From Streptomyces sp. AM 2-1-1 (lineage in GTDB: Bacteria > Actinomycetota > Actinomycetes > Streptomycetales > Streptomycetaceae): a stretch of DNA of 64,000 bases. The position numbers were made by a program, and so were the translations under genes. The DNA lies in assembly GCF_029167645.1 (NCBI RefSeq), contig NZ_CP119147.1:806001-870000 (forward strand), written 5' to 3'. Below, one piece after another: positions 1 to 64,000 of this stretch; position 1 is the stretch's first letter; every line of letters begins with the position of its first letter. The notes beneath the pieces are model-generated. The model did not search any database and was not told the DNA's origin. It was given only the letters and a program-made list of their open reading frames with translations.

Positions 1-487
1 TCACTGCGCGTGAGCTTAGCCAGATCGGAACAGGGGGTCGGCACATTCACCCAACGCCCTGCGCGCGCACCCCACGGGTAATACACTCGCCAGTTTTCGT
101 ACTCCACGCGTCCGGACGTGCGCGGACAGTGACGAGCGGCGAGGCGGGGCCGCTCTCTCCCGTGCACGTCCCGCACAGTGGTACGAAGACGTACGGAGCA
201 CCGCGGGAACCACCCGTCACCGTCCCGGGCGACCCTCACCGCGTGTCGCTCCCGTCGCCGCGGGGTCCCGGCGGGAGCGGCGGTCAAGCCCTTAAACTCA
301 CCGCCGGGCGGGAGGGGCACGACCGTCCCGCAGGGAAGTACATACGCACACCTGATCGACGAGGATCGAAAGGGGCGAATTTCCGCTCCACGGAAGGGTG
401 AGGGGCAAAATCACCGTGTTTGACGGCGAGGAGGCCCGTTCCCCTTCCGTACGACCGCGCCGAGGACCGGACGAGAGCGGGCACATC
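1..487. other. Intergenic region left of the IclR gene
   Basis: I see no gene here that I can support. The short reading frames have no ribosome binding site, no recognisable domain and look like by-products of high G+C. The stretch probably holds the promoter of the IclR gene and the flank of a gene beyond the window edge. I could not identify a clear -10 box in front of position 488. Confidence 0.4.
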
Positions 488-1252
488 ATGAGATCGGCAC
501 CGGGGTACACCATCGAGTCGCTCGACACCGGCCTGCGACTGATGCGGCTCTTCCTCACCCACGACACGCTCACCGTCAGTGAGGCGGCCGGGCTCCTGGA
601 CGTCGGGCGGTCCACCGCGCACCGGGTCCTCGCCACGCTGGAGGGCCGGGGGTTCGCCGGGCGCGACGCCTCGGGGCGGGGCTACGCGGCGGGACCGGAG
701 CTGATGAGGCTCGGCCGGCCCGCCGGGTTCGGGGCCGTCGTCCGGGAGCGGGTGGCCGGGGTGCTGGACGACGCCGTCCGGCGGACCGGGGAGACCGTCC
801 AGGCGGTCGCCCTGATCGGCGACCGGATCATCGTCACGGACGCGCGCGAGTCCCCGCAGCCCGTGCGGGTGCGGCCGGGGACGGGCCTGACCCACCCGGC
901 ACACGCCACGGCGGGGGGCAAGACGCTGCTCTCCCTGCTGACGCCCGGCCAGGTCCGCGCGCTCTATCCGGACGAGGAGTGGGAACCGGTCACCCCGCGC
1001 ACGATCACCTCGCGTACGGCGTTGCTCGCGGAGCTGGAGGGTGTCCGCGACCGGGGCTACGCGGTGAGCGCGGGCGAGTCCGCCCGGGGCCTGTGCGCCG
1101 TCGCGGTGCCCCTCGTGGGCTCCGGCCCGCGCGACCGGCTCGCCCTGGTGGCCTCGGTACCCGCCGACCGGGGCGATGAGGGCGCCCTGCGTGAACAGGC
1201 GGCGCGCTTGCGGGAGTCGGTGGCGGCGCCGGGCCCGCTCCGGGCGGAGTGA
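488..1252 (+). CDS. IclR-family transcriptional regulator
   Basis: A 254-residue regulator of the usual IclR length. Residues about 10-70 form the N-terminal winged helix (TVSEAAGLLDVGRSTAHR is a typical recognition-helix region). The rest is the effector-binding domain, with the family landmark HATAGGKTLLS near residue 140 and ESARGLCAVAVPL near residue 198. The ATG at 488 was chosen over a GTG at 398 because the extra 30 residues look non-coding and 254 residues matches the family. IclR proteins bind small carboxylic or aromatic ligands. The gene points toward a MarR/FUSC operon on the other strand and does not neighbour its target obviously; targets may lie left of the window. A role in the pca pathway 3 kb away is possible, since PcaR/PcaU are IclR proteins, but the pca operon has its own divergent MarR gene. 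Confidence 0.85.
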   Translation: MRSAPGYTIESLDTGLRLMRLFLTHDTLTVSEAAGLLDVGRSTAHRVLATLEGRGFAGRDASGRGYAAGPELMRLGRPAGFGAVVRERVAGVLDDAVRRTGETVQAVALIGDRIIVTDARESPQPVRVRPGTGLTHPAHATAGGKTLLSLLTPGQVRALYPDEEWEPVTPRTITSRTALLAELEGVRDRGYAVSAGESARGLCAVAVPLVGSGPRDRLALVASVPADRGDEGALREQAARLRESVAAPGPLRAE

Positions 1253-1297
1253 CGGCGCCGGCGCCGGCCGTGGGGGAGGGCCGCCGCCGTACGCGCC

Positions 1298-1804
1298 TCA
1301 GCGGGAGGCGCCGCCCAGGCGCCCCTCCAACTGCACGAGCAGTTCGCTGAGCTGGGCGCTGAGGCGGTCGCGGGCCGGCTCGTCCAGTCCGGCCAGCACC
1401 GTCCGTTCGTAGGCGAGTTGCTGGGGCAGGACGCGGTCGACGAGATCGCGGCCCGCACCGGTGAGGCGGACGCGGGCGACCCTGCGGTCCCGGTCGTCGC
1501 CCCGGCGGTCGACGAGCCCGCGTTCCTGGAGGGCGCGCAGCCGTTTGGTGACGGCGGCACCGGAGGAGAAGGTCTCCCGGGCCAGTTCTCCGGGAGTGAG
1601 TTCACGGCCCGTCCGGCGCACGGCACCGAGCAGGTCGAACTCCGCACGGTTCAGCCCGGCGGCGCGCAACGGCGCGTCCTCGGCCTGCTGGAGCAGGGCG
1701 GCGCAGCGGTTGATCCGGCCGATGAGTTCCATCGGCCCGGTGTCGAGTCCGGGGTTGACCGCCTGCCACTGCCGTACCACCGAGGCCACGATGTCGTCGG
1801 TCAC
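1298..1804 (-). CDS. MarR-family transcriptional regulator
   Basis: A 168-residue winged-helix protein. The HTH lies at about residues 55-85 (LTPGELARETFSSGAAVTKR) followed by the wing, whose D-x-R-D-R-R pattern is typical of MarR (RRGDDRDRRVARVRLT). The start is GTG at 1804-1802: its GTGA overlaps the TGA stop of the upstream FUSC gene by 4 nt, so the two genes are translationally coupled in one operon. MarR proteins are usually repressors released by phenolic or lipophilic ligands. The likely target is the promoter of its own operon, where a palindrome covers the -10 region (3498-3522). Ligand unknown; an aromatic acid would fit the neighbouring pump-like gene and the pca operon, but this is inference. 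Confidence 0.85.
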   Translation of the reverse strand: MTDDIVASVVRQWQAVNPGLDTGPMELIGRINRCAALLQQAEDAPLRAAGLNRAEFDLLGAVRRTGRELTPGELARETFSSGAAVTKRLRALQERGLVDRRGDDRDRRVARVRLTGAGRDLVDRVLPQQLAYERTVLAGLDEPARDRLSAQLSELLVQLEGRLGGASR

Positions 1805-3489
1805 ACCGCTCCGTTCTCCGGGGCCAGGGCGATGAGCCCCTGCCGTTGTGCTGTCGCGGCGAGCGTACGGTGTCCGGCCCGCTCGGCCGCGACGAGATCC
1901 TCTTCCGGCAGGGCGCGCTGCCACCACTCCCCCGCTGCGGCGTCCCCGGCCTCGCGCAGTTCGACCAGGGTGGCGGTGAGCCCGCGGCGGGAAGCGTCGA
2001 GCGCGGCGGGCTCGGCGCGCCCGTCGGCCAGGACCTCGACGCTGTGCGCGCGGGCCCGTTCGGTGGCCTTCAGAGCGCGTTCCACCCGGCCGGTGGCCCG
2101 CCGGTTGGTGACGAGGACGGCGGCGAGGAAGCCGACGGCCGCGCCGACGACGGTGTCGACGACCCGGTCGCCGATGAGTTCGCCGGCGGGGTGGCTGCCG
2201 CCGAACTCGATGACCAGGAGCGCCATCGGGGTGACGGCGACGGATCCGAGCCAGTAGTTGCGGGTGATGAGCGCCTCGGCGGCGAAGTTGAAGACCAGAC
2301 AGCAGGCGATCAGGAGCAGCGGGCTCGTACGGGCGAGCGGGAGGACCGCGGCGAAGACGAGCACGCCGAGCAGATTGCCCAGGGTGCGCTGGAGGGCCCG
2401 GTTCCAGGAGAGGGTGACGTTGGCCTGGTAGAGGGAGGCGGCGGTGACGATGGCCCAGTAGGGCCGGCCGACGCCGAGCGCCTGGCAGGCGTATCCGGCG
2501 AGAGCGCAGCCGATGAGGGTGCGGACCGCGATGGGGAGCACGTGGGAGCCCGGGCCGAGGCGGCGCAGCAGCTCGCCCCGGTGGGTACGGGCCCGGCGGC
2601 CGGCCCGTTCGGCTTCGACGCCGTAGAGCTCGGCGGTGGTGCCGGGGGCGGCCGGCGGCGTCGGAACGGGGCCGCGCGCCCGGGTCAGCGCGGCCCACTC
2701 CCGCAGGCGGGCGGGATCGGCGCAGGCGCGGTGGCCGGCCGGGCTGCTCTCCACGAGCGCCGCCTCGGCGTGCACGACGAGGCGTTCCAGCGCCCGGCGC
2801 GCGGGCGTGGGGCGCCCGGCGGCGAGCAGGGTCTGCCAGGCTCCGTGCACCGCGGCGGCCGCTGCGCCGCGCGTACGGGGACCGGGGGCGGCCAGGCAGG
2901 CGGCGGCCGCGTCCAGGGCGCGTGCGGTGGCACGGCGTTCGGGTCCTTCGCGGCGCAGCAGGGCGGGGCCGACGGTGACGCACCAGGAGAACGTTCCGGC
3001 CGCGAGGGTGAGGGCGAGGTGGCCGGGGACCTGGCCGAGGTGCTGGGGCGCGAAGAGGGCCGCGGAGGTGACGAAGGTGAAGATCACGTGTCCGGGCGGA
3101 CCGATGCGGGACGCGTCGCAGAGGGCCTTCTGCGCTGCGGCGAGCAGGGCGCCGACGGCGATGAGGATCGCGGTGGAGTCGGTGAGCGCGCCGGCGATCA
3201 GCGCAGCCGCCAGTCCGGCGAGCATGCCGAGCACCACCCACACGACGGTTCCGGCCCGTCGGGCGTACGGGAGGCTGTGGCCGTACAGCGCGCAGAGCGA
3301 TCCGGCCATCGTGTACATCACGAGGTCCAGCCGGTCGGCGGCGAAGAGCAGCAGGTTCGGTACGGCGGAGGCGACGACGACGCTCAGCGCCGGTTTGAAC
3401 CAGATGTCCGAGGGGTGGGCGAGGCGGAGCGCCGCCTTCAGGGGGAGCCTGCGGACGGAAGGGCGCCGGGGGATGGTTGTCTCACTCAC
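1801..3489 (-). CDS. FUSC-family membrane protein (putative aromatic-acid or drug efflux)
   Basis: A 562-residue membrane protein with the two-block layout of the FUSC/YccS/AaeB superfamily. An N-terminal bundle of about six membrane segments spans residues 25-190 (PALSVVVASAVPNLLLFAA; ALIAGALTDSTAILIAVGAL). A soluble middle part covers about 190-320, and a second bundle about 320-450 (LGNLLGVLVFAAVLPLA; YWAIVTAASLYQANVTLSW). The tail is soluble and helical. Relatives export fusaric acid or aromatic carboxylic acids; substrate is not visible from sequence. It is the first gene of a two-gene operon with a MarR regulator overlapping its stop. The GTG start at 3489 lies exactly 6 nt after a TAAAGT box, so the mRNA is probably leaderless. 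Confidence 0.8.
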   Translation of the reverse strand: MSETTIPRRPSVRRLPLKAALRLAHPSDIWFKPALSVVVASAVPNLLLFAADRLDLVMYTMAGSLCALYGHSLPYARRAGTVVWVVLGMLAGLAAALIAGALTDSTAILIAVGALLAAAQKALCDASRIGPPGHVIFTFVTSAALFAPQHLGQVPGHLALTLAAGTFSWCVTVGPALLRREGPERRATARALDAAAACLAAPGPRTRGAAAAAVHGAWQTLLAAGRPTPARRALERLVVHAEAALVESSPAGHRACADPARLREWAALTRARGPVPTPPAAPGTTAELYGVEAERAGRRARTHRGELLRRLGPGSHVLPIAVRTLIGCALAGYACQALGVGRPYWAIVTAASLYQANVTLSWNRALQRTLGNLLGVLVFAAVLPLARTSPLLLIACCLVFNFAAEALITRNYWLGSVAVTPMALLVIEFGGSHPAGELIGDRVVDTVVGAAVGFLAAVLVTNRRATGRVERALKATERARAHSVEVLADGRAEPAALDASRRGLTATLVELREAGDAAAGEWWQRALPEEDLVAAERAGHRTLAATAQRQGLIALAPENGAV

Positions 3490-3495
3490 CTCTTC

Positions 3496-3522
3496 ACTTT
3501 AACAGGTATTACACCTGTAAAA
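3496..3522 (-). promoter_or_regulatory. Leaderless promoter with MarR-type palindrome
   Basis: Read on the minus strand, TAAAGT (3501-3496) sits 6 nt before the GTG start of the FUSC gene, the spacing of a leaderless transcript. It is overlapped by a 25-bp near-palindrome at 3498-3522: ACAGGT (3502-3507), 5-nt spacer, ACCTGT (3513-3518), with TTT and AAA extensions. A repressor bound here would cover the -10 and spacer, so autorepression by the MarR protein of the same operon is the simplest reading. Confidence 0.65.
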
Positions 3523-3529
3523 GATTGAC

Positions 3530-4000
3530 CGGTGGGCCTCCTCCCGGCGGCTCCGCCTCGGCCGCCCCGGCCGGAACGGTGCTTCCGCCGAGCCGGGCGG
3601 CGATGCGGTCGGCCGTCCGCTCCAGCCCGTCCGCACGGTGGCGGGTCCACGCGTCCGGCGGGCCCGGCCCGGCCGGCCGGAGACTGAGGGGGGCAGCCGG
3701 TGCGCACCCCACACCATGTCCTCGGCCGCGACGAGCAGGGCATGCCAGTCGGCCTCGGAGCGCCCCGGGGTGGTCGGCGTCCCGGTGCGGTACGGGGCGT
3801 ACGCGGGCCTCGACACCCGCAAGGAGGCAACCCCTGCAAGGAGGCGATCCGCGCGGCGGGCCGCAGAAGAACGCCCACGGCATCACGGGCGCGAGCAGCA
3901 CGGCGTACGCCTCGGCCGCGGGGCCGGTCCCGATCCGCCGGGCCCCCGCCGGCGTTCCCGGCGACGGCTCGGCGGACCGCCTGCCAGGTGGGGAGACCGG
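3530..4000 (-). pseudogene. Possible decayed coding stretch
   Basis: On the minus strand, protein-like segments appear in different frames: one with YAVLLAPVMPWAFF (near 3900), one with SEADWHALLVAAEDMVWGAH (near 3720), one with RADGLERTADRIAARLGGS (near 3600). Each looks more like real protein than the frames around it, and the second resembles the C-terminal helical tail of FUSC proteins (compare WWQRALPEEDLVAAERA in the neighbour). No single frame runs through and there is no start. It may be the remnant of a second membrane-protein gene broken by frameshifts. The assignment is weak. Confidence 0.25.
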
Positions 4001-4052
4001 GCCCGCCGGGCGTTCCCGCGCGCCGCCCGGTCCACCGCCCCCGGTGCTCCGC

Positions 4053-4535
4053 TCAGGCCGTGGGGCCGCCGTCCGTACGGCCGGAGGGCGGGTCCGCCGG
4101 GGCACGCAGGCTTTCGGCGGCGTCCGACACCCTGCGCAGCAGGTCGAGGAAGACGCCCTGTTCCTCGGGGGAGAGCGGACCGAGGAAGACCTGGTTCATG
4201 CGGGCCGCCCGCAAGGACACCTTGGCGTGGGTGCGGGCGCCCGACTCGGTGAGGCGCAGTACGGAGCGCCTGCCGTCCCGCGGATCGCGGACCTTGTCCA
4301 GCAGCCCCCGGCGCAGCAGTCGGGTGACCAGGTCGGCGATGGTCGAACGGTCGAGGCCTATCCGATCCCCCACCGTGCGCTGGTCGAGTCCGGGCTCGGC
4401 CGTCAGGGAGTTGAGGAGGGCGAACTGGGGCGAGGTGATCTCCTCGGAGACCATCGTGGTCCAGAGCAGGTGGTGCGCCTGCTGGAAGCGCCGGGCCAGG
4501 TGGCCCGGATGGGTGCTCAGATCGACCGCGGACAC
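4053..4535 (-). CDS. pcaV: MarR-family regulator, probable repressor of the pca operon (PcaV-like)
   Basis: A 160-residue MarR protein divergent from pcaHGBL. The winged helix spans about residues 40-110: LDQRTVGDRIGLDRSTIADL is the HTH and KVRDPRDGRRSVLRLT the wing with the family D-x-R-D-x-R pattern. GTG at 4535 was chosen because a GGGGAGG ribosome site lies 7 nt upstream; the longer frame back to 4730 would run through the divergent promoter. In Streptomyces the protocatechuate genes are known to be repressed by a divergently encoded MarR protein, PcaV, which releases DNA on binding protocatechuate; position and family match, so the symbol is used by analogy. Two related operator-like sequences lie between the genes (4624-4635 and 4685-4704). 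Confidence 0.82.
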   Translation of the reverse strand: MSAVDLSTHPGHLARRFQQAHHLLWTTMVSEEITSPQFALLNSLTAEPGLDQRTVGDRIGLDRSTIADLVTRLLRRGLLDKVRDPRDGRRSVLRLTESGARTHAKVSLRAARMNQVFLGPLSPEEQGVFLDLLRRVSDAAESLRAPADPPSGRTDGGPTA

Positions 4536-4623
4536 GGGCCGCCTCCCCTGCTGCTCTGCGGCTCGTCTGTCTGCCGGTGGGTACGGATTGCTCCGGCGTC
4601 CGCGCCGGGTCACCGAAGAAAAG

Positions 4624-4704
4624 CAGTGTACTGAGGGTATTGACCCTGTCCAACTCTCCTGATTAGCTCCGGAGCCATCAGGAATTACTCCGTGCACTGA
4701 GTAA
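4624..4704. promoter_or_regulatory. pca intergenic operators and promoter
   Basis: A nearly perfect 20-bp palindrome lies at 4685-4704 (TTACTC...GAGTAA, nine of ten pairs matched, centre TGCA). Its right part GTGCACTGAG recurs as GTGTACTGAG at 4626-4635, itself the centre of a shorter palindrome CAGTGTACTG (4624-4633). The two sites are about 66 bp apart. TTGACC at 4640-4645 could be the -35 box of the pcaH promoter, with the -10 near 4661-4666. CTCCGGAGCCA also occurs twice (4667-4677, 4716-4726). This arrangement suits repression of both divergent units by the MarR protein. Confidence 0.6.
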
Positions 4705-4728
4705 ATGTGAGCCGACTCCGGAGCCACC

Positions 4729-5496
4729 ATGACTTCCCCTCCCCTGCCCGACGGGCTGGACCAGCACGAGATCGACCGGGCGATGGATCTGGCCGAGGCC
4801 GCGGCTGCCCCCGGGCACCATCCACCGCGCGACTACCCGCCCTACCGGAGCAGCCGCCTGCGCCATCCGCACCGGGCGCCGATACCCGTCCGCGATCCGG
4901 AGGCCGTCGAACTCTCCGGGCCCGCCTTCGGCGTCAGCGACGTCACCGCGCTGGACAGCGATCTGACGCAGCAGCACCACGGCGAGCCGCTGGGGGAACG
5001 GATCACCGTCGGCGGGCGGCTGCTCGACCGGGACGGGCGGCCGGTGCGCGGTCAGCTGGTGGAGGTCTGGCAGGCCAACGCCTCGGGACGGTACGCCCAT
5101 CAGCTCGACCACCATCCGGCGCCGCTCGACCCCCACTTCACCGGCTTCGGCCGCTGTCTGACGGACGACGAGGGCGGGTACTCCTTCACCACCATCAAGC
5201 CCGGGGCGTATCCGTGGCGCAACCACACCAACGCGTGGCGCCCCGCCCACATCCACTTCTCCCTCTTCGGGACGGCGTTCGCGCAACGGCTGGTCACCCA
5301 GATGTACTTCCCGGGCGATCCGCTCTTCCCCTACGACCCGGTCCTGCGCTCGGTCACGGACGCCGCCGCACGCGCGCGGCTCGTCTCCGCCTACGACCAT
5401 GACCTGTCCGTACCCGAGTGGTCCCTCGGCTACCGCTGGGACATCGTCCTGGACGGCCCGTCCGCCACCTGGATCGAGGAAGGCCGCGACCGATGA
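4729..5496 (+). CDS. pcaH: Protocatechuate 3,4-dioxygenase beta subunit
   Basis: Encodes the iron-bearing subunit (255 residues) of the enzyme that opens the protocatechuate ring between the two hydroxyls to give 3-carboxy-cis,cis-muconate. The four Fe(III) ligands of the intradiol dioxygenase family are visible as Tyr122, Tyr161, His174 and His176 (RPAHIHFS). Their spacing (39, 13 and 2 residues) is the same as in the Pseudomonas enzyme. The N-terminal DYPPYRSS segment is also typical of the beta chain. It is the first gene of a tightly packed operon and its stop overlaps the start of pcaG by 4 nt (ATGA). Translation initiates at ATG 4729. Control is expected from the divergent MarR gene. 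Confidence 0.97.
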   Translation: MTSPPLPDGLDQHEIDRAMDLAEAAAAPGHHPPRDYPPYRSSRLRHPHRAPIPVRDPEAVELSGPAFGVSDVTALDSDLTQQHHGEPLGERITVGGRLLDRDGRPVRGQLVEVWQANASGRYAHQLDHHPAPLDPHFTGFGRCLTDDEGGYSFTTIKPGAYPWRNHTNAWRPAHIHFSLFGTAFAQRLVTQMYFPGDPLFPYDPVLRSVTDAAARARLVSAYDHDLSVPEWSLGYRWDIVLDGPSATWIEEGRDR

Positions 5497-6062
5497 CCCT
5501 CGCCCCCACGCCCTCCCAGACCATCGGCCCGTTCTACGGGTTCGCGCTGCCGCTGCCCGACGGCGGTGACATCGCCCCGGCCGGGCACCCCGACACCCTC
5601 ACGGTGCGCGGGCTGGTGCTCGACGGCGCCGGGGCCCCCGTGCCCGACGCGCTCGTCGAGACCTGGCAGCCCGCTCCGGACGGATCGCGCACCGGCCTGC
5701 CCGGTGCGATGCGCCGCGATCCCGTGACCGGGCGCAACGCGGGCCGCAACGGGGTGGACTTCACCGGTTTCGGCCGGGTCGCCACCGACGCGGACGGCCA
5801 GTGGTCGCTGCGGACCCTGCCGCCGGGCGGCGTTCCCTACCTCAGCGTCGTGGTCTTCGCGCGCGGCCTGGTCCACCATCTCCACACCCGCCTCTACCTG
5901 CCGGACGCCCGCGGGGCCGCGCCCGAGGGCGACCCGCTGCTGGACTCGCTGGACGCGCAGCGCCGCGCCACGCTGATCGCGACACCCGCCGGCCACCGTA
6001 CGTACCGTTTCGACATCCGCCTGCAGGGCGAGGGCGAGACGGTCTTCCTGGAGTTCCCCTGA
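5493..6062 (+). CDS. pcaG: Protocatechuate 3,4-dioxygenase alpha subunit
   Basis: A 189-residue intradiol dioxygenase paralogue lacking the full set of iron ligands, as expected for the alpha chain that pairs with PcaH. The N-terminus TPSQTIGPFYGFALP is the hallmark of PcaG. The GRNGVDFTGFGRVATDADG stretch lines up with the region around PcaH residue 137, and LYLPDARG ends the core. The ATG at 5493 overlaps the pcaH stop (ATGA), and its TGA overlaps the ATG of pcaB by one base (TGATG). Coupled translation would keep the two subunits equimolar. Confidence 0.96.
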   Translation: MTLAPTPSQTIGPFYGFALPLPDGGDIAPAGHPDTLTVRGLVLDGAGAPVPDALVETWQPAPDGSRTGLPGAMRRDPVTGRNAGRNGVDFTGFGRVATDADGQWSLRTLPPGGVPYLSVVVFARGLVHHLHTRLYLPDARGAAPEGDPLLDSLDAQRRATLIATPAGHRTYRFDIRLQGEGETVFLEFP

Positions 6063-7432
6063 TGCACGAGAACGGCACCGGACCGCACCGTCCCGGACCG
6101 CACGACGTCGGCCTGCTCGCTCCCGGGCGGTCCGGGTCCCGGGCCGAGGCGGCCACCGGGGACGCGGCCTTCCTGCGGGCGATGCTCGACGCCGAGGCGG
6201 CCCTCACCCGGGCCCAGGTCTCCTGCGGGCTCGCTCCCGCCGGGGCCGGCCCCGCGGTGACCCGGGCCGCCGACCCCGCCTGCTTCGACCCCCGGGATCT
6301 CGCGCTGCGGGCCCGCTCCGGCGGCAACCCGGTGATCCCGCTCGTGGCCGACCTGCGGGCACGGGTGGCCCAGGAACTGCGCGGGCACGTCCACCGGGGC
6401 GCGACCAGCCAGGACATCGTGGACACGGCGGCGATGCTGGTGGCCTCCCGTGCCCTGGCCCTCGTCCTGGACGACCTCGGCCGGACCGCGGAGCGGCTGG
6501 GCGTACTCGCGGCCGAGCACCGGGACACCCCGATGCCGGGCCGGACCCTCACCCAGCACGCCGTACCGACGACGTTCGGCCTCAAGGCGGCGGGGTGGCG
6601 GGCGCTCCTGCTCGACGCCCGGGACCGGCTGGCCGCCGTACGTTCGTCGCTGCCGGCCCAACTGGGCGGCGCGGCGGGCACCATGGCCGCGCTCGGGCCC
6701 GAGGACCCGGACACGGACGGCCCGGCTGCGGCGCCGGCCGTCGCGGCGGCGTACGCGCACGAACTGGGCCTGGCGGAAGCGGTGCTGCCCTGGCACACGC
6801 TCCGGACGCCGGTCGCCGACCTGGCCGGGGCGCTGGCGTTCGCCGCGGGCGCGCTCGGCAAACTCGCCGTGGACGTGCTGAACCTGGCCCGGACGGAGAT
6901 CGGCGAGGTCGCCGAGGGAACGGGCGGCGGGTCGTCCGCGATGCCGCACAAGGCCAACCCGGTCCGCGCCACGCTCATCGCGTCGGCCGCCCGCCGCGCA
7001 CCGTACCTCGCGGCGACGCTGTACGGCTCGCTCGCCGCCGAGGACGAGCGCCCCGCCGGAGCCTGGCACGCGGAGTGGGAGCCCCTGCGCGATCTCCTCC
7101 GGCTGGTGGGCGGATCGGCCCAGGACGCCGTCGAACTCACCGCGGGGCTGCGCGTCTTCCCCGACGCCATGCGGGAACACCTCGATCTGACCAGCGGGTT
7201 GATCGTCTCGGAGCGACTGGCCTCGGTGGCGGCGTCCCGGGTCGGCCGCGCGGAGGCCGCCGAGGTGATGGCGCGGGCCACCGCCACCGCCCGGGAGCGG
7301 CAACTCCCCCTGGCCCGTGTCCTCATCGGGGAGCCCGCGTTCGCCGGCACCGATCTCGCCGCCCTCACCGACCCCACGCGGTACACCGGCTCCGCCGGTC
7401 CGCTCACCGACCGCGCCCTGGAACGCCGATGA
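6062..7432 (+). CDS. pcaB: 3-carboxy-cis,cis-muconate cycloisomerase
   Basis: A 456-residue member of the fumarase/aspartase superfamily that closes 3-carboxymuconate to 4-carboxymuconolactone, the second step of the protocatechuate branch. The superfamily signature GGGSSAMPHKANP is at about residues 290-302. The conserved HRGATSQDIVDTA (near residue 113) and TLTQHAVPTTFGLK (near 162) regions, which line the active site in this family, are present. A longer in-frame start at 5801 lies inside pcaG and is rejected; ATG 6062 overlaps the pcaG stop. The TGA overlaps the pcaL start as ATGA. Confidence 0.95.
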   Translation: MHENGTGPHRPGPHDVGLLAPGRSGSRAEAATGDAAFLRAMLDAEAALTRAQVSCGLAPAGAGPAVTRAADPACFDPRDLALRARSGGNPVIPLVADLRARVAQELRGHVHRGATSQDIVDTAAMLVASRALALVLDDLGRTAERLGVLAAEHRDTPMPGRTLTQHAVPTTFGLKAAGWRALLLDARDRLAAVRSSLPAQLGGAAGTMAALGPEDPDTDGPAAAPAVAAAYAHELGLAEAVLPWHTLRTPVADLAGALAFAAGALGKLAVDVLNLARTEIGEVAEGTGGGSSAMPHKANPVRATLIASAARRAPYLAATLYGSLAAEDERPAGAWHAEWEPLRDLLRLVGGSAQDAVELTAGLRVFPDAMREHLDLTSGLIVSERLASVAASRVGRAEAAEVMARATATARERQLPLARVLIGEPAFAGTDLAALTDPTRYTGSAGPLTDRALERR

Positions 7433-8592
7433 CCGGACACCCCTCGCCCGTACCGCACTTCCGCGAGGAAGGTCCGTCCGGTGCGCCGCCGTTGCTGCTC
7501 GGCCCCTCGCTCGGCACGTCCATGGCGCTCTGGGACGGTGTCGCCCCCGCTCTCTCCCGGACCCGCCGGGTGGTCCGCTGGGACCTGCCGGGGCACGGCG
7601 GCTCCCCGGCCGGCCTGATCGGAGCCGGGGCGACCGTCGCCGATCTCGGCCGGCTGGTCCTCTCCCTCGCCGACACGCTCGCGCTGCGCCGGTTCTCCTA
7701 CGCGGGTGTCTCACTCGGCGGCGCGGTCGGGCTCTGGCTGGCCGCCCACCACCCCGAGCGCGTCGACCGCCTGGCGGTCGTCTGTTCGTCCGCTCGGTTC
7801 GGGGACCCGCGGGCCTGGCGCGACCGGGCCGCGCGGGTACGCGCACGGGGCACCGGACCCGTGGCCGACGGGGCGGCGGCGCGCTGGTTCACCCCGGGTT
7901 TCACGGTGCCGGCGCTCCTGGACGACCTGCGGGCCGCGGATCCGGGGGCGTACGCGGCGTGTTGCGACGCTCTCGCCTCGTACGACCTGCGACCGCTGCT
8001 CAGCTCCATCGGCGCGCCCACCCTTGCCGTGGCGGGGCGCGAGGACCCCGCGACGCCGCCCGCGCACGCGCGGGAGATCGCGGACGGCGTTCCCGGCGCG
8101 GCCCTGCTGGAACTGCCGGGCGCCTCGCACCTGGCGCCCGCCGAGCGTCCCGAGCCGCTCGTCGCGGCTCTGCGCGCACACTTCGACGCCGGGGACGGGG
8201 CCGCCGCGGGTTCGGCCGCGGGCGGGCAGGCGGTGCGGCGGGCGGTCCTCGGCGACGCGCACGTGGACCGTGCGGTCGCCGCCACCACACCGTTCACCGC
8301 ACGGTTCCAGGACTTCATCACCCGCTACGCGTGGGGCGAGGTCTGGACCGACCCGACCCTCCCCCGCCGGGAACGCAGCCTCGTCACTCTCACCGCGCTC
8401 GTGGCCCACGGCCACATGGGCGAACTGGCGCTGCACGTGCGCGCCGCGGTGCGCAACGGCCTGACCCCCGAGGAGATCGGCGCGGTGCTGCTCCAGACCG
8501 GGGTCTACTGCGGCGTGCCGGCGGCGAACGCCGCGTTCGGTGTCGCCGGGAAGGTTCTCGCGGAGATGGCGGAGGAGGAGACCGCGACGTGA
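7429..8592 (+). CDS. pcaL: Fused 3-oxoadipate enol-lactonase / 4-carboxymuconolactone decarboxylase
   Basis: A 387-residue two-domain enzyme. Residues 1 to about 255 form an alpha/beta hydrolase with nucleophile Ser95 in the elbow AGVSLGGA and the oxyanion region LLLGPSLGTSM; this is the PcaD activity. Residues about 270-380 form the small AhpD-like decarboxylase domain (PcaC) with RERSLVTLTALVAHG and the conserved HMGELALHV and YCGVPAANAAF motifs. Such PcaL fusions are known in Streptomyces and Rhodococcus. Together the domains turn 4-carboxymuconolactone into 3-oxoadipate. It is the last gene of the operon, and a strong hairpin follows. No pcaI, pcaJ or pcaF follows, so the last steps to succinyl-CoA and acetyl-CoA must be encoded elsewhere. 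Confidence 0.96.
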   Translation: MTGHPSPVPHFREEGPSGAPPLLLGPSLGTSMALWDGVAPALSRTRRVVRWDLPGHGGSPAGLIGAGATVADLGRLVLSLADTLALRRFSYAGVSLGGAVGLWLAAHHPERVDRLAVVCSSARFGDPRAWRDRAARVRARGTGPVADGAAARWFTPGFTVPALLDDLRAADPGAYAACCDALASYDLRPLLSSIGAPTLAVAGREDPATPPAHAREIADGVPGAALLELPGASHLAPAERPEPLVAALRAHFDAGDGAAAGSAAGGQAVRRAVLGDAHVDRAVAATTPFTARFQDFITRYAWGEVWTDPTLPRRERSLVTLTALVAHGHMGELALHVRAAVRNGLTPEEIGAVLLQTGVYCGVPAANAAFGVAGKVLAEMAEEETAT

Positions 8593-8620
8593 GCGGCCGG
8601 GTGCGGGGCCCGGACCGCGC

Positions 8621-8651
8621 GGTGCCCCGTACGCGTCGCGTACGGGGCACC
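8621..8651. terminator. Bidirectional terminator hairpin
   Basis: A perfect 14-bp stem (GGTGCCCCGTACGC and its complement) with a 3-nt GTC loop lies between the convergent pcaL and LURP-like genes. There is no T run on either side, as is common in Streptomyces. It probably ends transcription from both directions. Confidence 0.8.
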
Positions 8652-8670
8652 GGTGGGGACGGACGACGGC

Positions 8671-9522
8671 TCAGCCGAAGCCGCGCGCGTCCTGCTTGAG
8701 CGCGGTGTCCACGGTGAGCGCCGTCGCGACGACGAGGCTCAGGAGCGGCTCGGGCAGCTGGTAGTGGATCTGGAGGACGTAGTTGTCCGCCGTGGTGAAG
8801 AGCGTCTTGGCGAGCCCTTCCCAGGTCTTGGTGATCCGGGCGATCTCGGCCTCGTTGTGGTCGACGATCGAGAAGTTCCAGGCGCGCCAGTTCTCGGCCT
8901 TGATCGCGCCGACCTTCCGGCCGTCCACCATGATGGCGAAGTTGATCTTGCCGATCGCGTTCTGCTGGACGATCTCGCCGACCGCCCGCCCGTCCGGCCG
9001 CTGGACGATCACACGCGACTTGATGAACTTGGCAGGCCGGGTCAGCAGCAGCTGGGGCTGACCGTAGGCGTCCCGGATCTCCAGGCGGTGCGTCAGGTAC
9101 TGGTCCCAGCTGGACACGAAGCGCAGCACCTTGCGGAACGCGCTCTGCCCGACCTGGACGACCGAGCCGAGGGTCGCGCCCTGCTGGTCGAAGACGCGGT
9201 ACTCGTTGGTCACCTCGATCAGCTTGGCCTTCTGGTTCACCACCAGGACCTGCTGGTCGAAGAGGGTCCCGGCGCTGATCCGGCCCGGCTGGGCAGGCGC
9301 GGCCTGCTGCTGGGGCGCCTTCTGCTGCGGGGGCACAGCCGGGTGAGGGGCCGGCGCCCGCACGGCGGCGGCCTGCGCGGAGCCCGCCGGGGCCGAGGGC
9401 TGGGCGCCCGCGGCCGGGTGGGTGTGCTCGGTCCACCGGGAGCCGTCCCAGTAGCGGAGGAGCTCCGTGGCACCGTGCGGGTCAGGGAACCAACCCGCAG
9501 GTATGTTCGAGGTCGTGGTCAC
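8671..9522 (-). CDS. DUF2510 plus phospholipid-scramblase/LURP-one-related protein
   Basis: A 283-residue protein. Residues 8-35 are a DUF2510 module (AGWFPDPHG...LRYWDGSRWTEHTH), a short motif found at the ends of actinobacterial membrane-associated proteins. A Pro/Ala/Gln-rich linker follows (about 36-80). The remaining ~200 residues form one scramblase/Tubby-LURP-like beta barrel (TLFDQQVLVVNQKAKLIEV; FRKVLRFVSSWDQYLTHRLEI; ENWRAWNFSIVD). The molecular role of this family in bacteria is not established. The GTG start at 9522 stands exactly 6 nt after a TAGTGT box. Gene order gives no clue to function: it converges on pcaL and is divergent from a small secreted protein gene. Confidence 0.8.
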   Translation of the reverse strand: MTTTSNIPAGWFPDPHGATELLRYWDGSRWTEHTHPAAGAQPSAPAGSAQAAAVRAPAPHPAVPPQQKAPQQQAAPAQPGRISAGTLFDQQVLVVNQKAKLIEVTNEYRVFDQQGATLGSVVQVGQSAFRKVLRFVSSWDQYLTHRLEIRDAYGQPQLLLTRPAKFIKSRVIVQRPDGRAVGEIVQQNAIGKINFAIMVDGRKVGAIKAENWRAWNFSIVDHNEAEIARITKTWEGLAKTLFTTADNYVLQIHYQLPEPLLSLVVATALTVDTALKQDARGFG

Positions 9523-9528
9523 CGAGGC

Positions 9529-9534
9529 ACACTA
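9529..9534 (-). promoter_or_regulatory. Leaderless -10 box of the LURP-like gene
   Basis: TAGTGT read on the minus strand, six bases before the GTG start at 9522. The spacing implies that transcription starts at or next to the first base of the start codon. Confidence 0.6.
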
Positions 9535-9592
9535 TCCCGCGGGGGGCGGCGGGGACATTCTTGAAACTTCACACACCGCTGCGGTGACAGTG

Positions 9593-10078
9593 ATGACCAC
9601 ACCGAGGACGCGGGCCGACACACCGCCGCCCGGCATGTCCGCCGCGGCCCGGGTCACCCGGGCCGCGGGTCCGGGGGCCGTACTGGTGCGGGCCGTGCTG
9701 GCGGCGGTCTTGTACTGCCTTCCCTTCCTCCCCGCCGGGGCGGGCAGCGGCGGGAGTGCCGCGCCTCCCGCAGCGGCGGCGGCGTCCGCCCGGGCGACCC
9801 CGCCGGCCGGCCTCACCCCCGCGCGCCCGGAAGAGGCCGTCGCACGGGTGGTCCGCGTCCACATCCCGGTCGGCGACGTGTTCGGCAGCACCTGCCACGG
9901 CTCCCCGGGCCACGAGGCCGCCGCCCTTCCGCCGTCGCTCGCTCCGCCCCTCACGCTGCCCCGCCCCGACGGCATCCCGCCCGGCGCGCCCCGTCCGGGG
10001 ACGGCCCCCGTCCGCGACCCCTCCCACCACACCGCACAGGCGGTCGACCGGATGCTTCTCCGGATCCGGCGGACGTAG
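9593..10078 (+). CDS. Small Ala/Pro-rich membrane or secreted protein, function unknown
   Basis: Predicted 161 residues. A single hydrophobic segment near residues 28-46 (VLVRAVLAAVLYCLPFLPAG) could be a signal anchor. After it comes an Ala/Pro-rich stretch and a conserved-looking core (EEAVARVVRVHIPVGDVFGSTCHGSPGHEAAAL). I do not recognise a family. The ATG at 9593 was taken because the frame before it runs into the divergent promoter; a GTG directly in front (9590) is an alternative. It precedes a DUF3105/DUF305 pair on the same strand by 170 nt and might belong with it. The G+C bias at third positions supports coding. Confidence 0.5.
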   Translation: MTTPRTRADTPPPGMSAAARVTRAAGPGAVLVRAVLAAVLYCLPFLPAGAGSGGSAAPPAAAAASARATPPAGLTPARPEEAVARVVRVHIPVGDVFGSTCHGSPGHEAAALPPSLAPPLTLPRPDGIPPGAPRPGTAPVRDPSHHTAQAVDRMLLRIRRT

Positions 10079-10248
10079 GCGATCCCCGCCGGGCGCCCTG
10101 CCCGGGACCTCTCGTCCGGATCACTCCGGGCGCCGACCGCTGTCCCGGTCCGGACGAGCAGCCGCGGCCGAGAGACGGACAGCCCTCGGACCGCCCGGCG
10201 GACCCTCCGCCCCCGCACTTCCCGCCGATGCCGAATACGAGGACGACC

Positions 10249-10929
10249 ATGCCTTCCACCACAGACCAGAACTCCCCCTCCGCCGGGCGCCGCGCCAATC
10301 TGGAGGAGGCACGGCGCAGGGAACGCGGGCGCGAGCGCCGCGTCAGGGTCATCACCATCACGGCCGCCGTCGCGGTCGTCGCCGCGCTCGTCGCGGGCGG
10401 CGGCTACCTGATGACGAAGACGGACGGTGAGGACGAGGCCGGGGCGAAGGCCTCGGCCGGCCCCGTCACGACCGGCTCCCCCGCGACCGGCCCCCTCACG
10501 GGCGAACGCAGTTGGGACGGGCTGACGCAGAACCACGTGGAGACGCCCGTCGACTACCCGATGAACCCGCCGGTCGGCGGCGACCACGACCCGGTCTGGA
10601 TGAACTGCGACGCGGACGTCTACACCGAGGCGATACCGAAGGAGAACGCCGTCCACTCCATGGAGCATGGCGCCGTCTGGGTCACGTACAACAGCAAGGC
10701 CGCCACCGACGACGTGGCAGCGCTCACCGAGCGGGTCGAGGCCACCCCGTACTCCCTGATGAGCCCCTTGGAGGACCAGGCGGACCCGCTGATCCTGAGC
10801 GCCTGGGGCAAGCAGGTCACCGTCACGAGCGCCACCGACCCGCGGGTCGCGCGGTTCTTCACGAAGTACGTCCAGGGCGCGCAGACGCCGGAGCCGGGCG
10901 CCCCCTGCACCGGCGGGATCGCGAAGTGA
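10249..10929 (+). CDS. DUF3105 membrane-anchored protein
   Basis: A 226-residue protein with a basic, helical N-terminus (residues about 10-35, rich in Arg and Glu), one membrane segment (VITITAAVAVVAALVAGGGYLM) and an extracellular DUF3105 domain. The domain shows its family motifs: VDYPMNPPVGGDHDPVWMNC, NAVHSMEHGAVWVTY and DPLILSAWGKQ. The many His, Met and Cys residues would suit metal handling, but the function of DUF3105 is unproven. ATG 10249 is preferred over 10228 because GAGGA lies 5 nt before it and no ribosome site precedes the other. Its stop overlaps the GTG start of a DUF305 gene by 4 nt; DUF3105 and DUF305 genes are often adjacent in actinobacteria. Confidence 0.82.
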   Translation: MPSTTDQNSPSAGRRANLEEARRRERGRERRVRVITITAAVAVVAALVAGGGYLMTKTDGEDEAGAKASAGPVTTGSPATGPLTGERSWDGLTQNHVETPVDYPMNPPVGGDHDPVWMNCDADVYTEAIPKENAVHSMEHGAVWVTYNSKAATDDVAALTERVEATPYSLMSPLEDQADPLILSAWGKQVTVTSATDPRVARFFTKYVQGAQTPEPGAPCTGGIAK

Positions 10930-11586
10930 CGCACGCCGGCCGCGTGGTGGGGTCCCGGCGGCTGGTGGTGGCGGGCGTCGCGGTACTGCTGCTCGCGCTG
11001 GGGCTGGTGGCACTGATGGTCGTACGCCCCTCCCCCGCCTCGTCCTCGGTCGCGGTGTCCCCGTCCGGGCGGTCGGCGCCGGCGGACGGTTCGGTGGACG
11101 CCGGTTTCACCCGGGACATGTCCGTCCACCACCAGCAGGCCGTCGAGATGTCGTTCGTCGTCCGGGACCGTACGGACGACGAGGACGTGCGGCGGCTCGC
11201 GTACGACATCATCAACACGCAGGCCAACCAGCGCGGGATGATGCTGGGCTGGCTGGAACTGTGGGGGTTGCCCAAGAGCTCGGCGGTCCCCCCCGATGCG
11301 CTGGATGGGCCACACGGTCCGGCCGCACGACGGCGCGCTGATGCCCGGTATGGCCACCGACACGCAACTGGACGCGCTGCGGGCCGCGAGGGGCGAGGAG
11401 GCCGAGGTGCTCTACCTGCGGCTCATGACGGCCCACCACACGGCCGGTGCCGAGATGGCGGGGGCGGCGGCCGGCTCCGCCACGACCGACGCCGTCGTGC
11501 ACCTCGCCGCCGGCATGGTGCGCGGCCAGCGCTCCGAGATCGCCCTCATGGTGGACATGCTCCGCGAACGCGGCGCGCAGCCCTGA
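10926..11586 (+). pseudogene. DUF305 protein gene, frameshifted at a run of seven C
   Basis: The GTG at 10926 overlaps the DUF3105 stop. The first frame gives a signal anchor (LVVAGVAVLLLALGLVALMVV) and the first DUF305 half (FTRDMSVHHQQAVEMSF; IINTQANQRGMMLGWLELWG). After C7 at 11288-11294 that frame turns to nonsense. The +1 frame instead continues with MRWMGH, MTAHHTAGAEMA and ends at 11586 with MVDMLRERGAQP, the normal second half with its own HH motif. Deleting one C restores an intact protein of about 219 residues. This is either a real frameshift or a homopolymer sequencing error. DUF305 proteins are His-rich ferritin-like bundles, often linked to copper. Confidence 0.85.
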
Positions 11587-11593
11587 CCGGCGC

Positions 11594-11634
11594 GGCCGGG
11601 GCGGGAGCGGGTTCCCGCGGCTCCCCGTCCGGCC
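11594..11634 (+). terminator. Imperfect terminator hairpin after DUF305
   Basis: GGCCGGGGCGGGAGC (11594-11608) can pair with GCTCCCCGTCCGGCC (11620-11634) at 12 of 15 positions. It lies directly after the DUF305 stop and before the ROK gene. Confidence 0.45.
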
Positions 11635-11665
11635 GCGGCCGCCATCACCTATTCTCGGCAACGAC

Positions 11666-12907
11666 ATGAAGAACCATTTCACGCAGTTGGGTCCCAAAGC
11701 CGACAAGGACACCGTCCGGCGGCACAACCTGAGCCTCGTGCTGCGTGCGGTCCGTGACGAGGACGAGACCGGCGAGGCGACCAGGGCCGGAGTGGCGGCC
11801 CGGGTGGGACTGACCCGCGCGGCGGTGTCCTCGCTGGTCGAGCAGTTGCTGGAGACCGGTTTCCTCACCGAGTCCGGCAAGACCTTCAGCGGACAGGCAG
11901 GGCGCCCCGGCACCGCGCTCAAGGTGGCCCGCACCGGGCCCGCGGGCGTCGGGGTGGAGATCAACATCGACTACGTCTCGGTCTGCGTCGTCGACTTGGC
12001 GGGCACCGGGCGGGTGCGGCAGACCGAGCACCTGGACAACCGGGGGGAGCCGCCCGAGGAGGTCCTGGTCCGCGCCGCCCGGATCGCGGCGCGCACCCTG
12101 GACTCGGCCCGCGAGCAGGAGCTCCGCCCCGTCGGCGCCGCGCTCGCCCTGCCGGGCCTCGTCTCCGGCGGTGCCGTGCGCCAGGCTCCCAACCTCGGCT
12201 GGAACCGCGTCCCGGCGGAACGCCTCTTCGCCGAGGCGCTCGCCGTCCTGCGTCCGGGGGTCGGCCCGCTGCCCGTGAGTTCGGAGAACGAGGCGAATCT
12301 GGCGGCGCTGGCCGAGCTGTGGTTCGGCGGCCTCGGCGAGGTGCGCAGCTTCCTCTACCTGACGGGCGAGATCGGTGTCGGCGGCGCCCTGGTGATCGGC
12401 GGCGAGCTGCTGCGCGGCGCGCACGGCTTCGCCGGGGAGATCGGCCACGTGGTGGTGGACCCGGCGGGTCCCGAGTGCCGGTGCGGATCGCGGGGCTGTC
12501 TGGAGCAGTACGCCGGTCAGGCGGCGCTGCTGCGGGCGGCCGGCATAGAGGGGGCCGGCGGCGGAGCGGTGATCGAGCTGGAGCGCCGGGTGCGCGCCGG
12601 TGACGCGCGGGCCGAGGCGGCGGTCGGCGAGGCGGGCCGGATGCTGGGCCGCGTCCTGTCGGGCGCGGTGAACCTGATCGACCCGGACGCGGTGGTGCTC
12701 GGCGGGATATACCGCGGGCTGATGCCGTGGCTGTCGCGGCCCGCCGACGAGGAGCTGACCGGCCGGGTCGTCTCGGGTCTCTGGTCCCCGGGCAGCGGCA
12801 GGCTCCGGGCGTCGTCGGTCGCCGGGGACGCGGCCCGGGGCGCGGCGGCCCTGGTGATGCAGGACGTGCTGGCCGACCCGGTGGCGTACGCCGGCCGGGA
12901 GCGCTGA
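11666..12907 (+). CDS. ROK-family transcriptional regulator (XylR-like)
   Basis: A 413-residue ROK repressor. Residues about 10-75 are a winged helix (TRAGVAARVGLTRAAVSSLVEQL). The rest is a sugar-kinase-fold domain with GVGVEINIDYVSVCVVDL and the glycine-rich EIGVGGALVIGGEL. The ROK zinc motif C-x-C-G-x-x-G-C-x-E appears as CRCGSRGCLE near residue 275. XylR proteins of this class bind xylose and control xylAB in actinobacteria and Firmicutes. The gene converges on xylA, and palindromes in the xylA-xylB gap are the likely sites. A TATTCT box at 11650-11655, 10 nt before ATG, may be its -10, giving a very short leader. Confidence 0.88.
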   Translation: MKNHFTQLGPKADKDTVRRHNLSLVLRAVRDEDETGEATRAGVAARVGLTRAAVSSLVEQLLETGFLTESGKTFSGQAGRPGTALKVARTGPAGVGVEINIDYVSVCVVDLAGTGRVRQTEHLDNRGEPPEEVLVRAARIAARTLDSAREQELRPVGAALALPGLVSGGAVRQAPNLGWNRVPAERLFAEALAVLRPGVGPLPVSSENEANLAALAELWFGGLGEVRSFLYLTGEIGVGGALVIGGELLRGAHGFAGEIGHVVVDPAGPECRCGSRGCLEQYAGQAALLRAAGIEGAGGGAVIELERRVRAGDARAEAAVGEAGRMLGRVLSGAVNLIDPDAVVLGGIYRGLMPWLSRPADEELTGRVVSGLWSPGSGRLRASSVAGDAARGAAALVMQDVLADPVAYAGRER

Positions 12908-12990
12908 GCCCCACCGGGGCGGACCCGCTCCACCGGGGCGGATTCCGCTCCCCGCACGGTTCGCGGCAGGCGGTTGGCGAGGGACGGTCC

Positions 12991-13010
12991 ACCGGTCGCG
13001 CGCGACCGGT
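12991..13010. repeat. 20-bp perfect palindrome
   Basis: ACCGGTCGCG followed by its exact reverse complement, in the convergent gap between the ROK gene and xylA. It may be part of the termination region or a protein site; nothing decides between them. Just before it, CCACCGGGGCGGA is repeated (12911-12923 and 12932-12944 approximately). Confidence 0.5.
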
Positions 13011-13040
13011 GAGGGAGAGCGGTCCGGCGACTGCGCACGA

Positions 13041-13085
13041 CCGGCGGGGGCCGGACCGTCCCCCGGACGGTCCGGCCCCCGCCGG
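13041..13085. terminator. Very strong bidirectional terminator
   Basis: A perfect 21-bp stem with a 3-nt CCC loop: the left arm starts CCGGCGGGGG at 13041 and the right arm ends CCCCCGCCGG at 13085. It separates the convergent ROK regulator and xylA genes and should stop readthrough both ways. Confidence 0.88.
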
Positions 13086-13112
13086 TCGGTCGACGCGTCT
13101 GCTCCGTCGGGG

Positions 13113-14282
13113 TCAGCGGACGCCGAGGAGGTGGTCCAGGGCGAGCTGGTCGAGGGCTTCGAAGGCCATGGAGCGTTCGGCGGCGGCGGTGACGTCGAAG
13201 GTCTCGTAGGCGGTGGTGTCGGCGAGGAGTCCCTTGAGGCCGTCGGCGGCGGTGGGGGTGGCGAGTTCGTCGAGGCGGGAGGCGGTGAGGGCTTCCTGGA
13301 CGGCGGGGTCGGCGCGGAAGGCGGCGGTGCGGTCCTTGAGGATCAGGTAGTTGCGCATGCAGTTCTTCGCGGATTCCCAGACGCCGTCGAAGCCGTCGGT
13401 GCGCACCGGCTTGAAGTCGAAGTGGCGCGGTCCGGTGTAGTCGGAGTTCTCCAGGAGGTCGACGAGCCAGAAGGCCTGGCGCAGGTCGCCGGCGCCGAAG
13501 CGGAAGTCCTGGTCGTACTTGATGCCGGACTGGCCGTTGAGGTCGATGTGGTAGAGCTTGCCGGCCCACAGGGCCTGGGCGATGGCGTGGGGGAAGTTGA
13601 GTCCGGCCATCTGCTCGTGGCCGACCTCGGGGTTGACGCCGTAGAGCTCGGGGCGTTCCAGGCGCTCGATGAAGGCGAGGGCGTGGCCGACGGTGGGCAG
13701 GAGGATGTCGCCGCGGGGCTCGTTGGGCTTGGGCTCGATCGCGAAGCGGATGTCGTAGCCCTGGTCGGTGACGTACTCGCCCAGGAGGTCGAAGCCCTCC
13801 TTCATGCGGTCGAGGGCGTCGCGGACGTCCTTGGCGCCGCCGGACTCGGCGCCCTCGCGGCCGCCCCAGGCGACGTAGGTCTGGGCGCCGAGTTCGGCGG
13901 CGAGGTCGATGTTGCGGATGACCTTGCGCAGCGCGAAGCGGCGGACGTCGCGGTCGTTGGAGGTGAAGCCGCCGTCCTTGAACACGGGGTGCGTGAACAG
14001 GTTGGTGGTCGCCATCGGGACCTTGAGGCCGGTGCGCTCCAGGGCGTCCTTGAACCGGCCGATCAGCCGGGCGCGCTCGGTGTCGGAGGACCCGAACGGG
14101 ATCAGGTCGTCGTCGTGGAAGGTCACGCCGTGCGCGCCGAGCTCCGCGAGCCGCTCGACGGACTCGACCGGGTCGAGCGCCGGACGGGTCGGCTCACCGA
14201 AGGGGTCGTTGCCCCGCCAGCCCACGGTCCAGAGACCGAAGGTGAACTTGTCAGCGGAAGTGGGAGAGAAACGGTCCGACAT
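13113..14282 (-). CDS. xylA: Xylose isomerase
   Basis: A 389-residue isomerase that converts D-xylose to D-xylulose (and glucose to fructose), closely matching the short class I Streptomyces enzymes. The catalytic His56 and its partner Asp59 are in [12 protein letters not shown], corresponding to His54/Asp57 of the S. rubiginosus enzyme. The metal and catalytic segment [12 protein letters not shown] carries the first-site Glu and the Lys. Further ligands are in [21 protein letters not shown] and [15 protein letters not shown] lies 5 nt before the ATG at 14282. It is divergent from xylB across a 198-bp regulatory gap. Confidence 0.97.
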
Positions 14283-14329
14283 GTCTGCCTCTTGTCGACG
14301 GGCCCGGACGGCTGCACTGCCGACCGACC

Positions 14330-14457
14330 AATTTGTTCAGTGCCATTACTAATATGGCACCCTTGGGGCCGGAAGCAAACCCTCGGAACAGCGAAAGGTC
14401 TTCGGACCCTGTCCCGCGCCGGTTCGATCACGTAATTTGTTTGTCGAACGAGCAAAT
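14330..14457. promoter_or_regulatory. xylA-xylB intergenic operators
   Basis: Two palindromes of different sequence. On the xylA side, GTGCCAT (14340-14346) and ATGGCAC (14354-14360) flank a 7-nt spacer. On the xylB side a 23-bp near-palindrome at 14435-14457 begins ATTTG and ends CAAAT with ACGAGCAAA inside. AATTTGTT occurs beside both (14330-14337 and 14434-14441), so a common half-site faces each gene. The A+T-rich half-sites resemble known ROK/XylR targets. Confidence 0.6.
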
Positions 14458-14480
14458 CCGCAGCACGAGAAGAGGTAGCC

Positions 14481-15971
14481 ATGCCGCCGCGTACGGTCGT
14501 CATCGGCGTGGACAGTTCCACCCAGTCCACCAAAGCAGCAGTCACCGACGCCGTCACCGGTGAGATCCTCGCGGTGGGCCGCGCCCCGCACGTGGTCCTC
14601 GGCGAGGGCGGTGCCCGCGAGAGCGACCCCGAGATCTGGTGGCAGGCACTGCGCGACGCGGTGGCCGCCGGGATGAAGGAGGCCGGGGTCCCCGCCTCGG
14701 CCGTCACGGGCATCGCGGTCGCCGGCCAGCAGCACGGCCTGGTGGTACTCGACCGCGCCGGCCGGCCGCTGCGGCCCGCCCTGCTCTGGAACGACACCCG
14801 GTCCGCGCCCCAGGCCACCGCCCTCACCGCCGCGCTCGGCGGCCCCGAGGCGTGGACCGCGCGCACCGGATCGGTCCCCGTCGCCTCGATGACCGCCGCC
14901 AAGTGGCAGTGGCTGCGGGAGAACGACCCGGCGAGCGCGGACGCCGCCGCGGGCGTGCGCCTCCCGCACGACTTCCTCACCGAGCGCCTCACCGGCGTCG
15001 CGGTGACCGACCCGGGTGACGCCTCCGGTACCTGCTGGTACTCCACCGCCACCGGCGCGTACGACTCCGAACTGCTCGCGCTGATCGGCCTGGACGCGGC
15101 GCTGCTGCCGGAGGTGGCCCCCACCGGCGGCGCGCGGGCCGGGTCGCTGACCCCGCAGGCGGCCGAAGATCTCGGCCTGCCCGCCGGCATCGCCGTCGCG
15201 GCCGGCACCGGCGACAACATGAGCGCCGCCGTCGGGCTGGGCCTCGGCGGAGCCGGGCTGCTCGACCACCCCGTACTCAGCCTCGGTACCTCCGGCACCG
15301 TCTTCGCCGCCTCGCGCACCCGGCCCGCCTCGCCCGCGCTCGCCGGCTTCGCGGCGGCGGACGGCACCTACCTCCCGCTCGCCTGCACGCTGAACTGCAC
15401 GCTCGCCGTGGACAAGGTCGCCGCGCTGCTGGGCCTGCACCGTGACGACGCGTCACCCGGCGGGGAGGCGGTCCTCCTCCCGTACCTGGACGGCGAACGC
15501 ACCCCCGACCTGCCGCACGCCGCCGGCCTCCTCACCGGGCTGCGGCACGACACCACCCCGCAGCAACTCCTGGGTGCCGCCTACGAAGGCGCGGCGTTCA
15601 CCGTGCTGCACGCCATGGACGAGTTGCTGCGCGCCTGCGGTCTCGACCCGGCGGCCCCCGAGGTCGCGGCCCGTCCGCTGCGTCTGATCGGCGGCGGGGC
15701 GCAGGGCGCCACCTGGATCGAGACCGTGCGCCGGCTCTCCGGCCGGCCTCTGGTGGTGCCCGCCAACGGTGAGTTGGTGGCACTCGGCGCCGCCGCGCTC
15801 GCCGCCTCGGCGGCCGGCGGCGGCGACCCGGTCGCCCTGGCCACCGGATGGAACGGCCGCGGCACGGCCGGAACGGACCGTCACATCGACCCGGTCGCAC
15901 GGGACACGGAGGCCTGGGAGCGGATCGGTTCGGTGCTCGACCGCGCCTCGAAGCCCCTCCTCGGCGGCTGA
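14481..15971 (+). CDS. xylB: Xylulokinase
   Basis: A 496-residue FGGY-family kinase that phosphorylates D-xylulose to xylulose 5-phosphate, feeding the pentose phosphate pathway. The N-terminal phosphate loop VIGVDSSTQSTKAAV is at residues 7-21. The sugar-binding AGQQHGLVVLD and LLWNDTRS follow. DNMSAAVGLG holds the predicted catalytic Asp, and SLGTSGTVFA and LIGGGAQGATWIETV form the C-terminal ATP site. GAAGAGG lies just before ATG 14481. Divergent from xylA with shared operators, so the ROK regulator probably controls both. Confidence 0.96.
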   Translation: MPPRTVVIGVDSSTQSTKAAVTDAVTGEILAVGRAPHVVLGEGGARESDPEIWWQALRDAVAAGMKEAGVPASAVTGIAVAGQQHGLVVLDRAGRPLRPALLWNDTRSAPQATALTAALGGPEAWTARTGSVPVASMTAAKWQWLRENDPASADAAAGVRLPHDFLTERLTGVAVTDPGDASGTCWYSTATGAYDSELLALIGLDAALLPEVAPTGGARAGSLTPQAAEDLGLPAGIAVAAGTGDNMSAAVGLGLGGAGLLDHPVLSLGTSGTVFAASRTRPASPALAGFAAADGTYLPLACTLNCTLAVDKVAALLGLHRDDASPGGEAVLLPYLDGERTPDLPHAAGLLTGLRHDTTPQQLLGAAYEGAAFTVLHAMDELLRACGLDPAAPEVAARPLRLIGGGAQGATWIETVRRLSGRPLVVPANGELVALGAAALAASAAGGGDPVALATGWNGRGTAGTDRHIDPVARDTEAWERIGSVLDRASKPLLGG

Positions 15972-16004
15972 CGAGCACCCCGGGAGTACCGGCGGATCGC
16001 ATCG

Positions 16005-16047
16005 CGCATCCCCGAACCCGCTTCCGCGCAGCGGGTTTGGGGATGCG
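16005..16047 (+). terminator. xylB terminator
   Basis: An 18-bp stem with one G-T wobble (CGCATCCCCGAACCCGCT, loop of 7 nt, complement to 16047). It sits 34 nt after the xylB stop and ends 14 nt before the -10 box of the next gene. Confidence 0.8.
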
Positions 16048-16060
16048 AACCGATGTTCAA

Positions 16061-16066
16061 TAGGAT
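16061..16066 (+). promoter_or_regulatory. Leaderless -10 box of the VWA gene
   Basis: TAGGAT, six bases before the ATG at 16073. This is the same spacing as at several other genes in the window and implies a leaderless mRNA. Confidence 0.6.
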
Positions 16067-16072
16067 CCGGCG

Positions 16073-17344
16073 ATGATCACAACCAAACGGCTGAGGACCG
16101 GGGTGGGCCTGCTGCTCGCCACCCTGGCCGCCGGAATCGGCACCGCCGTGCCGGCCGCCGCCGACGAACCCTCCACCGCCTCCTCGCCCAAGGTCGAACT
16201 CGTCCTCGACGTCAGCGGGTCCATGCGCACCCGTGACATCGACGGCGAGTCGCGCATGAGCGCGGCCAAGCAGGCGTTCAACGACGTGCTGGACGCCGTT
16301 CCCGAAGAGGTACAGCTCGGCATACGCACGCTGGGCGCCGACTACCCGGGCGACGACCGCAAGGTCGGCTGCAAGGACACCAAGCAGCTCTACCCGGTGG
16401 GCCCGCTGGACCGTACGGACGCGAAGACGGCGGTCGCGACCCTCGCGCCCACCGGCTGGACCCCGATCGGCCCGGCCCTGCTCGGCGCGGCCGACGATCT
16501 GGACGGCGGTGAGTCCACCCGCCGGATCGTGCTGATCACCGACGGCGAGGACACCTGCGGTCCGCTGGACCCGTGCGAGGTGGCGCGCGACATCGCCGCC
16601 CGCGGCGTGCACCTGGTGATCGACACCCTGGGCCTGGTGCCCAACGCGAAGATCCGGCAGCAGCTGACCTGCATCGCCGAGGCGACCGGTGGTACGTACA
16701 CGGCCGTCCAGCACAAGGAGGACCTCTCCCACCGGGTCACCCAGCTCGTGGACCGGGCCGCCGAACCCGTCGTCACCCCGGTGGCTACCGAGGGCGCCGC
16801 GAGCTGTGCCAAGGCTCCCGAACTCGCCGCCGGTCTGTACACCGACCGCGCGAAGCTCGGTGAGCACCACTGGTACCGGGTGAACGTCCTGCCCGGCCAG
16901 GAGCTGCGGGCCTCCGTCAGTGTCTCGGCCGACCGGGCCGTCAACCCCGACTACGGTGTCCTGCTGCGCGCGGTCACCGTCCACGGGCGGGAGATCGTCC
17001 GGGGCTCCGAGTCGGGCACCGGACGCACCGACGCCATCTCCACCGGACTGCGCTACCCCAAGGGCGAGGCGCGGGACGACGCCGACGCCGGGACCGCCGA
17101 GGCCGTCTGCCTCCAGCTCAGCGACTCCTTCTCCTCGCCCACCTCGGCGAAGACCGGCCCCGGCATGCCGGTCGAACTCACCATCGATGTGGTGGACTCC
17201 CCCGACGACGCCGCGGACGCCGCGGCCTTCGGTCTCGGCCGCGGCTGGTGGTTCCTCGGCCTGATGCTGCTCGCCGGTCTGCTGGCGGGGCTGCTGTTCG
17301 GCTGGATCTCGCGCTGGCGCGTCGCCGTATGGAGGACCAACTGA
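16073..17344 (+). CDS. Secreted, membrane-anchored von Willebrand factor A protein
   Basis: A 423-residue surface protein. A signal peptide ends near residue 29 (VPAAADEP). The VWA domain covers about 40-240 with a complete metal-ion site: DVSGSM near residue 46, the threonine in GWTPIGPAL, and ITDGEDTC. Four cysteines lie in the domain (VGCKDT, DTCGPLDPC, LTCIAEA). A beta-rich region of about 250-395 follows (HWYRVNVLPGQELRASVSV). The C-terminal membrane helix (WFLGLMLLAGLLAGLLFGWI) and a short basic tail face the cytoplasm. Its stop overlaps the ATG of the next gene by one base (TGATG), so the two form a coupled pair. Such domains bind partners through a metal ion; the partner is unknown. 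Confidence 0.85.
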   Translation: MITTKRLRTGVGLLLATLAAGIGTAVPAAADEPSTASSPKVELVLDVSGSMRTRDIDGESRMSAAKQAFNDVLDAVPEEVQLGIRTLGADYPGDDRKVGCKDTKQLYPVGPLDRTDAKTAVATLAPTGWTPIGPALLGAADDLDGGESTRRIVLITDGEDTCGPLDPCEVARDIAARGVHLVIDTLGLVPNAKIRQQLTCIAEATGGTYTAVQHKEDLSHRVTQLVDRAAEPVVTPVATEGAASCAKAPELAAGLYTDRAKLGEHHWYRVNVLPGQELRASVSVSADRAVNPDYGVLLRAVTVHGREIVRGSESGTGRTDAISTGLRYPKGEARDDADAGTAEAVCLQLSDSFSSPTSAKTGPGMPVELTIDVVDSPDDAADAAAFGLGRGWWFLGLMLLAGLLAGLLFGWISRWRVAVWRTN

Positions 17345-18237
17345 TGCGTACGACCCCCCGCACCCGGACCACCCGTGCCCATCGGCTGCTGCGCGCGAGC
17401 GCGGGCGTCCTGGTCGCCGGCCTCGCCCTGTTCTCCTCGGCGGGTCCGGCGCTGGCCGACGACCCGTCCGCCTCCGCGAGCCCCGGCCAGGACGGCTCCG
17501 AGGGCGGCCCCACCGAGGCGGGCACCACCTTCCGTACCGCGACACCGCTCCAGCAGGAGCAGGCGGGCACCGCGCAGGCCTCGACGGGCGACTACCTCTA
17601 CTGGGTCTTCCCCGCCGACGCCGGGCAGCGACCGACCGTACGGGCCACCGTGACCCTCCCCGAGGCGTCGCTCCGCCACGGCGCGTCCACCTGGCAGATC
17701 GACGTCTACGACGGCCTGCGCCGCCGTCAGGCGTGCATGTACGGACACCAGACCCGCAAGGCGGCGGCCGACGCGGCGACGGTCGAGCTCGACTGCGTGC
17801 TGCGCCCGGTGCGTGCCTGGTCCGAGCCGTGGGCCAACGACCCGTTGCCCGGCAGTTACTACGTACGCCTGACCGTGCTGGACCTGCCCGACACCGACCT
17901 GGGCCGGCCCGTCGGCGCCCGGGTGGAGGCCACCTCGATCGACGTGGGCAGCGCGCACGACGTGGACGGCACCCTCTCCGAGCCCTTGGTGCCCGGTTCC
18001 TCCGCCGTGCGCGCCGCCGCCGGCTCCGGCTCGTCCGCCTCGCCCACGGACGGTGCCACCGACGAGCCGGTCGTGGTGGCCGGCAGCGAACCGGAGGACG
18101 GCTGGTCCTCCGGCTGGTGGACCCGGCGCTGGCTGTGGAGCGCGGGCGGGGCGGTGCTCGCCGCCCTGGCGGGTGTCTTCGGCTACACCCTCACCCGCGG
18201 CCGCGGCCGCCCGTCGCACGTGCCGCCGGGCGTCTGA
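17344..18237 (+). CDS. Secreted membrane-anchored partner of the VWA protein, function unknown
   Basis: A 297-residue protein with the same topology as its neighbour. It has a signal peptide ending at LALADDP (about residue 39), a disordered Ser/Pro stretch, and a beta-rich outer domain similar in type to the second half of the VWA protein (TASTGDYLYWVFPADAGQRPTV; DPLPGSYYVRLTVLD). A Ser/Thr/Asp-rich linker, one membrane helix (WLWSAGGAVLAALAGVFGYTL) and a basic tail follow. GGAGG at 17331-17335 lies 8 nt before ATG 17344. I do not recognise a named family. The one-base overlap with the VWA gene and shared architecture suggest that both work in one cell-surface complex. Confidence 0.75.
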   Translation: MRTTPRTRTTRAHRLLRASAGVLVAGLALFSSAGPALADDPSASASPGQDGSEGGPTEAGTTFRTATPLQQEQAGTAQASTGDYLYWVFPADAGQRPTVRATVTLPEASLRHGASTWQIDVYDGLRRRQACMYGHQTRKAAADAATVELDCVLRPVRAWSEPWANDPLPGSYYVRLTVLDLPDTDLGRPVGARVEATSIDVGSAHDVDGTLSEPLVPGSSAVRAAAGSGSSASPTDGATDEPVVVAGSEPEDGWSSGWWTRRWLWSAGGAVLAALAGVFGYTLTRGRGRPSHVPPGV

Positions 18238-18259
18238 CGGGGCCGCTTCCCCGCCTGCC

Positions 18260-18296
18260 ACCGCGCCGCCGTCCTCGTCCGGGACGGCGGCGCGGT
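18260..18296 (+). terminator. Terminator hairpin after the VWA operon
   Basis: A perfect 15-bp stem (ACCGCGCCGCCGTCC and complement) with a 7-nt loop, 23 nt after the stop of the preceding gene. Confidence 0.8.
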
Positions 18297-18397
18297 CGTG
18301 TCCGGGGCAGCGCGCCGCCGAGTGGCGGGCGGTGCGGGTCTGCCGGATGCTGCCCCCGTCGGACCGGACGAGGACCCAGGGCCAGGAGGCAACGCGC

Positions 18398-19978
18398 GTG
18401 TGGCAGTTCTTCGCGGACAACCCCTGGATGGCCGTCTTCTCGGTGATCACGGTCGGATCCCTGCTCGGCATGGTCCGCTTCGGCCCGGTGAGGCTCGGAG
18501 CGGCGGGCGTGCTCTTCGTCGGTCTCTTCGTGGGCGCCCTCGACGAGGACATCGCCGCGGCCCTGCCCGCCGGGGTGTCCGCCCTGGGCCTCGCTCTGTA
18601 CGTCTACACGGTCGGGCTGGAATCGGGGCCCGCCTTCTTCCGGGAGCTCCGGGGGCAGTTGGCCGTGATGGGCGGGGCGATCGTGGCGCTCGCCGTCACC
18701 GCGGTCGTGGTGGGCGCGCTCGGCCACGGCGTCCTCGGGATCAGCGGCCCGTTCCTCGCCGGCGGTTTCGCGGGCATCGGGACCACCACCCCGGGCCTCG
18801 CCGCCGCCCAGGCCGCGTCCGGGGACCCGGCACAGCCCGCCGTCGGCTACGCGATCGGCTACCCACTGGCCGTGGTGATCACGATCATGTTCGTGGCGGC
18901 CCTCGCCGCCCGTCGGCGGTGGGTGGCCCGGCGCGACCCCGGCTCCGGTCTGCCGGCCACGCTCGTCACCCGGACGGTGCACGTCACCCGCGAGATCGCG
19001 TGGGCGGACGTGCCGGGCGTCGCCGAGCACCGGGTCCTGGCCAGCGAATACCGGGCGGTGGGAGCCCCGGCCCGGGTGGCCACCCGTCTGGACCGGCTGC
19101 ACCCGGGCGACCTGGTCGAGGTGGTGGGCGGCGAGGAGGACGTGGCGGCGGCCACCGCCCGTCTCGGTGAGCTCGCCGGGGCGCATCTGCTCGACGACCG
19201 GTCCACCGTCGACTACCGCCGTGTCCTGCTCACCAACCCGGACCTCGCGGGCCACACGGTCGCCGAACTCCGCCTGGCCGACACCTACGGGGCGGCCGTC
19301 AGCCGGGTGCGGCGCGGCGACTTCGACATGCTGGCCCACGACGGCCTGGTCCTCCAGCTCGACGACCGTCTGCGCGTGGTGATGCCCCGCGAGCGGTCGG
19401 GCGAGGTCACCCGGTTCCTCGGCGACACCGAGGCGAAGGTCAGCGAGGTCAGCGCGGTCAGCCTCGGCCTCGGCCTCGCGCTCGGCTTCCTCATCGGCAT
19501 CCCGTCGCTGACCCTCGGCAGCGCCACTCTGGCCCTCGGCACCGGGGCGGGCCCGCTGGTGATGGGCATGGTCCTCGGCTGGCGACGGCGCACCGGCCCG
19601 CTGGTGTGGACGCTGCCGACCCGGGCCAACCTCACCCTGCGCCAGATCGGACTGCTGCTCTTCCTGGCCATCGTCGGTCTGAGCTCCGGCTACTCGTTCC
19701 GGGAGAACGCGTTCTCGATGTTCGGCCTGAAGCTCCTGGCGGTCCTGGCGGTCGGCGCGGTCGTCAGCTACGCGCTGATGGTGCTGGTCGCCAAGGGCTT
19801 GGGCCAGAGCCGGGAGCGGACCATGGGCCTGCTCTCGGGGTACGTCGGCAACCCGGCGATCCTCGCGTACGCCAACAGCCGGGTGAGCGACAGCCGGGTC
19901 AACAGCGGGTACTCGACGCTCTTCGCGCTGAGCATCCTGGTGAAGATCGTCTGCGTGCAGCTCCTCGTGGGGTTGTGA
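18398..19978 (+). CDS. AspT/YidE-type transporter with central RCK_C domain
   Basis: A 526-residue membrane protein of the aspartate:alanine exchanger (AAE) class. Two bundles of about five or six helices (residues 5-180 and 370-526) flank a soluble part. GIGTTTPGLAAAQAA near residue 130 and YVGNPAILAYANS near 485 are the paired repeat motifs of this family. The middle (about 200-360) contains a TrkA-C/RCK_C-like regulatory domain (LDRLHPGDLVEVVGGEEDVAAATARL). Relatives exchange dicarboxylates or other anions; many are uncharacterised, so the substrate is left open. The GTG at 18398 has AGGAGG 8 nt upstream. It stands alone between two terminators. Confidence 0.82.
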   Translation: MWQFFADNPWMAVFSVITVGSLLGMVRFGPVRLGAAGVLFVGLFVGALDEDIAAALPAGVSALGLALYVYTVGLESGPAFFRELRGQLAVMGGAIVALAVTAVVVGALGHGVLGISGPFLAGGFAGIGTTTPGLAAAQAASGDPAQPAVGYAIGYPLAVVITIMFVAALAARRRWVARRDPGSGLPATLVTRTVHVTREIAWADVPGVAEHRVLASEYRAVGAPARVATRLDRLHPGDLVEVVGGEEDVAAATARLGELAGAHLLDDRSTVDYRRVLLTNPDLAGHTVAELRLADTYGAAVSRVRRGDFDMLAHDGLVLQLDDRLRVVMPRERSGEVTRFLGDTEAKVSEVSAVSLGLGLALGFLIGIPSLTLGSATLALGTGAGPLVMGMVLGWRRRTGPLVWTLPTRANLTLRQIGLLLFLAIVGLSSGYSFRENAFSMFGLKLLAVLAVGAVVSYALMVLVAKGLGQSRERTMGLLSGYVGNPAILAYANSRVSDSRVNSGYSTLFALSILVKIVCVQLLVGL

Positions 19979-20018
19979 CCGGGCGGCGGAACGCTCTCCG
20001 GCGGGCCGCGAGCGGCGC

Positions 20019-20058
20019 CGGGCGTGCCGGGGAGGAGGCCCGCTCCCCGGCACGCCCG
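20019..20058. terminator. Bidirectional terminator between transporter and alpha-xylosidase genes
   Basis: A stem of 15-16 bp (CGGGCGTGCCGGGGA and complement) with an 8-10 nt loop, between the convergent transporter and GH31 genes. The right arm ends 7 nt from the GH31 stop codon. Confidence 0.8.
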
Positions 20059-20065
20059 TCCCGCG

Positions 20066-22354
20066 TCAGCCGGGGTGCGGCACCTCCACGGTGCCCGTTC
20101 CCGCCACCGTGGCGCCCGTCTCCTCGACCGTGACGCGGTACGGCCGGCCGCTGCCCTCCGCCGTGACCCGTACGCCGTCGGCGTCGCGGGTGACGTGGAA
20201 GGTCGCGGCGGGTTCGCCGGTCGGGCCGGGGAGTACGACCGTGGTCGTGGTCGTCCCGGACACCGGGGCGGGGCCGTAGGTCCGCAGGGTGAGGTCGGCG
20301 AGCCAGTCGCCGTCCGGGCGCTGGTCGTCACCGCTCCAGGGGAGGATCGCGCCGGGCCGGACGAAGAGCGGCAGGCTGTCGAAGCCGTGCGTCTCGTGGC
20401 GCCAGGCCGGGCCGGTGACCGTCTCGCCGGTGAGCAGGTGGGTCCAGGTGCCCTCGGGGAGGTAGTACTCCACCTCTCCCTCGGCCGAGAAGACCGGGGC
20501 GACGAGCAGGTCCGGGCCGAGCATGTACTGCCGGTCCAGGGTGCGGGTCGCCGGGTCGTCCGGGAACTCCAGCAGCATCGGGCGCATCACCGGGACGCCG
20601 GTGCGGTGCGCCTCGACGGCGGCGCCGTAGAGGTACGGCATGAGGCGGTGCTTCAGCAGGGTGAACTGCCGGGTCACGTCGACCGCTTCCTCGCCGAACT
20701 CCCACGGCACGCGGTAGGAGACGTTGCCGTGGAGGCGGCTGTGCGAGGAGAGGAGGCCGAAGGCGAGCCAGCGTTTGAAGACGGCCGGGTCGGGGGTGCC
20801 CTCGAAGCCGCCGATGTCGTGGCTCCAGAAGCCGAAGCCGGAGAGGCTCAACGACAGTCCGCCGCGCAGGGATTCGGCCATCGCGTTGAAGGAGGCGAAG
20901 CAGTCGCCGCCCCAGTGGACGGGGAACTGCTGGCCGCCGGCGGTCGCCGAGCGGGCGAAGAGGACGGCCTCGCCCTGGCCGCGCTCCTTCTCCAGGAGGT
21001 CGAAGACGGCCTTGTTGTAGATCTGCGCGTAGTAGTTGTGCATCCGGTGCGGGTCGGAACCATCGTGCCAGACCACCTCGGTGGGGATGCGCTCGCCGAA
21101 GTCGGTCTTGAAGCAGTCGACGCCCTGGTCGAGCAGGACCTTCAGCTTGCTCTGGAACCAGGCGGTCGCCTCGGGGTTGGTGAAGTCGACCAGCGCCATG
21201 CCGGGTTGCCAGAGGTCCCACTGCCAGATGTCGCCGCCCGGCTTGCGGACCAGGTATCCCTTCTCGGCCCCCTCGGCGAACAGGGCCGATTTCTGGGCGA
21301 TATAGGGGTTGATCCACATGCTGATGCGCAGTCCGCGCTCCTTGAGGCGGGCCAGCATCCCCTCCGGGTCGGGGAAGACGTCCGGGTCCCAGAGGAAGTC
21401 CGACCACTGGTACTCGCGCATCCAGAAGCAGTCGAAGTGGAAGACGGAGAGCGGGATGTCACGTGCCGCCATCCCCTCCACGAAGGAGGTCACCGTCCGC
21501 TCGTCGTAGGAGGTGCAGAAGGAGGTGGTGAGCCAGAGGCCGAAGGACCAGGCCGGCGGCAGCGCGGGGCGGCCGGTTAGCGCGGTGTAGCGGGCGAGGA
21601 CGTCCTTGGGCGTCGGGCCGGCGACGACGTAGTACTCCAGTGTCTGGTCCTCGACGCTGAACTGGACCTGGCCCACGGATTCGGAGCCGACCTCGAAGGC
21701 CACCTTGCCGGGGTGGTTGACGAAGACGCCGTAGCCGCGCGAGGAGAGGTAGAACGGGATGTTCTTGTACGCCTGCTCGCTGCTGGTGCCGCCGTCCGCC
21801 TGCCAGACGTCGACGACCTGGCCGTTCTTCACGAACGGGGTGAAGCGCTCCCCGAGTCCGTAGACGTTCTCCCCGACGCCCAGGGCGAGTTGCGCGATCA
21901 TGTGGTGGGAGCCGTCGGAAGTGGTGGCGAAGGCGGTGCCCTTGCGGTCGGCCCCGGTGAGCCGGCGGCCGTCCGCGTCGAGGAAGGTGAGGCCCCAGGG
22001 CCCGTCCTGGTCGAGTCGCAAGGTCAGCGGCCCGCTGGTGAGTTCGGCGACCGGGCCCTCCCGCACGGTGCGTACCGCCGCCTGCGGCACGGGGTCCGCC
22101 GACAGCTCGAAGTCCGGGCCGCGGTGGACCTTCCCCGCGTGGTGGGTGGCGCGGACGCCGATGACGCCCTCCGCGGGAGAAAAGCATTCGACCGTGATCA
22201 GCGGGGTGTTGAGGGTGTCGCCGCGCCCGGTGACCCGCATGACCGCCGCGTGGGCGGTGATCCGGTCGGCGTCCACGCGCAGGTCGCGGATCTCGGTGGC
22301 GTAGGAGGCGCTGACCCCCTCCCGCATGAGCCAGAATCCGTCGGTGAACTTCAT
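20066..22354 (-). CDS. yicI: Alpha-xylosidase, glycoside hydrolase family 31 (YicI/XylS type)
   Basis: A 762-residue GH31 enzyme matching E. coli YicI in length and order of regions. The nucleophile is Asp418 in CFKTDFGERIP, identical to the YicI context around Asp416. The substrate-pocket sequences FHFDCFWMREYQWSDF and GFWSHDIGGFEG, also typical of alpha-xylosidases, are present. There is no signal peptide, so it acts in the cytoplasm. The enzyme removes alpha-1,6-linked xylose from the non-reducing end of xyloglucan oligosaccharides. It is the second gene of an operon with the GH3 beta-glucosidase (64-nt gap), which together peel xylose and glucose alternately. Expected to be controlled from the operators at 25384 and 25564. 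Confidence 0.93.
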   Translation of the reverse strand: MKFTDGFWLMREGVSASYATEIRDLRVDADRITAHAAVMRVTGRGDTLNTPLITVECFSPAEGVIGVRATHHAGKVHRGPDFELSADPVPQAAVRTVREGPVAELTSGPLTLRLDQDGPWGLTFLDADGRRLTGADRKGTAFATTSDGSHHMIAQLALGVGENVYGLGERFTPFVKNGQVVDVWQADGGTSSEQAYKNIPFYLSSRGYGVFVNHPGKVAFEVGSESVGQVQFSVEDQTLEYYVVAGPTPKDVLARYTALTGRPALPPAWSFGLWLTTSFCTSYDERTVTSFVEGMAARDIPLSVFHFDCFWMREYQWSDFLWDPDVFPDPEGMLARLKERGLRISMWINPYIAQKSALFAEGAEKGYLVRKPGGDIWQWDLWQPGMALVDFTNPEATAWFQSKLKVLLDQGVDCFKTDFGERIPTEVVWHDGSDPHRMHNYYAQIYNKAVFDLLEKERGQGEAVLFARSATAGGQQFPVHWGGDCFASFNAMAESLRGGLSLSLSGFGFWSHDIGGFEGTPDPAVFKRWLAFGLLSSHSRLHGNVSYRVPWEFGEEAVDVTRQFTLLKHRLMPYLYGAAVEAHRTGVPVMRPMLLEFPDDPATRTLDRQYMLGPDLLVAPVFSAEGEVEYYLPEGTWTHLLTGETVTGPAWRHETHGFDSLPLFVRPGAILPWSGDDQRPDGDWLADLTLRTYGPAPVSGTTTTTVVLPGPTGEPAATFHVTRDADGVRVTAEGSGRPYRVTVEETGATVAGTGTVEVPHPG

Positions 22355-22418
22355 GAGGACTCCTTGCCCGGGGCGGTGGTGAGCGGATGCTGGGCTGCCG
22401 CGGTGCGCTGGTGCCGGG

Positions 22419-25301
22419 TCACTCGGACTCCCCCGGCGCGTCGAAGGTGAGCCGGGCGAGGCGCAGGGCCCCGCGCAGGGTGACCCGCAGGTCCGCCACC
22501 CCGGTCGCGGCGAACTCCGCGGTCACGGCGCGGTAGGCGTACGGGCCGTCGGTGGCGGGGACGGTGACGACGGCGCGGGCTGTGTCGGTCCCGATCTCGA
22601 CCGTGCCCTCGCCGGACGCGTGGACAGTGACACGGTGCACGCCCCGCCCGAAGTCGCAGCGTTCGAAGACGAGCAGCCCGCCGGCCGCGTCGGCGCCGGT
22701 GGGGGTGACCGCGTCGCCGTCGGTCTTCGCCCGGTCCACGATCGCCGTGCCGCGCTGCTCGTCGTAGTCGGCCGCTTCGAGGCCGGCGGCGAGGACGGGG
22801 CGGGGGCCGGAGGGCTCTCCGCCGAGCTCCACCGCGGTGGTGAGCCGGATGTCCGTGCTGGACGCCCCGGCCAGGAGTTCGTAGCCGCCCGGCTCCACGG
22901 TCCAGCGGCCGTGCGCCACGTCCCAGTGACCCAACTCGGCGACCGGCACCAGGAACTCGATCCGCCGGGAGGCTCCGGGGGCCAGGTGCAGCCGCCGGTG
23001 GCCGACCAGTGTGCGCAGCGGCAGCCGGGTGGCGGCGGAGCCGGTGCGGCGTACGTAGAGCTGGGCGACCTCGTCGGAGGCGGCCCCGCCGCCGTGGGTG
23101 ACGGTGAGGGCGACCCGGAGCAGGTCGTCCTCGCGGGTGACGGTGAGCTCCTCGTACCCGAAGGAGGCGTAGGAGAGGCCGTGGCCGAAGGGGTAGAGCG
23201 GGGTGCCGTCGAAGTAGAGGTACGTCTGGCGGGAGCCGATGACGTCGTAGTCCAGCAGGTCCGGCAGGTCGGCGTCGGAGGCGTACCAGGTCTGGGGGAG
23301 CCGCCCGGCCGGGGAGACGTCGCCGGCGAGGATCCGGGCGAGCGCGGTGCCCGCGGCCTGGCCGCCGTGCGCGGTCCACAGCAGCGCGGGGAGGGTGGCG
23401 TGGGCCTCCGGCACGGCGTACGGGTAGGCGGAGGTCAGCACGAGCACGGTCCGCGGGTTGGCGGCGTGCGCGGCCCGCCAGAGGTTCTCCTGCTGGGCGG
23501 GGAGGGCGAGGGTGGTGCGGTCCTCGGTCTCACGGCCGTTGATGTGCGGGTCGTTGCCCGCGACGACGATCACCGTGTCGGCTTCGGCGGCGACCCGTGC
23601 GACCTGGTCCGCACCGCGCTCGACGGTCTCGACGCCGAAGACGGTGGCCCGGCCGGCGGAAATCTTTTCGCCGTTCTCGGCAACCTTTGCGCCGTCGGCG
23701 GCGACAGACACGTACCCACCCGTACCGATGTGCAGAAGGCGGTGTCCCGCGTCGTGTCCCCCGACCGCTTCCAGGCGGAACGTCTCCTGGACGACCCAGC
23801 CTCCCGGCTCCTCGGCGGAGGCGCGCACGAAGCCGTCCTCGGCGACCGAGAGGTGGAGCCCTTCGTCGGTGCGCAGGGTCAGCACGCCGTCGCCCCAGTC
23901 GATCAGGGCCAGGGCGGTGCCTTCGGGGGCGGCGACGAGCGGCGGGAGGTCGGTGCGGCCGGTGAGGAGCGCCGGGTCGAGCGCGCCTTCCTCACCGAGG
24001 GCCGCGCCGGTGTCCACCGGTGCCGCGGGTACGAGGAGGCGACCGCCGGAGCAGGTCAGCAGGACCCGGTCGACGCCCTCGGCGTACAGCACGTCGTCGG
24101 CGCCGTAGCGGGCCCGCGCTCCGTCGAGCGGAGTGGAGCGGTGCAGCAGGGTGCCGCTGTACCAGTCGAGCTTGCAGGCGTCGGCGAGCAGCCCGACGAC
24201 CGCGATCTTGCGTCCCGCGCGCGGCGCGAGCGGCAGCAGACCGTCGTTCTTGAGCAGGACGGCGGCCTGTTCGGCCGCTTCCAGGGCGAGGGCCCGGTGT
24301 GCGGGGGTGTCGAAGTCGTCGGTCCCGGCGTAGGGGTCCAGCTCCGGGTCGAACTCGCCGAGCGAGAAGCGCAGCGCCAGCAGCCTGCGTACCGCCGTGT
24401 CGATGTCCTCGGGGTCGAGCAGCCCTTTGTCGAGCGCGTCGCGGATGCGTCCGGTCATCACGGAGGAGTCCGTGCCGTGGTCGGTGAAGCTGTCGACCCC
24501 GGCCTTCAGGGAGGCGGCGGTGGCCTCCTCGTGGGTGTCGAAGTAGTGCTCGGAGTCGACCAGATTGGAGGGGGCGCCGGCGTCGGAGCAGACGACGAGG
24601 GACTGGTCGGTCCACTGCCGCAACTGCTGGTCCAGGAGCGGGGAGACGTGGTTGGGGCGCCCGTTGACGAGGTTGTAGGCGGGCATGACCCCGGCGACCG
24701 CGCCGGCGCGTACCGCGTCGCGGAAGGCGCGCAGGTCGTACTCGTGCAGGACACGGGGGCGCACGGAGGAGGAGGCGGTGTCGCGGTCGGTCTCGTTGTT
24801 GTGCGCGAGCCAGTGCTTGAGGACCGGGGCGGTGCGCCAGTAGCGGGGGTGCTCGCCGCGCAGGCCGCGGGTGTACGCGACGGCGATGGCGGAGGTGAGC
24901 GCGGGGTCCTCGGAGTACCCCTCCTCACCGCGTCCCCACAGGGGGTGGCGCAGGAGATTCACTGTCGGGGCCCAGACGTTGAGGCCGACCCTCTCGTCGC
25001 TCCGGCGCTTGGCCCGGACCTCGTTGCCCACGGCTTCGCCGACGCGGCGCACCAGGTCGTCGTTCCACGTGGCGCCGAGGCCGACGGCCTGGGGGAACAC
25101 GGTCGCCCCGCCCATCCAGGCCACCCCGTGCAGCGCTTCCTGGCCGGTGCGGAAGGCGGCCAGGCCCAGTCGCTCGACCGGGGGCGTGAACTGGTGGAGC
25201 ATCGCGATCCGCTCGTCCGGCGTGAGCCGCTGGAGCAGGTCGTCGATGCGCGCCCCGAAGGGCTGCTGCGGGTCTCGGAAGGGCAGCGGATGGTCCGTCA
25301 C
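22419..25301 (-). CDS. Beta-glucosidase-like glycoside hydrolase family 3 with extra domains
   Basis: About 960 residues. The GH3 N-domain (residues ~15-320) carries the predicted nucleophile Asp in VVCSDAGAPSN near 240 and the KHWLAHNNE and GRGEEGYSEDP substrate loops. The GH3 C-domain starts near 345 and is interrupted at about 470-580 by a beta-trefoil/fascin-like insert (LHLSVAEDGFVRA; GGYVSVAADGAKVAE). The usual Fn3-like domain follows (AQLYVRR; PGASRRIEFLVPV), then a C-terminal CBM6/35-like segment (FGRGVHRVTVHASGEG). No signal peptide is seen, so it is cytoplasmic. It should remove terminal glucose after GH31 has removed xylose. GTG 25301 was chosen because AAGGGGA stands 7 nt upstream; ATG 25343 would add 14 residues. 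Confidence 0.88.
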   Translation of the reverse strand: MTDHPLPFRDPQQPFGARIDDLLQRLTPDERIAMLHQFTPPVERLGLAAFRTGQEALHGVAWMGGATVFPQAVGLGATWNDDLVRRVGEAVGNEVRAKRRSDERVGLNVWAPTVNLLRHPLWGRGEEGYSEDPALTSAIAVAYTRGLRGEHPRYWRTAPVLKHWLAHNNETDRDTASSSVRPRVLHEYDLRAFRDAVRAGAVAGVMPAYNLVNGRPNHVSPLLDQQLRQWTDQSLVVCSDAGAPSNLVDSEHYFDTHEEATAASLKAGVDSFTDHGTDSSVMTGRIRDALDKGLLDPEDIDTAVRRLLALRFSLGEFDPELDPYAGTDDFDTPAHRALALEAAEQAAVLLKNDGLLPLAPRAGRKIAVVGLLADACKLDWYSGTLLHRSTPLDGARARYGADDVLYAEGVDRVLLTCSGGRLLVPAAPVDTGAALGEEGALDPALLTGRTDLPPLVAAPEGTALALIDWGDGVLTLRTDEGLHLSVAEDGFVRASAEEPGGWVVQETFRLEAVGGHDAGHRLLHIGTGGYVSVAADGAKVAENGEKISAGRATVFGVETVERGADQVARVAAEADTVIVVAGNDPHINGRETEDRTTLALPAQQENLWRAAHAANPRTVLVLTSAYPYAVPEAHATLPALLWTAHGGQAAGTALARILAGDVSPAGRLPQTWYASDADLPDLLDYDVIGSRQTYLYFDGTPLYPFGHGLSYASFGYEELTVTREDDLLRVALTVTHGGGAASDEVAQLYVRRTGSAATRLPLRTLVGHRRLHLAPGASRRIEFLVPVAELGHWDVAHGRWTVEPGGYELLAGASSTDIRLTTAVELGGEPSGPRPVLAAGLEAADYDEQRGTAIVDRAKTDGDAVTPTGADAAGGLLVFERCDFGRGVHRVTVHASGEGTVEIGTDTARAVVTVPATDGPYAYRAVTAEFAATGVADLRVTLRGALRLARLTFDAPGESE

Positions 25302-25383
25302 GTGCGGTTCCCCTTGGAAAGGTGGGAGGTTTAGCGGAGCCATGGGCCTCTACGGCTCCGTCGGTACATCGTCGAGCGCTCTT

Positions 25384-25397
25384 TCGAAGCGCTTCGA
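25384..25397. promoter_or_regulatory. LacI-type operator, copy 1
   Basis: TCGAAGCGCTTCGA, a perfect 14-bp palindrome, 83 bp upstream of the GH3 start. The CG-centred GAAGCGCTTC core is typical of LacI-family sites. The same core occurs at 25564, 37769 and 37870. Confidence 0.85.
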
Positions 25398-25563
25398 TGC
25401 TCCGTGCCTGACCGGCCAAGTGTCAATAGTCCGGGGTTCTCTTCGGCCTGCCCGGCTCACCCGCGACCTTTCGCGGGGAGAGAAACGTTATGGAAACAGC
25501 TCCGAGGAATCTGGGGGCGAACTCTTGTGCGGCCGGATCGCTTCACTTAACCTCGCTGCAACA

Positions 25564-25577
25564 TCGAAGCGCTTCGA
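25564..25577. promoter_or_regulatory. LacI-type operator, copy 2
   Basis: A second exact copy of TCGAAGCGCTTCGA, 226 bp upstream of the solute-binding protein gene and 180 bp from copy 1. With copy 1 it probably controls both divergent operons, possibly through a DNA loop. Confidence 0.85.
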
Positions 25578-25665
25578 CAGAGCTTCGAGGGTGCTTCGCC
25601 GGCTTCCCCGGAAAGTGCTGCGGGGGACCTCGTCCCCGGCGGCCCGGCCCGGTCCCGCCGCAGGT

Positions 25666-25684
25666 GATGACGGAACCCGTCATC
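25666..25684 (+). promoter_or_regulatory. Inverted repeat in the importer leader
   Basis: GATGACGG, 3-nt spacer, CCGTCATC. It differs from the LacI-type operator and could be a second regulator site or a leader hairpin. It lies 118 bp before the solute-binding protein start. Confidence 0.45.
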
Positions 25685-25802
25685 GCCCGGTCGTACCGCT
25701 CGATTCGGGCGGTTCCGTCCAGTTACGCCCACCTCAGACTCAGGAACCGAACGGCGGTCGCCCGCCGCGTGTCGTCCTGGTGCGCCATGAAGGGTTGACG
25801 CA

Positions 25803-27512
25803 ATGACGCCGAATTCCTCCCCCGCCGCGAACCGGTCCGCGAGCGACGCTCCGGGCCTCCGCGCCGTGACGCCGAATCGTCGGAGCTTCCTCGCTTCGAG
25901 CGCTTTCGCCGCGGTGGCCGTGGCGGGCGGCGTACCGCTGCTGGCCGCGTGCGGCGGTTCCGGCTCCGACTCGGGGACCCGGGAGGGCACGACGACCGGC
26001 AAGGCCCTCAACAAGGTCGTGCCGAGTTACGTCCCCTCCGAGCTGGTGAAGCCCGACGTGGCCAGTGTCAACGGGTCGAGCCCCGGTTTCGCCGAGCTGC
26101 CCGACCCGTTGGCGAAGTCGGTCAAGTCCGTTCCTGGCAAGGGCTCTACCTTCCGGGTCATGACCCCGCTGTGGGGCACCGTCCCGAAGAAGAACAACCC
26201 GTACTACAGCGCGGTCAACAAGGCCGTCGGTGCGACGCTCACCTTCGACCCGCAGGACGGCAACACCTACCAGGACAAGATCGGCGCCGTCCTCGCCGGT
26301 GACGACATCCCGGACGCGGTGACCATCCCCGGCTGGAACATGCAGGGCCAGATCCGCAACGCCATCACCGCGAAGTTCGCCGACCTCAGCCCGTACCTGG
26401 CCGGCGACGGGGTGAAGAAGTACCCGAACCTCGCCAACATCCCCACCGGCGCCTGGCAGTACTCGGTCTTCGGCGGCAAGCTGCGCGGCCTTCCCATGCC
26501 GTCGCCGGTCATCGGCAACGCGCTCTTCTACCGCAAGGACCTGGTCGGCTCCGGCGCGGTCCCGGCCAGCGCCGACGACCTGCTCGCCTTCGGCAAGGAG
26601 TACACGGCGCCGAAGAGCAAGGTCTGGGCCTTCGACGACCTGTGGACCTGCATCCAGAAGATCTACGGTGTGCTGCCCGACGCCCCGCACTACTGGCAGC
26701 TCCAGGACGGCAAGCTCGTCCACAAGATCGAGACGAAGGAGTACCGGGAGGCCCTGGCCTTCGCCCGCAAGCTCCACGACCTCGGCTACGTCCACCCGGA
26801 CGCCGAGGCGAACAAGGACGCGGACTCCAAGATCCGCTTCACCAGCGGCCACATCGTCATGTACAACGACGGCACCGGCGGCTGGAAGGGCATGGTGACC
26901 GAGCAGAAGGCCGCCAACCCGAAGTTCGACATGCAGGCACTCGACTTCTTCTCGGCCGACGGCGGCAAGCCCGTCCTGTGGCAGGACGACCCGGCCGGCA
27001 TCTACACCTTCCTCAGCAAGAAGCTTCCCAAGGCGAAGATCGAGGAGTTCCTCGCCATCGCCGACTTCGCTGCCGCCCCGTACGGCACCGAGGAGTTCAT
27101 GCTCACCAACTACGGCGTCGAGGGCACCCATTACCGCGTGAAGGACGGCGTCCCGACCTTCACGGACCAGGGCATCCAGGAGGCCCAGCCCTCCACCTTC
27201 CTCTTCCTCGCCTCCCCGCCGCACACCATCGCCTTCCCCGACGAGCCGAAGCTGGTGCAGGACTACGCGGGGTGGATGGCCCGGCAGGCGCCGCACATCA
27301 AGAAGCCGCTCTTCTTCGGCATGCAGATCGTCGAGCCGCAGCGGTACGCCTCCCTCTACACGCCCTTCGACGACCTGCAGAAGGACATCCGGCGCGGCCG
27401 CAAGAAGGTCGGCGACCTGGAGGCGGCGGTGTCGACGTGGAAGCAGAGCGGTGGCGACGAACTCCGCACGTGGTACCAGGACATCCTCGACAAGAACGGC
27501 TCCGGCAGCTGA
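25803..27512 (+). CDS. Extracellular solute-binding lipoprotein for xyloglucan oligosaccharides (inferred)
   Basis: A 569-residue binding protein, large as is usual for oligosaccharide receptors of the LipO/YtcQ type. Its N-terminus has a twin-arginine motif (Arg26-Arg27 in PNRRSFLAS) followed by a lipobox LLAAC with Cys50, so it should be a Tat-exported lipoprotein. The mature part shows typical sugar-receptor features (GNTYQDKIGAVLAGDDIPD; LFYRKDLVGSG; MYNDGTGGWKGM). AAGGG stands 8 nt before ATG 25803. It heads an operon with two permeases and three glycoside hydrolases. The assignment of xyloglucan oligosaccharides as ligand rests on those neighbours only. Confidence 0.88.
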   Translation: MTPNSSPAANRSASDAPGLRAVTPNRRSFLASSAFAAVAVAGGVPLLAACGGSGSDSGTREGTTTGKALNKVVPSYVPSELVKPDVASVNGSSPGFAELPDPLAKSVKSVPGKGSTFRVMTPLWGTVPKKNNPYYSAVNKAVGATLTFDPQDGNTYQDKIGAVLAGDDIPDAVTIPGWNMQGQIRNAITAKFADLSPYLAGDGVKKYPNLANIPTGAWQYSVFGGKLRGLPMPSPVIGNALFYRKDLVGSGAVPASADDLLAFGKEYTAPKSKVWAFDDLWTCIQKIYGVLPDAPHYWQLQDGKLVHKIETKEYREALAFARKLHDLGYVHPDAEANKDADSKIRFTSGHIVMYNDGTGGWKGMVTEQKAANPKFDMQALDFFSADGGKPVLWQDDPAGIYTFLSKKLPKAKIEEFLAIADFAAAPYGTEEFMLTNYGVEGTHYRVKDGVPTFTDQGIQEAQPSTFLFLASPPHTIAFPDEPKLVQDYAGWMARQAPHIKKPLFFGMQIVEPQRYASLYTPFDDLQKDIRRGRKKVGDLEAAVSTWKQSGGDELRTWYQDILDKNGSGS

Positions 27513-27615
27513 CCGTACGCGGCAGTCGGCAGGACCCACGCAGAGACGGAAGTGGCCGCCGGGCGCAGTGACGCCCGGCGGCCGGGGCGGAGCAGCACGA
27601 CATGGGGAGCTCACG

Positions 27616-28770
27616 GTGAAGCCACGGGCGACGGCGGCGGCCGGCACGGGCCGCACGGCGGACGGGACCGAGGTCCCGGCCGGCGAAGACGGTCCGCGCA
27701 CCGCGCGGGACGGCGGTACGCGGGAGAGCGGGACGCGGGACGGCTCGGACGGACAGCGGGAAGCCGGCGGGAGCGCGGTCGCCCGCGCCCGCGGCGGCCG
27801 CTCGGGCACGCCGGCCGAGGGCGGCGGCCGTCCGGCCTCAGGCGCGCCCGCGGAGGGCATCACCTGGCGGCACCGGCTGCGGCGGGACCGCACGCTGGTG
27901 CTGATGACGCTTCCCGCCATCGCGCTGCTGCTCGTCTTCAACTACATACCGCTGCTCGGGAACATCGTCGCGTTCCAGAACTACGACGTCTACGACCTGG
28001 GCATCACCGGCAGCCCGTTCGTGGGCTTCGACAACTTCACCCGCATCTTCGACGACTACCGCTTCTGGGAAGTCCTGATCAACACGCTGGTCATCTTCCT
28101 GACCCAGCTGATCCTGTTCTTCCCGATCCCGATCGCCATCGCGCTGCTCGTGAACAGCATGATGAGCACCCGCGTACGTGCGTGGGTGCAGGCGATCGTC
28201 TACCTGCCGCACTTCTTCTCCTGGGTCCTCGTCGTCACCGTCTTCCAGCAGATGTTCGGCGGGGCCGGCCTGGTCGCGCAGTGGCTGCGCGAACACGGCC
28301 ACGAGGGCTTCGACCTCATGACCAACCCCGGGTTCTTCAAGTTCCTGGTCACCGCGCAGGCCGTGTGGAAGGACGCCGGCTGGGGTGTGATCGTCTTCCT
28401 CGCCGCACTCGCCGCCGTCAACACCGACCTGTACGAGGCCGCCGCCGTGGACGGGGCGGGACGCTGGCGCCGCATGTGGCATGTCACGCTGCCCGCGCTG
28501 CGCCCGGTGATCGCCCTGCTGCTGGTGCTGCGGGTCGGCAGCGCGCTCAACCTCGACTTCGAGCAGATCCTGCTCCAGCGCGACCAGGTGGGCGCCGGCG
28601 CGTCCGAGATCCTCGACACCTACATCTGGTGGACGGGTATCAAAACCGGCGACTTCGGCTACGCCGCCGCGGCCGGGATCTTCAAGGGACTGTTCAGCGT
28701 CGCCATGGTGCTGGGCGCGAACAAGGTCGCCCACATGCTGGGCGAGCAGGGGGTGTACTCCAAGAAATGA
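27616..28770 (+). CDS. ABC sugar-importer permease (LplB/YtcP type), first subunit
   Basis: A 384-residue permease. The first ~80 residues are hydrophilic, Gly/Arg-rich and probably disordered in the cytoplasm. Six membrane helices follow from about residue 95 (LVLMTLPAIALLLVFNYIPLL). The EAA loop that docks the ATPase is EAAAVDGAGRWRRMWHVTLP near residue 275. GTG 27616 has GGGGAG 6 nt upstream; an earlier in-frame ATG at 27451 lies inside the binding-protein gene and is rejected. The stop overlaps the next permease by 4 nt (ATGA). No ATPase gene is nearby; Streptomyces usually uses the shared MsiK ATPase for such importers. Confidence 0.9.
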   Translation: MKPRATAAAGTGRTADGTEVPAGEDGPRTARDGGTRESGTRDGSDGQREAGGSAVARARGGRSGTPAEGGGRPASGAPAEGITWRHRLRRDRTLVLMTLPAIALLLVFNYIPLLGNIVAFQNYDVYDLGITGSPFVGFDNFTRIFDDYRFWEVLINTLVIFLTQLILFFPIPIAIALLVNSMMSTRVRAWVQAIVYLPHFFSWVLVVTVFQQMFGGAGLVAQWLREHGHEGFDLMTNPGFFKFLVTAQAVWKDAGWGVIVFLAALAAVNTDLYEAAAVDGAGRWRRMWHVTLPALRPVIALLLVLRVGSALNLDFEQILLQRDQVGAGASEILDTYIWWTGIKTGDFGYAAAAGIFKGLFSVAMVLGANKVAHMLGEQGVYSKK

Positions 28771-29747
28771 CGACTTCCCTGGACCTCGACAAGACGCCCG
28801 GCGGGTGGCCCGTGGACTCCGCCCCCGCCCGTACCCCGCTCCAACGCCTCCTCGGCACCGAGCAGCGCCCCGTCTGGGAGGACGAGCCGACCAGGACCGG
28901 CCTCGCCTTCAAGGGCTTCGGTCTCTTCGCGATCTGCGCGGTGATCCTCGTCCCGATCTGGGTCGTGGTCGTCACCAGCCTCTCCGACACCAAGGCCATC
29001 AACGACGCGGGAGGTCTGGTCGTCTGGCCGAAGACCATCACCTTCGTCGCGTACAAGGAGCTGCTGAGCGGCGGCGCCGTCACCCGGGCCGCGATGGTCA
29101 GCATCGGACTGACCGTCGTCGGCACGGTGTTCAGCATGGTGATCTCGATCCTCTGCGCCTACGGCCTCAGCCGGCGCGACTCGATCGCCCACCGGCCGCT
29201 GCTGATGACGCTCATGGCGACGATGTTCTTCGGCGCCGGGCTCATCCCCACGTACCTGCTGGTGACCGGGATCGGTCTGAGCAACAGCTACTGGTCGATG
29301 ATCCTGCCGAGCGCGATCTCCGTGTTCAACATCCTGGTGCTCCGCGGCTTCTTCATGGACACCGCGCCCGAACTCATCGACGCGGCGCGCATCGACGGCG
29401 CCGGCGAGTGGCGCATCCTGCTCCAGATCGTCATGCCGCTCTCCCGCGCGGTGGTCGCGGTCATCTCGCTCTTCTACGCGGTGGGTTACTGGAGCCAGTG
29501 GTTCAACGCCATGCTCTACATCCAGGACAGCGACAAGTACCCGCTGCAGATGATCCTCCGTCAGCTGGTGCTCCAGCACCAGGTTCCGCCGGGTGCGATG
29601 GGCGCGGCCGTGAGCAGCGGCCAGATCAACAGCCTCGCCGTGCAGATGGCCGTCATGGTCCTCGCGCTGATCCCGGTGGCCGTGCTGTCGCCGTTCGTCC
29701 AGAAGCACTTCCAGAAGGGGATGCTCACCGGGGCCGTGAAGGGCTGA
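28767..29747 (+). CDS. ABC sugar-importer permease, second subunit
   Basis: A 326-residue permease of the LplC/YtcP class with six helices (GLFAICAVILVPIWVVVVTSL; MVSIGLTVVGTVFSMVISILC). The EAA-type docking loop is ELIDAARIDGAGEWRILLQIVMP near residue 205. The C-terminus QKHFQKGMLTGAVKG is characteristic of this subunit. It overlaps the first permease by 4 nt and is followed after 99 nt by the GH74 gene, so it belongs to the same transcription unit. Together the two permeases form the channel for the lipoprotein receptor. Confidence 0.92.
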   Translation: MTTSLDLDKTPGGWPVDSAPARTPLQRLLGTEQRPVWEDEPTRTGLAFKGFGLFAICAVILVPIWVVVVTSLSDTKAINDAGGLVVWPKTITFVAYKELLSGGAVTRAAMVSIGLTVVGTVFSMVISILCAYGLSRRDSIAHRPLLMTLMATMFFGAGLIPTYLLVTGIGLSNSYWSMILPSAISVFNILVLRGFFMDTAPELIDAARIDGAGEWRILLQIVMPLSRAVVAVISLFYAVGYWSQWFNAMLYIQDSDKYPLQMILRQLVLQHQVPPGAMGAAVSSGQINSLAVQMAVMVLALIPVAVLSPFVQKHFQKGMLTGAVKG

Positions 29748-29846
29748 CTCCCCGGCGCACCCCGGCCTGCCTCCTCCGTCCGTGCCGCGTGCCGGGTTCT
29801 CCCGCGCGCGGCTCGGCCGTCCCGCTCGTTGTGGAAGGACTCCGCC

Positions 29847-32165
29847 ATGTCCGCGTTCCGTTCCGAAGCACACCCCGCCCTGCCCGGCCCCGACGCCCCT
29901 GGCGCCGCACCCTCGTCGCCCGCCCGCCGGTCCGTGCTCGCCGGGGCCGCCGCCGTCGCCGCGGCCGTCTGCGTCCTGCCCGGCGCCCACGCGGCCTCGG
30001 CGGCACAGCGGCCCTCGGACGGCTCCCGTCCTTCCGGCGGGTCGCGGACCGAGGCGTACCGCTGGCGGACCGCCGCCATCGGCGGCACCGGCTTCGTCAC
30101 CGGGCTGATGTTCCACCCCTCGGTGCGCGGCCTGGCCTACGCCCGGACGGACATCGGCGGGGCGTACCGGTGGGACGCCGCGAAGGCCCGCTGGACGGCG
30201 CTCACCGACTTCACCGGCTGGGACGACTGGAACCTCCTCGGCGTCGAGGCGATGGCCGTGGACCCCGCCCACCCGGACCGGGTCTACCTCGCGCTCGGTA
30301 CGTACGCCCAGTCCTGGGCCTCGCCGGGGGCGGTGCTGCGCTCGGAGGACCGCGGCAGGACGTGGAGCCGCACGGACCTGACGGTGCGGCTCGGCGCCAA
30401 CGAGGACGGCCGGGGCACCGGTGAACGCCTTCTGGTCGACCCGCGCGACAGCGAGACCCTCTGGCTGGGCACCCGCCACGACGGTCTGCTGCGCTCCGAC
30501 GACCGGGGTGCCACCTGGGCGCCGGACCCCTCCTTCCCCGCCGTGCCCTCGGCGTCGGGTCAGGGGGTCACCCTGCTGGTGGCGGCCGGCCGGACGGTCT
30601 ACGCGGGCTGGGGGGACGGCACCGCCTCCCTCTACCGCACCACCGCGGCCGGCGGCTGGGAGCCGGTCCCCGGCGCGCCGGCGGCCGGAGGGGCGACGCG
30701 GGTGCCCGTCCGTGCCGCGTACGACGCCGCCTCCCGCGCCCTGTACGTGAGCTGGGCGAACGGCCCCGGCCCCAACAACCAGAGTGACGGCGCGGTGCAC
30801 CGCCTCTCCACGGTGACCGGCGCCTGGTCGGACGTGACGCCCGTCGCCCCGTCCGGCGCCGACGCCTTCGGCTACGGCGGGGTCGCCGTGGACGCGAGGC
30901 GGCCCGGCACGGTCGTGGTCTCCACCAACAACCGCTGGGGGCCGGTCGACACGCTCTTCCGCTCCACCGACCACGGGCGCACCTGGACCTCCCTCAAGGA
31001 CTCCGCGGTGCTGGACGTGGCGGAGACGCCGTACCTGCGCTGGGGCGGCGAGGCGAAGTTCGGCTGGTGGATCCAGGCCGTCGCCGTCGACCCCTTCGAC
31101 TCGCGCCACGTCGTCTTCGGTACCGGCGCGACGGTCTTCGGCACCCGGGACCTGGTGCACTGGGCGCCGGAGATCCGCGGCCTGGAGGAGTCGTCCGTAC
31201 GCCACCTGATCGCGCCGCCCACCGCGCACGGTGCCCGGCTGCTCAGCGGGCTCGGGGACATCGGGGTGATGTACCACGACTCGCTGACCTCCTCCCCCTC
31301 ACGCGGGATGGCCACCCACCCGGTGTTCGGCACCGCCACCGGGCTGGCCCTGGCGGCGCGTGTCCCCTCCTACGTCGTACGGACCGGCTGGCCCTCGGGG
31401 TCGGACGCCGCCGGGGCGTACTCGCACGACGGCGGGTCCAGCTGGCAGCCGTTCGCGGCCCAGCCGGAGATCGCTGCCTCCGCACCGGGCCCCATCGCGG
31501 TGAGCGCCGACGGGAAGACCCTTCTCTGGACGTTCATCCACTGGGACGGCACGAAGTACCCCGCGCACCGCTCCACCGACGGAGGCGCGAGCTGGAGCGA
31601 GGTGACGACGTTCCCGAAGGGCGCGACCCCCGTCGCCGACCCGGTGGAGGCCACCCGCTTCTTCGCGTACGACACGGACACCGGCACCGTCCACCTCTCC
31701 ACCGACGCGGGCGCGTCGTTCACCGTCGGCGCCACCGGACTCCCCTCCGGCGACGCGCAGTTCAAGCTGGCCGCCGCGCCGGGGCGGTCCGGCGACCTCT
31801 GGCTGTCGGCGAAGACCGGCGGACTGCACCGCTCGACGGACGGCGGGCGGACGTTCTCGGCCGTGGCCGGCGTCCAGGAGTCGTATGCGCTGGGCTTCGG
31901 CAAGGCGGCGCCTTCCCCGAAGAGCCGTCCCGCCCGCCCGGGCGCCGGTTATCCCGCGATCTTCCAGACGGGACGGGCGGCCGCGACCCACGACGGGGTG
32001 GCGGTGCTGCGCTCCGACGACGCGGGTGCCACCTGGATACGCGTCAACGACGACCAGCACCAGTGGGGGTGGACCGGTGAGGTGATCACCGGCGACCCCC
32101 GTGTCCACGGCCGGGTGTATCTGGGCACCAACGGCCGGGGCATCCAGTACGCCGACCCGGAATGA
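29847..32165 (+). CDS. Secreted endo-xyloglucanase, glycoside hydrolase family 74
   Basis: A 772-residue enzyme. The N-terminus has a twin-arginine-type signal (ARRSVLAGAAAVAAAVCVLPGAHA, cleavage near residue 50). The remainder folds as two seven-bladed propellers with many SxDxGxTW-like blade signatures (SEDRGRTW, STDGGASW, SDDAGATW). The two catalytic acids of GH74 are at their expected places: Asp102 in ARTDIGGAYRW and Asp471 in SGLGDIGVMYH. The enzyme cleaves the beta-1,4-glucan backbone of xyloglucan outside the cell. No carbohydrate-binding module follows. GGAAGGAC lies 7 nt before ATG 29847, favoured over 29829. Its stop overlaps the GH42 start (ATGA). Confidence 0.94.
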   Translation: MSAFRSEAHPALPGPDAPGAAPSSPARRSVLAGAAAVAAAVCVLPGAHAASAAQRPSDGSRPSGGSRTEAYRWRTAAIGGTGFVTGLMFHPSVRGLAYARTDIGGAYRWDAAKARWTALTDFTGWDDWNLLGVEAMAVDPAHPDRVYLALGTYAQSWASPGAVLRSEDRGRTWSRTDLTVRLGANEDGRGTGERLLVDPRDSETLWLGTRHDGLLRSDDRGATWAPDPSFPAVPSASGQGVTLLVAAGRTVYAGWGDGTASLYRTTAAGGWEPVPGAPAAGGATRVPVRAAYDAASRALYVSWANGPGPNNQSDGAVHRLSTVTGAWSDVTPVAPSGADAFGYGGVAVDARRPGTVVVSTNNRWGPVDTLFRSTDHGRTWTSLKDSAVLDVAETPYLRWGGEAKFGWWIQAVAVDPFDSRHVVFGTGATVFGTRDLVHWAPEIRGLEESSVRHLIAPPTAHGARLLSGLGDIGVMYHDSLTSSPSRGMATHPVFGTATGLALAARVPSYVVRTGWPSGSDAAGAYSHDGGSSWQPFAAQPEIAASAPGPIAVSADGKTLLWTFIHWDGTKYPAHRSTDGGASWSEVTTFPKGATPVADPVEATRFFAYDTDTGTVHLSTDAGASFTVGATGLPSGDAQFKLAAAPGRSGDLWLSAKTGGLHRSTDGGRTFSAVAGVQESYALGFGKAAPSPKSRPARPGAGYPAIFQTGRAAATHDGVAVLRSDDAGATWIRVNDDQHQWGWTGEVITGDPRVHGRVYLGTNGRGIQYADPE

Positions 32166-34159
32166 GGATCGAGAACACCATGCCGTCCCTGCGTGACGCG
32201 ACCCGCGGCCGCCTGCTCTTCGGCGGCGACTACAACCCCGAGCAGTGGCCCGAGGAGGTGTGGGCCGAGGACGTCGCGCTGATGAAGGAGGCCGGGGTCA
32301 ACTCGGTCACCCTCGGCGTCTTCTCCTGGGCGAAGATCGAACCGCGCCCGGGAGCACGCGAGTTCGACTGGCTGGACCGGTTGATGGATCTGATGGACTC
32401 CCACGGCATCGGGGTGGTCCTCGCCACACCGACCTCGTCCCCGCCGCCGTGGATGGGTGCGCTGCACCCGCAGACGCTGCCGCGGGCGGAGGACGGCTCG
32501 GTCGTCTGGTACGGCTCGCGCCAGCACTTCTGCGCCAGTTCACCGGTCTACCGCCGCTACGCCGCCTCGCTCACCGAGGACCTCGCGGCCCGCTACGCCG
32601 GCCATCCGGCGCTGGCCATGTGGCACATCAACAACGAGTACTGCACACACTGCTGGTGCGACGAGACGGCCGCGCACTTCCGCCGCTGGCTCGCCGACCG
32701 GTACGGCACCCTCGCCGCGGTCAACGAGGCCTGGGGCACCGCCTTCTGGAGCCAGCGGTACGACACCTGGGCGGAGATCCTGCCGCCCCGCAAGGCGCAG
32801 TACACGCACAACCCCACCCAGGTGCTCGACTTCAAACGGTTCACCTCGAACGCCCTGATGGAGTGCTACACCGCCGAGCGGGACATCGTGCGGCGCCACT
32901 CCCCCGCCGTCCCCGTGACGTCCAACTTCATGCCGCTCTGGTCGGGGCAGGATGCGTGGGCGTGGGCCGCGCAGGAGGACGTCGTCTCGGTGGACGTCTA
33001 CCCCGACCCGGCGGACCCGGGGGCGGGGCAGTACCAGGCGATGCTCGCCGACATGACGCGCTCGCAGGCGGCCGGGCCGTGGATGCTGATGGAGCAGGCC
33101 GCCGGCGCCGTCAACTGGCGGCCGGTGAACCACCCCAAACCCCGGGGCCTCAACCGGCTCTGGTCACTGCAGTCGGTGGCCCGGGGCGCGGACGCCGTCT
33201 GCTACTTCCAGTGGCGCCAGTCCCGGCAGGGCTCGGAGAAGTTCCACTCCGCGATGGTGTCGCACGCCGGACCCGAAGGCCGGTCGTTCCGGGAGATCAC
33301 CCGCATCGGCGCCGAACTCGCCACGCTCGCCCCGGAGGTGAGTGGCGCGCACGCGCCGGCCGAGGTGGCCGTGCTGCACGACTGGGACGCCTGGTGGGGC
33401 AGCGCGCAGGAGGGCCGGCCCTCCTCGCACCTTCAGTACCCGGAGATCGTACGGGCCTGGCACCGGGCCCTCTGGGAGAACGGCACGGCGACCGACTTCG
33501 CCCGTCCCGAGGCCGACCTGTCCGGCTACCGGATGGTCGTCGTCCCGCAGCTCTACCTCCTGACCGACGCGGCCGTGGACAACCTGGTCGCGTACGTCGC
33601 GGGGGGCGGCACCCTGGTCAGCGGCTTCTTCACCGGCGTCGCCGACGTGGACGACCGCATCCGGCCGGGCGGGATGGACGCCCGGCTGCGCGCGCTCTTC
33701 TCCATCCGCACGCTCCACGAGTGGTGGCCCGTGGAACCGGACGCGAGGGTCACCTGCGACGGCTTCCGAGGACTGCTGTGGTCGGAGGAGTTGGAGGCCG
33801 ACGGCACCGGCGAGACCGTCGCCGCGTACGTGGGCGGGGAGTTGGACGGACTGCCCGCCGTGCTCCGCAAGGGAGGCGCCTGGTACGTCTCGACGCTCCC
33901 GGAACCGGAAGCGCTGCGCGAACTGCTCGGCCGGGTCGCCGGGGAGGCGGGCGTACGCCCCGTGGTCGCCGGACTTCCCGCGGGCGTCGAGGCGGTACGC
34001 CGGGGCGGCCTGCTCTTCCTCTTCCACCACGGGCGCGGCACGGTGACCGTGCCGTTGCCGGGCGCGCACGTGGACGTGCTCACCGGGGCGCGGGCGGAGG
34101 GAGCGGTGGAGCTGGGGCGCTTCGGCGTGGCGGCCCTGAAGCCGGCCGGCGCGGCATGA
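32162..34159 (+). CDS. Beta-galactosidase, glycoside hydrolase family 42
   Basis: A 665-residue GH42 enzyme. The acid/base is Glu159 in WHINNEYCTHCWC and the nucleophile Glu311 in MLMEQAAGAVNW. The cysteines Cys124, Cys161, Cys164 and Cys166 match the zinc cluster of this family. A trimerisation domain (about 400-600) and a C-terminal beta domain follow. No signal peptide, so cytoplasmic. In this locus it should remove the beta-1,2-galactose that caps xylose in xyloglucan L-type side chains. ATG 32162 overlaps the GH74 stop; an internal ATG at 32180 is possible. The stop overlaps the GH95 start. Confidence 0.92.
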   Translation: MRIENTMPSLRDATRGRLLFGGDYNPEQWPEEVWAEDVALMKEAGVNSVTLGVFSWAKIEPRPGAREFDWLDRLMDLMDSHGIGVVLATPTSSPPPWMGALHPQTLPRAEDGSVVWYGSRQHFCASSPVYRRYAASLTEDLAARYAGHPALAMWHINNEYCTHCWCDETAAHFRRWLADRYGTLAAVNEAWGTAFWSQRYDTWAEILPPRKAQYTHNPTQVLDFKRFTSNALMECYTAERDIVRRHSPAVPVTSNFMPLWSGQDAWAWAAQEDVVSVDVYPDPADPGAGQYQAMLADMTRSQAAGPWMLMEQAAGAVNWRPVNHPKPRGLNRLWSLQSVARGADAVCYFQWRQSRQGSEKFHSAMVSHAGPEGRSFREITRIGAELATLAPEVSGAHAPAEVAVLHDWDAWWGSAQEGRPSSHLQYPEIVRAWHRALWENGTATDFARPEADLSGYRMVVVPQLYLLTDAAVDNLVAYVAGGGTLVSGFFTGVADVDDRIRPGGMDARLRALFSIRTLHEWWPVEPDARVTCDGFRGLLWSEELEADGTGETVAAYVGGELDGLPAVLRKGGAWYVSTLPEPEALRELLGRVAGEAGVRPVVAGLPAGVEAVRRGGLLFLFHHGRGTVTVPLPGAHVDVLTGARAEGAVELGRFGVAALKPAGAA

Positions 34160-36558
34160 GCCGGTCCACCGGCAACCCGTCCCCCCGGAAGCCGTACACC
34201 CCGAACCCGTCCACCCCGGCTCCGTCCCTCCCGAACCCGTCCACCTGGGAGCCCCGTCCCGCCGCCCGCTGGGAGGACGCCTTCCTCAGCGGGAACGGGC
34301 ACCACGGGGCGATGGTCCACGGAGACCCCGCCGACGACCGGGTGATCGTCAACCACCACACCCTGGTCCGCCCCAACGGCAGCGAGGACCTGCGCCCGCC
34401 GGAGCTCGCCGGGGAACTCGGACCGCTCCAGGACGCCCTGCTCTCCGGTAACACCCGGGCGGCCGAGCGCTTCGGCGCGGGCAGCCCGCTGGTGTGGGTG
34501 CAACCCTTCCATCCGGCGTTCCAGACCCGGGTGCGGCGCGCCCCGGCGGAGTCCGGGACGCCGTTGGGAGCCGGGGCGGGGGCGCACGGGACGGCTCACG
34601 CGGGAGCCGGGCCGGAGGCGGAGTACACGGCTCCGGCCGGAACGGCCACCGGCCCGTCCTACCGACGAGAGCTGGATTTCACCTCCGGCGAGACCGTCGC
34701 CTCCCACGGTCCCTGGCGCAGTCGTGTCTTCGTGTCGCGGGCCGACGACGTGATCGTCCAGCACATCACCGGCCCGGCGGCGGACACCGAGGTCTGGCTC
34801 GACCCCGTCCTTCCCGGCGCTCCGGCGAACCTCGCGGTCGGCCGGTCGACGGTGCTGACCCCGCAGGGCGCCCGGATCGCCCTGCGTCTGCGCTACCCGG
34901 AGAGCGATCTCTCCTGCACCGGGGTGTCGGTCCTGCGGGCGGAGGGCGGAACGGTCTCCGTGAGCGGCGACGGGGTCCGCGTCGCCGGAGCCCGGAGCCT
35001 GCTCCTCCTGACCCGTGTGCGCCGCTCCCCCGGTGAGCCCGACCTCGACGCCGAGTGGGCGGCCCTGCCGGACGACGATTACGACGCCTTGATGGCACGT
35101 CACCTCCCGCTGCACCGGAGCGCCTTCGGCCGGTGCGCGCTCACGCTGCACGACGAGGACCCGGCGCGGCAGGGTCTCCCGGGCAGTGAGCTGCTGCGCC
35201 ACCCGGGCAGTCCGGCCCTGCTGGAGCGGCTGTTCGCGGCGGGCCGCTACCACGTGCTGTCCGCCTCGGGTGCGCTGCCGCCCCGACTGACGGGGGTGTG
35301 GACGGGGGACTGGGACACCGCCTGGTCAGGGGCGTTCACCACCAACGCCAACCTCAACCTCCAGGTGGCGTCGGCGACCGCCGGCAACCTTCCCGAGGTG
35401 CTGGACGCCCACGCGCGCCTGATAGAAGGTCAGTTGGACCACTGGCGTGAGAACGCCCGGGCTCTCTTCGGGGCCCGGGGCATCGTCGCGCCCTCCCACT
35501 CGGACGGGGAGTCGGGCCGCACCCGCCACTTCCAGCGGGCCTACCCGCTGCACCTGTGGACTGCGGGCGCCGACTGGCTGCTGCACCCCCTGTGCGAACA
35601 GGCGCAGTGCCGAGGGGCCGCACCGGAGGCGCTGGTCTCGGCGTGCGCGGAAGTGGCCGACTTCTACACCGACTTCCTCACCCGTGAGGGTCCCGACGGA
35701 GCCGTGGCGATCGTCCCCTCGTACTCGCCGGAGAACCGCCCGGAGAACGCGAGTTGGGGCACGCTCAACGCCACGATGGACATCGCCGCCGCCCGGCACG
35801 CCCTCACCACCGCTGCGGAGCTGGCCCCGGCGCACCCGGACGCGGACCGCTGGCGGGACCTCGCCGGCCGGCTTCCGCGCTACCGGATCAACGCCGACGG
35901 CGCACTGGCGGAGTGGGCGTGGCCCGGGCTCCGCGAGACGTACGACCACCGCCACCTCAGCCACCTCTACCCGGTCTGGCCGCTCGACGAGATCAACCCG
36001 TACGACACTCCCGGGCTCGCCGCTGCCGCGCACCGCGCCCTGGAACTGAGGGGTTCGGAGAACGACTCGGCCCACGGTCATCTGCACCACGCGCTCGTCG
36101 CGGCGCGGCTGCGGGACGGTGCGCGGGTCTCCGCCGCGCTGGCGTCGGTCCTGGACGGTGACTTCTTCCACGACTCGCTGATGAGCGCGCACTACCCCGA
36201 CCGGAACGTCTACAACGCGGACGCCGCCCACGCGTTGCCGGCCGTCGTGCTGGAGATGCTCGTCCAGTCCGCGCCGGGCCGCCTGGTCCTGCTGCCCGCG
36301 CTCCCGGCCGCGTATCCGAGGGGCGCGCTCCGGGGCGTCCGCACGCGGTTCGGCGCGGTGCTCGACCTCGTCTGGACCCCCGAGGAGATCACCGCCTCGT
36401 TGCGCCCCACCCGCGACGCGCGCATCGAGCTGCGTACGGGCCCGCCCCCCGGATCTCCGGCCGGCCCGGCGGAACCCGGCGAGGCATCCTGGGTCACCCT
36501 CACCGCCGGGGCCGACCGGGTACTCACGCTGCGGCGAAGGGCGACCGGCGGCCGGTGA
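34156..36558 (+). CDS. Glycoside hydrolase family 95 (probable alpha-L-fucosidase or alpha-L-galactosidase)
   Basis: An 800-residue GH95-like enzyme. The N-terminal beta domain begins with the family motif WEDAFLSGNGHHGAMVHG at about 36. The (alpha/alpha)6 barrel includes TTNANLNLQ with Asn397 and Asn399, the pair that activates water, and SYSPENRP with Glu526, the general acid. Asp689 in NADAAHALP aligns with the catalytic Asp of the usual DGNFGG motif, but the surrounding residues differ. It has no signal peptide; the first 35 residues are a low-complexity P-N-P-S-T tract. ATG 34156 overlaps the GH42 stop. Expected role: removing alpha-1,2-fucose (or L-galactose) from F-type xyloglucan side chains; the altered motif leaves specificity open. 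Confidence 0.85.
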   Translation: MSRSTGNPSPRKPYTPNPSTPAPSLPNPSTWEPRPAARWEDAFLSGNGHHGAMVHGDPADDRVIVNHHTLVRPNGSEDLRPPELAGELGPLQDALLSGNTRAAERFGAGSPLVWVQPFHPAFQTRVRRAPAESGTPLGAGAGAHGTAHAGAGPEAEYTAPAGTATGPSYRRELDFTSGETVASHGPWRSRVFVSRADDVIVQHITGPAADTEVWLDPVLPGAPANLAVGRSTVLTPQGARIALRLRYPESDLSCTGVSVLRAEGGTVSVSGDGVRVAGARSLLLLTRVRRSPGEPDLDAEWAALPDDDYDALMARHLPLHRSAFGRCALTLHDEDPARQGLPGSELLRHPGSPALLERLFAAGRYHVLSASGALPPRLTGVWTGDWDTAWSGAFTTNANLNLQVASATAGNLPEVLDAHARLIEGQLDHWRENARALFGARGIVAPSHSDGESGRTRHFQRAYPLHLWTAGADWLLHPLCEQAQCRGAAPEALVSACAEVADFYTDFLTREGPDGAVAIVPSYSPENRPENASWGTLNATMDIAAARHALTTAAELAPAHPDADRWRDLAGRLPRYRINADGALAEWAWPGLRETYDHRHLSHLYPVWPLDEINPYDTPGLAAAAHRALELRGSENDSAHGHLHHALVAARLRDGARVSAALASVLDGDFFHDSLMSAHYPDRNVYNADAAHALPAVVLEMLVQSAPGRLVLLPALPAAYPRGALRGVRTRFGAVLDLVWTPEEITASLRPTRDARIELRTGPPPGSPAGPAEPGEASWVTLTAGADRVLTLRRRATGGR

Positions 36559-36637
36559 GCACGCCGGGCGATCCGGCGTCCGTCCCCGTACGGGGAGCCG
36601 CGAGCGGGTCCGGCGGCCGGCCGGCAACGGTCGCGGC

Positions 36638-36665
36638 AGGGGTCGGCCTCCCTCGGCCGACCCCT
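36638..36665. terminator. Bidirectional terminator of the xyloglucan operon
   Basis: An 11-bp perfect stem (AGGGGTCGGCC and complement) with a 6-nt loop, between the convergent GH95 and LacI genes. Confidence 0.75.
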
Positions 36666-36671
36666 CGCGGG

Positions 36672-37682
36672 TCACACCGCGGGCGCCGGTCCCGTGCTCG
36701 CTCGTACCGTCAACTCCGGTGCGATCAACTCGACTTCGTCCGATCCCTGGCCGGTGAGCTTGGCCACCACCAGCTCGACCGCGCGGCGCCCCATCTCCTG
36801 CGCGGGGATGGCCACGGTGGTGAGCCGCACCGAGGCCTCCACCGCCACCTGTTCGGGACAGACCGCGACGACCGACACGTCCTCGGGGACGGCGCGGCCC
36901 TGCTGCTGGAGGAGGTTGAGCAGCGGTTCCACGGCGGACTCGTTCTGGACGATGAACCCGGTGGTGCCGGGCCGCTCGTCGAAGATGCGGGAGAGCGTCT
37001 GCGTCATGGCCGCGTACCCGCCCTCACTGGGCCGGTGCAGTACGGTCACCCCGGTCTCCCGCGCCTTGGCCCGGATGCCGTCGATGGTGCGCTCGGCGAA
37101 GCCGGTGTGGCGTTCGTAGACGGCGGGGGCCTCGCCGATCACCGCGACCTCCTGGTGCCCGAGTTCGGCCAGGTGCTCCAGGCAGAGCGCCCCGGTCGCC
37201 TCGAAGTCGAGGTCCACACAGGTCAGACCGGAGGCGTCGGCGGGCAACCCGATCAGGACGGAGGCCCGCTGAGCGCCCCTCAGCAGGGGAAGGCGCTCGT
37301 CGTGCAGCTCCACGTCCATGAGGATCATCGCGTCCGCCAGCGAGCTCCCGGCGATCCGCCGGACCGCGGCGGGGCCCTCCTCTCCGGTGAGGAGCAGCAC
37401 GTCGTAGCCGTGGGTGCGAGCGGTCGTCGCCACCGCGATGGCGATCTCCATCATCACCGGCACGTACATGTCGGTGCGCAACGGCACCATCAACGCGATG
37501 ATGTTCGAACGGCTGCTGGCGAGCGCGCGCGCCCCGGCATTGGGGTGGTAGCCGAGTTGCTGGATGCTGAGTTCCACGCGCTCCCGGGTGGGGGCGGAGA
37601 TGGACCGCTTCCCGCTGAGGACGTAGCTCACCGTGCTCGCGGAGACTCCGGCGTGCTGGGCGACCTCGGCCAGGGTGACCAT
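36672..37682 (-). CDS. LacI-family regulator of the xyloglucan locus
   Basis: A 336-residue LacI protein. The HTH is at residues 2-22 (VTLAEVAQHAGVSASTVSYV) with the hinge LSGKRSISAPTRERV and the minor-groove segment around ARALASSRS. The periplasmic-binding-like sensor domain begins with NIIALMVPLRTDMYVPVM. ATG 37682 is used; the longer frame to 37829 would run into the operator region and shows no domain. GGGAG lies just upstream. Two copies of the palindrome also found in front of the GH3 and importer operons stand upstream of this gene, so it most likely represses itself and both operons until a xyloglucan-derived sugar binds. Confidence 0.9.
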   Translation of the reverse strand: MVTLAEVAQHAGVSASTVSYVLSGKRSISAPTRERVELSIQQLGYHPNAGARALASSRSNIIALMVPLRTDMYVPVMMEIAIAVATTARTHGYDVLLLTGEEGPAAVRRIAGSSLADAMILMDVELHDERLPLLRGAQRASVLIGLPADASGLTCVDLDFEATGALCLEHLAELGHQEVAVIGEAPAVYERHTGFAERTIDGIRAKARETGVTVLHRPSEGGYAAMTQTLSRIFDERPGTTGFIVQNESAVEPLLNLLQQQGRAVPEDVSVVAVCPEQVAVEASVRLTTVAIPAQEMGRRAVELVVAKLTGQGSDEVELIAPELTVRASTGPAPAV

Positions 37683-37768
37683 GCGCTCTCCCTTACGGGT
37701 GACAGATGAGAAGTGACGGACGACGGGTGCCGTGCGGCAGTGGTGCGGAGGGCGGAACGCGAGCAGCG

Positions 37769-37782
37769 TTGAAGCGCTTCGA
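37769..37782. promoter_or_regulatory. LacI-type operator, copy 3
   Basis: TTGAAGCGCTTCGA, one base different from the perfect palindrome of copies 1 and 2. It lies 87 bp upstream of the LacI start. Confidence 0.8.
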
Positions 37783-37869
37783 AGCGGGCCGCTTTCTCGT
37801 CGCAGCCCCTCTGACGTGCAGATATCCAAGCGAGCCTAGACCGACTCCTGTGAACTGTCCAGAGAAACG

Positions 37870-37883
37870 TTGAAGCGCTTCGA
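37870..37883. promoter_or_regulatory. LacI-type operator, copy 4
   Basis: TTGAAGCGCTTCGA again, 101 bp from copy 3 (close to ten helical turns), so looping between the two is conceivable. Confidence 0.8.
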
Positions 37884-38387
37884 CGCTGTCCGGAGAGGCC
37901 ATTCACCGGGCGGTGAGCGGGAGTTCAGAGGACGGCCGGGGGTGCCTCCGGATCGGACTCCCGGCCGCGTCCGCGGCCACCTTGCCCGCCCGGGAGGACC
38001 CGAGGTCGGGTGGTGTGCATCCGTACGGTGCCATGGCTGTTCCGTTCCTCGGTCCCAGGGGGAAGACAGGGGGTTCCGGACAGGTAGTTGCCGCCCGGCC
38101 CCAAAAGGTTGCCGCCGATGGAGGGCGGGTTCACCGAGGATCGGGAGGAGGCCGTCACCGTCACCGTCACCGGAACGGTCCACCCGGGACGGGGGCCGGG
38201 TCCGGGCCCGAGTCCGCGACCGCTGTCGTGGTGCCGCCGAGACTGCGGTCGGGCGGTATCAACCCGCTTATTGACCAAGCCTGTTGGTCGGGTCCGGGAC
38301 GTCGCCGCCCCCGCGCGGCCGTGGGGACGCCGGGGGCCCGCGCGCACCCCGCACCGACACCAGGCCCACGCACGCCGCCCCGTCGGT
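37884..38387. other. Gene-free stretch of about 500 bp
   Basis: No supportable gene. Reading frames here are rich in Arg, Pro and Gly and lack start signals. GTCACC-like triplets repeat at 38155-38170, and a small hairpin GACCAA-5 nt-TTGGTC lies at 38273-38289. It may hold the terminator of the following minus-strand gene. Confidence 0.4.
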
Positions 38388-40466
38388 TCAGCGCGCCTCG
38401 GCGGGCCTCTCCGGCCTGGTCCGCTCGTGGGTCTCCAGCGCCACCCGGGCCCGGTCGGCCACCTCCTCGCCGCGCCCCTGGGCCCGGCCGACCGCGAGGT
38501 CGATCGCCATCCGCACCCGGGAGGCTTCGCCCCGGCCGTAGGAGACCCCGGAGGTCTTTCGGCGGTTGTCGACCGAGATCAGGGTCAGCCCGGCGCTCTT
38601 GTCGTGGTCGTGCCGGAGCCACTTGCCGTAGGCCCACTCGCGCCTGCCGCCCGGACCACTGAACAGGAGGCGCCGGTCGGTGACGGCCAACTCCCCCGTC
38701 CAGGTGGTCTCCAGGTGGCTCACCCCTTGCCGGGTCCGCACCTCCACGAGGGCGGCGGGCGCGACCAGCAGGACGCACTCACCGGACTTGCGTGCCGCCC
38801 ACCGGAAGTCCGACGCGCTGCACTCCGAGCCCCGCAGCCCACGGACGAAGTCGTACTCCGCGGCGAGCCGGTCCCGGGTGCTCAGCCAGACGGCCAGCCG
38901 GCGCTCGTGCGCCTCCCGGGCATCGCGGCGCTCGTCCTCGCGCCGGCGCTCCTCGGCCTCCTGCCGCGCGACCACGGCAAGGGCCGCCCGTTCCTGTGCG
39001 GCGATCCGCGCGGACTCCCGTCGGCGGGCGCGCCACTCGATGACCACCCTGCGCCGTCGCCACAGCAGGAGTCCGAGGACGGCCACGACCACCAGGACCG
39101 CGGCGAGGCCGAGCAGGGCGTCCCGGATCTCGGTGCCGGTCATGTCGTCCGCGACACGCACGGTCAACTCCCGCAATGTGGTGTTGCCGTGCGCGTCGGT
39201 CAGCCGGGCCACCAGTCGGTACGCGCCCGGCTCGGCGTGCCAGTTCAGCACCCGGCGCTCGCGGACCAGGACGGCGGGGCGACCCCCGTCCGCTCCGTCG
39301 AGGCGCAGGGTGGCGCCCCGCTCCCCGGTCACGATGAGCACGACCTCACCGTGACGCGCCCGTTCCTCGTCGTACGCGACGCGGAGCGCGGGGGCCACCG
39401 TGTCCACGACGAAGGGAGCCGAGCGCGTGGTTCCCCGCCGCCCGAAGGGGTCGGCCAGCGTCACCAGCACCCGGTACGACCCGTCCTCCAGCGGAAGGGA
39501 CACACTCCCCCGTCCGTCGCCGTCCAGTCGTACGGGCTCCGTCCCGCCGTCCGTCACGACGGTCCCCACCGATCCGGGCGGCCCGACGACGTCGACCGTC
39601 GTGCGGCCGCCTTCCGGGTCTCCCACCCGTACTCCGGGCCGGAGCTCCGCCAGGGCGACCTCGACGGTCGCCTCCTCACGGGTACGGTTGCCGGCCCGGT
39701 CCCGTACGACGGCGACGAGCCGGAACGTGCCGTTGGGCAGCCGGAGCGAACCGGTGACCGTTCCGCCGGCGTCGACGGTGCCGCGCAGTACGTCCTCGCG
39801 GCCCGCGACCGTCACCTCGTACGAGGCGCCCGCCTCCGCGTCGAGGGTCACCTCGGCCGCACCCGTCTCCGGGTCCGCCGCACCGAGGGCGGGCGCCCCC
39901 GCCCTCGGTGCGGTGCCGTCGACCGTGACGGTGAACGCGGCGCTCGCCTCACTGGTGTTGCCGGACGGGTCGACGGCCACGACGGTGTAGGCGTGCTCGC
40001 CGTCCCCGGCCTCGAAGGTGATCTTCTGCTCGGTTCCGGTGGCCGGGGCGTGCGCGACGACCGCGTCCGCTTCGTCCCGCACCTCGATCCGGGCCCCCTT
40101 CTCGGCCCGCACGCCGAGACCGACACGCCCACCGGCCACCGCGCCCGCGCCGCGCGTGGTGGGCCGCCCGGGCGCTTCGACGTCCACGACGGGCTCGGGG
40201 TCCGCGCCGGAGCCGGAGCCCGCGCCGGAGCCGGACTGGGAGCCGCCCCCGGACTCGGAGCCGGGCAGGGAGCTGTACCCGCACTGGGAGAAGTTCCCGA
40301 GGTCACCGCATACGTACGAGCCGGAGTCGGAGGGGCAGGAGTGCCATCGGTGACAGCCGTCCCGGTGCGCCATGGCCGGCGACGCCCCCACACCGAGCGC
40401 GGTGGCGGCGACGAGCAGCGCGAGCAGGGCCATCACGGCACGTCGAAGTCTGGTGCGTATCTCCAC
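38388..40466 (-). CDS. Large Ig-like, single-pass membrane protein with cytoplasmic PH-like domain
   Basis: A 692-residue protein. A signal peptide ends near residue 33 (ASPAMA). A Cys-rich YHYH/excalibur-like module follows (HRDGCHRWHSCPSD, then GSYVCGDLGNFSQC), then a Gly/Ser linker. Three or more Ig-like domains span about 90-440, with typical VDPSGNTSEA and VRDRAGNRT edges. A membrane helix lies near 445-470 (LLGLAAVLVVVAVLGLLLW). A charged coiled coil (about 475-545, rich in Arg/Glu/Ala) and a C-terminal PH/GRAM-like domain (LETTWTGELAVTDRRLLFSG; RHDHDKSAGLTLISVD) face the cytoplasm. GTG 40466 is the start. The layout suggests a sensor or scaffold joining the cell wall to the cytoplasm, but no function is known to me. 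It is a single-gene unit. Confidence 0.78.
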   Translation of the reverse strand: MEIRTRLRRAVMALLALLVAATALGVGASPAMAHRDGCHRWHSCPSDSGSYVCGDLGNFSQCGYSSLPGSESGGGSQSGSGAGSGSGADPEPVVDVEAPGRPTTRGAGAVAGGRVGLGVRAEKGARIEVRDEADAVVAHAPATGTEQKITFEAGDGEHAYTVVAVDPSGNTSEASAAFTVTVDGTAPRAGAPALGAADPETGAAEVTLDAEAGASYEVTVAGREDVLRGTVDAGGTVTGSLRLPNGTFRLVAVVRDRAGNRTREEATVEVALAELRPGVRVGDPEGGRTTVDVVGPPGSVGTVVTDGGTEPVRLDGDGRGSVSLPLEDGSYRVLVTLADPFGRRGTTRSAPFVVDTVAPALRVAYDEERARHGEVVLIVTGERGATLRLDGADGGRPAVLVRERRVLNWHAEPGAYRLVARLTDAHGNTTLRELTVRVADDMTGTEIRDALLGLAAVLVVVAVLGLLLWRRRRVVIEWRARRRESARIAAQERAALAVVARQEAEERRREDERRDAREAHERRLAVWLSTRDRLAAEYDFVRGLRGSECSASDFRWAARKSGECVLLVAPAALVEVRTRQGVSHLETTWTGELAVTDRRLLFSGPGGRREWAYGKWLRHDHDKSAGLTLISVDNRRKTSGVSYGRGEASRVRMAIDLAVGRAQGRGEEVADRARVALETHERTRPERPAEAR

Positions 40467-40743
40467 GCGGCTGGTCCCCCCGGCTCAGCGACGGCAAAGT
40501 GCACGCCGAAGGACGGGATCCTGTCAGGCGATGTGAAGAAATGGCAAATGAACGGTGGAGCCGTCGCGCCGCGACCGCCCCTCGGTCACCGCCCGCGAGA
40601 AAGCCCTGCCGGAGTACCGTCGGCCGCCGGACGCTACGCCCCGTGTCCACGAGGGCTTCATCGCTGTGAAGGTTCGCGTGTACATGGTCGGGTTTCCCGG
40701 GTTCTCTTACGTCGATCGCTTTCTCACGGTAACCAGGTAGTCC

Positions 40744-41391
40744 ATGAACATCTTCAGCCGCAGCTCCACGCCCCGACGCCCAGCCGGCACGGGCGCGGGC
40801 ACGAAGGTCCCGTCTCCCGCCGCCGCGCTCCCCCACCCGGCCCTGAGAGGGCTCACCGGTGAGTGGATGATCGATCCCGCGCACAGCAGGATCGGGTTCT
40901 CCGTGCGACACGCCATGGTGACGACGGTGCGGGGTTCGTTCGCCGAGTACGAGAGCCTCCTCCACTTCGACGGCAGCAACCCCACCCGCTCCCGGGCCGA
41001 GATCGCCATCGCCACGGCCAGTGTCGACACCGGAGTGGAACAACGCGACGAGCACCTCGTCGGACGGGAGTTCCTGGATGCCCGGACATACCCCCGGATG
41101 ATCTTCACCAGTACCGCCGTGAGCCTTCCCGCCCCGGACGTCTACCGCATGACCGGGGACCTCACCATCCGGGACGCCACCCGTCCGGTCGACCTGGACC
41201 TCACCTACATCGGCCACGTCACCGACCCGTTCGGCTACGAACGCGTCGGGTTCGACGGCACCACCACCATCAACCGCTCCGACTGGGGCCTCACGTACAA
41301 CGCCCGCCTCGCCGAAGGCGGCGCCATGGTCAGTGAGAAGCTCCGCCTCCAGTTCGACATCGCGGCGATCCGGAAGCCGGTCGCGGTGTGA
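40744..41391 (+). CDS. YceI-family lipid-binding protein
   Basis: A 215-residue protein whose residues about 38-205 form a YceI lipocalin-like barrel: GEWMIDPAHSRIGFSVRHAMV, the YceI opening, then GSFAEYESLLHFDG, DEHLVGREFLDARTYPRM and LTIRDATRPVDL. These proteins bind isoprenoid lipids in a long hydrophobic pocket. The N-terminal ~35 residues are Pro/Ala-rich without a signal peptide, so this copy is probably cytoplasmic. It stands alone. The ribosome site is weak (AGG 8 nt upstream). Confidence 0.88.
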   Translation: MNIFSRSSTPRRPAGTGAGTKVPSPAAALPHPALRGLTGEWMIDPAHSRIGFSVRHAMVTTVRGSFAEYESLLHFDGSNPTRSRAEIAIATASVDTGVEQRDEHLVGREFLDARTYPRMIFTSTAVSLPAPDVYRMTGDLTIRDATRPVDLDLTYIGHVTDPFGYERVGFDGTTTINRSDWGLTYNARLAEGGAMVSEKLRLQFDIAAIRKPVAV

Positions 41392-41632
41392 GGGCGGGAA
41401 GGTCCCGGGGGATGCCGGCCGGCCGTCGGGCGGGCAGTGCCCGGCAGCACGGGGGCGGTCGCGGCGAATCCGTAACACGGGCGTAGCCCTGCGGGCCCCC
41501 GCGCGCCCTAGGATCGCCCCAACGCTCCCACCTGCGGTTCTCCGCGTCGCACGTGGTCGGTGTTTCTCCCTCCCCCACCGACCGGATCCGGCGGCATCCC
41601 CGCCGTGTCCGCGACCCCCGAAGGCGGCCTGC

Positions 41633-42778
41633 ATGGTCTCTCCCGTACGCGTCTGGCTCAACCGCACGTACGCGGAGAACGTGTTCTTCATGGATCAGCT
41701 GCGGCGCAATCCGCACGGCCGGCCTGTCGAGATCCACGCCACGCACGCCGACCCGGACTCCCCGGTCCTCGCGGCGGCCGACACCGCCGCACCGGAGCCG
41801 GAGAACCTGTCTCCCGCCGCGTACGCCGAGTACGCGCTGGACCAGTGCGCGCGGCGCGCCATCGACGTGTTCGTACCCGTACTCCACCAGGCGGCTCTGG
41901 CCGCGCACCGCGAGGACTTCGCGGCCGTCGGGACGGCGTTGCTCGCACCGCCCGCCGAGGCGATAGGCCTCTTCGCGAACAAGGCGGTGGCGTACGAGAC
42001 GGTGCGAAGGGTCGGTGCCCCGGTGCCGCCTTGGTGGCGGGTGCGCGACGAGGCACAGCTCATGGCGGCGGTGGACGCCATCGAGGGCGCAGGCGGCAAG
42101 GCGTGCTTCAAGCCGACCACCGGCGAGGGCGGTGTCGGGTTCCGGATCATCACCCGGGCGCCGTTCTCCCTGCTGCACCTGACCGGTTTCCCCAGCCCTT
42201 ACGTGCCGTTGGAGCTGGTGACCCAGGCGCTGCGGCGTACCGAGCGGTCCGTCGACTGGCTGGTGATGCCACGCCTGGACGAGCCGGAAGTATCCGTCGA
42301 CTGCCTCACCGGCCCCGACGGAGAGGTCCGGTTGGCGGTGGGCCGCACGAAGAACGGCCGGCGGCGCGGTTTCACGCTCGACCCGGCGTGGATCGAGCCC
42401 GCCCGCCTGATCGCCCGGTCCTTCGGCCTGCACGGGCTGACGAACATCCAGTTCCGCATGCACGCGGGCGAGCCCGTCCTCATGGACGTCAACACCCGCC
42501 CCGCCGGCGGCCTGCACCAGCTCTCCGGGTGCGGCCTCAACGTGCCGTGGGCCGCCGTACGCCTCGCCCTCGGCGACGACCCCGGCGAGCTCGCCCCGGA
42601 GTTCCTCGGCTCCGACTACGCGGTCGTCCCGGGGCCGCGCGCACTGCGCCCGGCACTCCCGCAGCAGCGGAAGCAGCCACCGCCGGTCTTCGTACCGATC
42701 GCCACGAGTCCCGGACCGGGCATGGCCTCCGTCCTGCCGACCGCGGGCGCACCGCGGCCGGCGGCGGAACTGCCGTGA
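41633..42778 (+). CDS. Stand-alone ATP-grasp enzyme
   Basis: A 381-residue protein. The N-terminal region (VRVWLNRTYAENVFFMDQL) is a pre-ATP-grasp Rossmann-like unit with LHQAALAAHREDFAAVG. The ATP-grasp fold spans about 105-300: FANKAVAYETVRR, then CFKPTTGEGGVGFRI for the lysine and glycine loop, DWLVMPRLDEPEVSVDCL, and the metal site LMDVNTRPAGGLHQL. These enzymes join a carboxylate to an amine or thiol through an acyl phosphate. Substrates cannot be read from sequence and no biosynthetic partner is adjacent. GGCGG lies near ATG 41633. The Pro-rich tail (about 345-381) is probably disordered. Confidence 0.82.
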   Translation: MVSPVRVWLNRTYAENVFFMDQLRRNPHGRPVEIHATHADPDSPVLAAADTAAPEPENLSPAAYAEYALDQCARRAIDVFVPVLHQAALAAHREDFAAVGTALLAPPAEAIGLFANKAVAYETVRRVGAPVPPWWRVRDEAQLMAAVDAIEGAGGKACFKPTTGEGGVGFRIITRAPFSLLHLTGFPSPYVPLELVTQALRRTERSVDWLVMPRLDEPEVSVDCLTGPDGEVRLAVGRTKNGRRRGFTLDPAWIEPARLIARSFGLHGLTNIQFRMHAGEPVLMDVNTRPAGGLHQLSGCGLNVPWAAVRLALGDDPGELAPEFLGSDYAVVPGPRALRPALPQQRKQPPPVFVPIATSPGPGMASVLPTAGAPRPAAELP

Positions 42779-43183
42779 CGGGCGGCCGGTACTCCAGTGT
42801 GACGTTGTGATCCATCCGCCTGGGAAGTTGGCGAGTCGTCGCCGGTGGTGGCTGCGGCGGGCGGTGGCCTGGTGGTGCCTGCGCCGGTTCGACCAGTGTC
42901 TCCGCCTGTGCGGGGAAGCTGCTCGTCGGGTACGGCGGGGCACCGAGCAGGTGGCGGGTCTACGGGACGGTCAGGTCGATCGGATCAGCGCTGTGGGCGG
43001 GCCGGTTCCGTTGTGCGGGCCTTGTCGGCCTCGCGTCGGCGACCAGGGCGGCCAGGGGGGCGGAAGACCCGGGGACTCTTCGGACCGGAAAGACCGGGGG
43101 GTCCCCTTCGGGCCGGATCGGGCCGCTGAGGGCGGTCCGATCCGGCCTGCGGGTGCGGTGACGACACCCGGTCAGCAGCCGGC
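42779..43183. other. Gene-free stretch with terminator
   Basis: No convincing gene. At 43111-43147 a 16-bp stem with one wobble pair and a 5-nt loop (GGCCGGATCGGGCCGC and complement) lies 36 nt from the stop of the minus-strand NmrA-like gene. It probably ends that transcript. Confidence 0.6.
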
Positions 43184-43885
43184 TCAATAGCCGACGGTGA
43201 ACCGGCGCTGGACGAAGCGGGGCAGCTCCGCCTCGTCCACCAGGGCGACCGCGGCGTCCTCCGCCGAGATCCGGCTCAGACCGTCGGCGTCCAGCACGGG
43301 CTGGTCGCCGCCGATGCGGAAGCGGCCGGTGCGCTCGCCGGGAGCGATCTGCTCGGCGGGGCTGAAGTAGGTCCAGAGCCGGTTCGAGGTGCGCAGCACG
43401 TTCAGAGCCTCTCGGTGGCCGCGTATGGCGGCGGCGTACTGGCGGGCCAGGCCGAGTTCGTCGAGCGACGCGTGAATGAGCTCTTCGTGGTCGGCGCGGA
43501 CGACGCCCGGCTCGATCTCCAGACTGCCGGCACCACCGATGACGATCAGCCGGGTGCGGGGGTGGCTCTCCAGGGCTTTGAGGAGGGCCTCGGCGGCCGC
43601 CGCATAGACGGTCGGGTCCGCGATCGAGCGCTGGACGGTGTCGGCGAAGTCCTTCGCCGCGTTCCCGGGCTGGAAACCACTGATCAGAACGTCCAGACCA
43701 GGCAGGACGGCGGCGATGCTCGCGGTGTCCAGGGCGTCGACGCTCGCCCACCCGAGGTTCTCCCGCTGGTCGGTTATCGCGGAGGCGTCCCGGCTGAACG
43801 CCGTGACGCGGTGTCCGCGCTGGAGAGCCTCGGTGACGACCCGGCTGCCGATGGTGCCGGTGGCTCCGATGACGCCGATGTCCAT
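43184..43885 (-). CDS. NmrA-like NAD(P)-binding reductase
   Basis: A 233-residue atypical short-chain dehydrogenase. The N-terminal dinucleotide motif G-x-x-G-x-x-G is GATGTIG at residues 7-13, with Arg/Ser following beta-2 (AFSRDAS) suggesting NADPH. The middle has RLIVIGGAGSLE and the C-terminus GRFRIGGDQPVLDADG, both usual in the DUF/NmrA subgroup. The canonical YxxxK is absent, as is normal for this class. AAGGGGAG stands in front of ATG 43885. It is divergent from a TetR gene; such pairs commonly have the reductase induced when its TetR repressor binds an electrophile or quinone. The substrate is unknown. Confidence 0.85.
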   Translation of the reverse strand: MDIGVIGATGTIGSRVVTEALQRGHRVTAFSRDASAITDQRENLGWASVDALDTASIAAVLPGLDVLISGFQPGNAAKDFADTVQRSIADPTVYAAAAEALLKALESHPRTRLIVIGGAGSLEIEPGVVRADHEELIHASLDELGLARQYAAAIRGHREALNVLRTSNRLWTYFSPAEQIAPGERTGRFRIGGDQPVLDADGLSRISAEDAAVALVDEAELPRFVQRRFTVGY

Positions 43886-43959
43886 GGTTCTCCCCTTGGT
43901 TCATGCCGTGCTCATGCCGGATGGACGCCTGAAGCCGAAAAGCCTCACGCGATGCACGG

Positions 43960-44012
43960 ACTATACGGCGTGAAGTTTCTGCACGGCAATCAGTGCAGTG
44001 ACGCTGTAAAGT
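43960..44012. promoter_or_regulatory. Divergent promoters with a TetR-type inverted repeat
   Basis: TATACGGCGTGA (43962-43973) and TGACGCTGTAAA (43999-44010) match as inverted copies at 9 of 12 positions. Each arm covers a -10 box: TATAGT (43965-43960, minus) for the reductase and TAAAGT (44007-44012, plus) for the TetR gene. The latter is 6 nt from the GTG start, so the tetR mRNA is probably leaderless. A TetR dimer at each arm would shut both promoters. Confidence 0.6.
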
Positions 44013-44018
44013 GAGCCC

Positions 44019-44771
44019 GTGGCAGGCACCCGAAGCACCGGACGACGTGAGCGACTGCGGGCCGAGACGACCGCTGAGATCAAGCGCACAGCGCTGGGAT
44101 TGATGGGCTCGGGCGGCCCCGACGCGATCACCCTGCGGGCGATCGCCCGCGAGATGGGCATGACCGCCAACGCCATCTACGGCTACTTCGGCACTCGCGA
44201 CGACCTGGTCACCGCCCTCATCGCGGACGTCTACACCGCCCTTGCCGACGCCGTCGACGCCGCCTGGGCCGCCTCCGCGCAGGACGCCCCGGCGAAGCGG
44301 ATACAGGCCTGGGCACACGCCTTCCGCAACTGGACGCTGGCCAACCCCGAGGGCTTCCGGCTGATCTACGGCGACCCCGTCCCCGGATACCAGGCCCCAG
44401 CCGGCGGCGCCGCGCCGGACGCCGCCCGGCGGGTCTGCGTAGGCATTGCCGCGCTGGCGGACACGGCCTGGGTCAGCGCCGAACGGTCCTATGGGGACAG
44501 CGACTTCGGCTGGGGCGACTTCGAGCCCGGCCTGCTCGACAAGGTCCGCCCGGCGTTCCCCGCACTACCGCCGGCCGGCGTGGCCCTGGCGCTGCGGATC
44601 TGGGGGCACCTGCACGGCCTGGTGGCGCTGGAGGTCTACGGCCACCTGCGCGCCCAGACGCTCTCGCCGGACAAGCTCTTTCACGCCGAACTCACCCAGC
44701 TGGTCAGATCGTTGGGCCTCGACGCTCAGCACTTCAGCGTGACGTCGCGATCTCGTGCGGGAGCCGGGTGA
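44019..44771 (+). CDS. TetR-family transcriptional regulator
   Basis: A 250-residue regulator. The HTH is at about residues 22-68: RAETTAEIKRTALGLM, then ITLRAIAREMGMTANAIYGYFGTRDDLV, the standard TetR helix-turn-helix with YFGTRDDL. The ligand domain contains WAHAFRNWTLANPEGFRLIYGDPVPGY, a pattern of the TetR_C_13/WHG subgroup. GTG 44019 follows TAAAGT by six bases. Divergent from the NmrA-like reductase, which it probably represses. Confidence 0.9.
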   Translation: MAGTRSTGRRERLRAETTAEIKRTALGLMGSGGPDAITLRAIAREMGMTANAIYGYFGTRDDLVTALIADVYTALADAVDAAWAASAQDAPAKRIQAWAHAFRNWTLANPEGFRLIYGDPVPGYQAPAGGAAPDAARRVCVGIAALADTAWVSAERSYGDSDFGWGDFEPGLLDKVRPAFPALPPAGVALALRIWGHLHGLVALEVYGHLRAQTLSPDKLFHAELTQLVRSLGLDAQHFSVTSRSRAGAG

Positions 44772-45046
44772 GAACGCGACGGCCACCGCATGCAGACGCA
44801 GCATGGACAGCAACGCGGCGTACCGCTTCTCGTCCTCCCGCGCGTCTTCCCAACGCCGTGACCATCCGGCCACGCCGGCCCCGGAGATTCACGGCAGTCA
44901 GCTGCTTCCCCGCAGCTCCCTGGCCCCGAGCCGACCACCGGTCCAGCCGTCCCACGGGCACACAGGCCCGGATCCGCGCCAGGCCGACCGCCGGCATCCC
45001 TTCCGGCACGTGAACCGCAGTCGGCCTTCCGTACGCCGGACACGAC
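44772..45046 (-). pseudogene. Possible relic coding stretch before tRNA-Leu
   Basis: On the minus strand two frames show protein-like text: VGLARIRACVPVGRLDRWSA and MVTALG in one, then KRYAALLSMLRLHAVAVAF in another. Together they look like a short protein broken by a frameshift, and the end overlaps the TetR stop. I do not recognise it. It may equally be non-coding. Confidence 0.2.
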
Positions 45047-45093
45047 GACAGAGCCGGTCAAAGCGACGAACTGTCGCTTTGACCGGCTCTGTC
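45047..45093 (-). terminator. Terminator of tRNA-Leu
   Basis: A perfect 21-bp stem with a 5-nt loop (arm GACAGAGCCGGTCAAAGCGAC at its left end reads the exact complement of 45073-45093). It begins 15 nt downstream of the tRNA 3' end on the minus strand. Confidence 0.88.
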
Positions 45094-45107
45094 AGGTCGG
45101 TTGACCC

Positions 45108-45195
45108 TGGTGTCCGAGGGGGGACTTGAACCCCCACGCCCGATAAAGGGCACTAGCACCTCAAGCTAGCGCGTCTGCCATTCCGCCACCCGGAC
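45108..45195 (-). tRNA. tRNA-Leu (anticodon GAG)
   Basis: The minus strand folds as a class II tRNA. The acceptor GTCCGGG pairs with CTCGGAC, with one G-T pair. The anticodon stem CTAGC/GCTAG encloses loop TTGAGGT with anticodon GAG (45162-45160). A long variable arm (TGCCC...GGGCG) marks tRNA-Leu. The T arm is GGGGG-TTCAAGT-CCCCC, and the discriminator A is followed by an encoded CCA (45110-45108). It reads CUC and CUU codons, CUC being very common here. Confidence 0.95.
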
Positions 45196-45394
45196 GAGGT
45201 GTCTGCCGTTCGCGGTGTTTTCCGCGGCGACATGGAGAACAATACCAGGGGTTTACTCCCCCGATCACCCTCATTTCCCGTGGTCAGTGCGGTACCGGAG
45301 GCGTGGCGGTCGGCCCCCGGGAAAGCTGGGCGCGCCCCGGGTGCGGTGTGTCGGGTGACGTGCACGTTCCGTCGCACGGGCTACCTTCGCGGTC

Positions 45395-46732
45395 ATGAAC
45401 GTCCGCTACCACCTGCGCCCCTTCGCCCTCGCGGGCCTGCGCGAGCATCTGCGGGACACCTTCTGGTTCGCCCCGGCCACGAGCCTCGTGGGCGCCTTCC
45501 TCCTCTGGTGGGGGGTGTCGACGCTGGACTCGGCGATCGTCGCGCATCTGCGGAACGACCGGGCCTACGAGGAGCTGGGCGAACTGGCCTCCTTCGCCAA
45601 CGACGCCCGTACGGTCGTCACCACCGTCAGCGCGGCGATGATGACCTTCATCGGTGTGGTGTTCAGCATCTCGCTGGTGGCGGTGCAGATGGCGAGCGGG
45701 CAGCTGACACCCCGCATCGTCCGGATCTTCGTCCGGAGCCGGATCACCAAGCTGACCCTGGCCGTGTTCCTGGCGACCTTCGTGTTCTCGTTGCTGGTCC
45801 TGACCTCGTACGAGAGCGAGACCGAGGTCCGGCGGCTGACCTCCGTGCCGGTGCTGCAGGGCCTGCTCACCCTGGCCCTGGTCGCCCTGAGCCTGCTCCT
45901 CTTCATCGCGTACGTGTCCTCCACGCTGCGGCTGATGCAGGTCGGGCCGGTCGTCGACAGGATCACGCGCGACGCGCTGCGTGCCCTGGACCACCAGCCC
46001 CGCGAGGAGAACCGGGAGCAAGCCTCCGGGCCGGCGGACCGACCGTCGCCGCTGCCGCCGGAGAGCGGGACGGTGAGGTACGCCGGGCGGGCGGGGGTGC
46101 TCCGGGACGTGGACGTGGCACGGCTGGTGCGGGTGGCCCGTCGGCGCGGGTCGGTGCTGCGCCTGCTTCCCCGTACGGGCGACTTCCTGGTACCCGGCAT
46201 GCCCCTGCTGGCGGAGCACGGGGCGAAGGGGACCGGGCCGGGGCATGTTCCGGGCGACGCCGTCCGGGTGGGGGTCGAACGGGCGCTGCGACGCGATCCG
46301 GCCTTCGGTCTGCGACAGCTCACCGACATCGCGCTGCGTGCCCTGTCGGCCGCGGAGAACGACCCGACCACCGCCGTGCAGTGCCTGGACCGCATCGTGC
46401 AGTTCCTCGCTGCGGTGGCACACCGTCCGCTCGGTACGGTGCGCCACCGCGACCGACGCGGCGAGGTGCGGCTCGTCCGGGAGACACCGGACTGGCCCGG
46501 CCTGGTGGATCTGGGGTTCGAGGAGGTCCGGCGGTGCGTCGCGCAGGCGGGACCACAGGTGACCCGCCGGCTGTTGGCCGGCCTCGACGACCTGCTGGTC
46601 CTCGTACCTCCGGAGCGCGCGGCTCCCTTGCTGGGGCACCGCGCGCTCCTGGTACGGGCGGTGGAGCGGGAGTCGTCGGAACCCGCCGAGCGGGCGTTCG
46701 CGTCGGTCCCGGACCGCAAGGGGATCGGCTGA
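45395..46732 (+). CDS. DUF2254 membrane protein
   Basis: A 445-residue protein. Four membrane helices lie in the first ~190 residues (FAPATSLVGAFLLWWGVSTL; MMTFIGVVFSISLVAVQMAS; LAVFLATFVFSLLVLTSY; LLTLALVALSLLLFIAYVSS). The family motif SGQLTPRIVRIFVRSR lies between them. A soluble C-terminal domain follows (GRAGVLRDVDVARLVRVARRRG; DPAFGLRQLTDIALRALS, the usual DUF2254 core). Function unknown. TACCTT stands 7 nt before ATG 45395, so the message may be leaderless. The gene is alone. Confidence 0.85.
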   Translation: MNVRYHLRPFALAGLREHLRDTFWFAPATSLVGAFLLWWGVSTLDSAIVAHLRNDRAYEELGELASFANDARTVVTTVSAAMMTFIGVVFSISLVAVQMASGQLTPRIVRIFVRSRITKLTLAVFLATFVFSLLVLTSYESETEVRRLTSVPVLQGLLTLALVALSLLLFIAYVSSTLRLMQVGPVVDRITRDALRALDHQPREENREQASGPADRPSPLPPESGTVRYAGRAGVLRDVDVARLVRVARRRGSVLRLLPRTGDFLVPGMPLLAEHGAKGTGPGHVPGDAVRVGVERALRRDPAFGLRQLTDIALRALSAAENDPTTAVQCLDRIVQFLAAVAHRPLGTVRHRDRRGEVRLVRETPDWPGLVDLGFEEVRRCVAQAGPQVTRRLLAGLDDLLVLVPPERAAPLLGHRALLVRAVERESSEPAERAFASVPDRKGIG

Positions 46733-46763
46733 CCCACCGGAGGAGTGCGCGCGCTCATCCCCC

Positions 46764-46823
46764 GGTCCGGCGTGCCCGGCGGTCCGGCGTGCCCGGCGGT
46801 CCGGCGTGCCCGGCGGTCCGGCG
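46764..46823 (+). repeat. 17-bp tandem repeat, three and a half copies
   Basis: GGTCCGGCGTGCCCGGC occurs three times without change at 46764-46780, 46781-46797 and 46798-46814, followed by a partial fourth copy. It lies just after the DUF2254 stop, and could vary in copy number between strains. Confidence 0.9.
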
Positions 46824-46853
46824 GCGCCGCGTGCCAGCCCGGATGCGCTCGGA

Positions 46854-46990
46854 TCAACCTTTCTCGCGCCCGTGGTACGTCCGGCGGGTGTGCCCGGTGT
46901 GGGCCCGCATGATCTCCGCGGCGCGCCGCTCGTCGCGGGTCGCGAGGGCGGCGATCCGCTCGCGGTGCTGATCCGGGACTGCTTCCCCCG
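46854..46990 (-). pseudogene. C-terminal remnant of a GntR/FadR-type regulator
   Basis: The minus strand ends with QHRERIAALATRDERRAAE and IMRAHTGHTRRTYHGREKG before a stop at 46854. This is the pattern of the last two helices of the FCD ligand domain of FadR-type GntR regulators (His near the start of the first helix, then a stretch of AAxxMRxHxxxxRR). Nothing upstream extends it: no HTH is found before the FabH gene. It is the 3' end of a lost gene. Confidence 0.5.
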
Positions 46991-47181
46991 CCGGCGGGCC
47001 ACCGGGGTGCAGTACCAGCGGACCCGGCGCCCGACCCGGGCCGCGAGCGCCGGGAGCACGACGTTTCAGGCCGACTCCATCGCTCGGGCGCGGTATTCGG
47101 CGTTCACGGACCACGGTCCACGGTTTCCGAGGTGCGACCGCGCCCCGGGGGCCGACGCACCGGACCGGGTCTCCGGTCCTC

Positions 47182-48132
47182 TCAGGGACAGCGGATGACC
47201 TGACCGGCGTAGGAGAGGTTTCCGCCGAAGCCGAAGAGGAGGACGGGCGCCCCGCTCTCGACCTCGCCCCGTTCCACGAGCTTGGACAGGGCCATGGGGA
47301 TGGAGGCGGCGGAGGTGTTCCCGGAGTCCACCACGTCCCGGGCGATGACGGCGTTGACGGCGCCGATCTTGCGGGCCACCGGTTCGATGATCCTGAGGTT
47401 CGCCTGGTGCAGTACGACGGCGGCCAGGTCCTCGGGGGCGACCCCCGCCTTCTCGCACACCGAGCGCGCGATCGGCGGCAGTCGGGTGGTCGCCCAGCGG
47501 TAGACGGACTGGCCTTCCTGGGCGAAGCGCGGCGGCGTCCCCTCGATGCGTACGGCGTTGCCCATCTCCGGGACCGAGCCCCACAGCACGGGACCGATGC
47601 CGGGCGTGCCCCCGTCGTCCGGGTCGGCGACGACCACGGCGGCGCCCGCCCCGTCCCCGAGCAGGACGCAGGTGCTGCGGTCGGTCCAGTCGGCGATGTC
47701 GCCCATCTTGTCGGCACCGATGACCAGTGCACGGGTGGCCGCCCCGGCACGGATCGCGTGGTCGGCCGTGGCGAGCGCGTGGGTGAAGCCCGAGCAGACC
47801 ACGTTGATGTCCATGACGGCCGGCGATCCCATGCCCAGCCGGGCGGCGACCCGCGCCGACATGCTGGGCGAGCGGTCGATGGCCGTGGAGGTGGCGACGA
47901 GGACCAGGTCGATGGCGCCGGCCTGGAGTCCTGCCGTCGCGAGGGCCTTGGCGGCGGCGTGCGCGGCCAACTCGTCCACCGGCTCGTCCGGTCCCCCCAC
48001 ATGACGGGTCTTGATGCCGACGCGGCTGGTGATCCACTCGTCGCTGGTGTCGACCATGGCCGCCAGGTCGTCGTTGGTCAGCACCTTGGCGGGCTGGTAG
48101 TGGCCGAGCGCCACGACACGTGAGCCGGTCAT
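47182..48132 (-). CDS. fabH: 3-oxoacyl-ACP synthase III (KAS III), orphan copy
   Basis: A 316-residue thiolase-fold enzyme with the complete KAS III triad: Cys113 (NVVCSGFTHAL), His242 (VLHQANLRI) and Asn272 (SGNTSAAS). The N-terminal half begins SRVVALGHYQPAKVLTNDDLA and includes DEWITSRVGIKTRHV, both standard. KAS III starts fatty-acid chains by condensing an acyl-CoA with malonyl-ACP. The housekeeping fabH usually lies in a fabD-fabH-acpP-fabF cluster; here none of those is near, so this is a second copy, perhaps for a special starter. ATG 48132 has GAGGGGA 8 nt upstream; the longer start at 48168 has none. Confidence 0.92.
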   Translation of the reverse strand: MTGSRVVALGHYQPAKVLTNDDLAAMVDTSDEWITSRVGIKTRHVGGPDEPVDELAAHAAAKALATAGLQAGAIDLVLVATSTAIDRSPSMSARVAARLGMGSPAVMDINVVCSGFTHALATADHAIRAGAATRALVIGADKMGDIADWTDRSTCVLLGDGAGAAVVVADPDDGGTPGIGPVLWGSVPEMGNAVRIEGTPPRFAQEGQSVYRWATTRLPPIARSVCEKAGVAPEDLAAVVLHQANLRIIEPVARKIGAVNAVIARDVVDSGNTSAASIPMALSKLVERGEVESGAPVLLFGFGGNLSYAGQVIRCP

Positions 48133-48184
48133 GTACGGGTTCCCCTCGCTACGTATGGCAGGAACCATCCAGTCTTGGTCGCTA

Positions 48185-48418
48185 CTGTCCGGTACAGGGG
48201 CACGTGATCCGACAGATATACGGACCGCGGGTTGGAGCCTTGACGACAGATCCGCTCCGGATGGGCCTCATTCGGCCACATCTTTGTCGAACTTTCCTCC
48301 CGAGGGGGCACATTCGGCATGCTGCCGGCCGTCCGGGTTCCGGGCCGCGGTGCGCCGCGCGTGACCTGAACATGCGGGGACGGGTGCCACGCCGCCGCGA
48401 ATCGTGTACCGGACAATG
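48185..48418. promoter_or_regulatory. Shared element in the fabH and fdhD promoters
   Basis: TGTACCGGACA occurs twice, in opposite orientations and each pointing to its gene: on the minus strand at 48196-48186 (about 54 bp before fabH) and on the plus strand at 48405-48415 (100 bp before fdhD). The match extends to TGTACCGGACA(G/A)T, which could include a GACA(G/A)T -10 box. No gene is seen between 48133 and 48514. Confidence 0.5.
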
Positions 48419-48514
48419 AGATCGTGGAGGCCGTCCGGCCGCCCGACGGCCGGGCGGGCATCTCCGCCGCGGGGCCGCCGGGGCCCTTCGCACGTACAGA
48501 ATCGGGTCTGAGCC

Positions 48515-49363
48515 ATGGGACGGGTCACCGAGCGCCGCCGCACTCTTCGCATCCGGGACAAGGCGGTGTCGAGCCGCGCCGACACGCTCGTCGCCGAGGA
48601 GCCGCTGGAAATCCGCCTCAACGGCAAGCCGCTCGCCATCACCATGCGCACCCCGGGCGACGACTTCGCGCTGGCCGCGGGGTTCCTGGTCAGCGAGGGT
48701 GTCATCGGCGCCGGGTCCGAGGTGCGGTCGATCGTCTACTGCGCCGGCGCGACGGCGGAGGGGGTCAACACCTACAACGTGGTCGACGTACGGCTGGCGC
48801 CGGAGGTCGTCGTCCCCGACATCACCCTCGAACGCAATGTGTACACGACGTCCTCGTGCGGCCTCTGCGGCAAGGCCAGTCTCGACGCGGTACGGACGAC
48901 CACCCGGCATCCGGTGGCCGACGAACCTCCGGTGCGGGTGACGCCCGAGCTGCTCTCCGCCCTGCCGGACCGGCTCCGTGCGGCGCAGCGGGTCTTCGAC
49001 CGGACCGGTGGGCTCCACGCGGCCGCCCTCTTCTCCGAGGAGGGCGAACTGCTGGACGTACGGGAGGACGTGGGCCGTCACAACGCGGTGGACAAGCTGG
49101 TCGGACGGGCCCTGACGGACGACCGGCTGCCGCTGTCGCGGTCGCTCCTGCTGGTGTCGGGGCGGGCCTCCTTCGAGCTGGCACAGAAGGCGGTGATGGC
49201 CGGGATCCCGGTCCTGGCGGCGGTGTCGGCGCCGTCCTCGCTCGCCGTCGACCTCGCGGCCGAGAGCGGGCTGACCCTGGTCGGCTTCCTGCGCGGGCCG
49301 TCGATGAACGTGTACGCGGGCGAGCACCGGATCGCGCTGGAGGCCCCGGTCGCCGGGGGCTGA
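48515..49363 (+). CDS. fdhD: Formate dehydrogenase accessory sulfurtransferase FdhD
   Basis: A 282-residue protein that passes sulfur from a cysteine desulfurase to the molybdenum cofactor of formate dehydrogenase. The functional cysteines are Cys115 and Cys118 in TSSCGLCGKAS. Other family regions: EEPLEIRLNGKP, MRTPGDDFALAAGFLVSEG, REDVGRHNAVDKLVG (cofactor-binding GRHNAxDK) and SGRASFELAQKAVMAGIP. No formate dehydrogenase gene lies in the window, so the client is elsewhere. ATG 48515 is used; AGCC precedes it, with only a weak ribosome site. Confidence 0.95.
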   Translation: MGRVTERRRTLRIRDKAVSSRADTLVAEEPLEIRLNGKPLAITMRTPGDDFALAAGFLVSEGVIGAGSEVRSIVYCAGATAEGVNTYNVVDVRLAPEVVVPDITLERNVYTTSSCGLCGKASLDAVRTTTRHPVADEPPVRVTPELLSALPDRLRAAQRVFDRTGGLHAAALFSEEGELLDVREDVGRHNAVDKLVGRALTDDRLPLSRSLLLVSGRASFELAQKAVMAGIPVLAAVSAPSSLAVDLAAESGLTLVGFLRGPSMNVYAGEHRIALEAPVAGG

Positions 49364-49461
49364 GGCCGCCCGCCGCCGCACCGACCGGCGGTGGAGCGGG
49401 GGTCCCCTGCGGGCCTGCGTGCTCGCCGCGGGTCAAAGCGGGACCGACGGTGTCGGGTGGG

Positions 49462-50478
49462 TCACACCGCCGCGGGTACCGGGACGCCCACCGTTTCCGT
49501 CTCCTCGGGTTCGCGGGAGCGGTGCTTCGCGATGACGGCGCAGACCATCAGCTGCATCTGGTGGAAGAGCATCAGCGGCAGGACCGCGAGGCTCGCGTGT
49601 GCCCCGAACAGGACGCCGGCCATCGGCAGCCCGGAGGCGAGGCTCTTCTTCGATCCGGCGAACTGGATGGCGATGCGGTCGGCGCGGCCGAAGCCGAGGC
49701 GCTTCGCCCCGTGCCAGGTGATCAGCAGCATGACCGTGAGCAGGACCGCCTCGGCGGCCAGCAGCGCGACGAGCCGCAAGGGGGTCACCTGGTGCCCTGT
49801 GCCGGCCACCATGCCCTCGCTGAAGGCGGTGTAGACGACGAGGAGGATCGAGCCCCGGTCGACGTGGCCGAGGATCTTCCGGTGGCGGCCGAGGAAGCCG
49901 GTGGTCCAGCGGCGCAGCAACTGACCTGCGAGGAAAGGGACCAGCAGCTGGAGGACGATCCTCACCAGTGAGTCGGCGGAGAAGCCCCCGCCGGTGCCGC
50001 CGAGCAGCAGGGCGGCGAGGAGGGGGGTGATCACGATGCCGGCGATGCTGGAGAAGGAACCCGCGCAGATCGCCGCCGGGACGTTGCCGCGCGCGAGGGA
50101 GGTGAAGGCGATCGACGACTGGATGGTCGACGGCACCAGGCAGAGGAAGAGGAAACCGGACTGGAGTTGCGGGGTCAGGACGTAGGGGACGAGTCCTTCG
50201 CTCGCCAGTCCCAACAACGGGAAGAGGACGAAGGTGGCACCCAGGACGGTCAGGTGGAGCCGCCAGTGGCGCACCCCGTCCAGCGCGTCCGCCGTGGAGA
50301 GCCGGGAGCCGTAGAGGAAGAAGAGGAGCGCGACCGCACCGGTGGAGGCCCCGCCGGCCACGTCGGCGGCGGCGCCCGATGCCGGGAGCAGTACGGCGAC
50401 GACGACGGTCCCGAATAGCGCCAGGATGTACGCGTCGACGGGCAGCCAGGACGGCAGCCGCAGGGTGCGGGGGCTCAT
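49462..50478 (-). CDS. Bile acid:sodium symporter (BASS) family transporter, YfeH-like
   Basis: A 338-residue membrane protein with about nine or ten helices, of the SBF-like group (PF13593 type). The start motif LPVDAYILALFGTVVVAVLLP and GAVALLFFLYGSRLS fit the first repeat. LVPSTIQSSIAFTSLARGNVPAAICAGSFSSIAGI is the discontinuous-helix region of this family. AIQFAGSKKSLASGLPMA holds the second crossover motif. Substrates in this group are mostly unknown anions. ATG 50478 has GGAG just upstream, though close (3 nt); ATG 50511 would add 11 residues. The gene is divergent from an acyl-CoA synthetase. Confidence 0.87.
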   Translation of the reverse strand: MSPRTLRLPSWLPVDAYILALFGTVVVAVLLPASGAAADVAGGASTGAVALLFFLYGSRLSTADALDGVRHWRLHLTVLGATFVLFPLLGLASEGLVPYVLTPQLQSGFLFLCLVPSTIQSSIAFTSLARGNVPAAICAGSFSSIAGIVITPLLAALLLGGTGGGFSADSLVRIVLQLLVPFLAGQLLRRWTTGFLGRHRKILGHVDRGSILLVVYTAFSEGMVAGTGHQVTPLRLVALLAAEAVLLTVMLLITWHGAKRLGFGRADRIAIQFAGSKKSLASGLPMAGVLFGAHASLAVLPLMLFHQMQLMVCAVIAKHRSREPEETETVGVPVPAAV

Positions 50479-50561
50479 GTGCTCCACGTCCGTCCGAACG
50501 GTCGAATGCATGCGGTCGCCATTCTGCTTCACCCGGTGCGGAGCTCGCGACCAGCGCCCTG

Positions 50562-50580
50562 CTGTACAGATTCTGTGCAG
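50562..50580. promoter_or_regulatory. Paired CTGTRCAG boxes
   Basis: CTGTACAG (50562-50569) and CTGTGCAG (50573-50580) repeat with an 11-bp period, i.e. on the same face of the helix. They lie in the gap between the BASS transporter and acyl-CoA synthetase genes and may be an operator. Confidence 0.4.
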
Positions 50581-50758
50581 ATGGGGCGGGCGGTGCTTAC
50601 CCCAGGGTCGGAAGTGCGCCCGAGCCTTGCCCATCTGGCCGGATTTCGACGCTGGTCCCTCGTGCGGGACCTGTGCGGACGGGCCTCTTTTCCACCCAAG
50701 GGCCCGCTCGTTGGGGTAGCGTCGCGGCGCTGTGCGGAGTGCCGTAAGGAGCAGGTCA

Positions 50759-52585
50759 TTGCGCGAGTTCACCGTCCCACCCATGGCTGCCGCACGACGT
50801 CCGGTCGGAGGCCTCGCCGACGCCGTATTCGAACAGGCGCACGATGATCCCCATCGGGTCTCGTTCGGCCGGAAGGACGCGGACGGACAGTGGCAGGACG
50901 TCACCGCCGAGGCCTTCCGCGACGAGGTGCTGGCGCTCGCCCGGGGGCTCGTCGCGCACGGCATCCGCTTCGGCGACCGGGTCGCCCTCATGTCCCGTAC
51001 GCGCTACGAGTGGACGCTCTTCGACTTCGCCCTGTGGGCCCTGGGCGCCCAGTCCGTGCCGGTCTACCCGACGTCCTCGGCCGAGCAGGTCCTGTGGATG
51101 CTGCACGACGCCGAGGTCGCCGCCGTCATGGTGGAGCACGAGGACCACGCCATGACGGTGGGCTCGGTGATCGACCGGCTTCCCCGGCTGAAGCGCCTGT
51201 GGCAGCTGGACGGCGGCGCGGTCTCCGAGCTGATGGAGGCCGGGACCCGGATCGACGACGAGGTGGTGCACCGTCATCGGCGCGCGGTGACGCCCGACTC
51301 GGTGGCGACCGTCGTCTACACCTCGGGGACGACGGGCCGACCGAAGGGGTGTCTGATCACCCACGCCAACCTCATGTTCGAGGCGGACACCATGGCCCAG
51401 CGGTGGGAGCCGGTCTTCCACTCCAGTCCCGGCGAAGAGCCGTCCACCCTCCTGTTCCTGCCGCTCGCCCACGTCTTCGGCCGCATGGTGGAGGTCGCTG
51501 CGCTGCGCAACCGGGTGACGCTCGCCCACCAGCCGGAACTCTCGGCCGGCGCGCTCATGCCGGACCTGGAATCGTTCCGACCGACGTTCGTCCTCGCCGT
51601 CCCGTACATATTCGAGAAGCTCTTCCACGGCGCCCGCCGCAAGGCCGAAGCGGAGGGACGGCTGGGGCCGTTCGACAAGGCCGAGGAGGTCGCCGTCCGG
51701 TACGCGGAAGCGACGGAGCAGCGGACCTTCGGCACGGGCCCCGGCCCTTCGCCGGGTCTGCGCATGCAGCACCAGTTCTTCGACAAGGTCGTCTACAAGC
51801 GGTTCCGTGACGCGATGGGCGGCCGGATACGCCACGCGATGTCCGGCGGCTCCGCCATGGAACGGCGTCTGGGGCTCTTCTTCGCTGGGGCGGGCATCGA
51901 GATCTACGAGGGGTACGGCCTCACCGAGACCACCGCCGCCGCGACGGGCAACCCTCCCGGCCGTGTCCGGTACGGCACCGTGGGGCAGCCCATCCCCGGC
52001 ACCACCGTCCACATCGCGGAGGACGGTGAGGTGTGGGTGCACGGGAGCCAGGTGTTCGCGGGCTATCTGGGCAACCCGGAGGCGACGGCGAGGGCGGTGC
52101 ACGACGGCTGGCTCGCCACCGGTGACATCGGCGCGCTGGACGAGGACGGCTACCTCACCATCACCGGCCGGAAGAAGGAGATCCTGGTGACGTCGGGCGG
52201 CAAGAGCGTCTCCCCCGCCGGGCTGGAGGAGCGGGTCCGGGCCCACCCGCTGGTCGCCCAGTGCATCGTGGTCGGCAACGACCGCCCGTACATCGCGGCA
52301 CTGGTGACCCTGGACCAGGAAGCCGTGGACCACTGGCTCGCGATGCAGGGACGCGACCCGCTGCCGCCGGCCGAACTCGTCCGGGACCCCGACCTCGAGA
52401 TGGAGGTCCGGCGCGCGGTGGTCGCCGCCAACACCGCCGTCTCGCAGGCGGAGTCGATCCGCACCTTCCGCATCCTGGCTCACCGGTTCAGCGAGGAGCG
52501 CGGTCTGCTGACACCGTCGCTGAAGCTGAAGCGGAAGGCGATCGAGACGGCGTACTCGGTCGAGGTGGACGCCCTCTACGGCTGA
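50759..52585 (+). CDS. fadD: Long-chain fatty-acid-CoA ligase (AMP-binding)
   Basis: A 608-residue adenylate-forming enzyme activating fatty acids to acyl-CoA. The P-loop motif VYTSGTTGRPKG (near residue 190) and the A5 motif YEGYGLTETTAA are intact. ATGDIGALDEDGYLTITGRKKE carries the A7/A8 hinge, and TPSLKLKRK holds the catalytic lysine region. The start is TTG at 50759: it yields LREFTVPPM, the conserved N-terminus of actinobacterial homologues, and AAGGAG stands 7 nt upstream; a GTG/ATG start at 50732 would precede that ribosome site. It stands alone, divergent from the BASS transporter. Confidence 0.92.
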   Translation: MREFTVPPMAAARRPVGGLADAVFEQAHDDPHRVSFGRKDADGQWQDVTAEAFRDEVLALARGLVAHGIRFGDRVALMSRTRYEWTLFDFALWALGAQSVPVYPTSSAEQVLWMLHDAEVAAVMVEHEDHAMTVGSVIDRLPRLKRLWQLDGGAVSELMEAGTRIDDEVVHRHRRAVTPDSVATVVYTSGTTGRPKGCLITHANLMFEADTMAQRWEPVFHSSPGEEPSTLLFLPLAHVFGRMVEVAALRNRVTLAHQPELSAGALMPDLESFRPTFVLAVPYIFEKLFHGARRKAEAEGRLGPFDKAEEVAVRYAEATEQRTFGTGPGPSPGLRMQHQFFDKVVYKRFRDAMGGRIRHAMSGGSAMERRLGLFFAGAGIEIYEGYGLTETTAAATGNPPGRVRYGTVGQPIPGTTVHIAEDGEVWVHGSQVFAGYLGNPEATARAVHDGWLATGDIGALDEDGYLTITGRKKEILVTSGGKSVSPAGLEERVRAHPLVAQCIVVGNDRPYIAALVTLDQEAVDHWLAMQGRDPLPPAELVRDPDLEMEVRRAVVAANTAVSQAESIRTFRILAHRFSEERGLLTPSLKLKRKAIETAYSVEVDALYG

Positions 52586-52780
52586 GAGCCGGCGGACCGG
52601 GGCCCGGCATCCGGAGCGAACGGGGGAAGCGGCGGGGACCGGGGGTGCCCGGACCGTGTGCGGGGAAACGCTGCGGGTAAGCGGTGCGGGGAAACAAGGG
52701 GTGATCCGGGAATGGATCGGCCGTCCCGCTCGTTCTTCACCGGAGTACCCCATCACCACCGACGTAAGGATCGACCGCTC

Positions 52781-53608
52781 GTGAGCAAGGTCCCCACCCT
52801 CAGCCTCAACAACGGCGTCGACATGCCGCAGCTCGGTTTCGGTGTCTGGCAGGTGCCGGACGACGAGGCGGAGCGGGCGGTCGCGACGGCGATCGAAGCC
52901 GGCTATCGCAGCATCGACACCGCCGCGATCTACGGAAACGAGTCGGGCACGGGCAAGGCCATCGCCACCGCCGGTGTCGCCCGCGAGGAGCTCTTCGTCA
53001 CCACGAAGCTGTGGAACGACGACCAGGGCCACGACGCGACGCTGCGCGCCTTCGACGCCTCCCTGGAGAAGCTGGGCCTCGACTACGTCGACCTGTACCT
53101 GATCCACTGGCCGACCCCCCAGAAGGACCGCTACGTCGACACGTACCGGGCTTTCGAGAAGATTTACGCCGAGGGCCGTGCCAAGGCGATCGGAGTCTCG
53201 AACTTCCTGCCGGAGCACCTGGAGCGGCTGATCGGCGAGACCTCGGTGGTCCCCGTGATCAACCAGATCGAGCTGCACCCCCAGCTCCAGCAGGCGGAGT
53301 CGCGCGCCCTGCACGCCCAGCACGGCATCGCCACGGAGGCGTGGTCCCCGCTCGGTTCGGGCCGGGGTCTCCTGGAGGTCCCGACCGTCGTCGCGGTCGC
53401 CCAGAAGCACGGCCGCACGCCGGCCCAGGTGGTGTTGCGCTGGCACCTCCAGCTCGGCAACGTCGTCATCCCGAAGTCCGTGACGCCGTCGCGGATCGCC
53501 GAGAACATCGACGTCTTCGACTTCGAGCTGGACGCGGACGACCTGGCGGCCTTCGCCGCGCTCGACGAGGGCAAGCGTCTCGGCCCGAACCCGGCCGACC
53601 TGAACTGA
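52781..53608 (+). CDS. Aldo/keto reductase
   Basis: A 275-residue NADPH-dependent reductase of the AKR5-like group (2,5-diketo-gluconate reductase type). The catalytic tetrad is complete: Asp46, Tyr51, Lys76 and His109 (SIDTAAIYGNE; TTKLWND; LIHWP). The cofactor signature IPKSVTPSRIAENIDVFDFEL is near residue 225. GTG 52781 was chosen because GTAAGGA lies 10 nt before it and SKVPTLSLNNGVDMPQLGFG is the usual N-terminus; longer starts add unrelated sequence. Physiological substrate unknown. Upstream, GTGCGGGGAAAC is repeated at 52658 and 52684. Confidence 0.92.
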   Translation: MSKVPTLSLNNGVDMPQLGFGVWQVPDDEAERAVATAIEAGYRSIDTAAIYGNESGTGKAIATAGVAREELFVTTKLWNDDQGHDATLRAFDASLEKLGLDYVDLYLIHWPTPQKDRYVDTYRAFEKIYAEGRAKAIGVSNFLPEHLERLIGETSVVPVINQIELHPQLQQAESRALHAQHGIATEAWSPLGSGRGLLEVPTVVAVAQKHGRTPAQVVLRWHLQLGNVVIPKSVTPSRIAENIDVFDFELDADDLAAFAALDEGKRLGPNPADLN

Positions 53609-53648
53609 CCCTTCCGTACACCGGGCCCGCGGCCCGTGTGTCCGGCCC

Positions 53649-53682
53649 ACGGCGCCCCACCGCATTCTCGGTGGGGCGCCGT
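53649..53682 (+). terminator. Terminator after the aldo/keto reductase gene
   Basis: A perfect 14-bp stem (ACGGCGCCCCACCG and complement) with a 6-nt loop, in the convergent gap before phhB; likely works in both directions. Confidence 0.8.
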
Positions 53683-53772
53683 CGGTGCGTCCGGACACCG
53701 CCCGACGTGCCCCACGGGCTCCGAAGAGGCCCGCCACGCGCACCGGACGCCTGCGGAACGGCGTGTCCGGCG

Positions 53773-54078
53773 CTACTCGGCCCCGTGGGCCGGGGCAGCT
53801 GCGGTCACCCGGGCGGCCAGCGCGAGGTCCTTGGCCGTGACGGCGCCGTCCGCGTCATGGGTGTGCACGGCGAGGGAGACGGTGCGGTACCCGAGCGTCA
53901 GATCCGAGTGATGGTTCAGCTCGTCCTGGATCCGGGCGATGTGCAGGGTGAACGCGGCGGCGGCGAAATGGGACGGAAGCCGGTAGCCGCGTGTCAGCCG
54001 GCCCTCCGCGTACGCCCAGCCGGGCAGCTCGCCCAGCCCTTCCTCGATCTCGGCCGGTGTCAGCGGTGCGGTCGGCAT
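53773..54078 (-). CDS. phhB: 4a-hydroxytetrahydrobiopterin dehydratase
   Basis: A 101-residue pterin-4a-carbinolamine dehydratase. The family active-site pattern is complete: DELNHHSDLTLGYRTVSLAVHTHD, with the two adjacent histidines, then Tyr, then His, and Asp in AVTAKD. It dehydrates the 4a-hydroxy pterin made by aromatic amino-acid hydroxylases so the cofactor can be recycled. No hydroxylase is nearby. ATG 54078 has AAGGAGA 7 nt upstream; the upstream ATG at 54117 has no ribosome site. Confidence 0.93.
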   Translation of the reverse strand: MPTAPLTPAEIEEGLGELPGWAYAEGRLTRGYRLPSHFAAAAFTLHIARIQDELNHHSDLTLGYRTVSLAVHTHDADGAVTAKDLALAARVTAAAPAHGAE

Positions 54079-54109
54079 GGGTGGCTCTCCTTCTCGGGCG
54101 GTGCGTCGG

Positions 54110-54225
54110 CGGTGCACGGACGGACCGGCTGTTCGCGGGCGGTCGGTTCACGGGGCGCCGGCAGTTCGCGGGCCGGGCAGGCGGTTCGCGTTTCCGGCTG
54201 TTCGCGGGCCGGAACGCGGGCCCCG
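54110..54225. repeat. Imperfect GTTCGCGGGC repeats
   Basis: TGTTCGCGGGC or AGTTCGCGGGC occurs at about 54130, 54165 and 54205, with related GGTTCGCG in between. The repeats are irregular and lie in the gap between phhB and the DUF1275 gene. No coding potential is evident. Confidence 0.4.
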
Positions 54226-54297
54226 CAGCGGGGTGTCCCGGGGGCTGTGGTCATCATCCACCGGACGGATCTCCCGCCCGCCGCGTGCGGCAGGTCC

Positions 54298-55047
54298 TCA
54301 CCCTCCGGCGTGTCCGGTGGCCCAGGCCCGCCCGCCCCGGGCCATCGGGACCGCCGTGAGCGTCACCGCCACCAGCAGGACGACGGCGAGCAGCAGCGGC
54401 AGCCTCGGGTGTCCGTTCAGTACGGCCAGAGCGCCGCCGAGTGCGCCCAGGAGCATCGCGGCGACGGAGAGCGCCCGGCGCCCCGCCCGGCTGCCGGCTC
54501 CTCCTGCCGCCCGGCTGTCGGCGGCGATACCGGTGATCGTCAGTGTCAGCACGGTCGTCTTGAGATCCGGCACGGAGATCGCCCTGGCGGCCGCGTTCTG
54601 GACGCCGAGGCCCAGGCCGAGCAGCACGACGAGCGTGAACCGCACGCCGCCCGTGTACGGGGAGCCGGAGACCAGAATGACGACGAGGGCGGCCGCCACG
54701 CACACGGTCTCGGTGAGCAGCGCGTACAGCAGCAGCCGCCCCCGGTGCTCCGCCGCACGGGTGCGATGGACGATCGCTCCTCCGGTGAAGGCGCCCACCA
54801 CGAAGGCTGCCAGGGCCACTAGGGAGGCGGCGAGTGAGAATCCGGGCGCTCCGGCGAGGGCGAAGCCGGTGAACACGACGTTGCCGGTCATGTTGGCGAC
54901 GAAGACCCGGCCCAGCTCGAGGTAGCTGACGGCGTCCACCAGACCGGTCACGACCGTCAGGACGAGCATCAGGGGCGGCAGCGGACCGTCCCGGCCGGCC
55001 GGATCGGGAACCAGGGTGGCCCGGGCCTCACGCAGAAGGGTCGCCAT
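54298..55047 (-). CDS. DUF1275 (YoaK-like) membrane protein
   Basis: A 249-residue protein with about six or seven helices. The family opening is LMLVLTVVTGLVDAVSYLELGRVFVANMTGNVVFTGFALAG, containing the conserved D-A-x-S-Y and MTGN motifs, and GVQNAAARAISVPDLKTTVLT is the second conserved region. Function in bacteria is unknown. CGGAG lies 7 nt before ATG 55047. It follows the MarR gene on the same strand after a strong hairpin, so it is probably transcribed separately. Confidence 0.88.
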   Translation of the reverse strand: MATLLREARATLVPDPAGRDGPLPPLMLVLTVVTGLVDAVSYLELGRVFVANMTGNVVFTGFALAGAPGFSLAASLVALAAFVVGAFTGGAIVHRTRAAEHRGRLLLYALLTETVCVAAALVVILVSGSPYTGGVRFTLVVLLGLGLGVQNAAARAISVPDLKTTVLTLTITGIAADSRAAGGAGSRAGRRALSVAAMLLGALGGALAVLNGHPRLPLLLAVVLLVAVTLTAVPMARGGRAWATGHAGG

Positions 55048-55121
55048 CGGAGCGCTCCGATCAGTGGGAACCGTGGGATTGTCCCGTTTCGGCGGCCCTC
55101 CCCGCCATCACCGACACGCTT

Positions 55122-55155
55122 CCCCGCGCCCCCGCACCCGGGCGGGGGCGCGGGG
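55122..55155 (-). terminator. Terminator after the MarR gene
   Basis: A perfect 14-bp stem (CCCCGCGCCCCCGC and complement) with a 6-nt loop between the MarR and DUF1275 genes. Confidence 0.8.
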
Positions 55156-55222
55156 GCGTCGGCCTCGGTCAGGTCCGGAAGGGTGGCGAAGGCGCCGAGG
55201 GTCCGCGCGCTGTGCGCCGGAT

Positions 55223-55705
55223 TCACATGGTGCGGTCGGGGCGCTCGACCAGGGCGGCGAGGAGTCGGGCCAACTGCTCGCGTTCCGGTGCGGTCAGCGG
55301 CGAGAGCACCTCGTCCTCCACCTCGGCCAGCACCGCGTCCAGCTCCCTGAGGTGCTCCGTCCCCTGCGGCGTGGCGGAGACGACGTTCTGCCGGCGATCG
55401 GCGGGGTTGGGCGTGCGTGCCACCAGACCGCGCTCGGCGAGCTCGTTGATCACCGCGACCATGTCACTGCGGTGGATCCCGGTGCGACGGCTCAACTCCG
55501 CCTGGCTCGCCGGTCCGAACTCCTCCAGCGTGGCGAGCGCCGCGTAGTGCCACTTGCGGGCACCGGCGCGCGCCAGCCTTTCGTTCACCAGGCGGTCCGA
55601 CCGGATCGCCGCGAGGGAGAGGAGCCGGGTCCCCAGATTCCGCAGCCTTTCGGCAGCGGCCGGGCGTCCGGGCGGATTCTCGGTGTCGGGCGTGCTGTGG
55701 CTCAT
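55223..55705 (-). CDS. MarR-family transcriptional regulator
   Basis: A 160-residue MarR protein. The HTH is SQAELSRRTGIHRSDMVAVINEL at about residues 67-90, followed by the wing RTPNPADRRQNVVSATPQG with the family D-R-R. ATG 55705 is exactly 6 nt after TAGGAT (55717-55712), so the mRNA is probably leaderless. It is divergent from an epoxide-hydrolase-like gene. Two similar inverted repeats in the gap (55724 and 55765) are its likely binding sites, giving autorepression and control of the neighbour. Confidence 0.9.
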   Translation of the reverse strand: MSHSTPDTENPPGRPAAAERLRNLGTRLLSLAAIRSDRLVNERLARAGARKWHYAALATLEEFGPASQAELSRRTGIHRSDMVAVINELAERGLVARTPNPADRRQNVVSATPQGTEHLRELDAVLAEVEDEVLSPLTAPEREQLARLLAALVERPDRTM

Positions 55706-55723
55706 GCCGCGATCCTACGTTGC

Positions 55724-55783
55724 GTTCGTCCCACTAACGAACTACCTTGTCCCACGAGAGGAACGTTCGTCCCACAAACGATC
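55724..55783. promoter_or_regulatory. Two MarR-type operators
   Basis: GTTCGT-7 nt-ACGAAC at 55724-55742 and GTTCGT-7 nt-ACGATC at 55765-55783. Both have CCCAC in the spacer and start 41 bp apart (about four helical turns). The first lies where the -35 region of the leaderless MarR promoter should be. Confidence 0.7.
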
Positions 55784-55833
55784 GGGTGCCCCTACGCCCC
55801 CGTCAGCGGGTCCGTACGTCAGCGCGTCCGTTC

Positions 55834-55937
55834 GTCCGGCATTCCCACGTCCGGTGTTCCCACGTCCCGCGTGCCTACGTCCGGTGTTCCTACGTCCGGC
55901 GCGTCCTGTCCGGCGTGCCTACGTCCGGCGTGTCTGC
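55834..55937 (+). repeat. 15-bp tandem repeats (seven copies)
   Basis: Seven units close to GTCCGGYGTNCCYAC start at 55834, 55849, 55864, 55879, 55894, 55908 and 55923; the fifth is one base short. The array lies between the MarR operators and the epoxide hydrolase start. The one-base-short unit breaks any reading frame, so it is not a repeat peptide. Confidence 0.85.
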
Positions 55938-55981
55938 GTTCGCGCCTCGGCGCGCCCGAACCGAAGCCCTTGGAGTGAGAC

Positions 55982-57094
55982 ATGATCAAGCCGTTCCGCA
56001 TCGCCGTCCCGCAGGCCGACCTCGACGACCTCACCGCTCGCCTCTCCCGCACCCGTTGGCCCGACGAGGTGGCCGGCGCCGGGTGGGACTACGGCTTTCC
56101 GCTGGCGCGGCTGAAGGAGTTGGCCGAGTACTGGCGCACCGGTTACGACTGGCGCGTCCACGAGGACGAGCTGAACGAGCTCGCGCACTTCACCACCGAG
56201 ATCGACGGTCAGAACATCCACTTCGTCCATGTCCGCTCCCCGGAACCGGACGCGCTCGCGCTCATCCTCACCCACGGCTGGCCCGGCTCGTTCCTGGAGT
56301 TCCTCGACGTGATCGAACCACTCTCCCGCGACTTCCACCTGGTGATCCCGTCCATCCCGGGTTACGGCTTCTCCGGGCCGACCCGTGAGCGCGGCTGGGA
56401 CGTGGTCCGGGTCGGGCGGGCCTGGGCGGAGCTGATGCGCCGCCTCGGGTACGAGCGGTACGGCGCGCAGGGCGGCGACTTCGGCTCCGGCATCTCCACC
56501 GCGCTCGGCGCGGTGGCGCCCCGGCAGGTCGTCGGGGTGCACGTCAACTACCTGCCGACCCGGCCGCTCCCGGACGCCGACATGGAACGGCTGGATCTCT
56601 CCGAGACGGACCGGGCGCGCGTCGACACCATCAGGCGGCTGATGGCCAACCGCCCGCCGTACCAGGCCCTGCAGGCCACCACCCCGCAGACGATCGGCTA
56701 CGCGCTGACCGATTCGCCGGTCGGTCAACTGGCTTGGATCGCGGAGCGTTTCGCCCAGTGGACGGACCCCGGCGCACCGGTCAGCGACGAGAAGATCCTC
56801 ACCGACGTCTCGCTGTACTGGCTGACCGCCACAGCGGCCTCCTCGGCGCGACTGCACCGCGACTCCCCGCGGCGCGTCGAGCCGTGCTCCGTACCGGTCG
56901 GTGTGGCGGTGTTCGCGCACGACATCACCCAGTCGGTGCGACCGCTGGCCGAGCGGCTGTACGACATCAGGCACTGGTCGGAGTTCGACCGCGGTGGCCA
57001 CTTCGCCGCCATGGAGGTACCGGAGCTGCTCGCCGGGGACGTCCGGGACTTCTTCCTCACCCTCTCGCCCACGACCGGCCGTTCCCCACGCTGA
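55982..57094 (+). CDS. Epoxide hydrolase-like alpha/beta hydrolase
   Basis: A 370-residue enzyme with the N-terminal extension typical of microsomal-type (EHN) epoxide hydrolases (FRIAVPQADLDDLTARLSRTRWPDE). The oxyanion motif HGWPGS is at residues 98-103, the nucleophile Asp166 is in AQGGDFGSG, and the catalytic His is in FDRGGHFAAME near the end. It would open epoxides to diols; natural substrate unknown. GGAG precedes ATG 55982. Divergent from a MarR gene across a gap with two operators and a minisatellite; a xenobiotic or oxidised lipid could be the inducer. Confidence 0.9.
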   Translation: MIKPFRIAVPQADLDDLTARLSRTRWPDEVAGAGWDYGFPLARLKELAEYWRTGYDWRVHEDELNELAHFTTEIDGQNIHFVHVRSPEPDALALILTHGWPGSFLEFLDVIEPLSRDFHLVIPSIPGYGFSGPTRERGWDVVRVGRAWAELMRRLGYERYGAQGGDFGSGISTALGAVAPRQVVGVHVNYLPTRPLPDADMERLDLSETDRARVDTIRRLMANRPPYQALQATTPQTIGYALTDSPVGQLAWIAERFAQWTDPGAPVSDEKILTDVSLYWLTATAASSARLHRDSPRRVEPCSVPVGVAVFAHDITQSVRPLAERLYDIRHWSEFDRGGHFAAMEVPELLAGDVRDFFLTLSPTTGRSPR

Positions 57095-57368
57095 GGAACA
57101 CCCGGGCGGCCGTGCTCTCCTCCTGGGCGGACGGGCCGACCGGGGAGCCGCTCACAGGCAGTGACCAGTCCAGCTCTCCCGAAGGGCTCGGGGCCCGGCG
57201 GGCAGCACCGGGTGCGGCCGGTCCCCGACGCCTGCCTCGTTCCGTGCGACAAGCCGTCGCCGGCACGTCACGCCCGAACCGAAGCCCACCGAGCATCCGA
57301 GCCGACAGTCCCATCGTCCGGGACTTCTGTGCGTACCTCTGGGCCCGGCCCGAGGCGGACGGCGCCCA

Positions 57369-57656
57369 TCACCCTCCACGGCCCTCCGATTCGGAGCGGG
57401 GCCGACGAAGCATGATCATGAGGAACGCCGCCGCCACCAGCACGACGCCCGTCACCGCACTCAGCGCGCCGGCTGTCCCCACGGTGTTCCACAGCCCGCT
57501 CTCCACACGTCGGCACGCCGGCTCGCACTCCCACGAGATCGCCCCGTCACTGCGCGAACCGGCGAGGCCGGCCAAACCGAGTACGAAGAGCAGGAGCCCG
57601 CACCAGACCATCCGGCGTGCGGCGAGCAGGTAACCGGGCGAGTGAGCGTCGACCAT
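57369..57656 (-). CDS. Small two-helix membrane protein, unknown
   Basis: A predicted 95-residue protein with two membrane segments (MVWCGLLLFVLGLAGLAGS and ALSAVTGVVLVAAAFLMIML) and a short loop between them with two cysteines (WECEPACRR). The tail is charged. The ATG at 57656 was chosen because the longer frame to 57773 begins with sequence unlike protein. The ribosome site is weak. Hydrophobicity pattern and third-position G+C favour a real gene. No family recognised. Confidence 0.5.
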   Translation of the reverse strand: MVDAHSPGYLLAARRMVWCGLLLFVLGLAGLAGSRSDGAISWECEPACRRVESGLWNTVGTAGALSAVTGVVLVAAAFLMIMLRRPRSESEGRGG

Positions 57657-58249
57657 GCGACCACAGTCCCAGCCACCCGGTCGGGTGGCAACAGTGCCGG
57701 ACACGACCGGGCCACCGGCCGGGAGTCCGGGGCGAAGCCCGCCTCCGTTCACGCGGAGAGACGGGCGGGGCACGCACTCGGTGACGGTGGGACGGTCCGT
57801 GCCCCGCGGTCTCCGGGCACGAGGAGCCGTTCGTCACCACCGGCCCCTGGGTCCGGGACGCCCCCTGTCCAGGACAACGCCCGCCGGCGGCGTCATCGCG
57901 CTCCCGAGCCCGTACGTGCCGGGCGCCCGGCCGAGTATCTCGCCTTCTTCCCCTTCGAGTTCACCGACGAGCAGGTGGCCCGGACCGCCACCCCCGACAC
58001 CGGCGGCTCCCCGTTCTTCGACCGCCACGACCCCGAGATGGTCCCTGGCCGGCAGGGTGTGGTCCGGAGATCGGTCCGTCGGAACCGCTGGTCCGAGAGG
58101 TCTCGGGGTTCAACGGCGTGTCCAGGCCGGGGAGGCTGTCCCGAGGGGCGCCCCGTAGGACCCTCGTGCCGGCCACGGCGGCCTTGACGTCGACGGCGTC
58201 GAGCCCGGTCAGGAAGGCTCCGATTCACCTTCCGGAGAGGGAAACCCCC
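57657..58249. other. Gene-poor stretch with a possible gene fragment
   Basis: Within about 57928-58062 on the plus strand one frame reads EYLAFFPFEFTDEQVART and then GGSPFFDRHDPEMVPG, which looks like real protein. No start or full domain can be built around it, so it may be a fragment of a lost gene. The rest shows nothing I can support. Confidence 0.25.
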
Positions 58250-59728
58250 CTACGCTCCGGCGAGTTCCCGCACTGTTGCCATGTCGCTGAAGGGAAGCAG
58301 TTCTTCCCCGACGATCTGGTGGGGTTCGCTGCCCTTGCCGGCGATCAGGACGATGTCGTCCGGGCCCGCGGCGGACAGGGCGAAGGCGATCGCGCGACGG
58401 CGGTCGACGAACCGTTCGAACGGGGTGCCGGTTGCCGTGAGACCTGGGGCGATCTGGTCCAGGATCGCCTCAGCGTCTTCGTTGCGGGGGTTGTCGGAGG
58501 TGAGGACGCACAGGTCGGAGTGGGTCCCTGCGATCTCGCCCATCTCGGCCCGCTTGGTGGTGTCACGGTCCCCGCCACAGCCGAAGACGGTGATGACGCG
58601 GCCCGGAGCGAAACCTCGGATGGTCGTCAGGACCTTGTCCAGGGAGTCCGGCGAGTGGGCGTAGTCCACGATCACCGATGTGCCGCCCGGGGTCCGGAAG
58701 CGTTCGAACCGGCCCGGGATCGGGGGCAGCCGGTCGAGCGCGGCCACCAGGCCGCCCAGCTCGTGCCCCAGGGCGTGGCAGGCCGCCACCGTGGCCAGTG
58801 CGTTCGCCACCGAGTACCGCCCCGGTACGGGAATCGCCGCCGGATACTTGCGGCCGTCGTGGTGCAGGGTGAACCGTGTGCCGGAAGCGTCCACGGTGAG
58901 GTCGGTGGCACGGTAGTCCGCCGCTTCGGCGTCGAGGCCGTAGGTGGTGACCGCGCCGGGCATCATCGCCTGGATCATGGCGCCCACCGGGTCGTCGGCG
59001 TTGACCACCGCGCGGCGGCACAGGCCCTGGAACAGGCGGAGTTTGGCGTCCCGGTAGTTCTCCATCGTTCCGTGATCGTCGAGGTGATCCTGCGTCAGGT
59101 TGGTGAAGACCCCGACGTCGATGAACGTGCAGTCCACCCGGTGCGTCAGCAGGGCCATCGATGTCGCCTCCAGCACCACGCTGTCGGCCCCGCGGTCGCG
59201 CATGCGGCCCAGCAGGTACTGCAGGTCCGGTGCCTCGGGCGTGGTCAGTACCGACCGCGGCATGGAGATCGGCTCGTCGCCGGTCCGGCTGCCGGCCGTC
59301 CCGATGACCCCCACGGTCGCGCCCTCCGAGAGCCGGAGCACCGACTCGACCATGTACGAGACCGACGTCTTCCCGTTGGTGCCGGTGATCGCCACCAAGT
59401 CCATCTCCCGACCCGGCTCACCGAAGTAGCGGGAGGCGACAACTGCGGCTGCCTTCCGGGTGTCGGGCACCCGTACGGTGCACACACCCGCCGCCGGCAC
59501 CGGAAGAGCGGGGGCATCGGCATCGACGAGTACCGCCGCCGCGCCGCGCGCGTGGGCCAGTCCGACGGAGCCGGGACCGCCTTCACGGTGTCCGGGCACC
59601 GCGATGAACAGCGACCCGGCCGTCACCCGGTCGGCATCGAAGGTCGTTCCCGCAGTGATCCACGTGGTCTCCGGGTCGCCCTGGAGAATGTGGTGGTCCT
59701 GCCCGGCCAGCAGCTCGCTCAGCTTCAC
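58250..59728 (-). CDS. murE: MurE-type Mur ligase, orphan copy
   Basis: A 492-residue Mur ligase. The N-terminal UDP-binding domain contains TAGTTFDADRVTAGSLFIA. The ATP loop GTNGKT is at 116-121. The carbamoylated-lysine region is NYRDAKLRLFQG. The C-terminal domain has the DNPR motif at 412-415, which in MurE selects diaminopimelate. It should add mDAP (or a related amino acid) to UDP-MurNAc-dipeptide. The housekeeping murE lies in the dcw cluster with murF and mraY; none is here, so this is an extra copy, perhaps for modified wall precursor or a natural product. GTG 59728 has GAAGGA 6 nt upstream. A 50-codon ORF precedes it by 205 nt on the same strand. Confidence 0.92.
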   Translation of the reverse strand: MKLSELLAGQDHHILQGDPETTWITAGTTFDADRVTAGSLFIAVPGHREGGPGSVGLAHARGAAAVLVDADAPALPVPAAGVCTVRVPDTRKAAAVVASRYFGEPGREMDLVAITGTNGKTSVSYMVESVLRLSEGATVGVIGTAGSRTGDEPISMPRSVLTTPEAPDLQYLLGRMRDRGADSVVLEATSMALLTHRVDCTFIDVGVFTNLTQDHLDDHGTMENYRDAKLRLFQGLCRRAVVNADDPVGAMIQAMMPGAVTTYGLDAEAADYRATDLTVDASGTRFTLHHDGRKYPAAIPVPGRYSVANALATVAACHALGHELGGLVAALDRLPPIPGRFERFRTPGGTSVIVDYAHSPDSLDKVLTTIRGFAPGRVITVFGCGGDRDTTKRAEMGEIAGTHSDLCVLTSDNPRNEDAEAILDQIAPGLTATGTPFERFVDRRRAIAFALSAAGPDDIVLIAGKGSEPHQIVGEELLPFSDMATVRELAGA

Positions 59729-59933
59729 AATGATTCCTTCGAAGGTGGCTCGGCCCCGGTGGTGCGGGCGTCGCCGGGCTGCAGCACCGACGGAGTGCCG
59801 GAAGCTGCGGTTGACGTGGAGCAGAGGGGCGGAGCGTGCCCGAGGAGAGCCGAACGCCGCGACTCAGCCCCGAGGACGGCGTCCTACGGAGTCCGTGGAT
59901 GGCAACGAGTCAGGGCAGGGTTCGTGAGATTCG

Positions 59934-60086
59934 CTAGCCGTGGCCGTGCAACGCGCTGCGGCCGGTCTGCGGCGCCCGGGCGTCGTCCGCGCGCGCCGAG
60001 ACGACGGCTGCCGGCCCCGAAGCGGTCGGGCACAGCGCATCGGTGGCCTGTTGCAGGCACTCCCTCACGGCATGTGTGCGACCCAT
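59934..60086 (-). CDS. 50-residue small ORF upstream of murE
   Basis: ATG at 60086 to TAG at 59934 encodes 50 residues beginning MGRTHAVRECLQQATDALC and ending ALHGHG. Most codons end in G or C, like real genes here. TACACT at 60098-60093 stands exactly 6 nt before the ATG, as at the other leaderless genes of the window. The first 20 residues could form an amphipathic helix with Cys10 and Cys19. I do not recognise it. It could be a small protein or a leader peptide for murE. The leaderless promoter is the main reason to report it. Confidence 0.45.
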   Translation of the reverse strand: MGRTHAVRECLQQATDALCPTASGPAAVVSARADDARAPQTGRSALHGHG

Positions 60087-60351
60087 GGGCCGAGTGTACG
60101 TCTACTCCGGCGCCTCGAGACCCGCCCGCAGACGCCGCCGGGACGCCGGCCCGCTCGCCGCCGTCCGACAGTCGGCGTGGGCCCACCCGGTTTCCCGCGG
60201 GCGAGTCGAGCGCCCGATCGTCCGGCGCCGCGGACTCCGACGACTCCGCGCACCCGCCGGAAGAGAGGAGACGACAACCACGAGGCCTTCCCCCGGCCTC
60301 GCCACCCGCCCGACCACCCTCGCTACGTTCCACGCCTTCGTCAGGACCTCT
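60087..60351. other. Intergenic gap, divergent promoters
   Basis: Apart from the TACACT box of the small ORF (60093-60098) I see no feature. Reading frames are Arg/Pro-rich and without starts. Confidence 0.4.
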
Positions 60352-60357
60352 TAGGGT
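60352..60357 (+). promoter_or_regulatory. Leaderless -10 box of the GNAT gene
   Basis: TAGGGT followed by six bases and then GTG at 60364. This spacing fixes the start of the following gene two codons inside the longest frame. Confidence 0.6.
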
Positions 60358-60363
60358 GTGCCG

Positions 60364-60903
60364 GTGACCGAACATCCTGCCTCCTGGCCCGCCGCGGTTC
60401 CTCTGACGACACCTCGCCTGGTCCTGGAGCCGCTCCGCGTGGACCACGCCCCAGAGGCGGTGACCGTCTTCGACGACGTCCGGCTCCACACGTGGACGGG
60501 TGGGACACCGGACTCGCTCGCGCAGCTCGTCTCACGGTACGAGCGGCAGTCGGCGGGCCGTTCGCCGGACGGTACGCGGGGATGGCTCAACTGGATACTG
60601 CGCAGGACGTCGGACGGCCGGGTGATCGGCACGGTCCAGGCCACCGTGTACCGGCCGGCGTCCGGGAACGCGCTGGAGGCGTCGGTCGCCTGGGTGATCG
60701 GTACCGCCCACCAGAACGAGGGCTACGGGCGGGAAGCGGCGCTCGCCATGGCGTCCTGGCTGCGGGCGCGGGGGGTGGCCGAGCTGGCCGCGTACATCCG
60801 TCCCGGCCACGACGCGTCGGCGGCCGTCGCCCGCGCTCTCGGGCTGAGGGCGTCCGCCGTGGTGGAGGAGGACGAAGTCCGGTGGAGCGACTCGGGGACG
60901 TAG
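60364..60903 (+). CDS. GNAT-family N-acetyltransferase (RimJ/RimL type)
   Basis: A 179-residue acetyltransferase. It starts with LTTPRLVLEPLRVDHAP, the opening of the RimJ-like subgroup. RRTSDGRVIGTVQATVYR is motif B/strand 4, and the acetyl-CoA site is AHQNEGYGREAALAMASWL (motif A, Q-x-x-G-x-G/A variant). RPGHDASAAVARALGLRA is the last conserved part. GTG 60364 is preferred to GTG 60358 because of the leaderless promoter spacing. Substrate unknown. It converges on ligA. Confidence 0.88.
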   Translation: MTEHPASWPAAVPLTTPRLVLEPLRVDHAPEAVTVFDDVRLHTWTGGTPDSLAQLVSRYERQSAGRSPDGTRGWLNWILRRTSDGRVIGTVQATVYRPASGNALEASVAWVIGTAHQNEGYGREAALAMASWLRARGVAELAAYIRPGHDASAAVARALGLRASAVVEEDEVRWSDSGT

Positions 60904-61005
60904 GCCGTGTCCGCCGGTGGCCCGCGTGGTCCGCGCCGGACCGGCGGGGACGCTCGGACACGGTCCGCGCCGCCCGTCGGGGACGAGCGGCTGTCCAGCA
61001 CCCTT

Positions 61006-61040
61006 CGCGCCCCGGGCGGGGGCGGGCCGCCCGGGGCGCG
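61006..61040. terminator. Bidirectional terminator, GNAT and ligA genes
   Basis: A perfect 14-bp stem (CGCGCCCCGGGCGG and complement) with a 7-nt loop between two convergent genes, ending 7 nt from the ligA stop. Confidence 0.8.
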
Positions 61041-61046
61041 GGCCGC

Positions 61047-63158
61047 TCACGCCTCCAGGTGGTCCGCGATCAGGACGGCGAACTCCTCCGGTGAGGCGAT
61101 CCGTACGCCCAGACCCTCCGCCTTGGTCCGTTTCGAGCCCGCCTTCTCCCCCGCGACCAGGAGGCTGGTGCGTCCCGAGACGCTGGACGAGGACTTCCCG
61201 CCCGCACGTTCGACGAGCTCGTTCATCTGGTTGCGGGACAACTTCTCCAGTGCTCCGGTCATCGCGCCGGTGACCACGACGGTCATTCCCGCCAGCGGCA
61301 GGGGCGGGGCCCCGTCGCCGCTGTCGGCGGCGGAGCCGTCACCGGTGCCGGCGGCGGGCTCCTCCGTGCCGGGCTCGGGAGGCGCGGTCGCGCCCGGCTC
61401 GCTCATGTTGACGCCCGCCTTCACCAGTCTCCCGATCAGCGGGGCCAGCTCCGTCAGCTCGGCGACGACGGCCGAGGCCTTCTCCGGACCGATGCCGTCC
61501 ACCCGCTGGAGCGTCTCGGCGTCGGCGGCGACGATCCGGTCCATGGTGGCGAAGTACCGTGCCATACGGCGGGACATCGAGCGGCCGGTGCCGCGTACGC
61601 CGAGCGCGCAGAACACCCGGGAGAGCGGGCGGGAGCGCGCCGTGTCGATGGCGGCGAGGAGGTTGTCCGTGGACGTCTCCCCCATGCGCTCCAGGGTGAG
61701 CAGCTGCTCGCGTTCCAAGGTGAAGAGGTCGGCGAGGTCCGCGACGAGCCCCGCCTCGACGAGCTGGACGACCCGGGTGGCGCCCAGCCCCTCGATGTCC
61801 AGCTGGTCGCGCCCGGCGGCGTACGAGAGGGAGGCGACCAGACGACAGTCGCGGCCCCGGACGCACCGCCAGCGCTGCTCGCCGGTGTCGATCGCGGAGC
61901 CGCACTGCGGGCAGAGGGCCGGGAACTCGATGGGCCGCTCCTCGCCGGTCCGCAGGTGGACGGCGGGCGCCTCCACGCGCGGGATGATGTCTCCCGCCTT
62001 GTGGACCATCACCATGTCGCCGAGGCGCAGGTCGCGGCGGGTGATGTCGGCCGGGTTGTGCAGGGTGGCGAACCCGACCGTCGAACCGTCGATCTCCACC
62101 GGTTCCAGCACGGCCCGGGGAGCGATGATGCCGGTGCGGCCGACGTTCCACTCGACGGCCAGCAGCCGGGTGATCTTCTCCACGGCGGGGAGCTTGTACG
62201 CGATGGCCCAGCGCGGTGCGCGGGTGCCGTTGCCCGCCTCGCGCTGGTCGGCGGCGAGGTCCGCCTTGACGACGATGCCGTCGATGCCGAAGGGCAGCGT
62301 GGCCCGGAGCGCGGCGATCTCCGCGACCCGGGCCAGCACCTCCTCCACCGTCCCGGCGGTGCGCGGGGCGACGGCGGTGTCCGCCGCCGTGTGCACGCCG
62401 AGGCCGGCCGCGTACACCAGCACCTCGCTGTGCGGCAGCTCCGCCAGTCGCTCGGCCACCTCGCCCGAGTCCGGCAGGGGCAGTGCGCCGTACGCGAAGA
62501 AGGTCATCTCGACGCGGTAGGGCCGGTCCTTGGCCCGCAGGGTGCCGGCGGCTCCGTTGCGCGGATTGACGAAGGGGGACGCACCGTGGGCCGTGCGGAC
62601 CGTGTTGGCCTGCTCGAACTGCTCGGCGGTCATGAGTATCTCGCCGCGCATCTCGAGGGTGACCGGTTCGGAGAGCTGCTCGGGCAGGCCGAGGACGGTC
62701 CCGATGGCGTGCGAGACGTCCTCGCCCGCGGTGCCGTCGCCCCGGGTGACGAGCTGTTCCAGCCGGCCCGCCCGGTACCTCGCGGCGACGGCGAGGCCGT
62801 CGAGCTTGGGCTCGACGCTCCACGCCCCGACCGGTCTGCCGAGGCGGCGCTCGAGTGAGGCGGTCCAGCCGGCGAACTGCTCGTCGGAGAAGACGTTGTC
62901 CAGGGAGAGCATCGGGACGGTGTGCGGGACGTCGCCGACCGCCGCGCCACCCGCCACCTTCCCGCTGGGCGACCCCGCGAGCACGTCCCGCGGGTGCTCC
63001 GCTTCGTACGCGGCGATGGCGCGCGTCAGCCGGTCGTACGCGTCGTCGTCGAGGGCGCTGTCACCGGAGGCGTAGTACGCGGCGGCGGCGCGGGTGGCCT
63101 CCTCGACGGCGGCGGCGTAGGCGGTGGCGTCGGCGAGCCCGGGGGCTGAGTTCGTCAT
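61047..63158 (-). CDS. ligA: NAD-dependent DNA ligase
   Basis: A 703-residue ligase with all LigA domains. Domain Ia at the N-terminus ([16 protein letters not shown]) binds NMN. The adenylation domain follows with active-site Lys118 in EPKLDGLAV, then FGIDGIVVK. The OB fold contains [16 protein letters not shown] four-Cys zinc finger (CPQCGSAI...CVRGRDC), helix-hairpin-helix repeats ([31 protein letters not shown]) and a C-terminal BRCT domain ([12 protein letters not shown]) complete it. An acidic/Pro-rich linker before the BRCT part is unusual in length. ATG 63158 has AGGATGG 8 nt before it; longer starts at 63167 and 63308 lack one. Streptomyces often carries two ligA genes and this lone gene next to GNAT/LacI may be the second. 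Confidence 0.92.
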
Positions 63159-63277
63159 GACCACCATCCTGCCGTTCACCACTGACAACGCCCTTCGGCG
63201 GGCGGCCGTGGACGGTCCCGCACCCCGAAGATCACCCGGGGGTGCCGGGGCGGGGTCCGGGCCCCCGGCGGTCCCGG

Positions 63278-63283
63278 TATAAA
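63278..63283 (+). promoter_or_regulatory. Leaderless -10 box of the LacI gene
   Basis: TATAAA, then six bases, then ATG 63290. This is the most A+T-rich spot in the region and implies a leaderless transcript. Confidence 0.65.
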
Positions 63284-63289
63284 TGCTGC

Positions 63290-64000
63290 ATGACTGCCGA
63301 TGTGTCACCGCCCGTACGTCCCGCGACCCTGGAGGACGTTGCCGCGGTGGCCGGAGTCTCCCGGGCCACCGTCTCCCGGGTGATCAACGGTGCGACCACG
63401 GTCGACCCGGTGCTGCGCCGGGTCGTGGAGGAGGCGGTCGCCGCCACGGGGTACGTACCCAACCGCGCGGCGCGTTCGCTGGTGACCCGGCGCACCGATT
63501 CGATCGCGCTGGTGGTCTCCGAGCGCGAGCGCCGCACGGTGGACGAGCCCTTCGTGGGGCGGATGTTCTCCGACCCGCACTTCGGACGGGTCGTCACCGG
63601 TCTGCTGGACGTGCTGCGCCCGGCCGGTATCCAGATGGTGCTGATGCTGGCGGACGACGCGGTCTCCCGGGGGCAGTTGCTGTCGTACCTGCGGCAGGGG
63701 CACGTCGACGGCGTGGTGCTGATCTCCTCGCACGCCGACGACCCGCTGCCCGGACTGCTCCAGGAGACCCGGCTGCCCGCCGTGCTCGCGAGCGCACCGG
63801 CGCAGCCCACCCCGCTCACGCACGTGGAGGCCGATCAGCACGCGGGTGCGGGGCTGGCCGCGGACCATCTGGTCGCCCTCGGGCGCACGCGGCTGGTGAC
63901 GGTGGCCGGTCCGCAGGACAGGCCGGCCGGCCGGGCCCGGCTGAGCGGCTTCCTGGAGGCGCTGGCGGCGCACGGGATCACCGACGTGCCGTGCGCGGAG
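63290..64000 (+). CDS. LacI-family transcriptional regulator (cut by the window end)
   Basis: The first 237 codons of a LacI protein. The HTH is [20 protein letters not shown], with hinge [14 protein letters not shown] and the minor-groove segment [15 protein letters not shown]. The effector domain has [34 protein letters not shown] and [12 protein letters not shown]. The stop lies beyond the window. Its targets are likely to the right. It differs clearly from the LacI protein of the xyloglucan locus. No copy of that operator is seen in front of it. Confidence 0.92.

Follow-up and report, generated by a model that had tools for sequence, protein, structure and literature searches.

Streptomycetes are leading decomposers of plant litter. 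In Streptomyces sp. AM 2-1-1, a stretch of 64,000 nucleotides (the window, whose coordinates are used throughout) carries a compact cluster of enzyme, transporter and regulator genes, which raises the question of which polysaccharide the cluster serves and whether it does so unaided. We consider it highly probable, judging from sequence, that this is a Streptomyces xyloglucan utilisation locus in which GH74 acts outside the cell, oligosaccharides enter by ABC import, breakdown finishes in the cytoplasm and a LacI-family protein exerts control.

Gene content and layout of the cluster

Gene content, motifs, operators and their conservation can be read directly from the DNA. All nine genes lie where the first-pass annotation had placed them, at 20066–37883, in three transcription units sharing operators, and the four palindromes were confirmed (Table 1). 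Its division of labour between one secreted and four cytoplasmic enzymes also held: GH74 carries the twin-arginine signal ARRSVLAG, and no signal peptide was seen in GH31, GH3, GH42 or GH95 when their N-termini were judged by eye. With genes for an endo-xyloglucanase, an oligosaccharide importer, an alpha-xylosidase and a galactosidase together, the cluster has the gene content of a xyloglucan utilisation locus in the broad sense. The best-supported substrate is very likely xyloglucan, as first proposed, given a GH31 above the alpha-xylosidase cut-off, the retained catalytic aspartates of GH74 and the context of distant operators. From these features we infer what each enzyme acts on and in what order, which ATPase serves the importer, and that the LacI protein represses until an inducer is present.

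Two of the original descriptions went too far. "Self-contained" is too strong because the importer comes without an ATPase, a second GH74, a second YicI-type GH31 and a GH12 are encoded elsewhere in the genome, and the specificities of GH3 and GH95 are in question. Coverage of every bond type was not borne out either: GH3 falls under all NCBIfam cut-offs, GH95 is divergent, and the cluster genes include no acetyl-esterase gene.

Table 1. Features of the cluster and its neighbours in window coordinates.
Feature	Position	Strand	Basis
xylA xylose isomerase, neighbour, possible user of released xylose	13113..14282	-	TIGR02631 701 bits, cut-off 447
xylB xylulokinase, neighbour	14481..15971	+	TIGR01312 404.5 bits, cut-off 380
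GH31 alpha-xylosidase, YicI type, predicted cytoplasmic	20066..22354	-	NF007940; 8t7z/1we5
GH3 exo-glycosidase, CBM6, predicted cytoplasmic	22419..25343	-	PF00933, PF01915, PF14310, PF03422
Operator TCGAAGCGCTTCGA	25384..25397	.	adjoins GH3-GH31 unit
Operator TCGAAGCGCTTCGA	25564..25577	.	transporter side
Tat-exported lipoprotein solute-binding protein (SBP), 569 aa	25803..27512	+	PF13416; NRRSFL, LLAAC
ABC permease 1	27451..28770 (ORF as listed)	+	PF00528 6.8e-16
ABC permease 2	28767..29747	+	PF00528, matched within longer open frame
Secreted GH74 endo-xyloglucanase (predicted), twin-arginine signal	29847..32165	+	6p2m E 3e-138
GH42 beta-galactosidase, predicted cytoplasmic	32162..34159	+	PF02449 2.9e-146 + trimerisation domain
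GH95 exo-glycosidase, divergent clade, predicted cytoplasmic	34156..36558	+	PF22124; 7kmq
LacI-family repressor (predicted)	36672..37682	-	NCBIfam matches; N-terminal HTH
Operator TTGAAGCGCTTCGA	37769..37782	.	upstream of lacI
Second lacI-upstream operator	37870..37883	.	pattern search

Proposed cleavage of the backbone

GH74, in which no CBM was found, resembles 6p2m (Table 1) and other solved xyloglucanases. Its TDIGG and GDIG segments align with those of 6p2m and 4lgn, and both aspartates, which we take to be the catalytic residues, are kept. The first is present in 56 of 56 orthologues; the second is found in all eight of the most common variants (48/56). The secreted enzyme would be expected to cut the xyloglucan backbone into oligosaccharides. 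At the WW pair of 6p2m, the eight commonest GH74 variants replace the second tryptophan by G, A or S (44/56), hinting that the cluster enzyme may be less processive.

GH74 cannot be called essential to the cluster, since 23 of 75 relatives' clusters lack it; GH12 is usual in relatives' clusters, is absent from the window copy and is encoded elsewhere in the genome. The GH74-less loci, together with GH74 remnants of 40–191 aa in six, could instead point to a locus that salvages oligosaccharides from the general cellulase and hemicellulase secretome, for which an endo-enzyme of its own is optional and a small alpha-xyloside is the inducer. Eight of nine GH74-less relatives probed encode a GH74 of 44–45% identity elsewhere (the genome of L028 holds none), the window genome too has a second GH74 (C1:1464158, 44% identical), and among relatives the operator reappears at YicI operons that bring a transporter of their own. 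However, at least one secreted endo-enzyme is retained in 73 of the 78 loci in which both slots can be seen (GH74, GH12 or both; neither in 5/78), and the window GH74 lies within the operon. We rate salvage as improbable and favour cutting by the cluster's own GH74.

Proposed capture and import

Direct reading of the SBP N-terminus gives a twin-arginine motif and a lipobox (Table 1). Searched alone against the PDB, the protein found no match, and a profile of 25 orthologues gave weak matches to Lmo0181 (4e-6), sugar SBPs and AlgQ1 (3e-4). The AlgQ1 match and the length suggest a relation to Cluster G of PMC12710961 (this and the other cited papers are drawn on in excerpt); we leave it at a suggestion because of the unmatched single sequence and the weak profile matches. 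The true start of permease 1 is uncertain, near 27552–27610, and permease 2 is UgpE-like, scoring below the cut-off. Since no transporter ATPase gene occurs in the cluster, the importer must borrow one; in the genome, a single MalK/MsiK-type ATPase gene exceeds the OB_MalK cut-off (C1:3969744), a second match falling under it. The lipoprotein would capture xyloglucan oligosaccharides, and the two permeases would import them whole, drawing energy from a shared MsiK-type ATPase whose gene lies outside the cluster.

Proposed breakdown in the cytoplasm

GH31 passes the alpha-xylosidase model NF007940 twofold (1218.7 bits, cut-off 606) and matches the YicI structures 8t7z and 1we5 (E 5e-282 and 1e-280), with the KTDFGER and HWGGDC segments retained; no PA14 domain was seen in a domain search. 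A second YicI-type GH31, 81% identical, lies at C1:1303374. The cluster enzyme would take off xylose at the non-reducing end, and the released xylose could feed xylA and xylB, encoded 4 kb from the cluster. As a general trait this linkage was rejected: neither gene was found at E 1e-20 in ten 20-kb stretches on the expected side in other genomes, although a xylA closer in or farther out may exist there.

The C-terminal domain of GH3 is interrupted by an insertion of ~150 aa, a CBM6 stands at the C-terminus, and a GTG at 25301, behind AAGGGG, is a more likely start than the listed one. The enzyme reaches no NCBIfam cut-off; its best score is 446 bits against 1250 (xylosidase Xyl3A), BglX gives 231.8 bits against 666, and no glucosidase cut-off is attained. 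An AF2 model (mean pLDDT 64, pTM 0.49) was set aside. We expect GH3 to remove exposed glucose, alternating with xylose removal by GH31.

Alternatively, there might be no trimming in turns: GH3 would release the disaccharide Xyl-alpha-1,6-Glc (isoprimeverose) from the end of the oligosaccharide, leaving the YicI-type GH31 to split it. The isoprimeverose-producing GH3 enzymes 5yot and 21ji are among the solved relatives of GH3, and a CBM6 is common to the cluster enzyme and the isoprimeverose enzyme of the actinomycete Oerskovia (PMC6325624). The GH31 is also of YicI type without PA14, a domain that PMC8245568 describes for xyloglucan-oligosaccharide alpha-xylosidases. Yet GH3 scores higher with beta-xylosidases, its best solved relatives, than with isoprimeverose-producing enzymes; its CBM6, searched alone, matched only the xylanase CBM6 1gmm (E 0.008) and not 21ji; and in Ruminiclostridium cellulolyticum, Glu3A is unable to start on XXXG and requires Xyl31A first (PMC4780118). 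Release of the disaccharide is quite unlikely in our estimate, and alternate trimming remains the preferred reading.

GH42 (9ta3, E 7e-160) would remove galactose. GH95 is closest to 7kmq, a Xanthomonas alpha-1,2-L-fucosidase, by sequence (2e-47) and by fold (6.5e-39), the latter from a model sound in fold only, with active-site loops at pLDDT <50. It is probably an alpha-L-fucosidase that takes off fucose in the cytoplasm. Its N-terminal and active-site segments diverge from solved GH95 enzymes, and the first of two Asn named as bases in PMC8245568 is Asp in 44 of 81 and Asn in 37, as might befit a changed specificity or mechanism, for example towards another 6-deoxy- or L-sugar. Such a change seems doubtful: the second Asn is retained (81/81), as are Glu in SPEN and Asp in YNADAAH (the Asp matched by hand, the printed phmmer alignment being one column off), and the nearest solved chain, in sequence and fold alike, is a xyloglucan alpha-1,2-fucosidase.

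Operators and the LacI regulator

Allowing up to two mismatches, TTGAAGCGCTTCGA gave eight matches at four palindromic sites, compared with a mean of 0.16 and a maximum of 3 in shuffles. Counted as exact copies only, TYGAAGCGCTTCGA occurs in the 7.2-Mb genome at the four cluster sites and nowhere else (reversed-pattern control, 0). Two identical operators occupy the GH3/SBP gap in all 75 relatives with the gap in view (150/150 sites), and two sites precede lacI in 63/63 with lacI and its upstream region in view. The regulator, whose N-terminal HTH was identified by direct reading, matched 17 NCBIfam models, almost all of them for regulators of the LacI family, each below cut-off. It would repress all three units through the four 14-bp palindromes, from which an imported sugar would release it.

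Control by CebR was rejected because the operators read TYGAAGCGCTTCGA and not the CebR box TGGGAGCGCTCCCA, which differs from TCGAAGCGCTTCGA at four positions (PMC5332605). The CebR cellulose regulon is alike in its Streptomyces repressor, its 14-bp palindrome centred on GCGC and its MsiK-powered importer; a table in PMC5332605 lists CBM2-type cellulases under CebR, and probably a GH74-CBM2 as well.

Of 20 distant operator copies, hand-picked from relatives, ten have a gene for a YicI-type alpha-xylosidase or a GH74 nearby (eight near YicI-type GH31, two within 4 kb of GH74); against this, five sit inside unrelated genes. The second YicI-type GH31 and second GH74 of the window genome have no exact operator copy. 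The constant operator offers a handle for genome searches for the regulon.

Comparison with known systems

Bacteroides XyGULs also handle whole xyloglucan with one locus, but by SusC/D-type surface capture; no SusC/D or TonB-dependent receptor occurs among the Streptomyces cluster genes. The contrast with Bacteroides drawn by the first-pass annotation is fair, although the selfish ABC uptake logic for xyloglucan is already known from Gram-positives (PMC4780118; PMC12710961).

R. cellulolyticum degrades XXXG with GH31, GH3 and GH42 behind an ABC importer (PMC4780118). Its cluster likewise has an SBP with two permeases, cytoplasmic GH31/GH3/GH42 and whole-oligosaccharide import; the sections describing the importer name no ATPase, and the Figure 12 legend places alpha-fucosidase genes in similar clusters (PMC4780118). 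Its endo-enzymes, in contrast, belong to the cellulosome and are treated separately from the cluster, which relies on a two-component system (PMC4780118). The Streptomyces cluster shares the ABC importer and cytoplasmic GH31, GH3 and GH42, but we do not file it as exactly this type because it has LacI and no two-component regulator among its nine genes.

Anaerocellum bescii Athe_2052-2054 resembles it in having two permeases, an SBP of comparable length (551 aa), a promiscuous ATPase elsewhere and a nearby GH31, whereas GH74 (CelF) and GH42 lie apart and a putative fucosidase is "not far" (PMC12710961). The A. bescii structure 9PMY was not among the SBP search matches, from a set that possibly lacks it. 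The Xanthomonas XyGUL also unites GH74, GH31 and GH95, with xylA and xylB adjoining and a few members without GH74, but it uses TonB-dependent uptake, GH35 instead of GH42, a CE20 esterase and a PA14-bearing GH31, and the locus itself has no beta-glucosidase gene (PMC8245568).

Conserved core and variable modules

Within the part of each locus that can be seen, 80 relatives share the order GH3-SBP-P1-P2-[GH74]-GH42-GH95-...-LacI; the L077 cluster lacks GH42. Among them the endo-enzyme varies (GH74, GH12, both, rarely neither), the alpha-xylosidase slot holds two GH31 types and the importer cassette is of two types. We tentatively suggest, as a possibility short of even chances, a genus-wide, LacI-controlled regulon for xyloglucan, organised as a plug-in chassis: GH3, GH42, GH95, LacI and the four operators would be constant, while endo-enzymes (GH74, GH12), alpha-xylosidases (YicI or other GH31) and importer cassettes would be exchanged, possibly fitting each species to the xyloglucan of its plants, and the GH95 clade would have a new specificity. 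The exchange is a reading of the gene content of relatives.

No described xyloglucan locus in Streptomyces was found in the searched literature, mostly freely accessible papers; relative to that literature, the new part is a modular Streptomyces locus that has a switch of its own and interchangeable components. Modules swapped on a constant background allow the match between importer specificity and backbone-cutting enzyme to be tested. Four of six Streptomyces isolates grew on tamarind xyloglucan; as counter-evidence, the non-grower Alt3 is nearest to S. atroolivaceus, whose type strain has the locus (L014) (PMC11475409). A tomato study linked variants in many Streptomyces genes, Xgh74A and alpha-xylosidase genes among them, to plant loci (PMC9203511).

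Gene organisation and operators of the locus

The xyloglucan utilisation locus recognised in the first-pass annotation is real, and xyloglucan is very likely the right substrate; what makes it worth following is its genus-wide modular build, its constant dedicated operator and its divergent GH95. The window, G000:C1:806001-870000 (contig C1 of its genome, G000), has 72.7% GC, and the genome comprises 7.2 Mb in two contigs. All nine genes claimed earlier were found where they had been placed, as were the three transcription units, namely leftward GH3-GH31, rightward SBP-permease-permease-GH74-GH42-GH95 (SBP, solute-binding protein) and leftward lacI. The proposed sharing of operators also held, with a 14-bp palindrome occurring twice in the divergent GH3/SBP gap and twice upstream of lacI. 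Shuffled windows contained on average 0.16 matches to this palindrome (largest 3). A whole-genome search found exact copies of TYGAAGCGCTTCGA at these four sites only, and a reversed-pattern control gave 0.

Features in and beyond the window (positions in the window unless a contig is named)
Feature	Position	Remark
Two dioxygenase genes	4729-6062	left of the region; one protocatechuate 3,4-dioxygenase beta-like
Genes for a ROK repressor, a xylose isomerase and a xylulokinase	11447-15971	4 kb from the alpha-xylosidase
xylA and xylB	13113-15971	both over their model cut-offs
Nine-gene locus	20066-37883	
GH3	22419-25343	
Operators, GH3/SBP gap	25384, 25564	
Operators, lacI upstream	37769, 37870	
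Second YicI-type GH31	G000:C1:1303374-1305617	81% identical to the cluster copy

Elsewhere, the genome encodes a second YicI-type GH31, a GH12 and another GH74; this GH74, 44% identical to the cluster's and with an open frame of 1058 aa, was first picked up via a loosely related Pfam family and then confirmed. The whole-genome exact search placed no operator copy at any of the three, which suggests that the cluster is controlled as one block. The genome thus has further equipment of this kind outside the cluster. The adjacency of xylA and xylB is likewise described for a Xanthomonas xyloglucan locus (PMC8245568); it was not found in ten 20-kb stretches from relatives.

Enzymes and import

The cluster GH31, which was also aligned, scores 1218.7 bits against the YicI-type alpha-xylosidase model (cut-off 606), and domain and solved-structure matches identify the GH42 as a typical beta-galactosidase. 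The GH74 aligns over its full length with solved xyloglucanases; at the first catalytic-Asp segment, conservation is complete across the 56 sequences compared (the window's and 55 orthologues), and all of the eight commonest variants, accounting for 48 of the 56, have the second. Besides an Fn3-like domain and a CBM6, the GH3 has an insertion within the C-terminal domain. Since its nearest solved relatives are beta-xylosidases and it reached no cut-off among the NCBIfam models, the proposed removal of glucose rests on the R. cellulolyticum precedent. The insertion (~150 aa, residues about 425-575) appears beta-trefoil-like by eye and, like the CBM6 in a protein without a signal peptide, is unusual for a cytoplasmic enzyme.

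The GH95 belongs to a divergent clade, with an N-terminal VNHHTLVRP where the solved Xanthomonas alpha-1,2-L-fucosidase (7kmq) has LNEDTLY. It retains the SPEN Glu, the second Asn and the Asp within YNADAAH. At the site of the first Asn (residue 397 in the window protein), whose counterpart is described as catalytic in the Xanthomonas GH95 (PMC8245568), 37 of 81 sequences have Asn and 44 have Asp. The best match to its predicted fold is 7kmq (E 6.5e-39, TM 0.76), with low confidence in the model's active-site loops.

As read from its sequence, the SBP is a Tat-type lipoprotein. No ATPase gene is encoded within the cluster; genome-wide, a single MalK/MsiK-type ATPase (378-aa ORF) exceeds the OB_MalK cut-off, and one match falls under it. 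One ATPase is described as serving several importers in A. bescii (PMC12710961), and an importer-common ATPase is named for Streptomyces CebEFG-MsiK (PMC5332605). The uptake logic is not new; in R. cellulolyticum, xyloglucan oligosaccharides are already described as entering via an ABC transporter and being degraded by the cytoplasmic Gal42A, Xyl31A and Glu3A (PMC4780118), and similar import and degradation are proposed for A. bescii (PMC12710961). Four of six Streptomyces isolates are reported to grow on tamarind xyloglucan, Alt1, Alt2 and Alt4 being nearest S. poriferorum and the non-grower Alt3 nearest S. atroolivaceus (PMC11475409). The type strains of both species carry the locus (L021 and L014, respectively; L-numbers denote stretches from relatives' genomes).

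Conservation and modularity among relatives

A GH95 scan of 84,980 species genomes, reaching close relatives only, found 154 relatives, of which the 80 best entered the comparison: 78 bear the name Streptomyces, and the other two are [Kitasatospora] papulosa and "Actinobacteria bacterium OK074". GH95 matches of at least 59% identity occurred in 12 of 24 other same-genus genomes and in 0 of 16 from other genera. GH42 could be located in 78 of these 80 loci; the count is 75 for each of GH3, SBP and permease 2, 73 for permease 1 and 64 for LacI. Many misses, part of which were checked, are contig or flank edges; L077 has no GH42 between permease 2 and GH95. The GH3/SBP gap holds exactly two operators in all 75 loci with both genes in view, and all 150 copies are the identical 14-mer. 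Two also precede lacI in 63 of 63 loci with that gene and its upstream region in view, half of these copies (63/126) being the same 14-mer and half (63/126) carrying changes confined to the first two bases. Of 283 GAAGCGCTTC cores in the 1.71 Mb of the 80 loci, 276 occupy these positions.

Around this constant control, several parts vary. In most relatives, GH95 is immediately followed by a gene for a secreted GH12; in the window, this GH12 is missing and lacI comes next. Counting 77 loci plus the window with both slots in view (L047, L069 and L085 dropped as cut; thresholds 400 aa for GH74 and 120 aa for GH12), 50 have both endo-enzymes, 19 GH12 only (L019's partial GH12 of 129 aa counted), four GH74 only (the window, L020, L056 and L012, the last having a partial GH12 that at 118 aa narrowly misses the threshold) and five neither (L013, L015, L022, L028, L077). 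GH74 remnants of 40-191 aa between permease 2 and GH42 in six GH74-less loci (L015, L019, L023, L028, L037, L039) point to decay of the gene in place. Twelve hand-picked genomes were probed for GH74 genome-wide: eight of the nine lacking the cluster copy have one elsewhere (44-45% identical), the ninth, that of L028, has none, and the other three show the cluster copy.

The alpha-xylosidase occupies either a slot left of GH3 (YicI-type GH31) or one near lacI, filled by a different GH31 (689 aa) under the alpha-xylosidase cut-off. With both slots in view (n=19 including the window), nine loci have the YicI type only, seven the other only, three neither and none both, the left slot being visible mainly in GH74-less loci; four further loci have the YicI type with lacI out of view. 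Clade inheritance could cause this either-or pattern. In L103 and L104, the YicI-type GH31 left of the cluster lies on the strand opposite to that in the window.

SBPs likewise fall into two types, more than 75% identical to the window's in 13 loci and less than 60% in 62, with none between. Between L010 and L007, SBP (51% identity) and permease 2 (69%) differ, whereas GH3 (91%), GH74, GH42 and GH95 (87% each) remain similar, which fits an importer swapped as a cassette; within one importer type (L007 versus L009), SBPs are 90% identical.

Operator copies away from the cluster

A search of 121 genus genomes, that of the window among them, found TCGAAGCGCTTCGA in 75. We read 8 kb (less at contig ends) around 20 distant copies hand-chosen among the matches listed (L110-L129). 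Eight lie near a YicI-type GH31 (50-68% identity), accompanied by ABC-permease matches in five (L110, L113, L121, L122, L125) and by a LacI paralogue in three (L116, L119, L126; MFS gene Pfam-confirmed in L116 and L126). This recurrent pairing, independent of the cluster's annotation, supports the view, within these 20 hand-picked copies, that the operator marks an alpha-xyloside/xyloglucan regulon, possibly including a second alpha-xyloside (isoprimeverose?) uptake system.

The copies in L114 and L124 have an MFS gene and a LacI paralogue as neighbours, and those in L127 and L129 a LacI sharing 82-84% identity with that of the window; L127 may represent the cluster itself, broken up between contigs. 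The operator stands about 590 bp upstream of a GH74 gene in L118, upstream of GDSL-esterase and GH74 genes in L112, and between GH36-like and GDSL-esterase genes in L115. These esterases are candidate acetyl-xyloglucan esterases, an activity that the cluster lacks; both bear ricin-type beta-trefoil domains. The remaining five copies (L111, L117, L120, L123, L128) lie inside genes and look unrelated. Those in L117, L120 and L123, from three genomes, fall within a dihydrodipicolinate-synthase-like gene and probably reflect conserved coding sequence.
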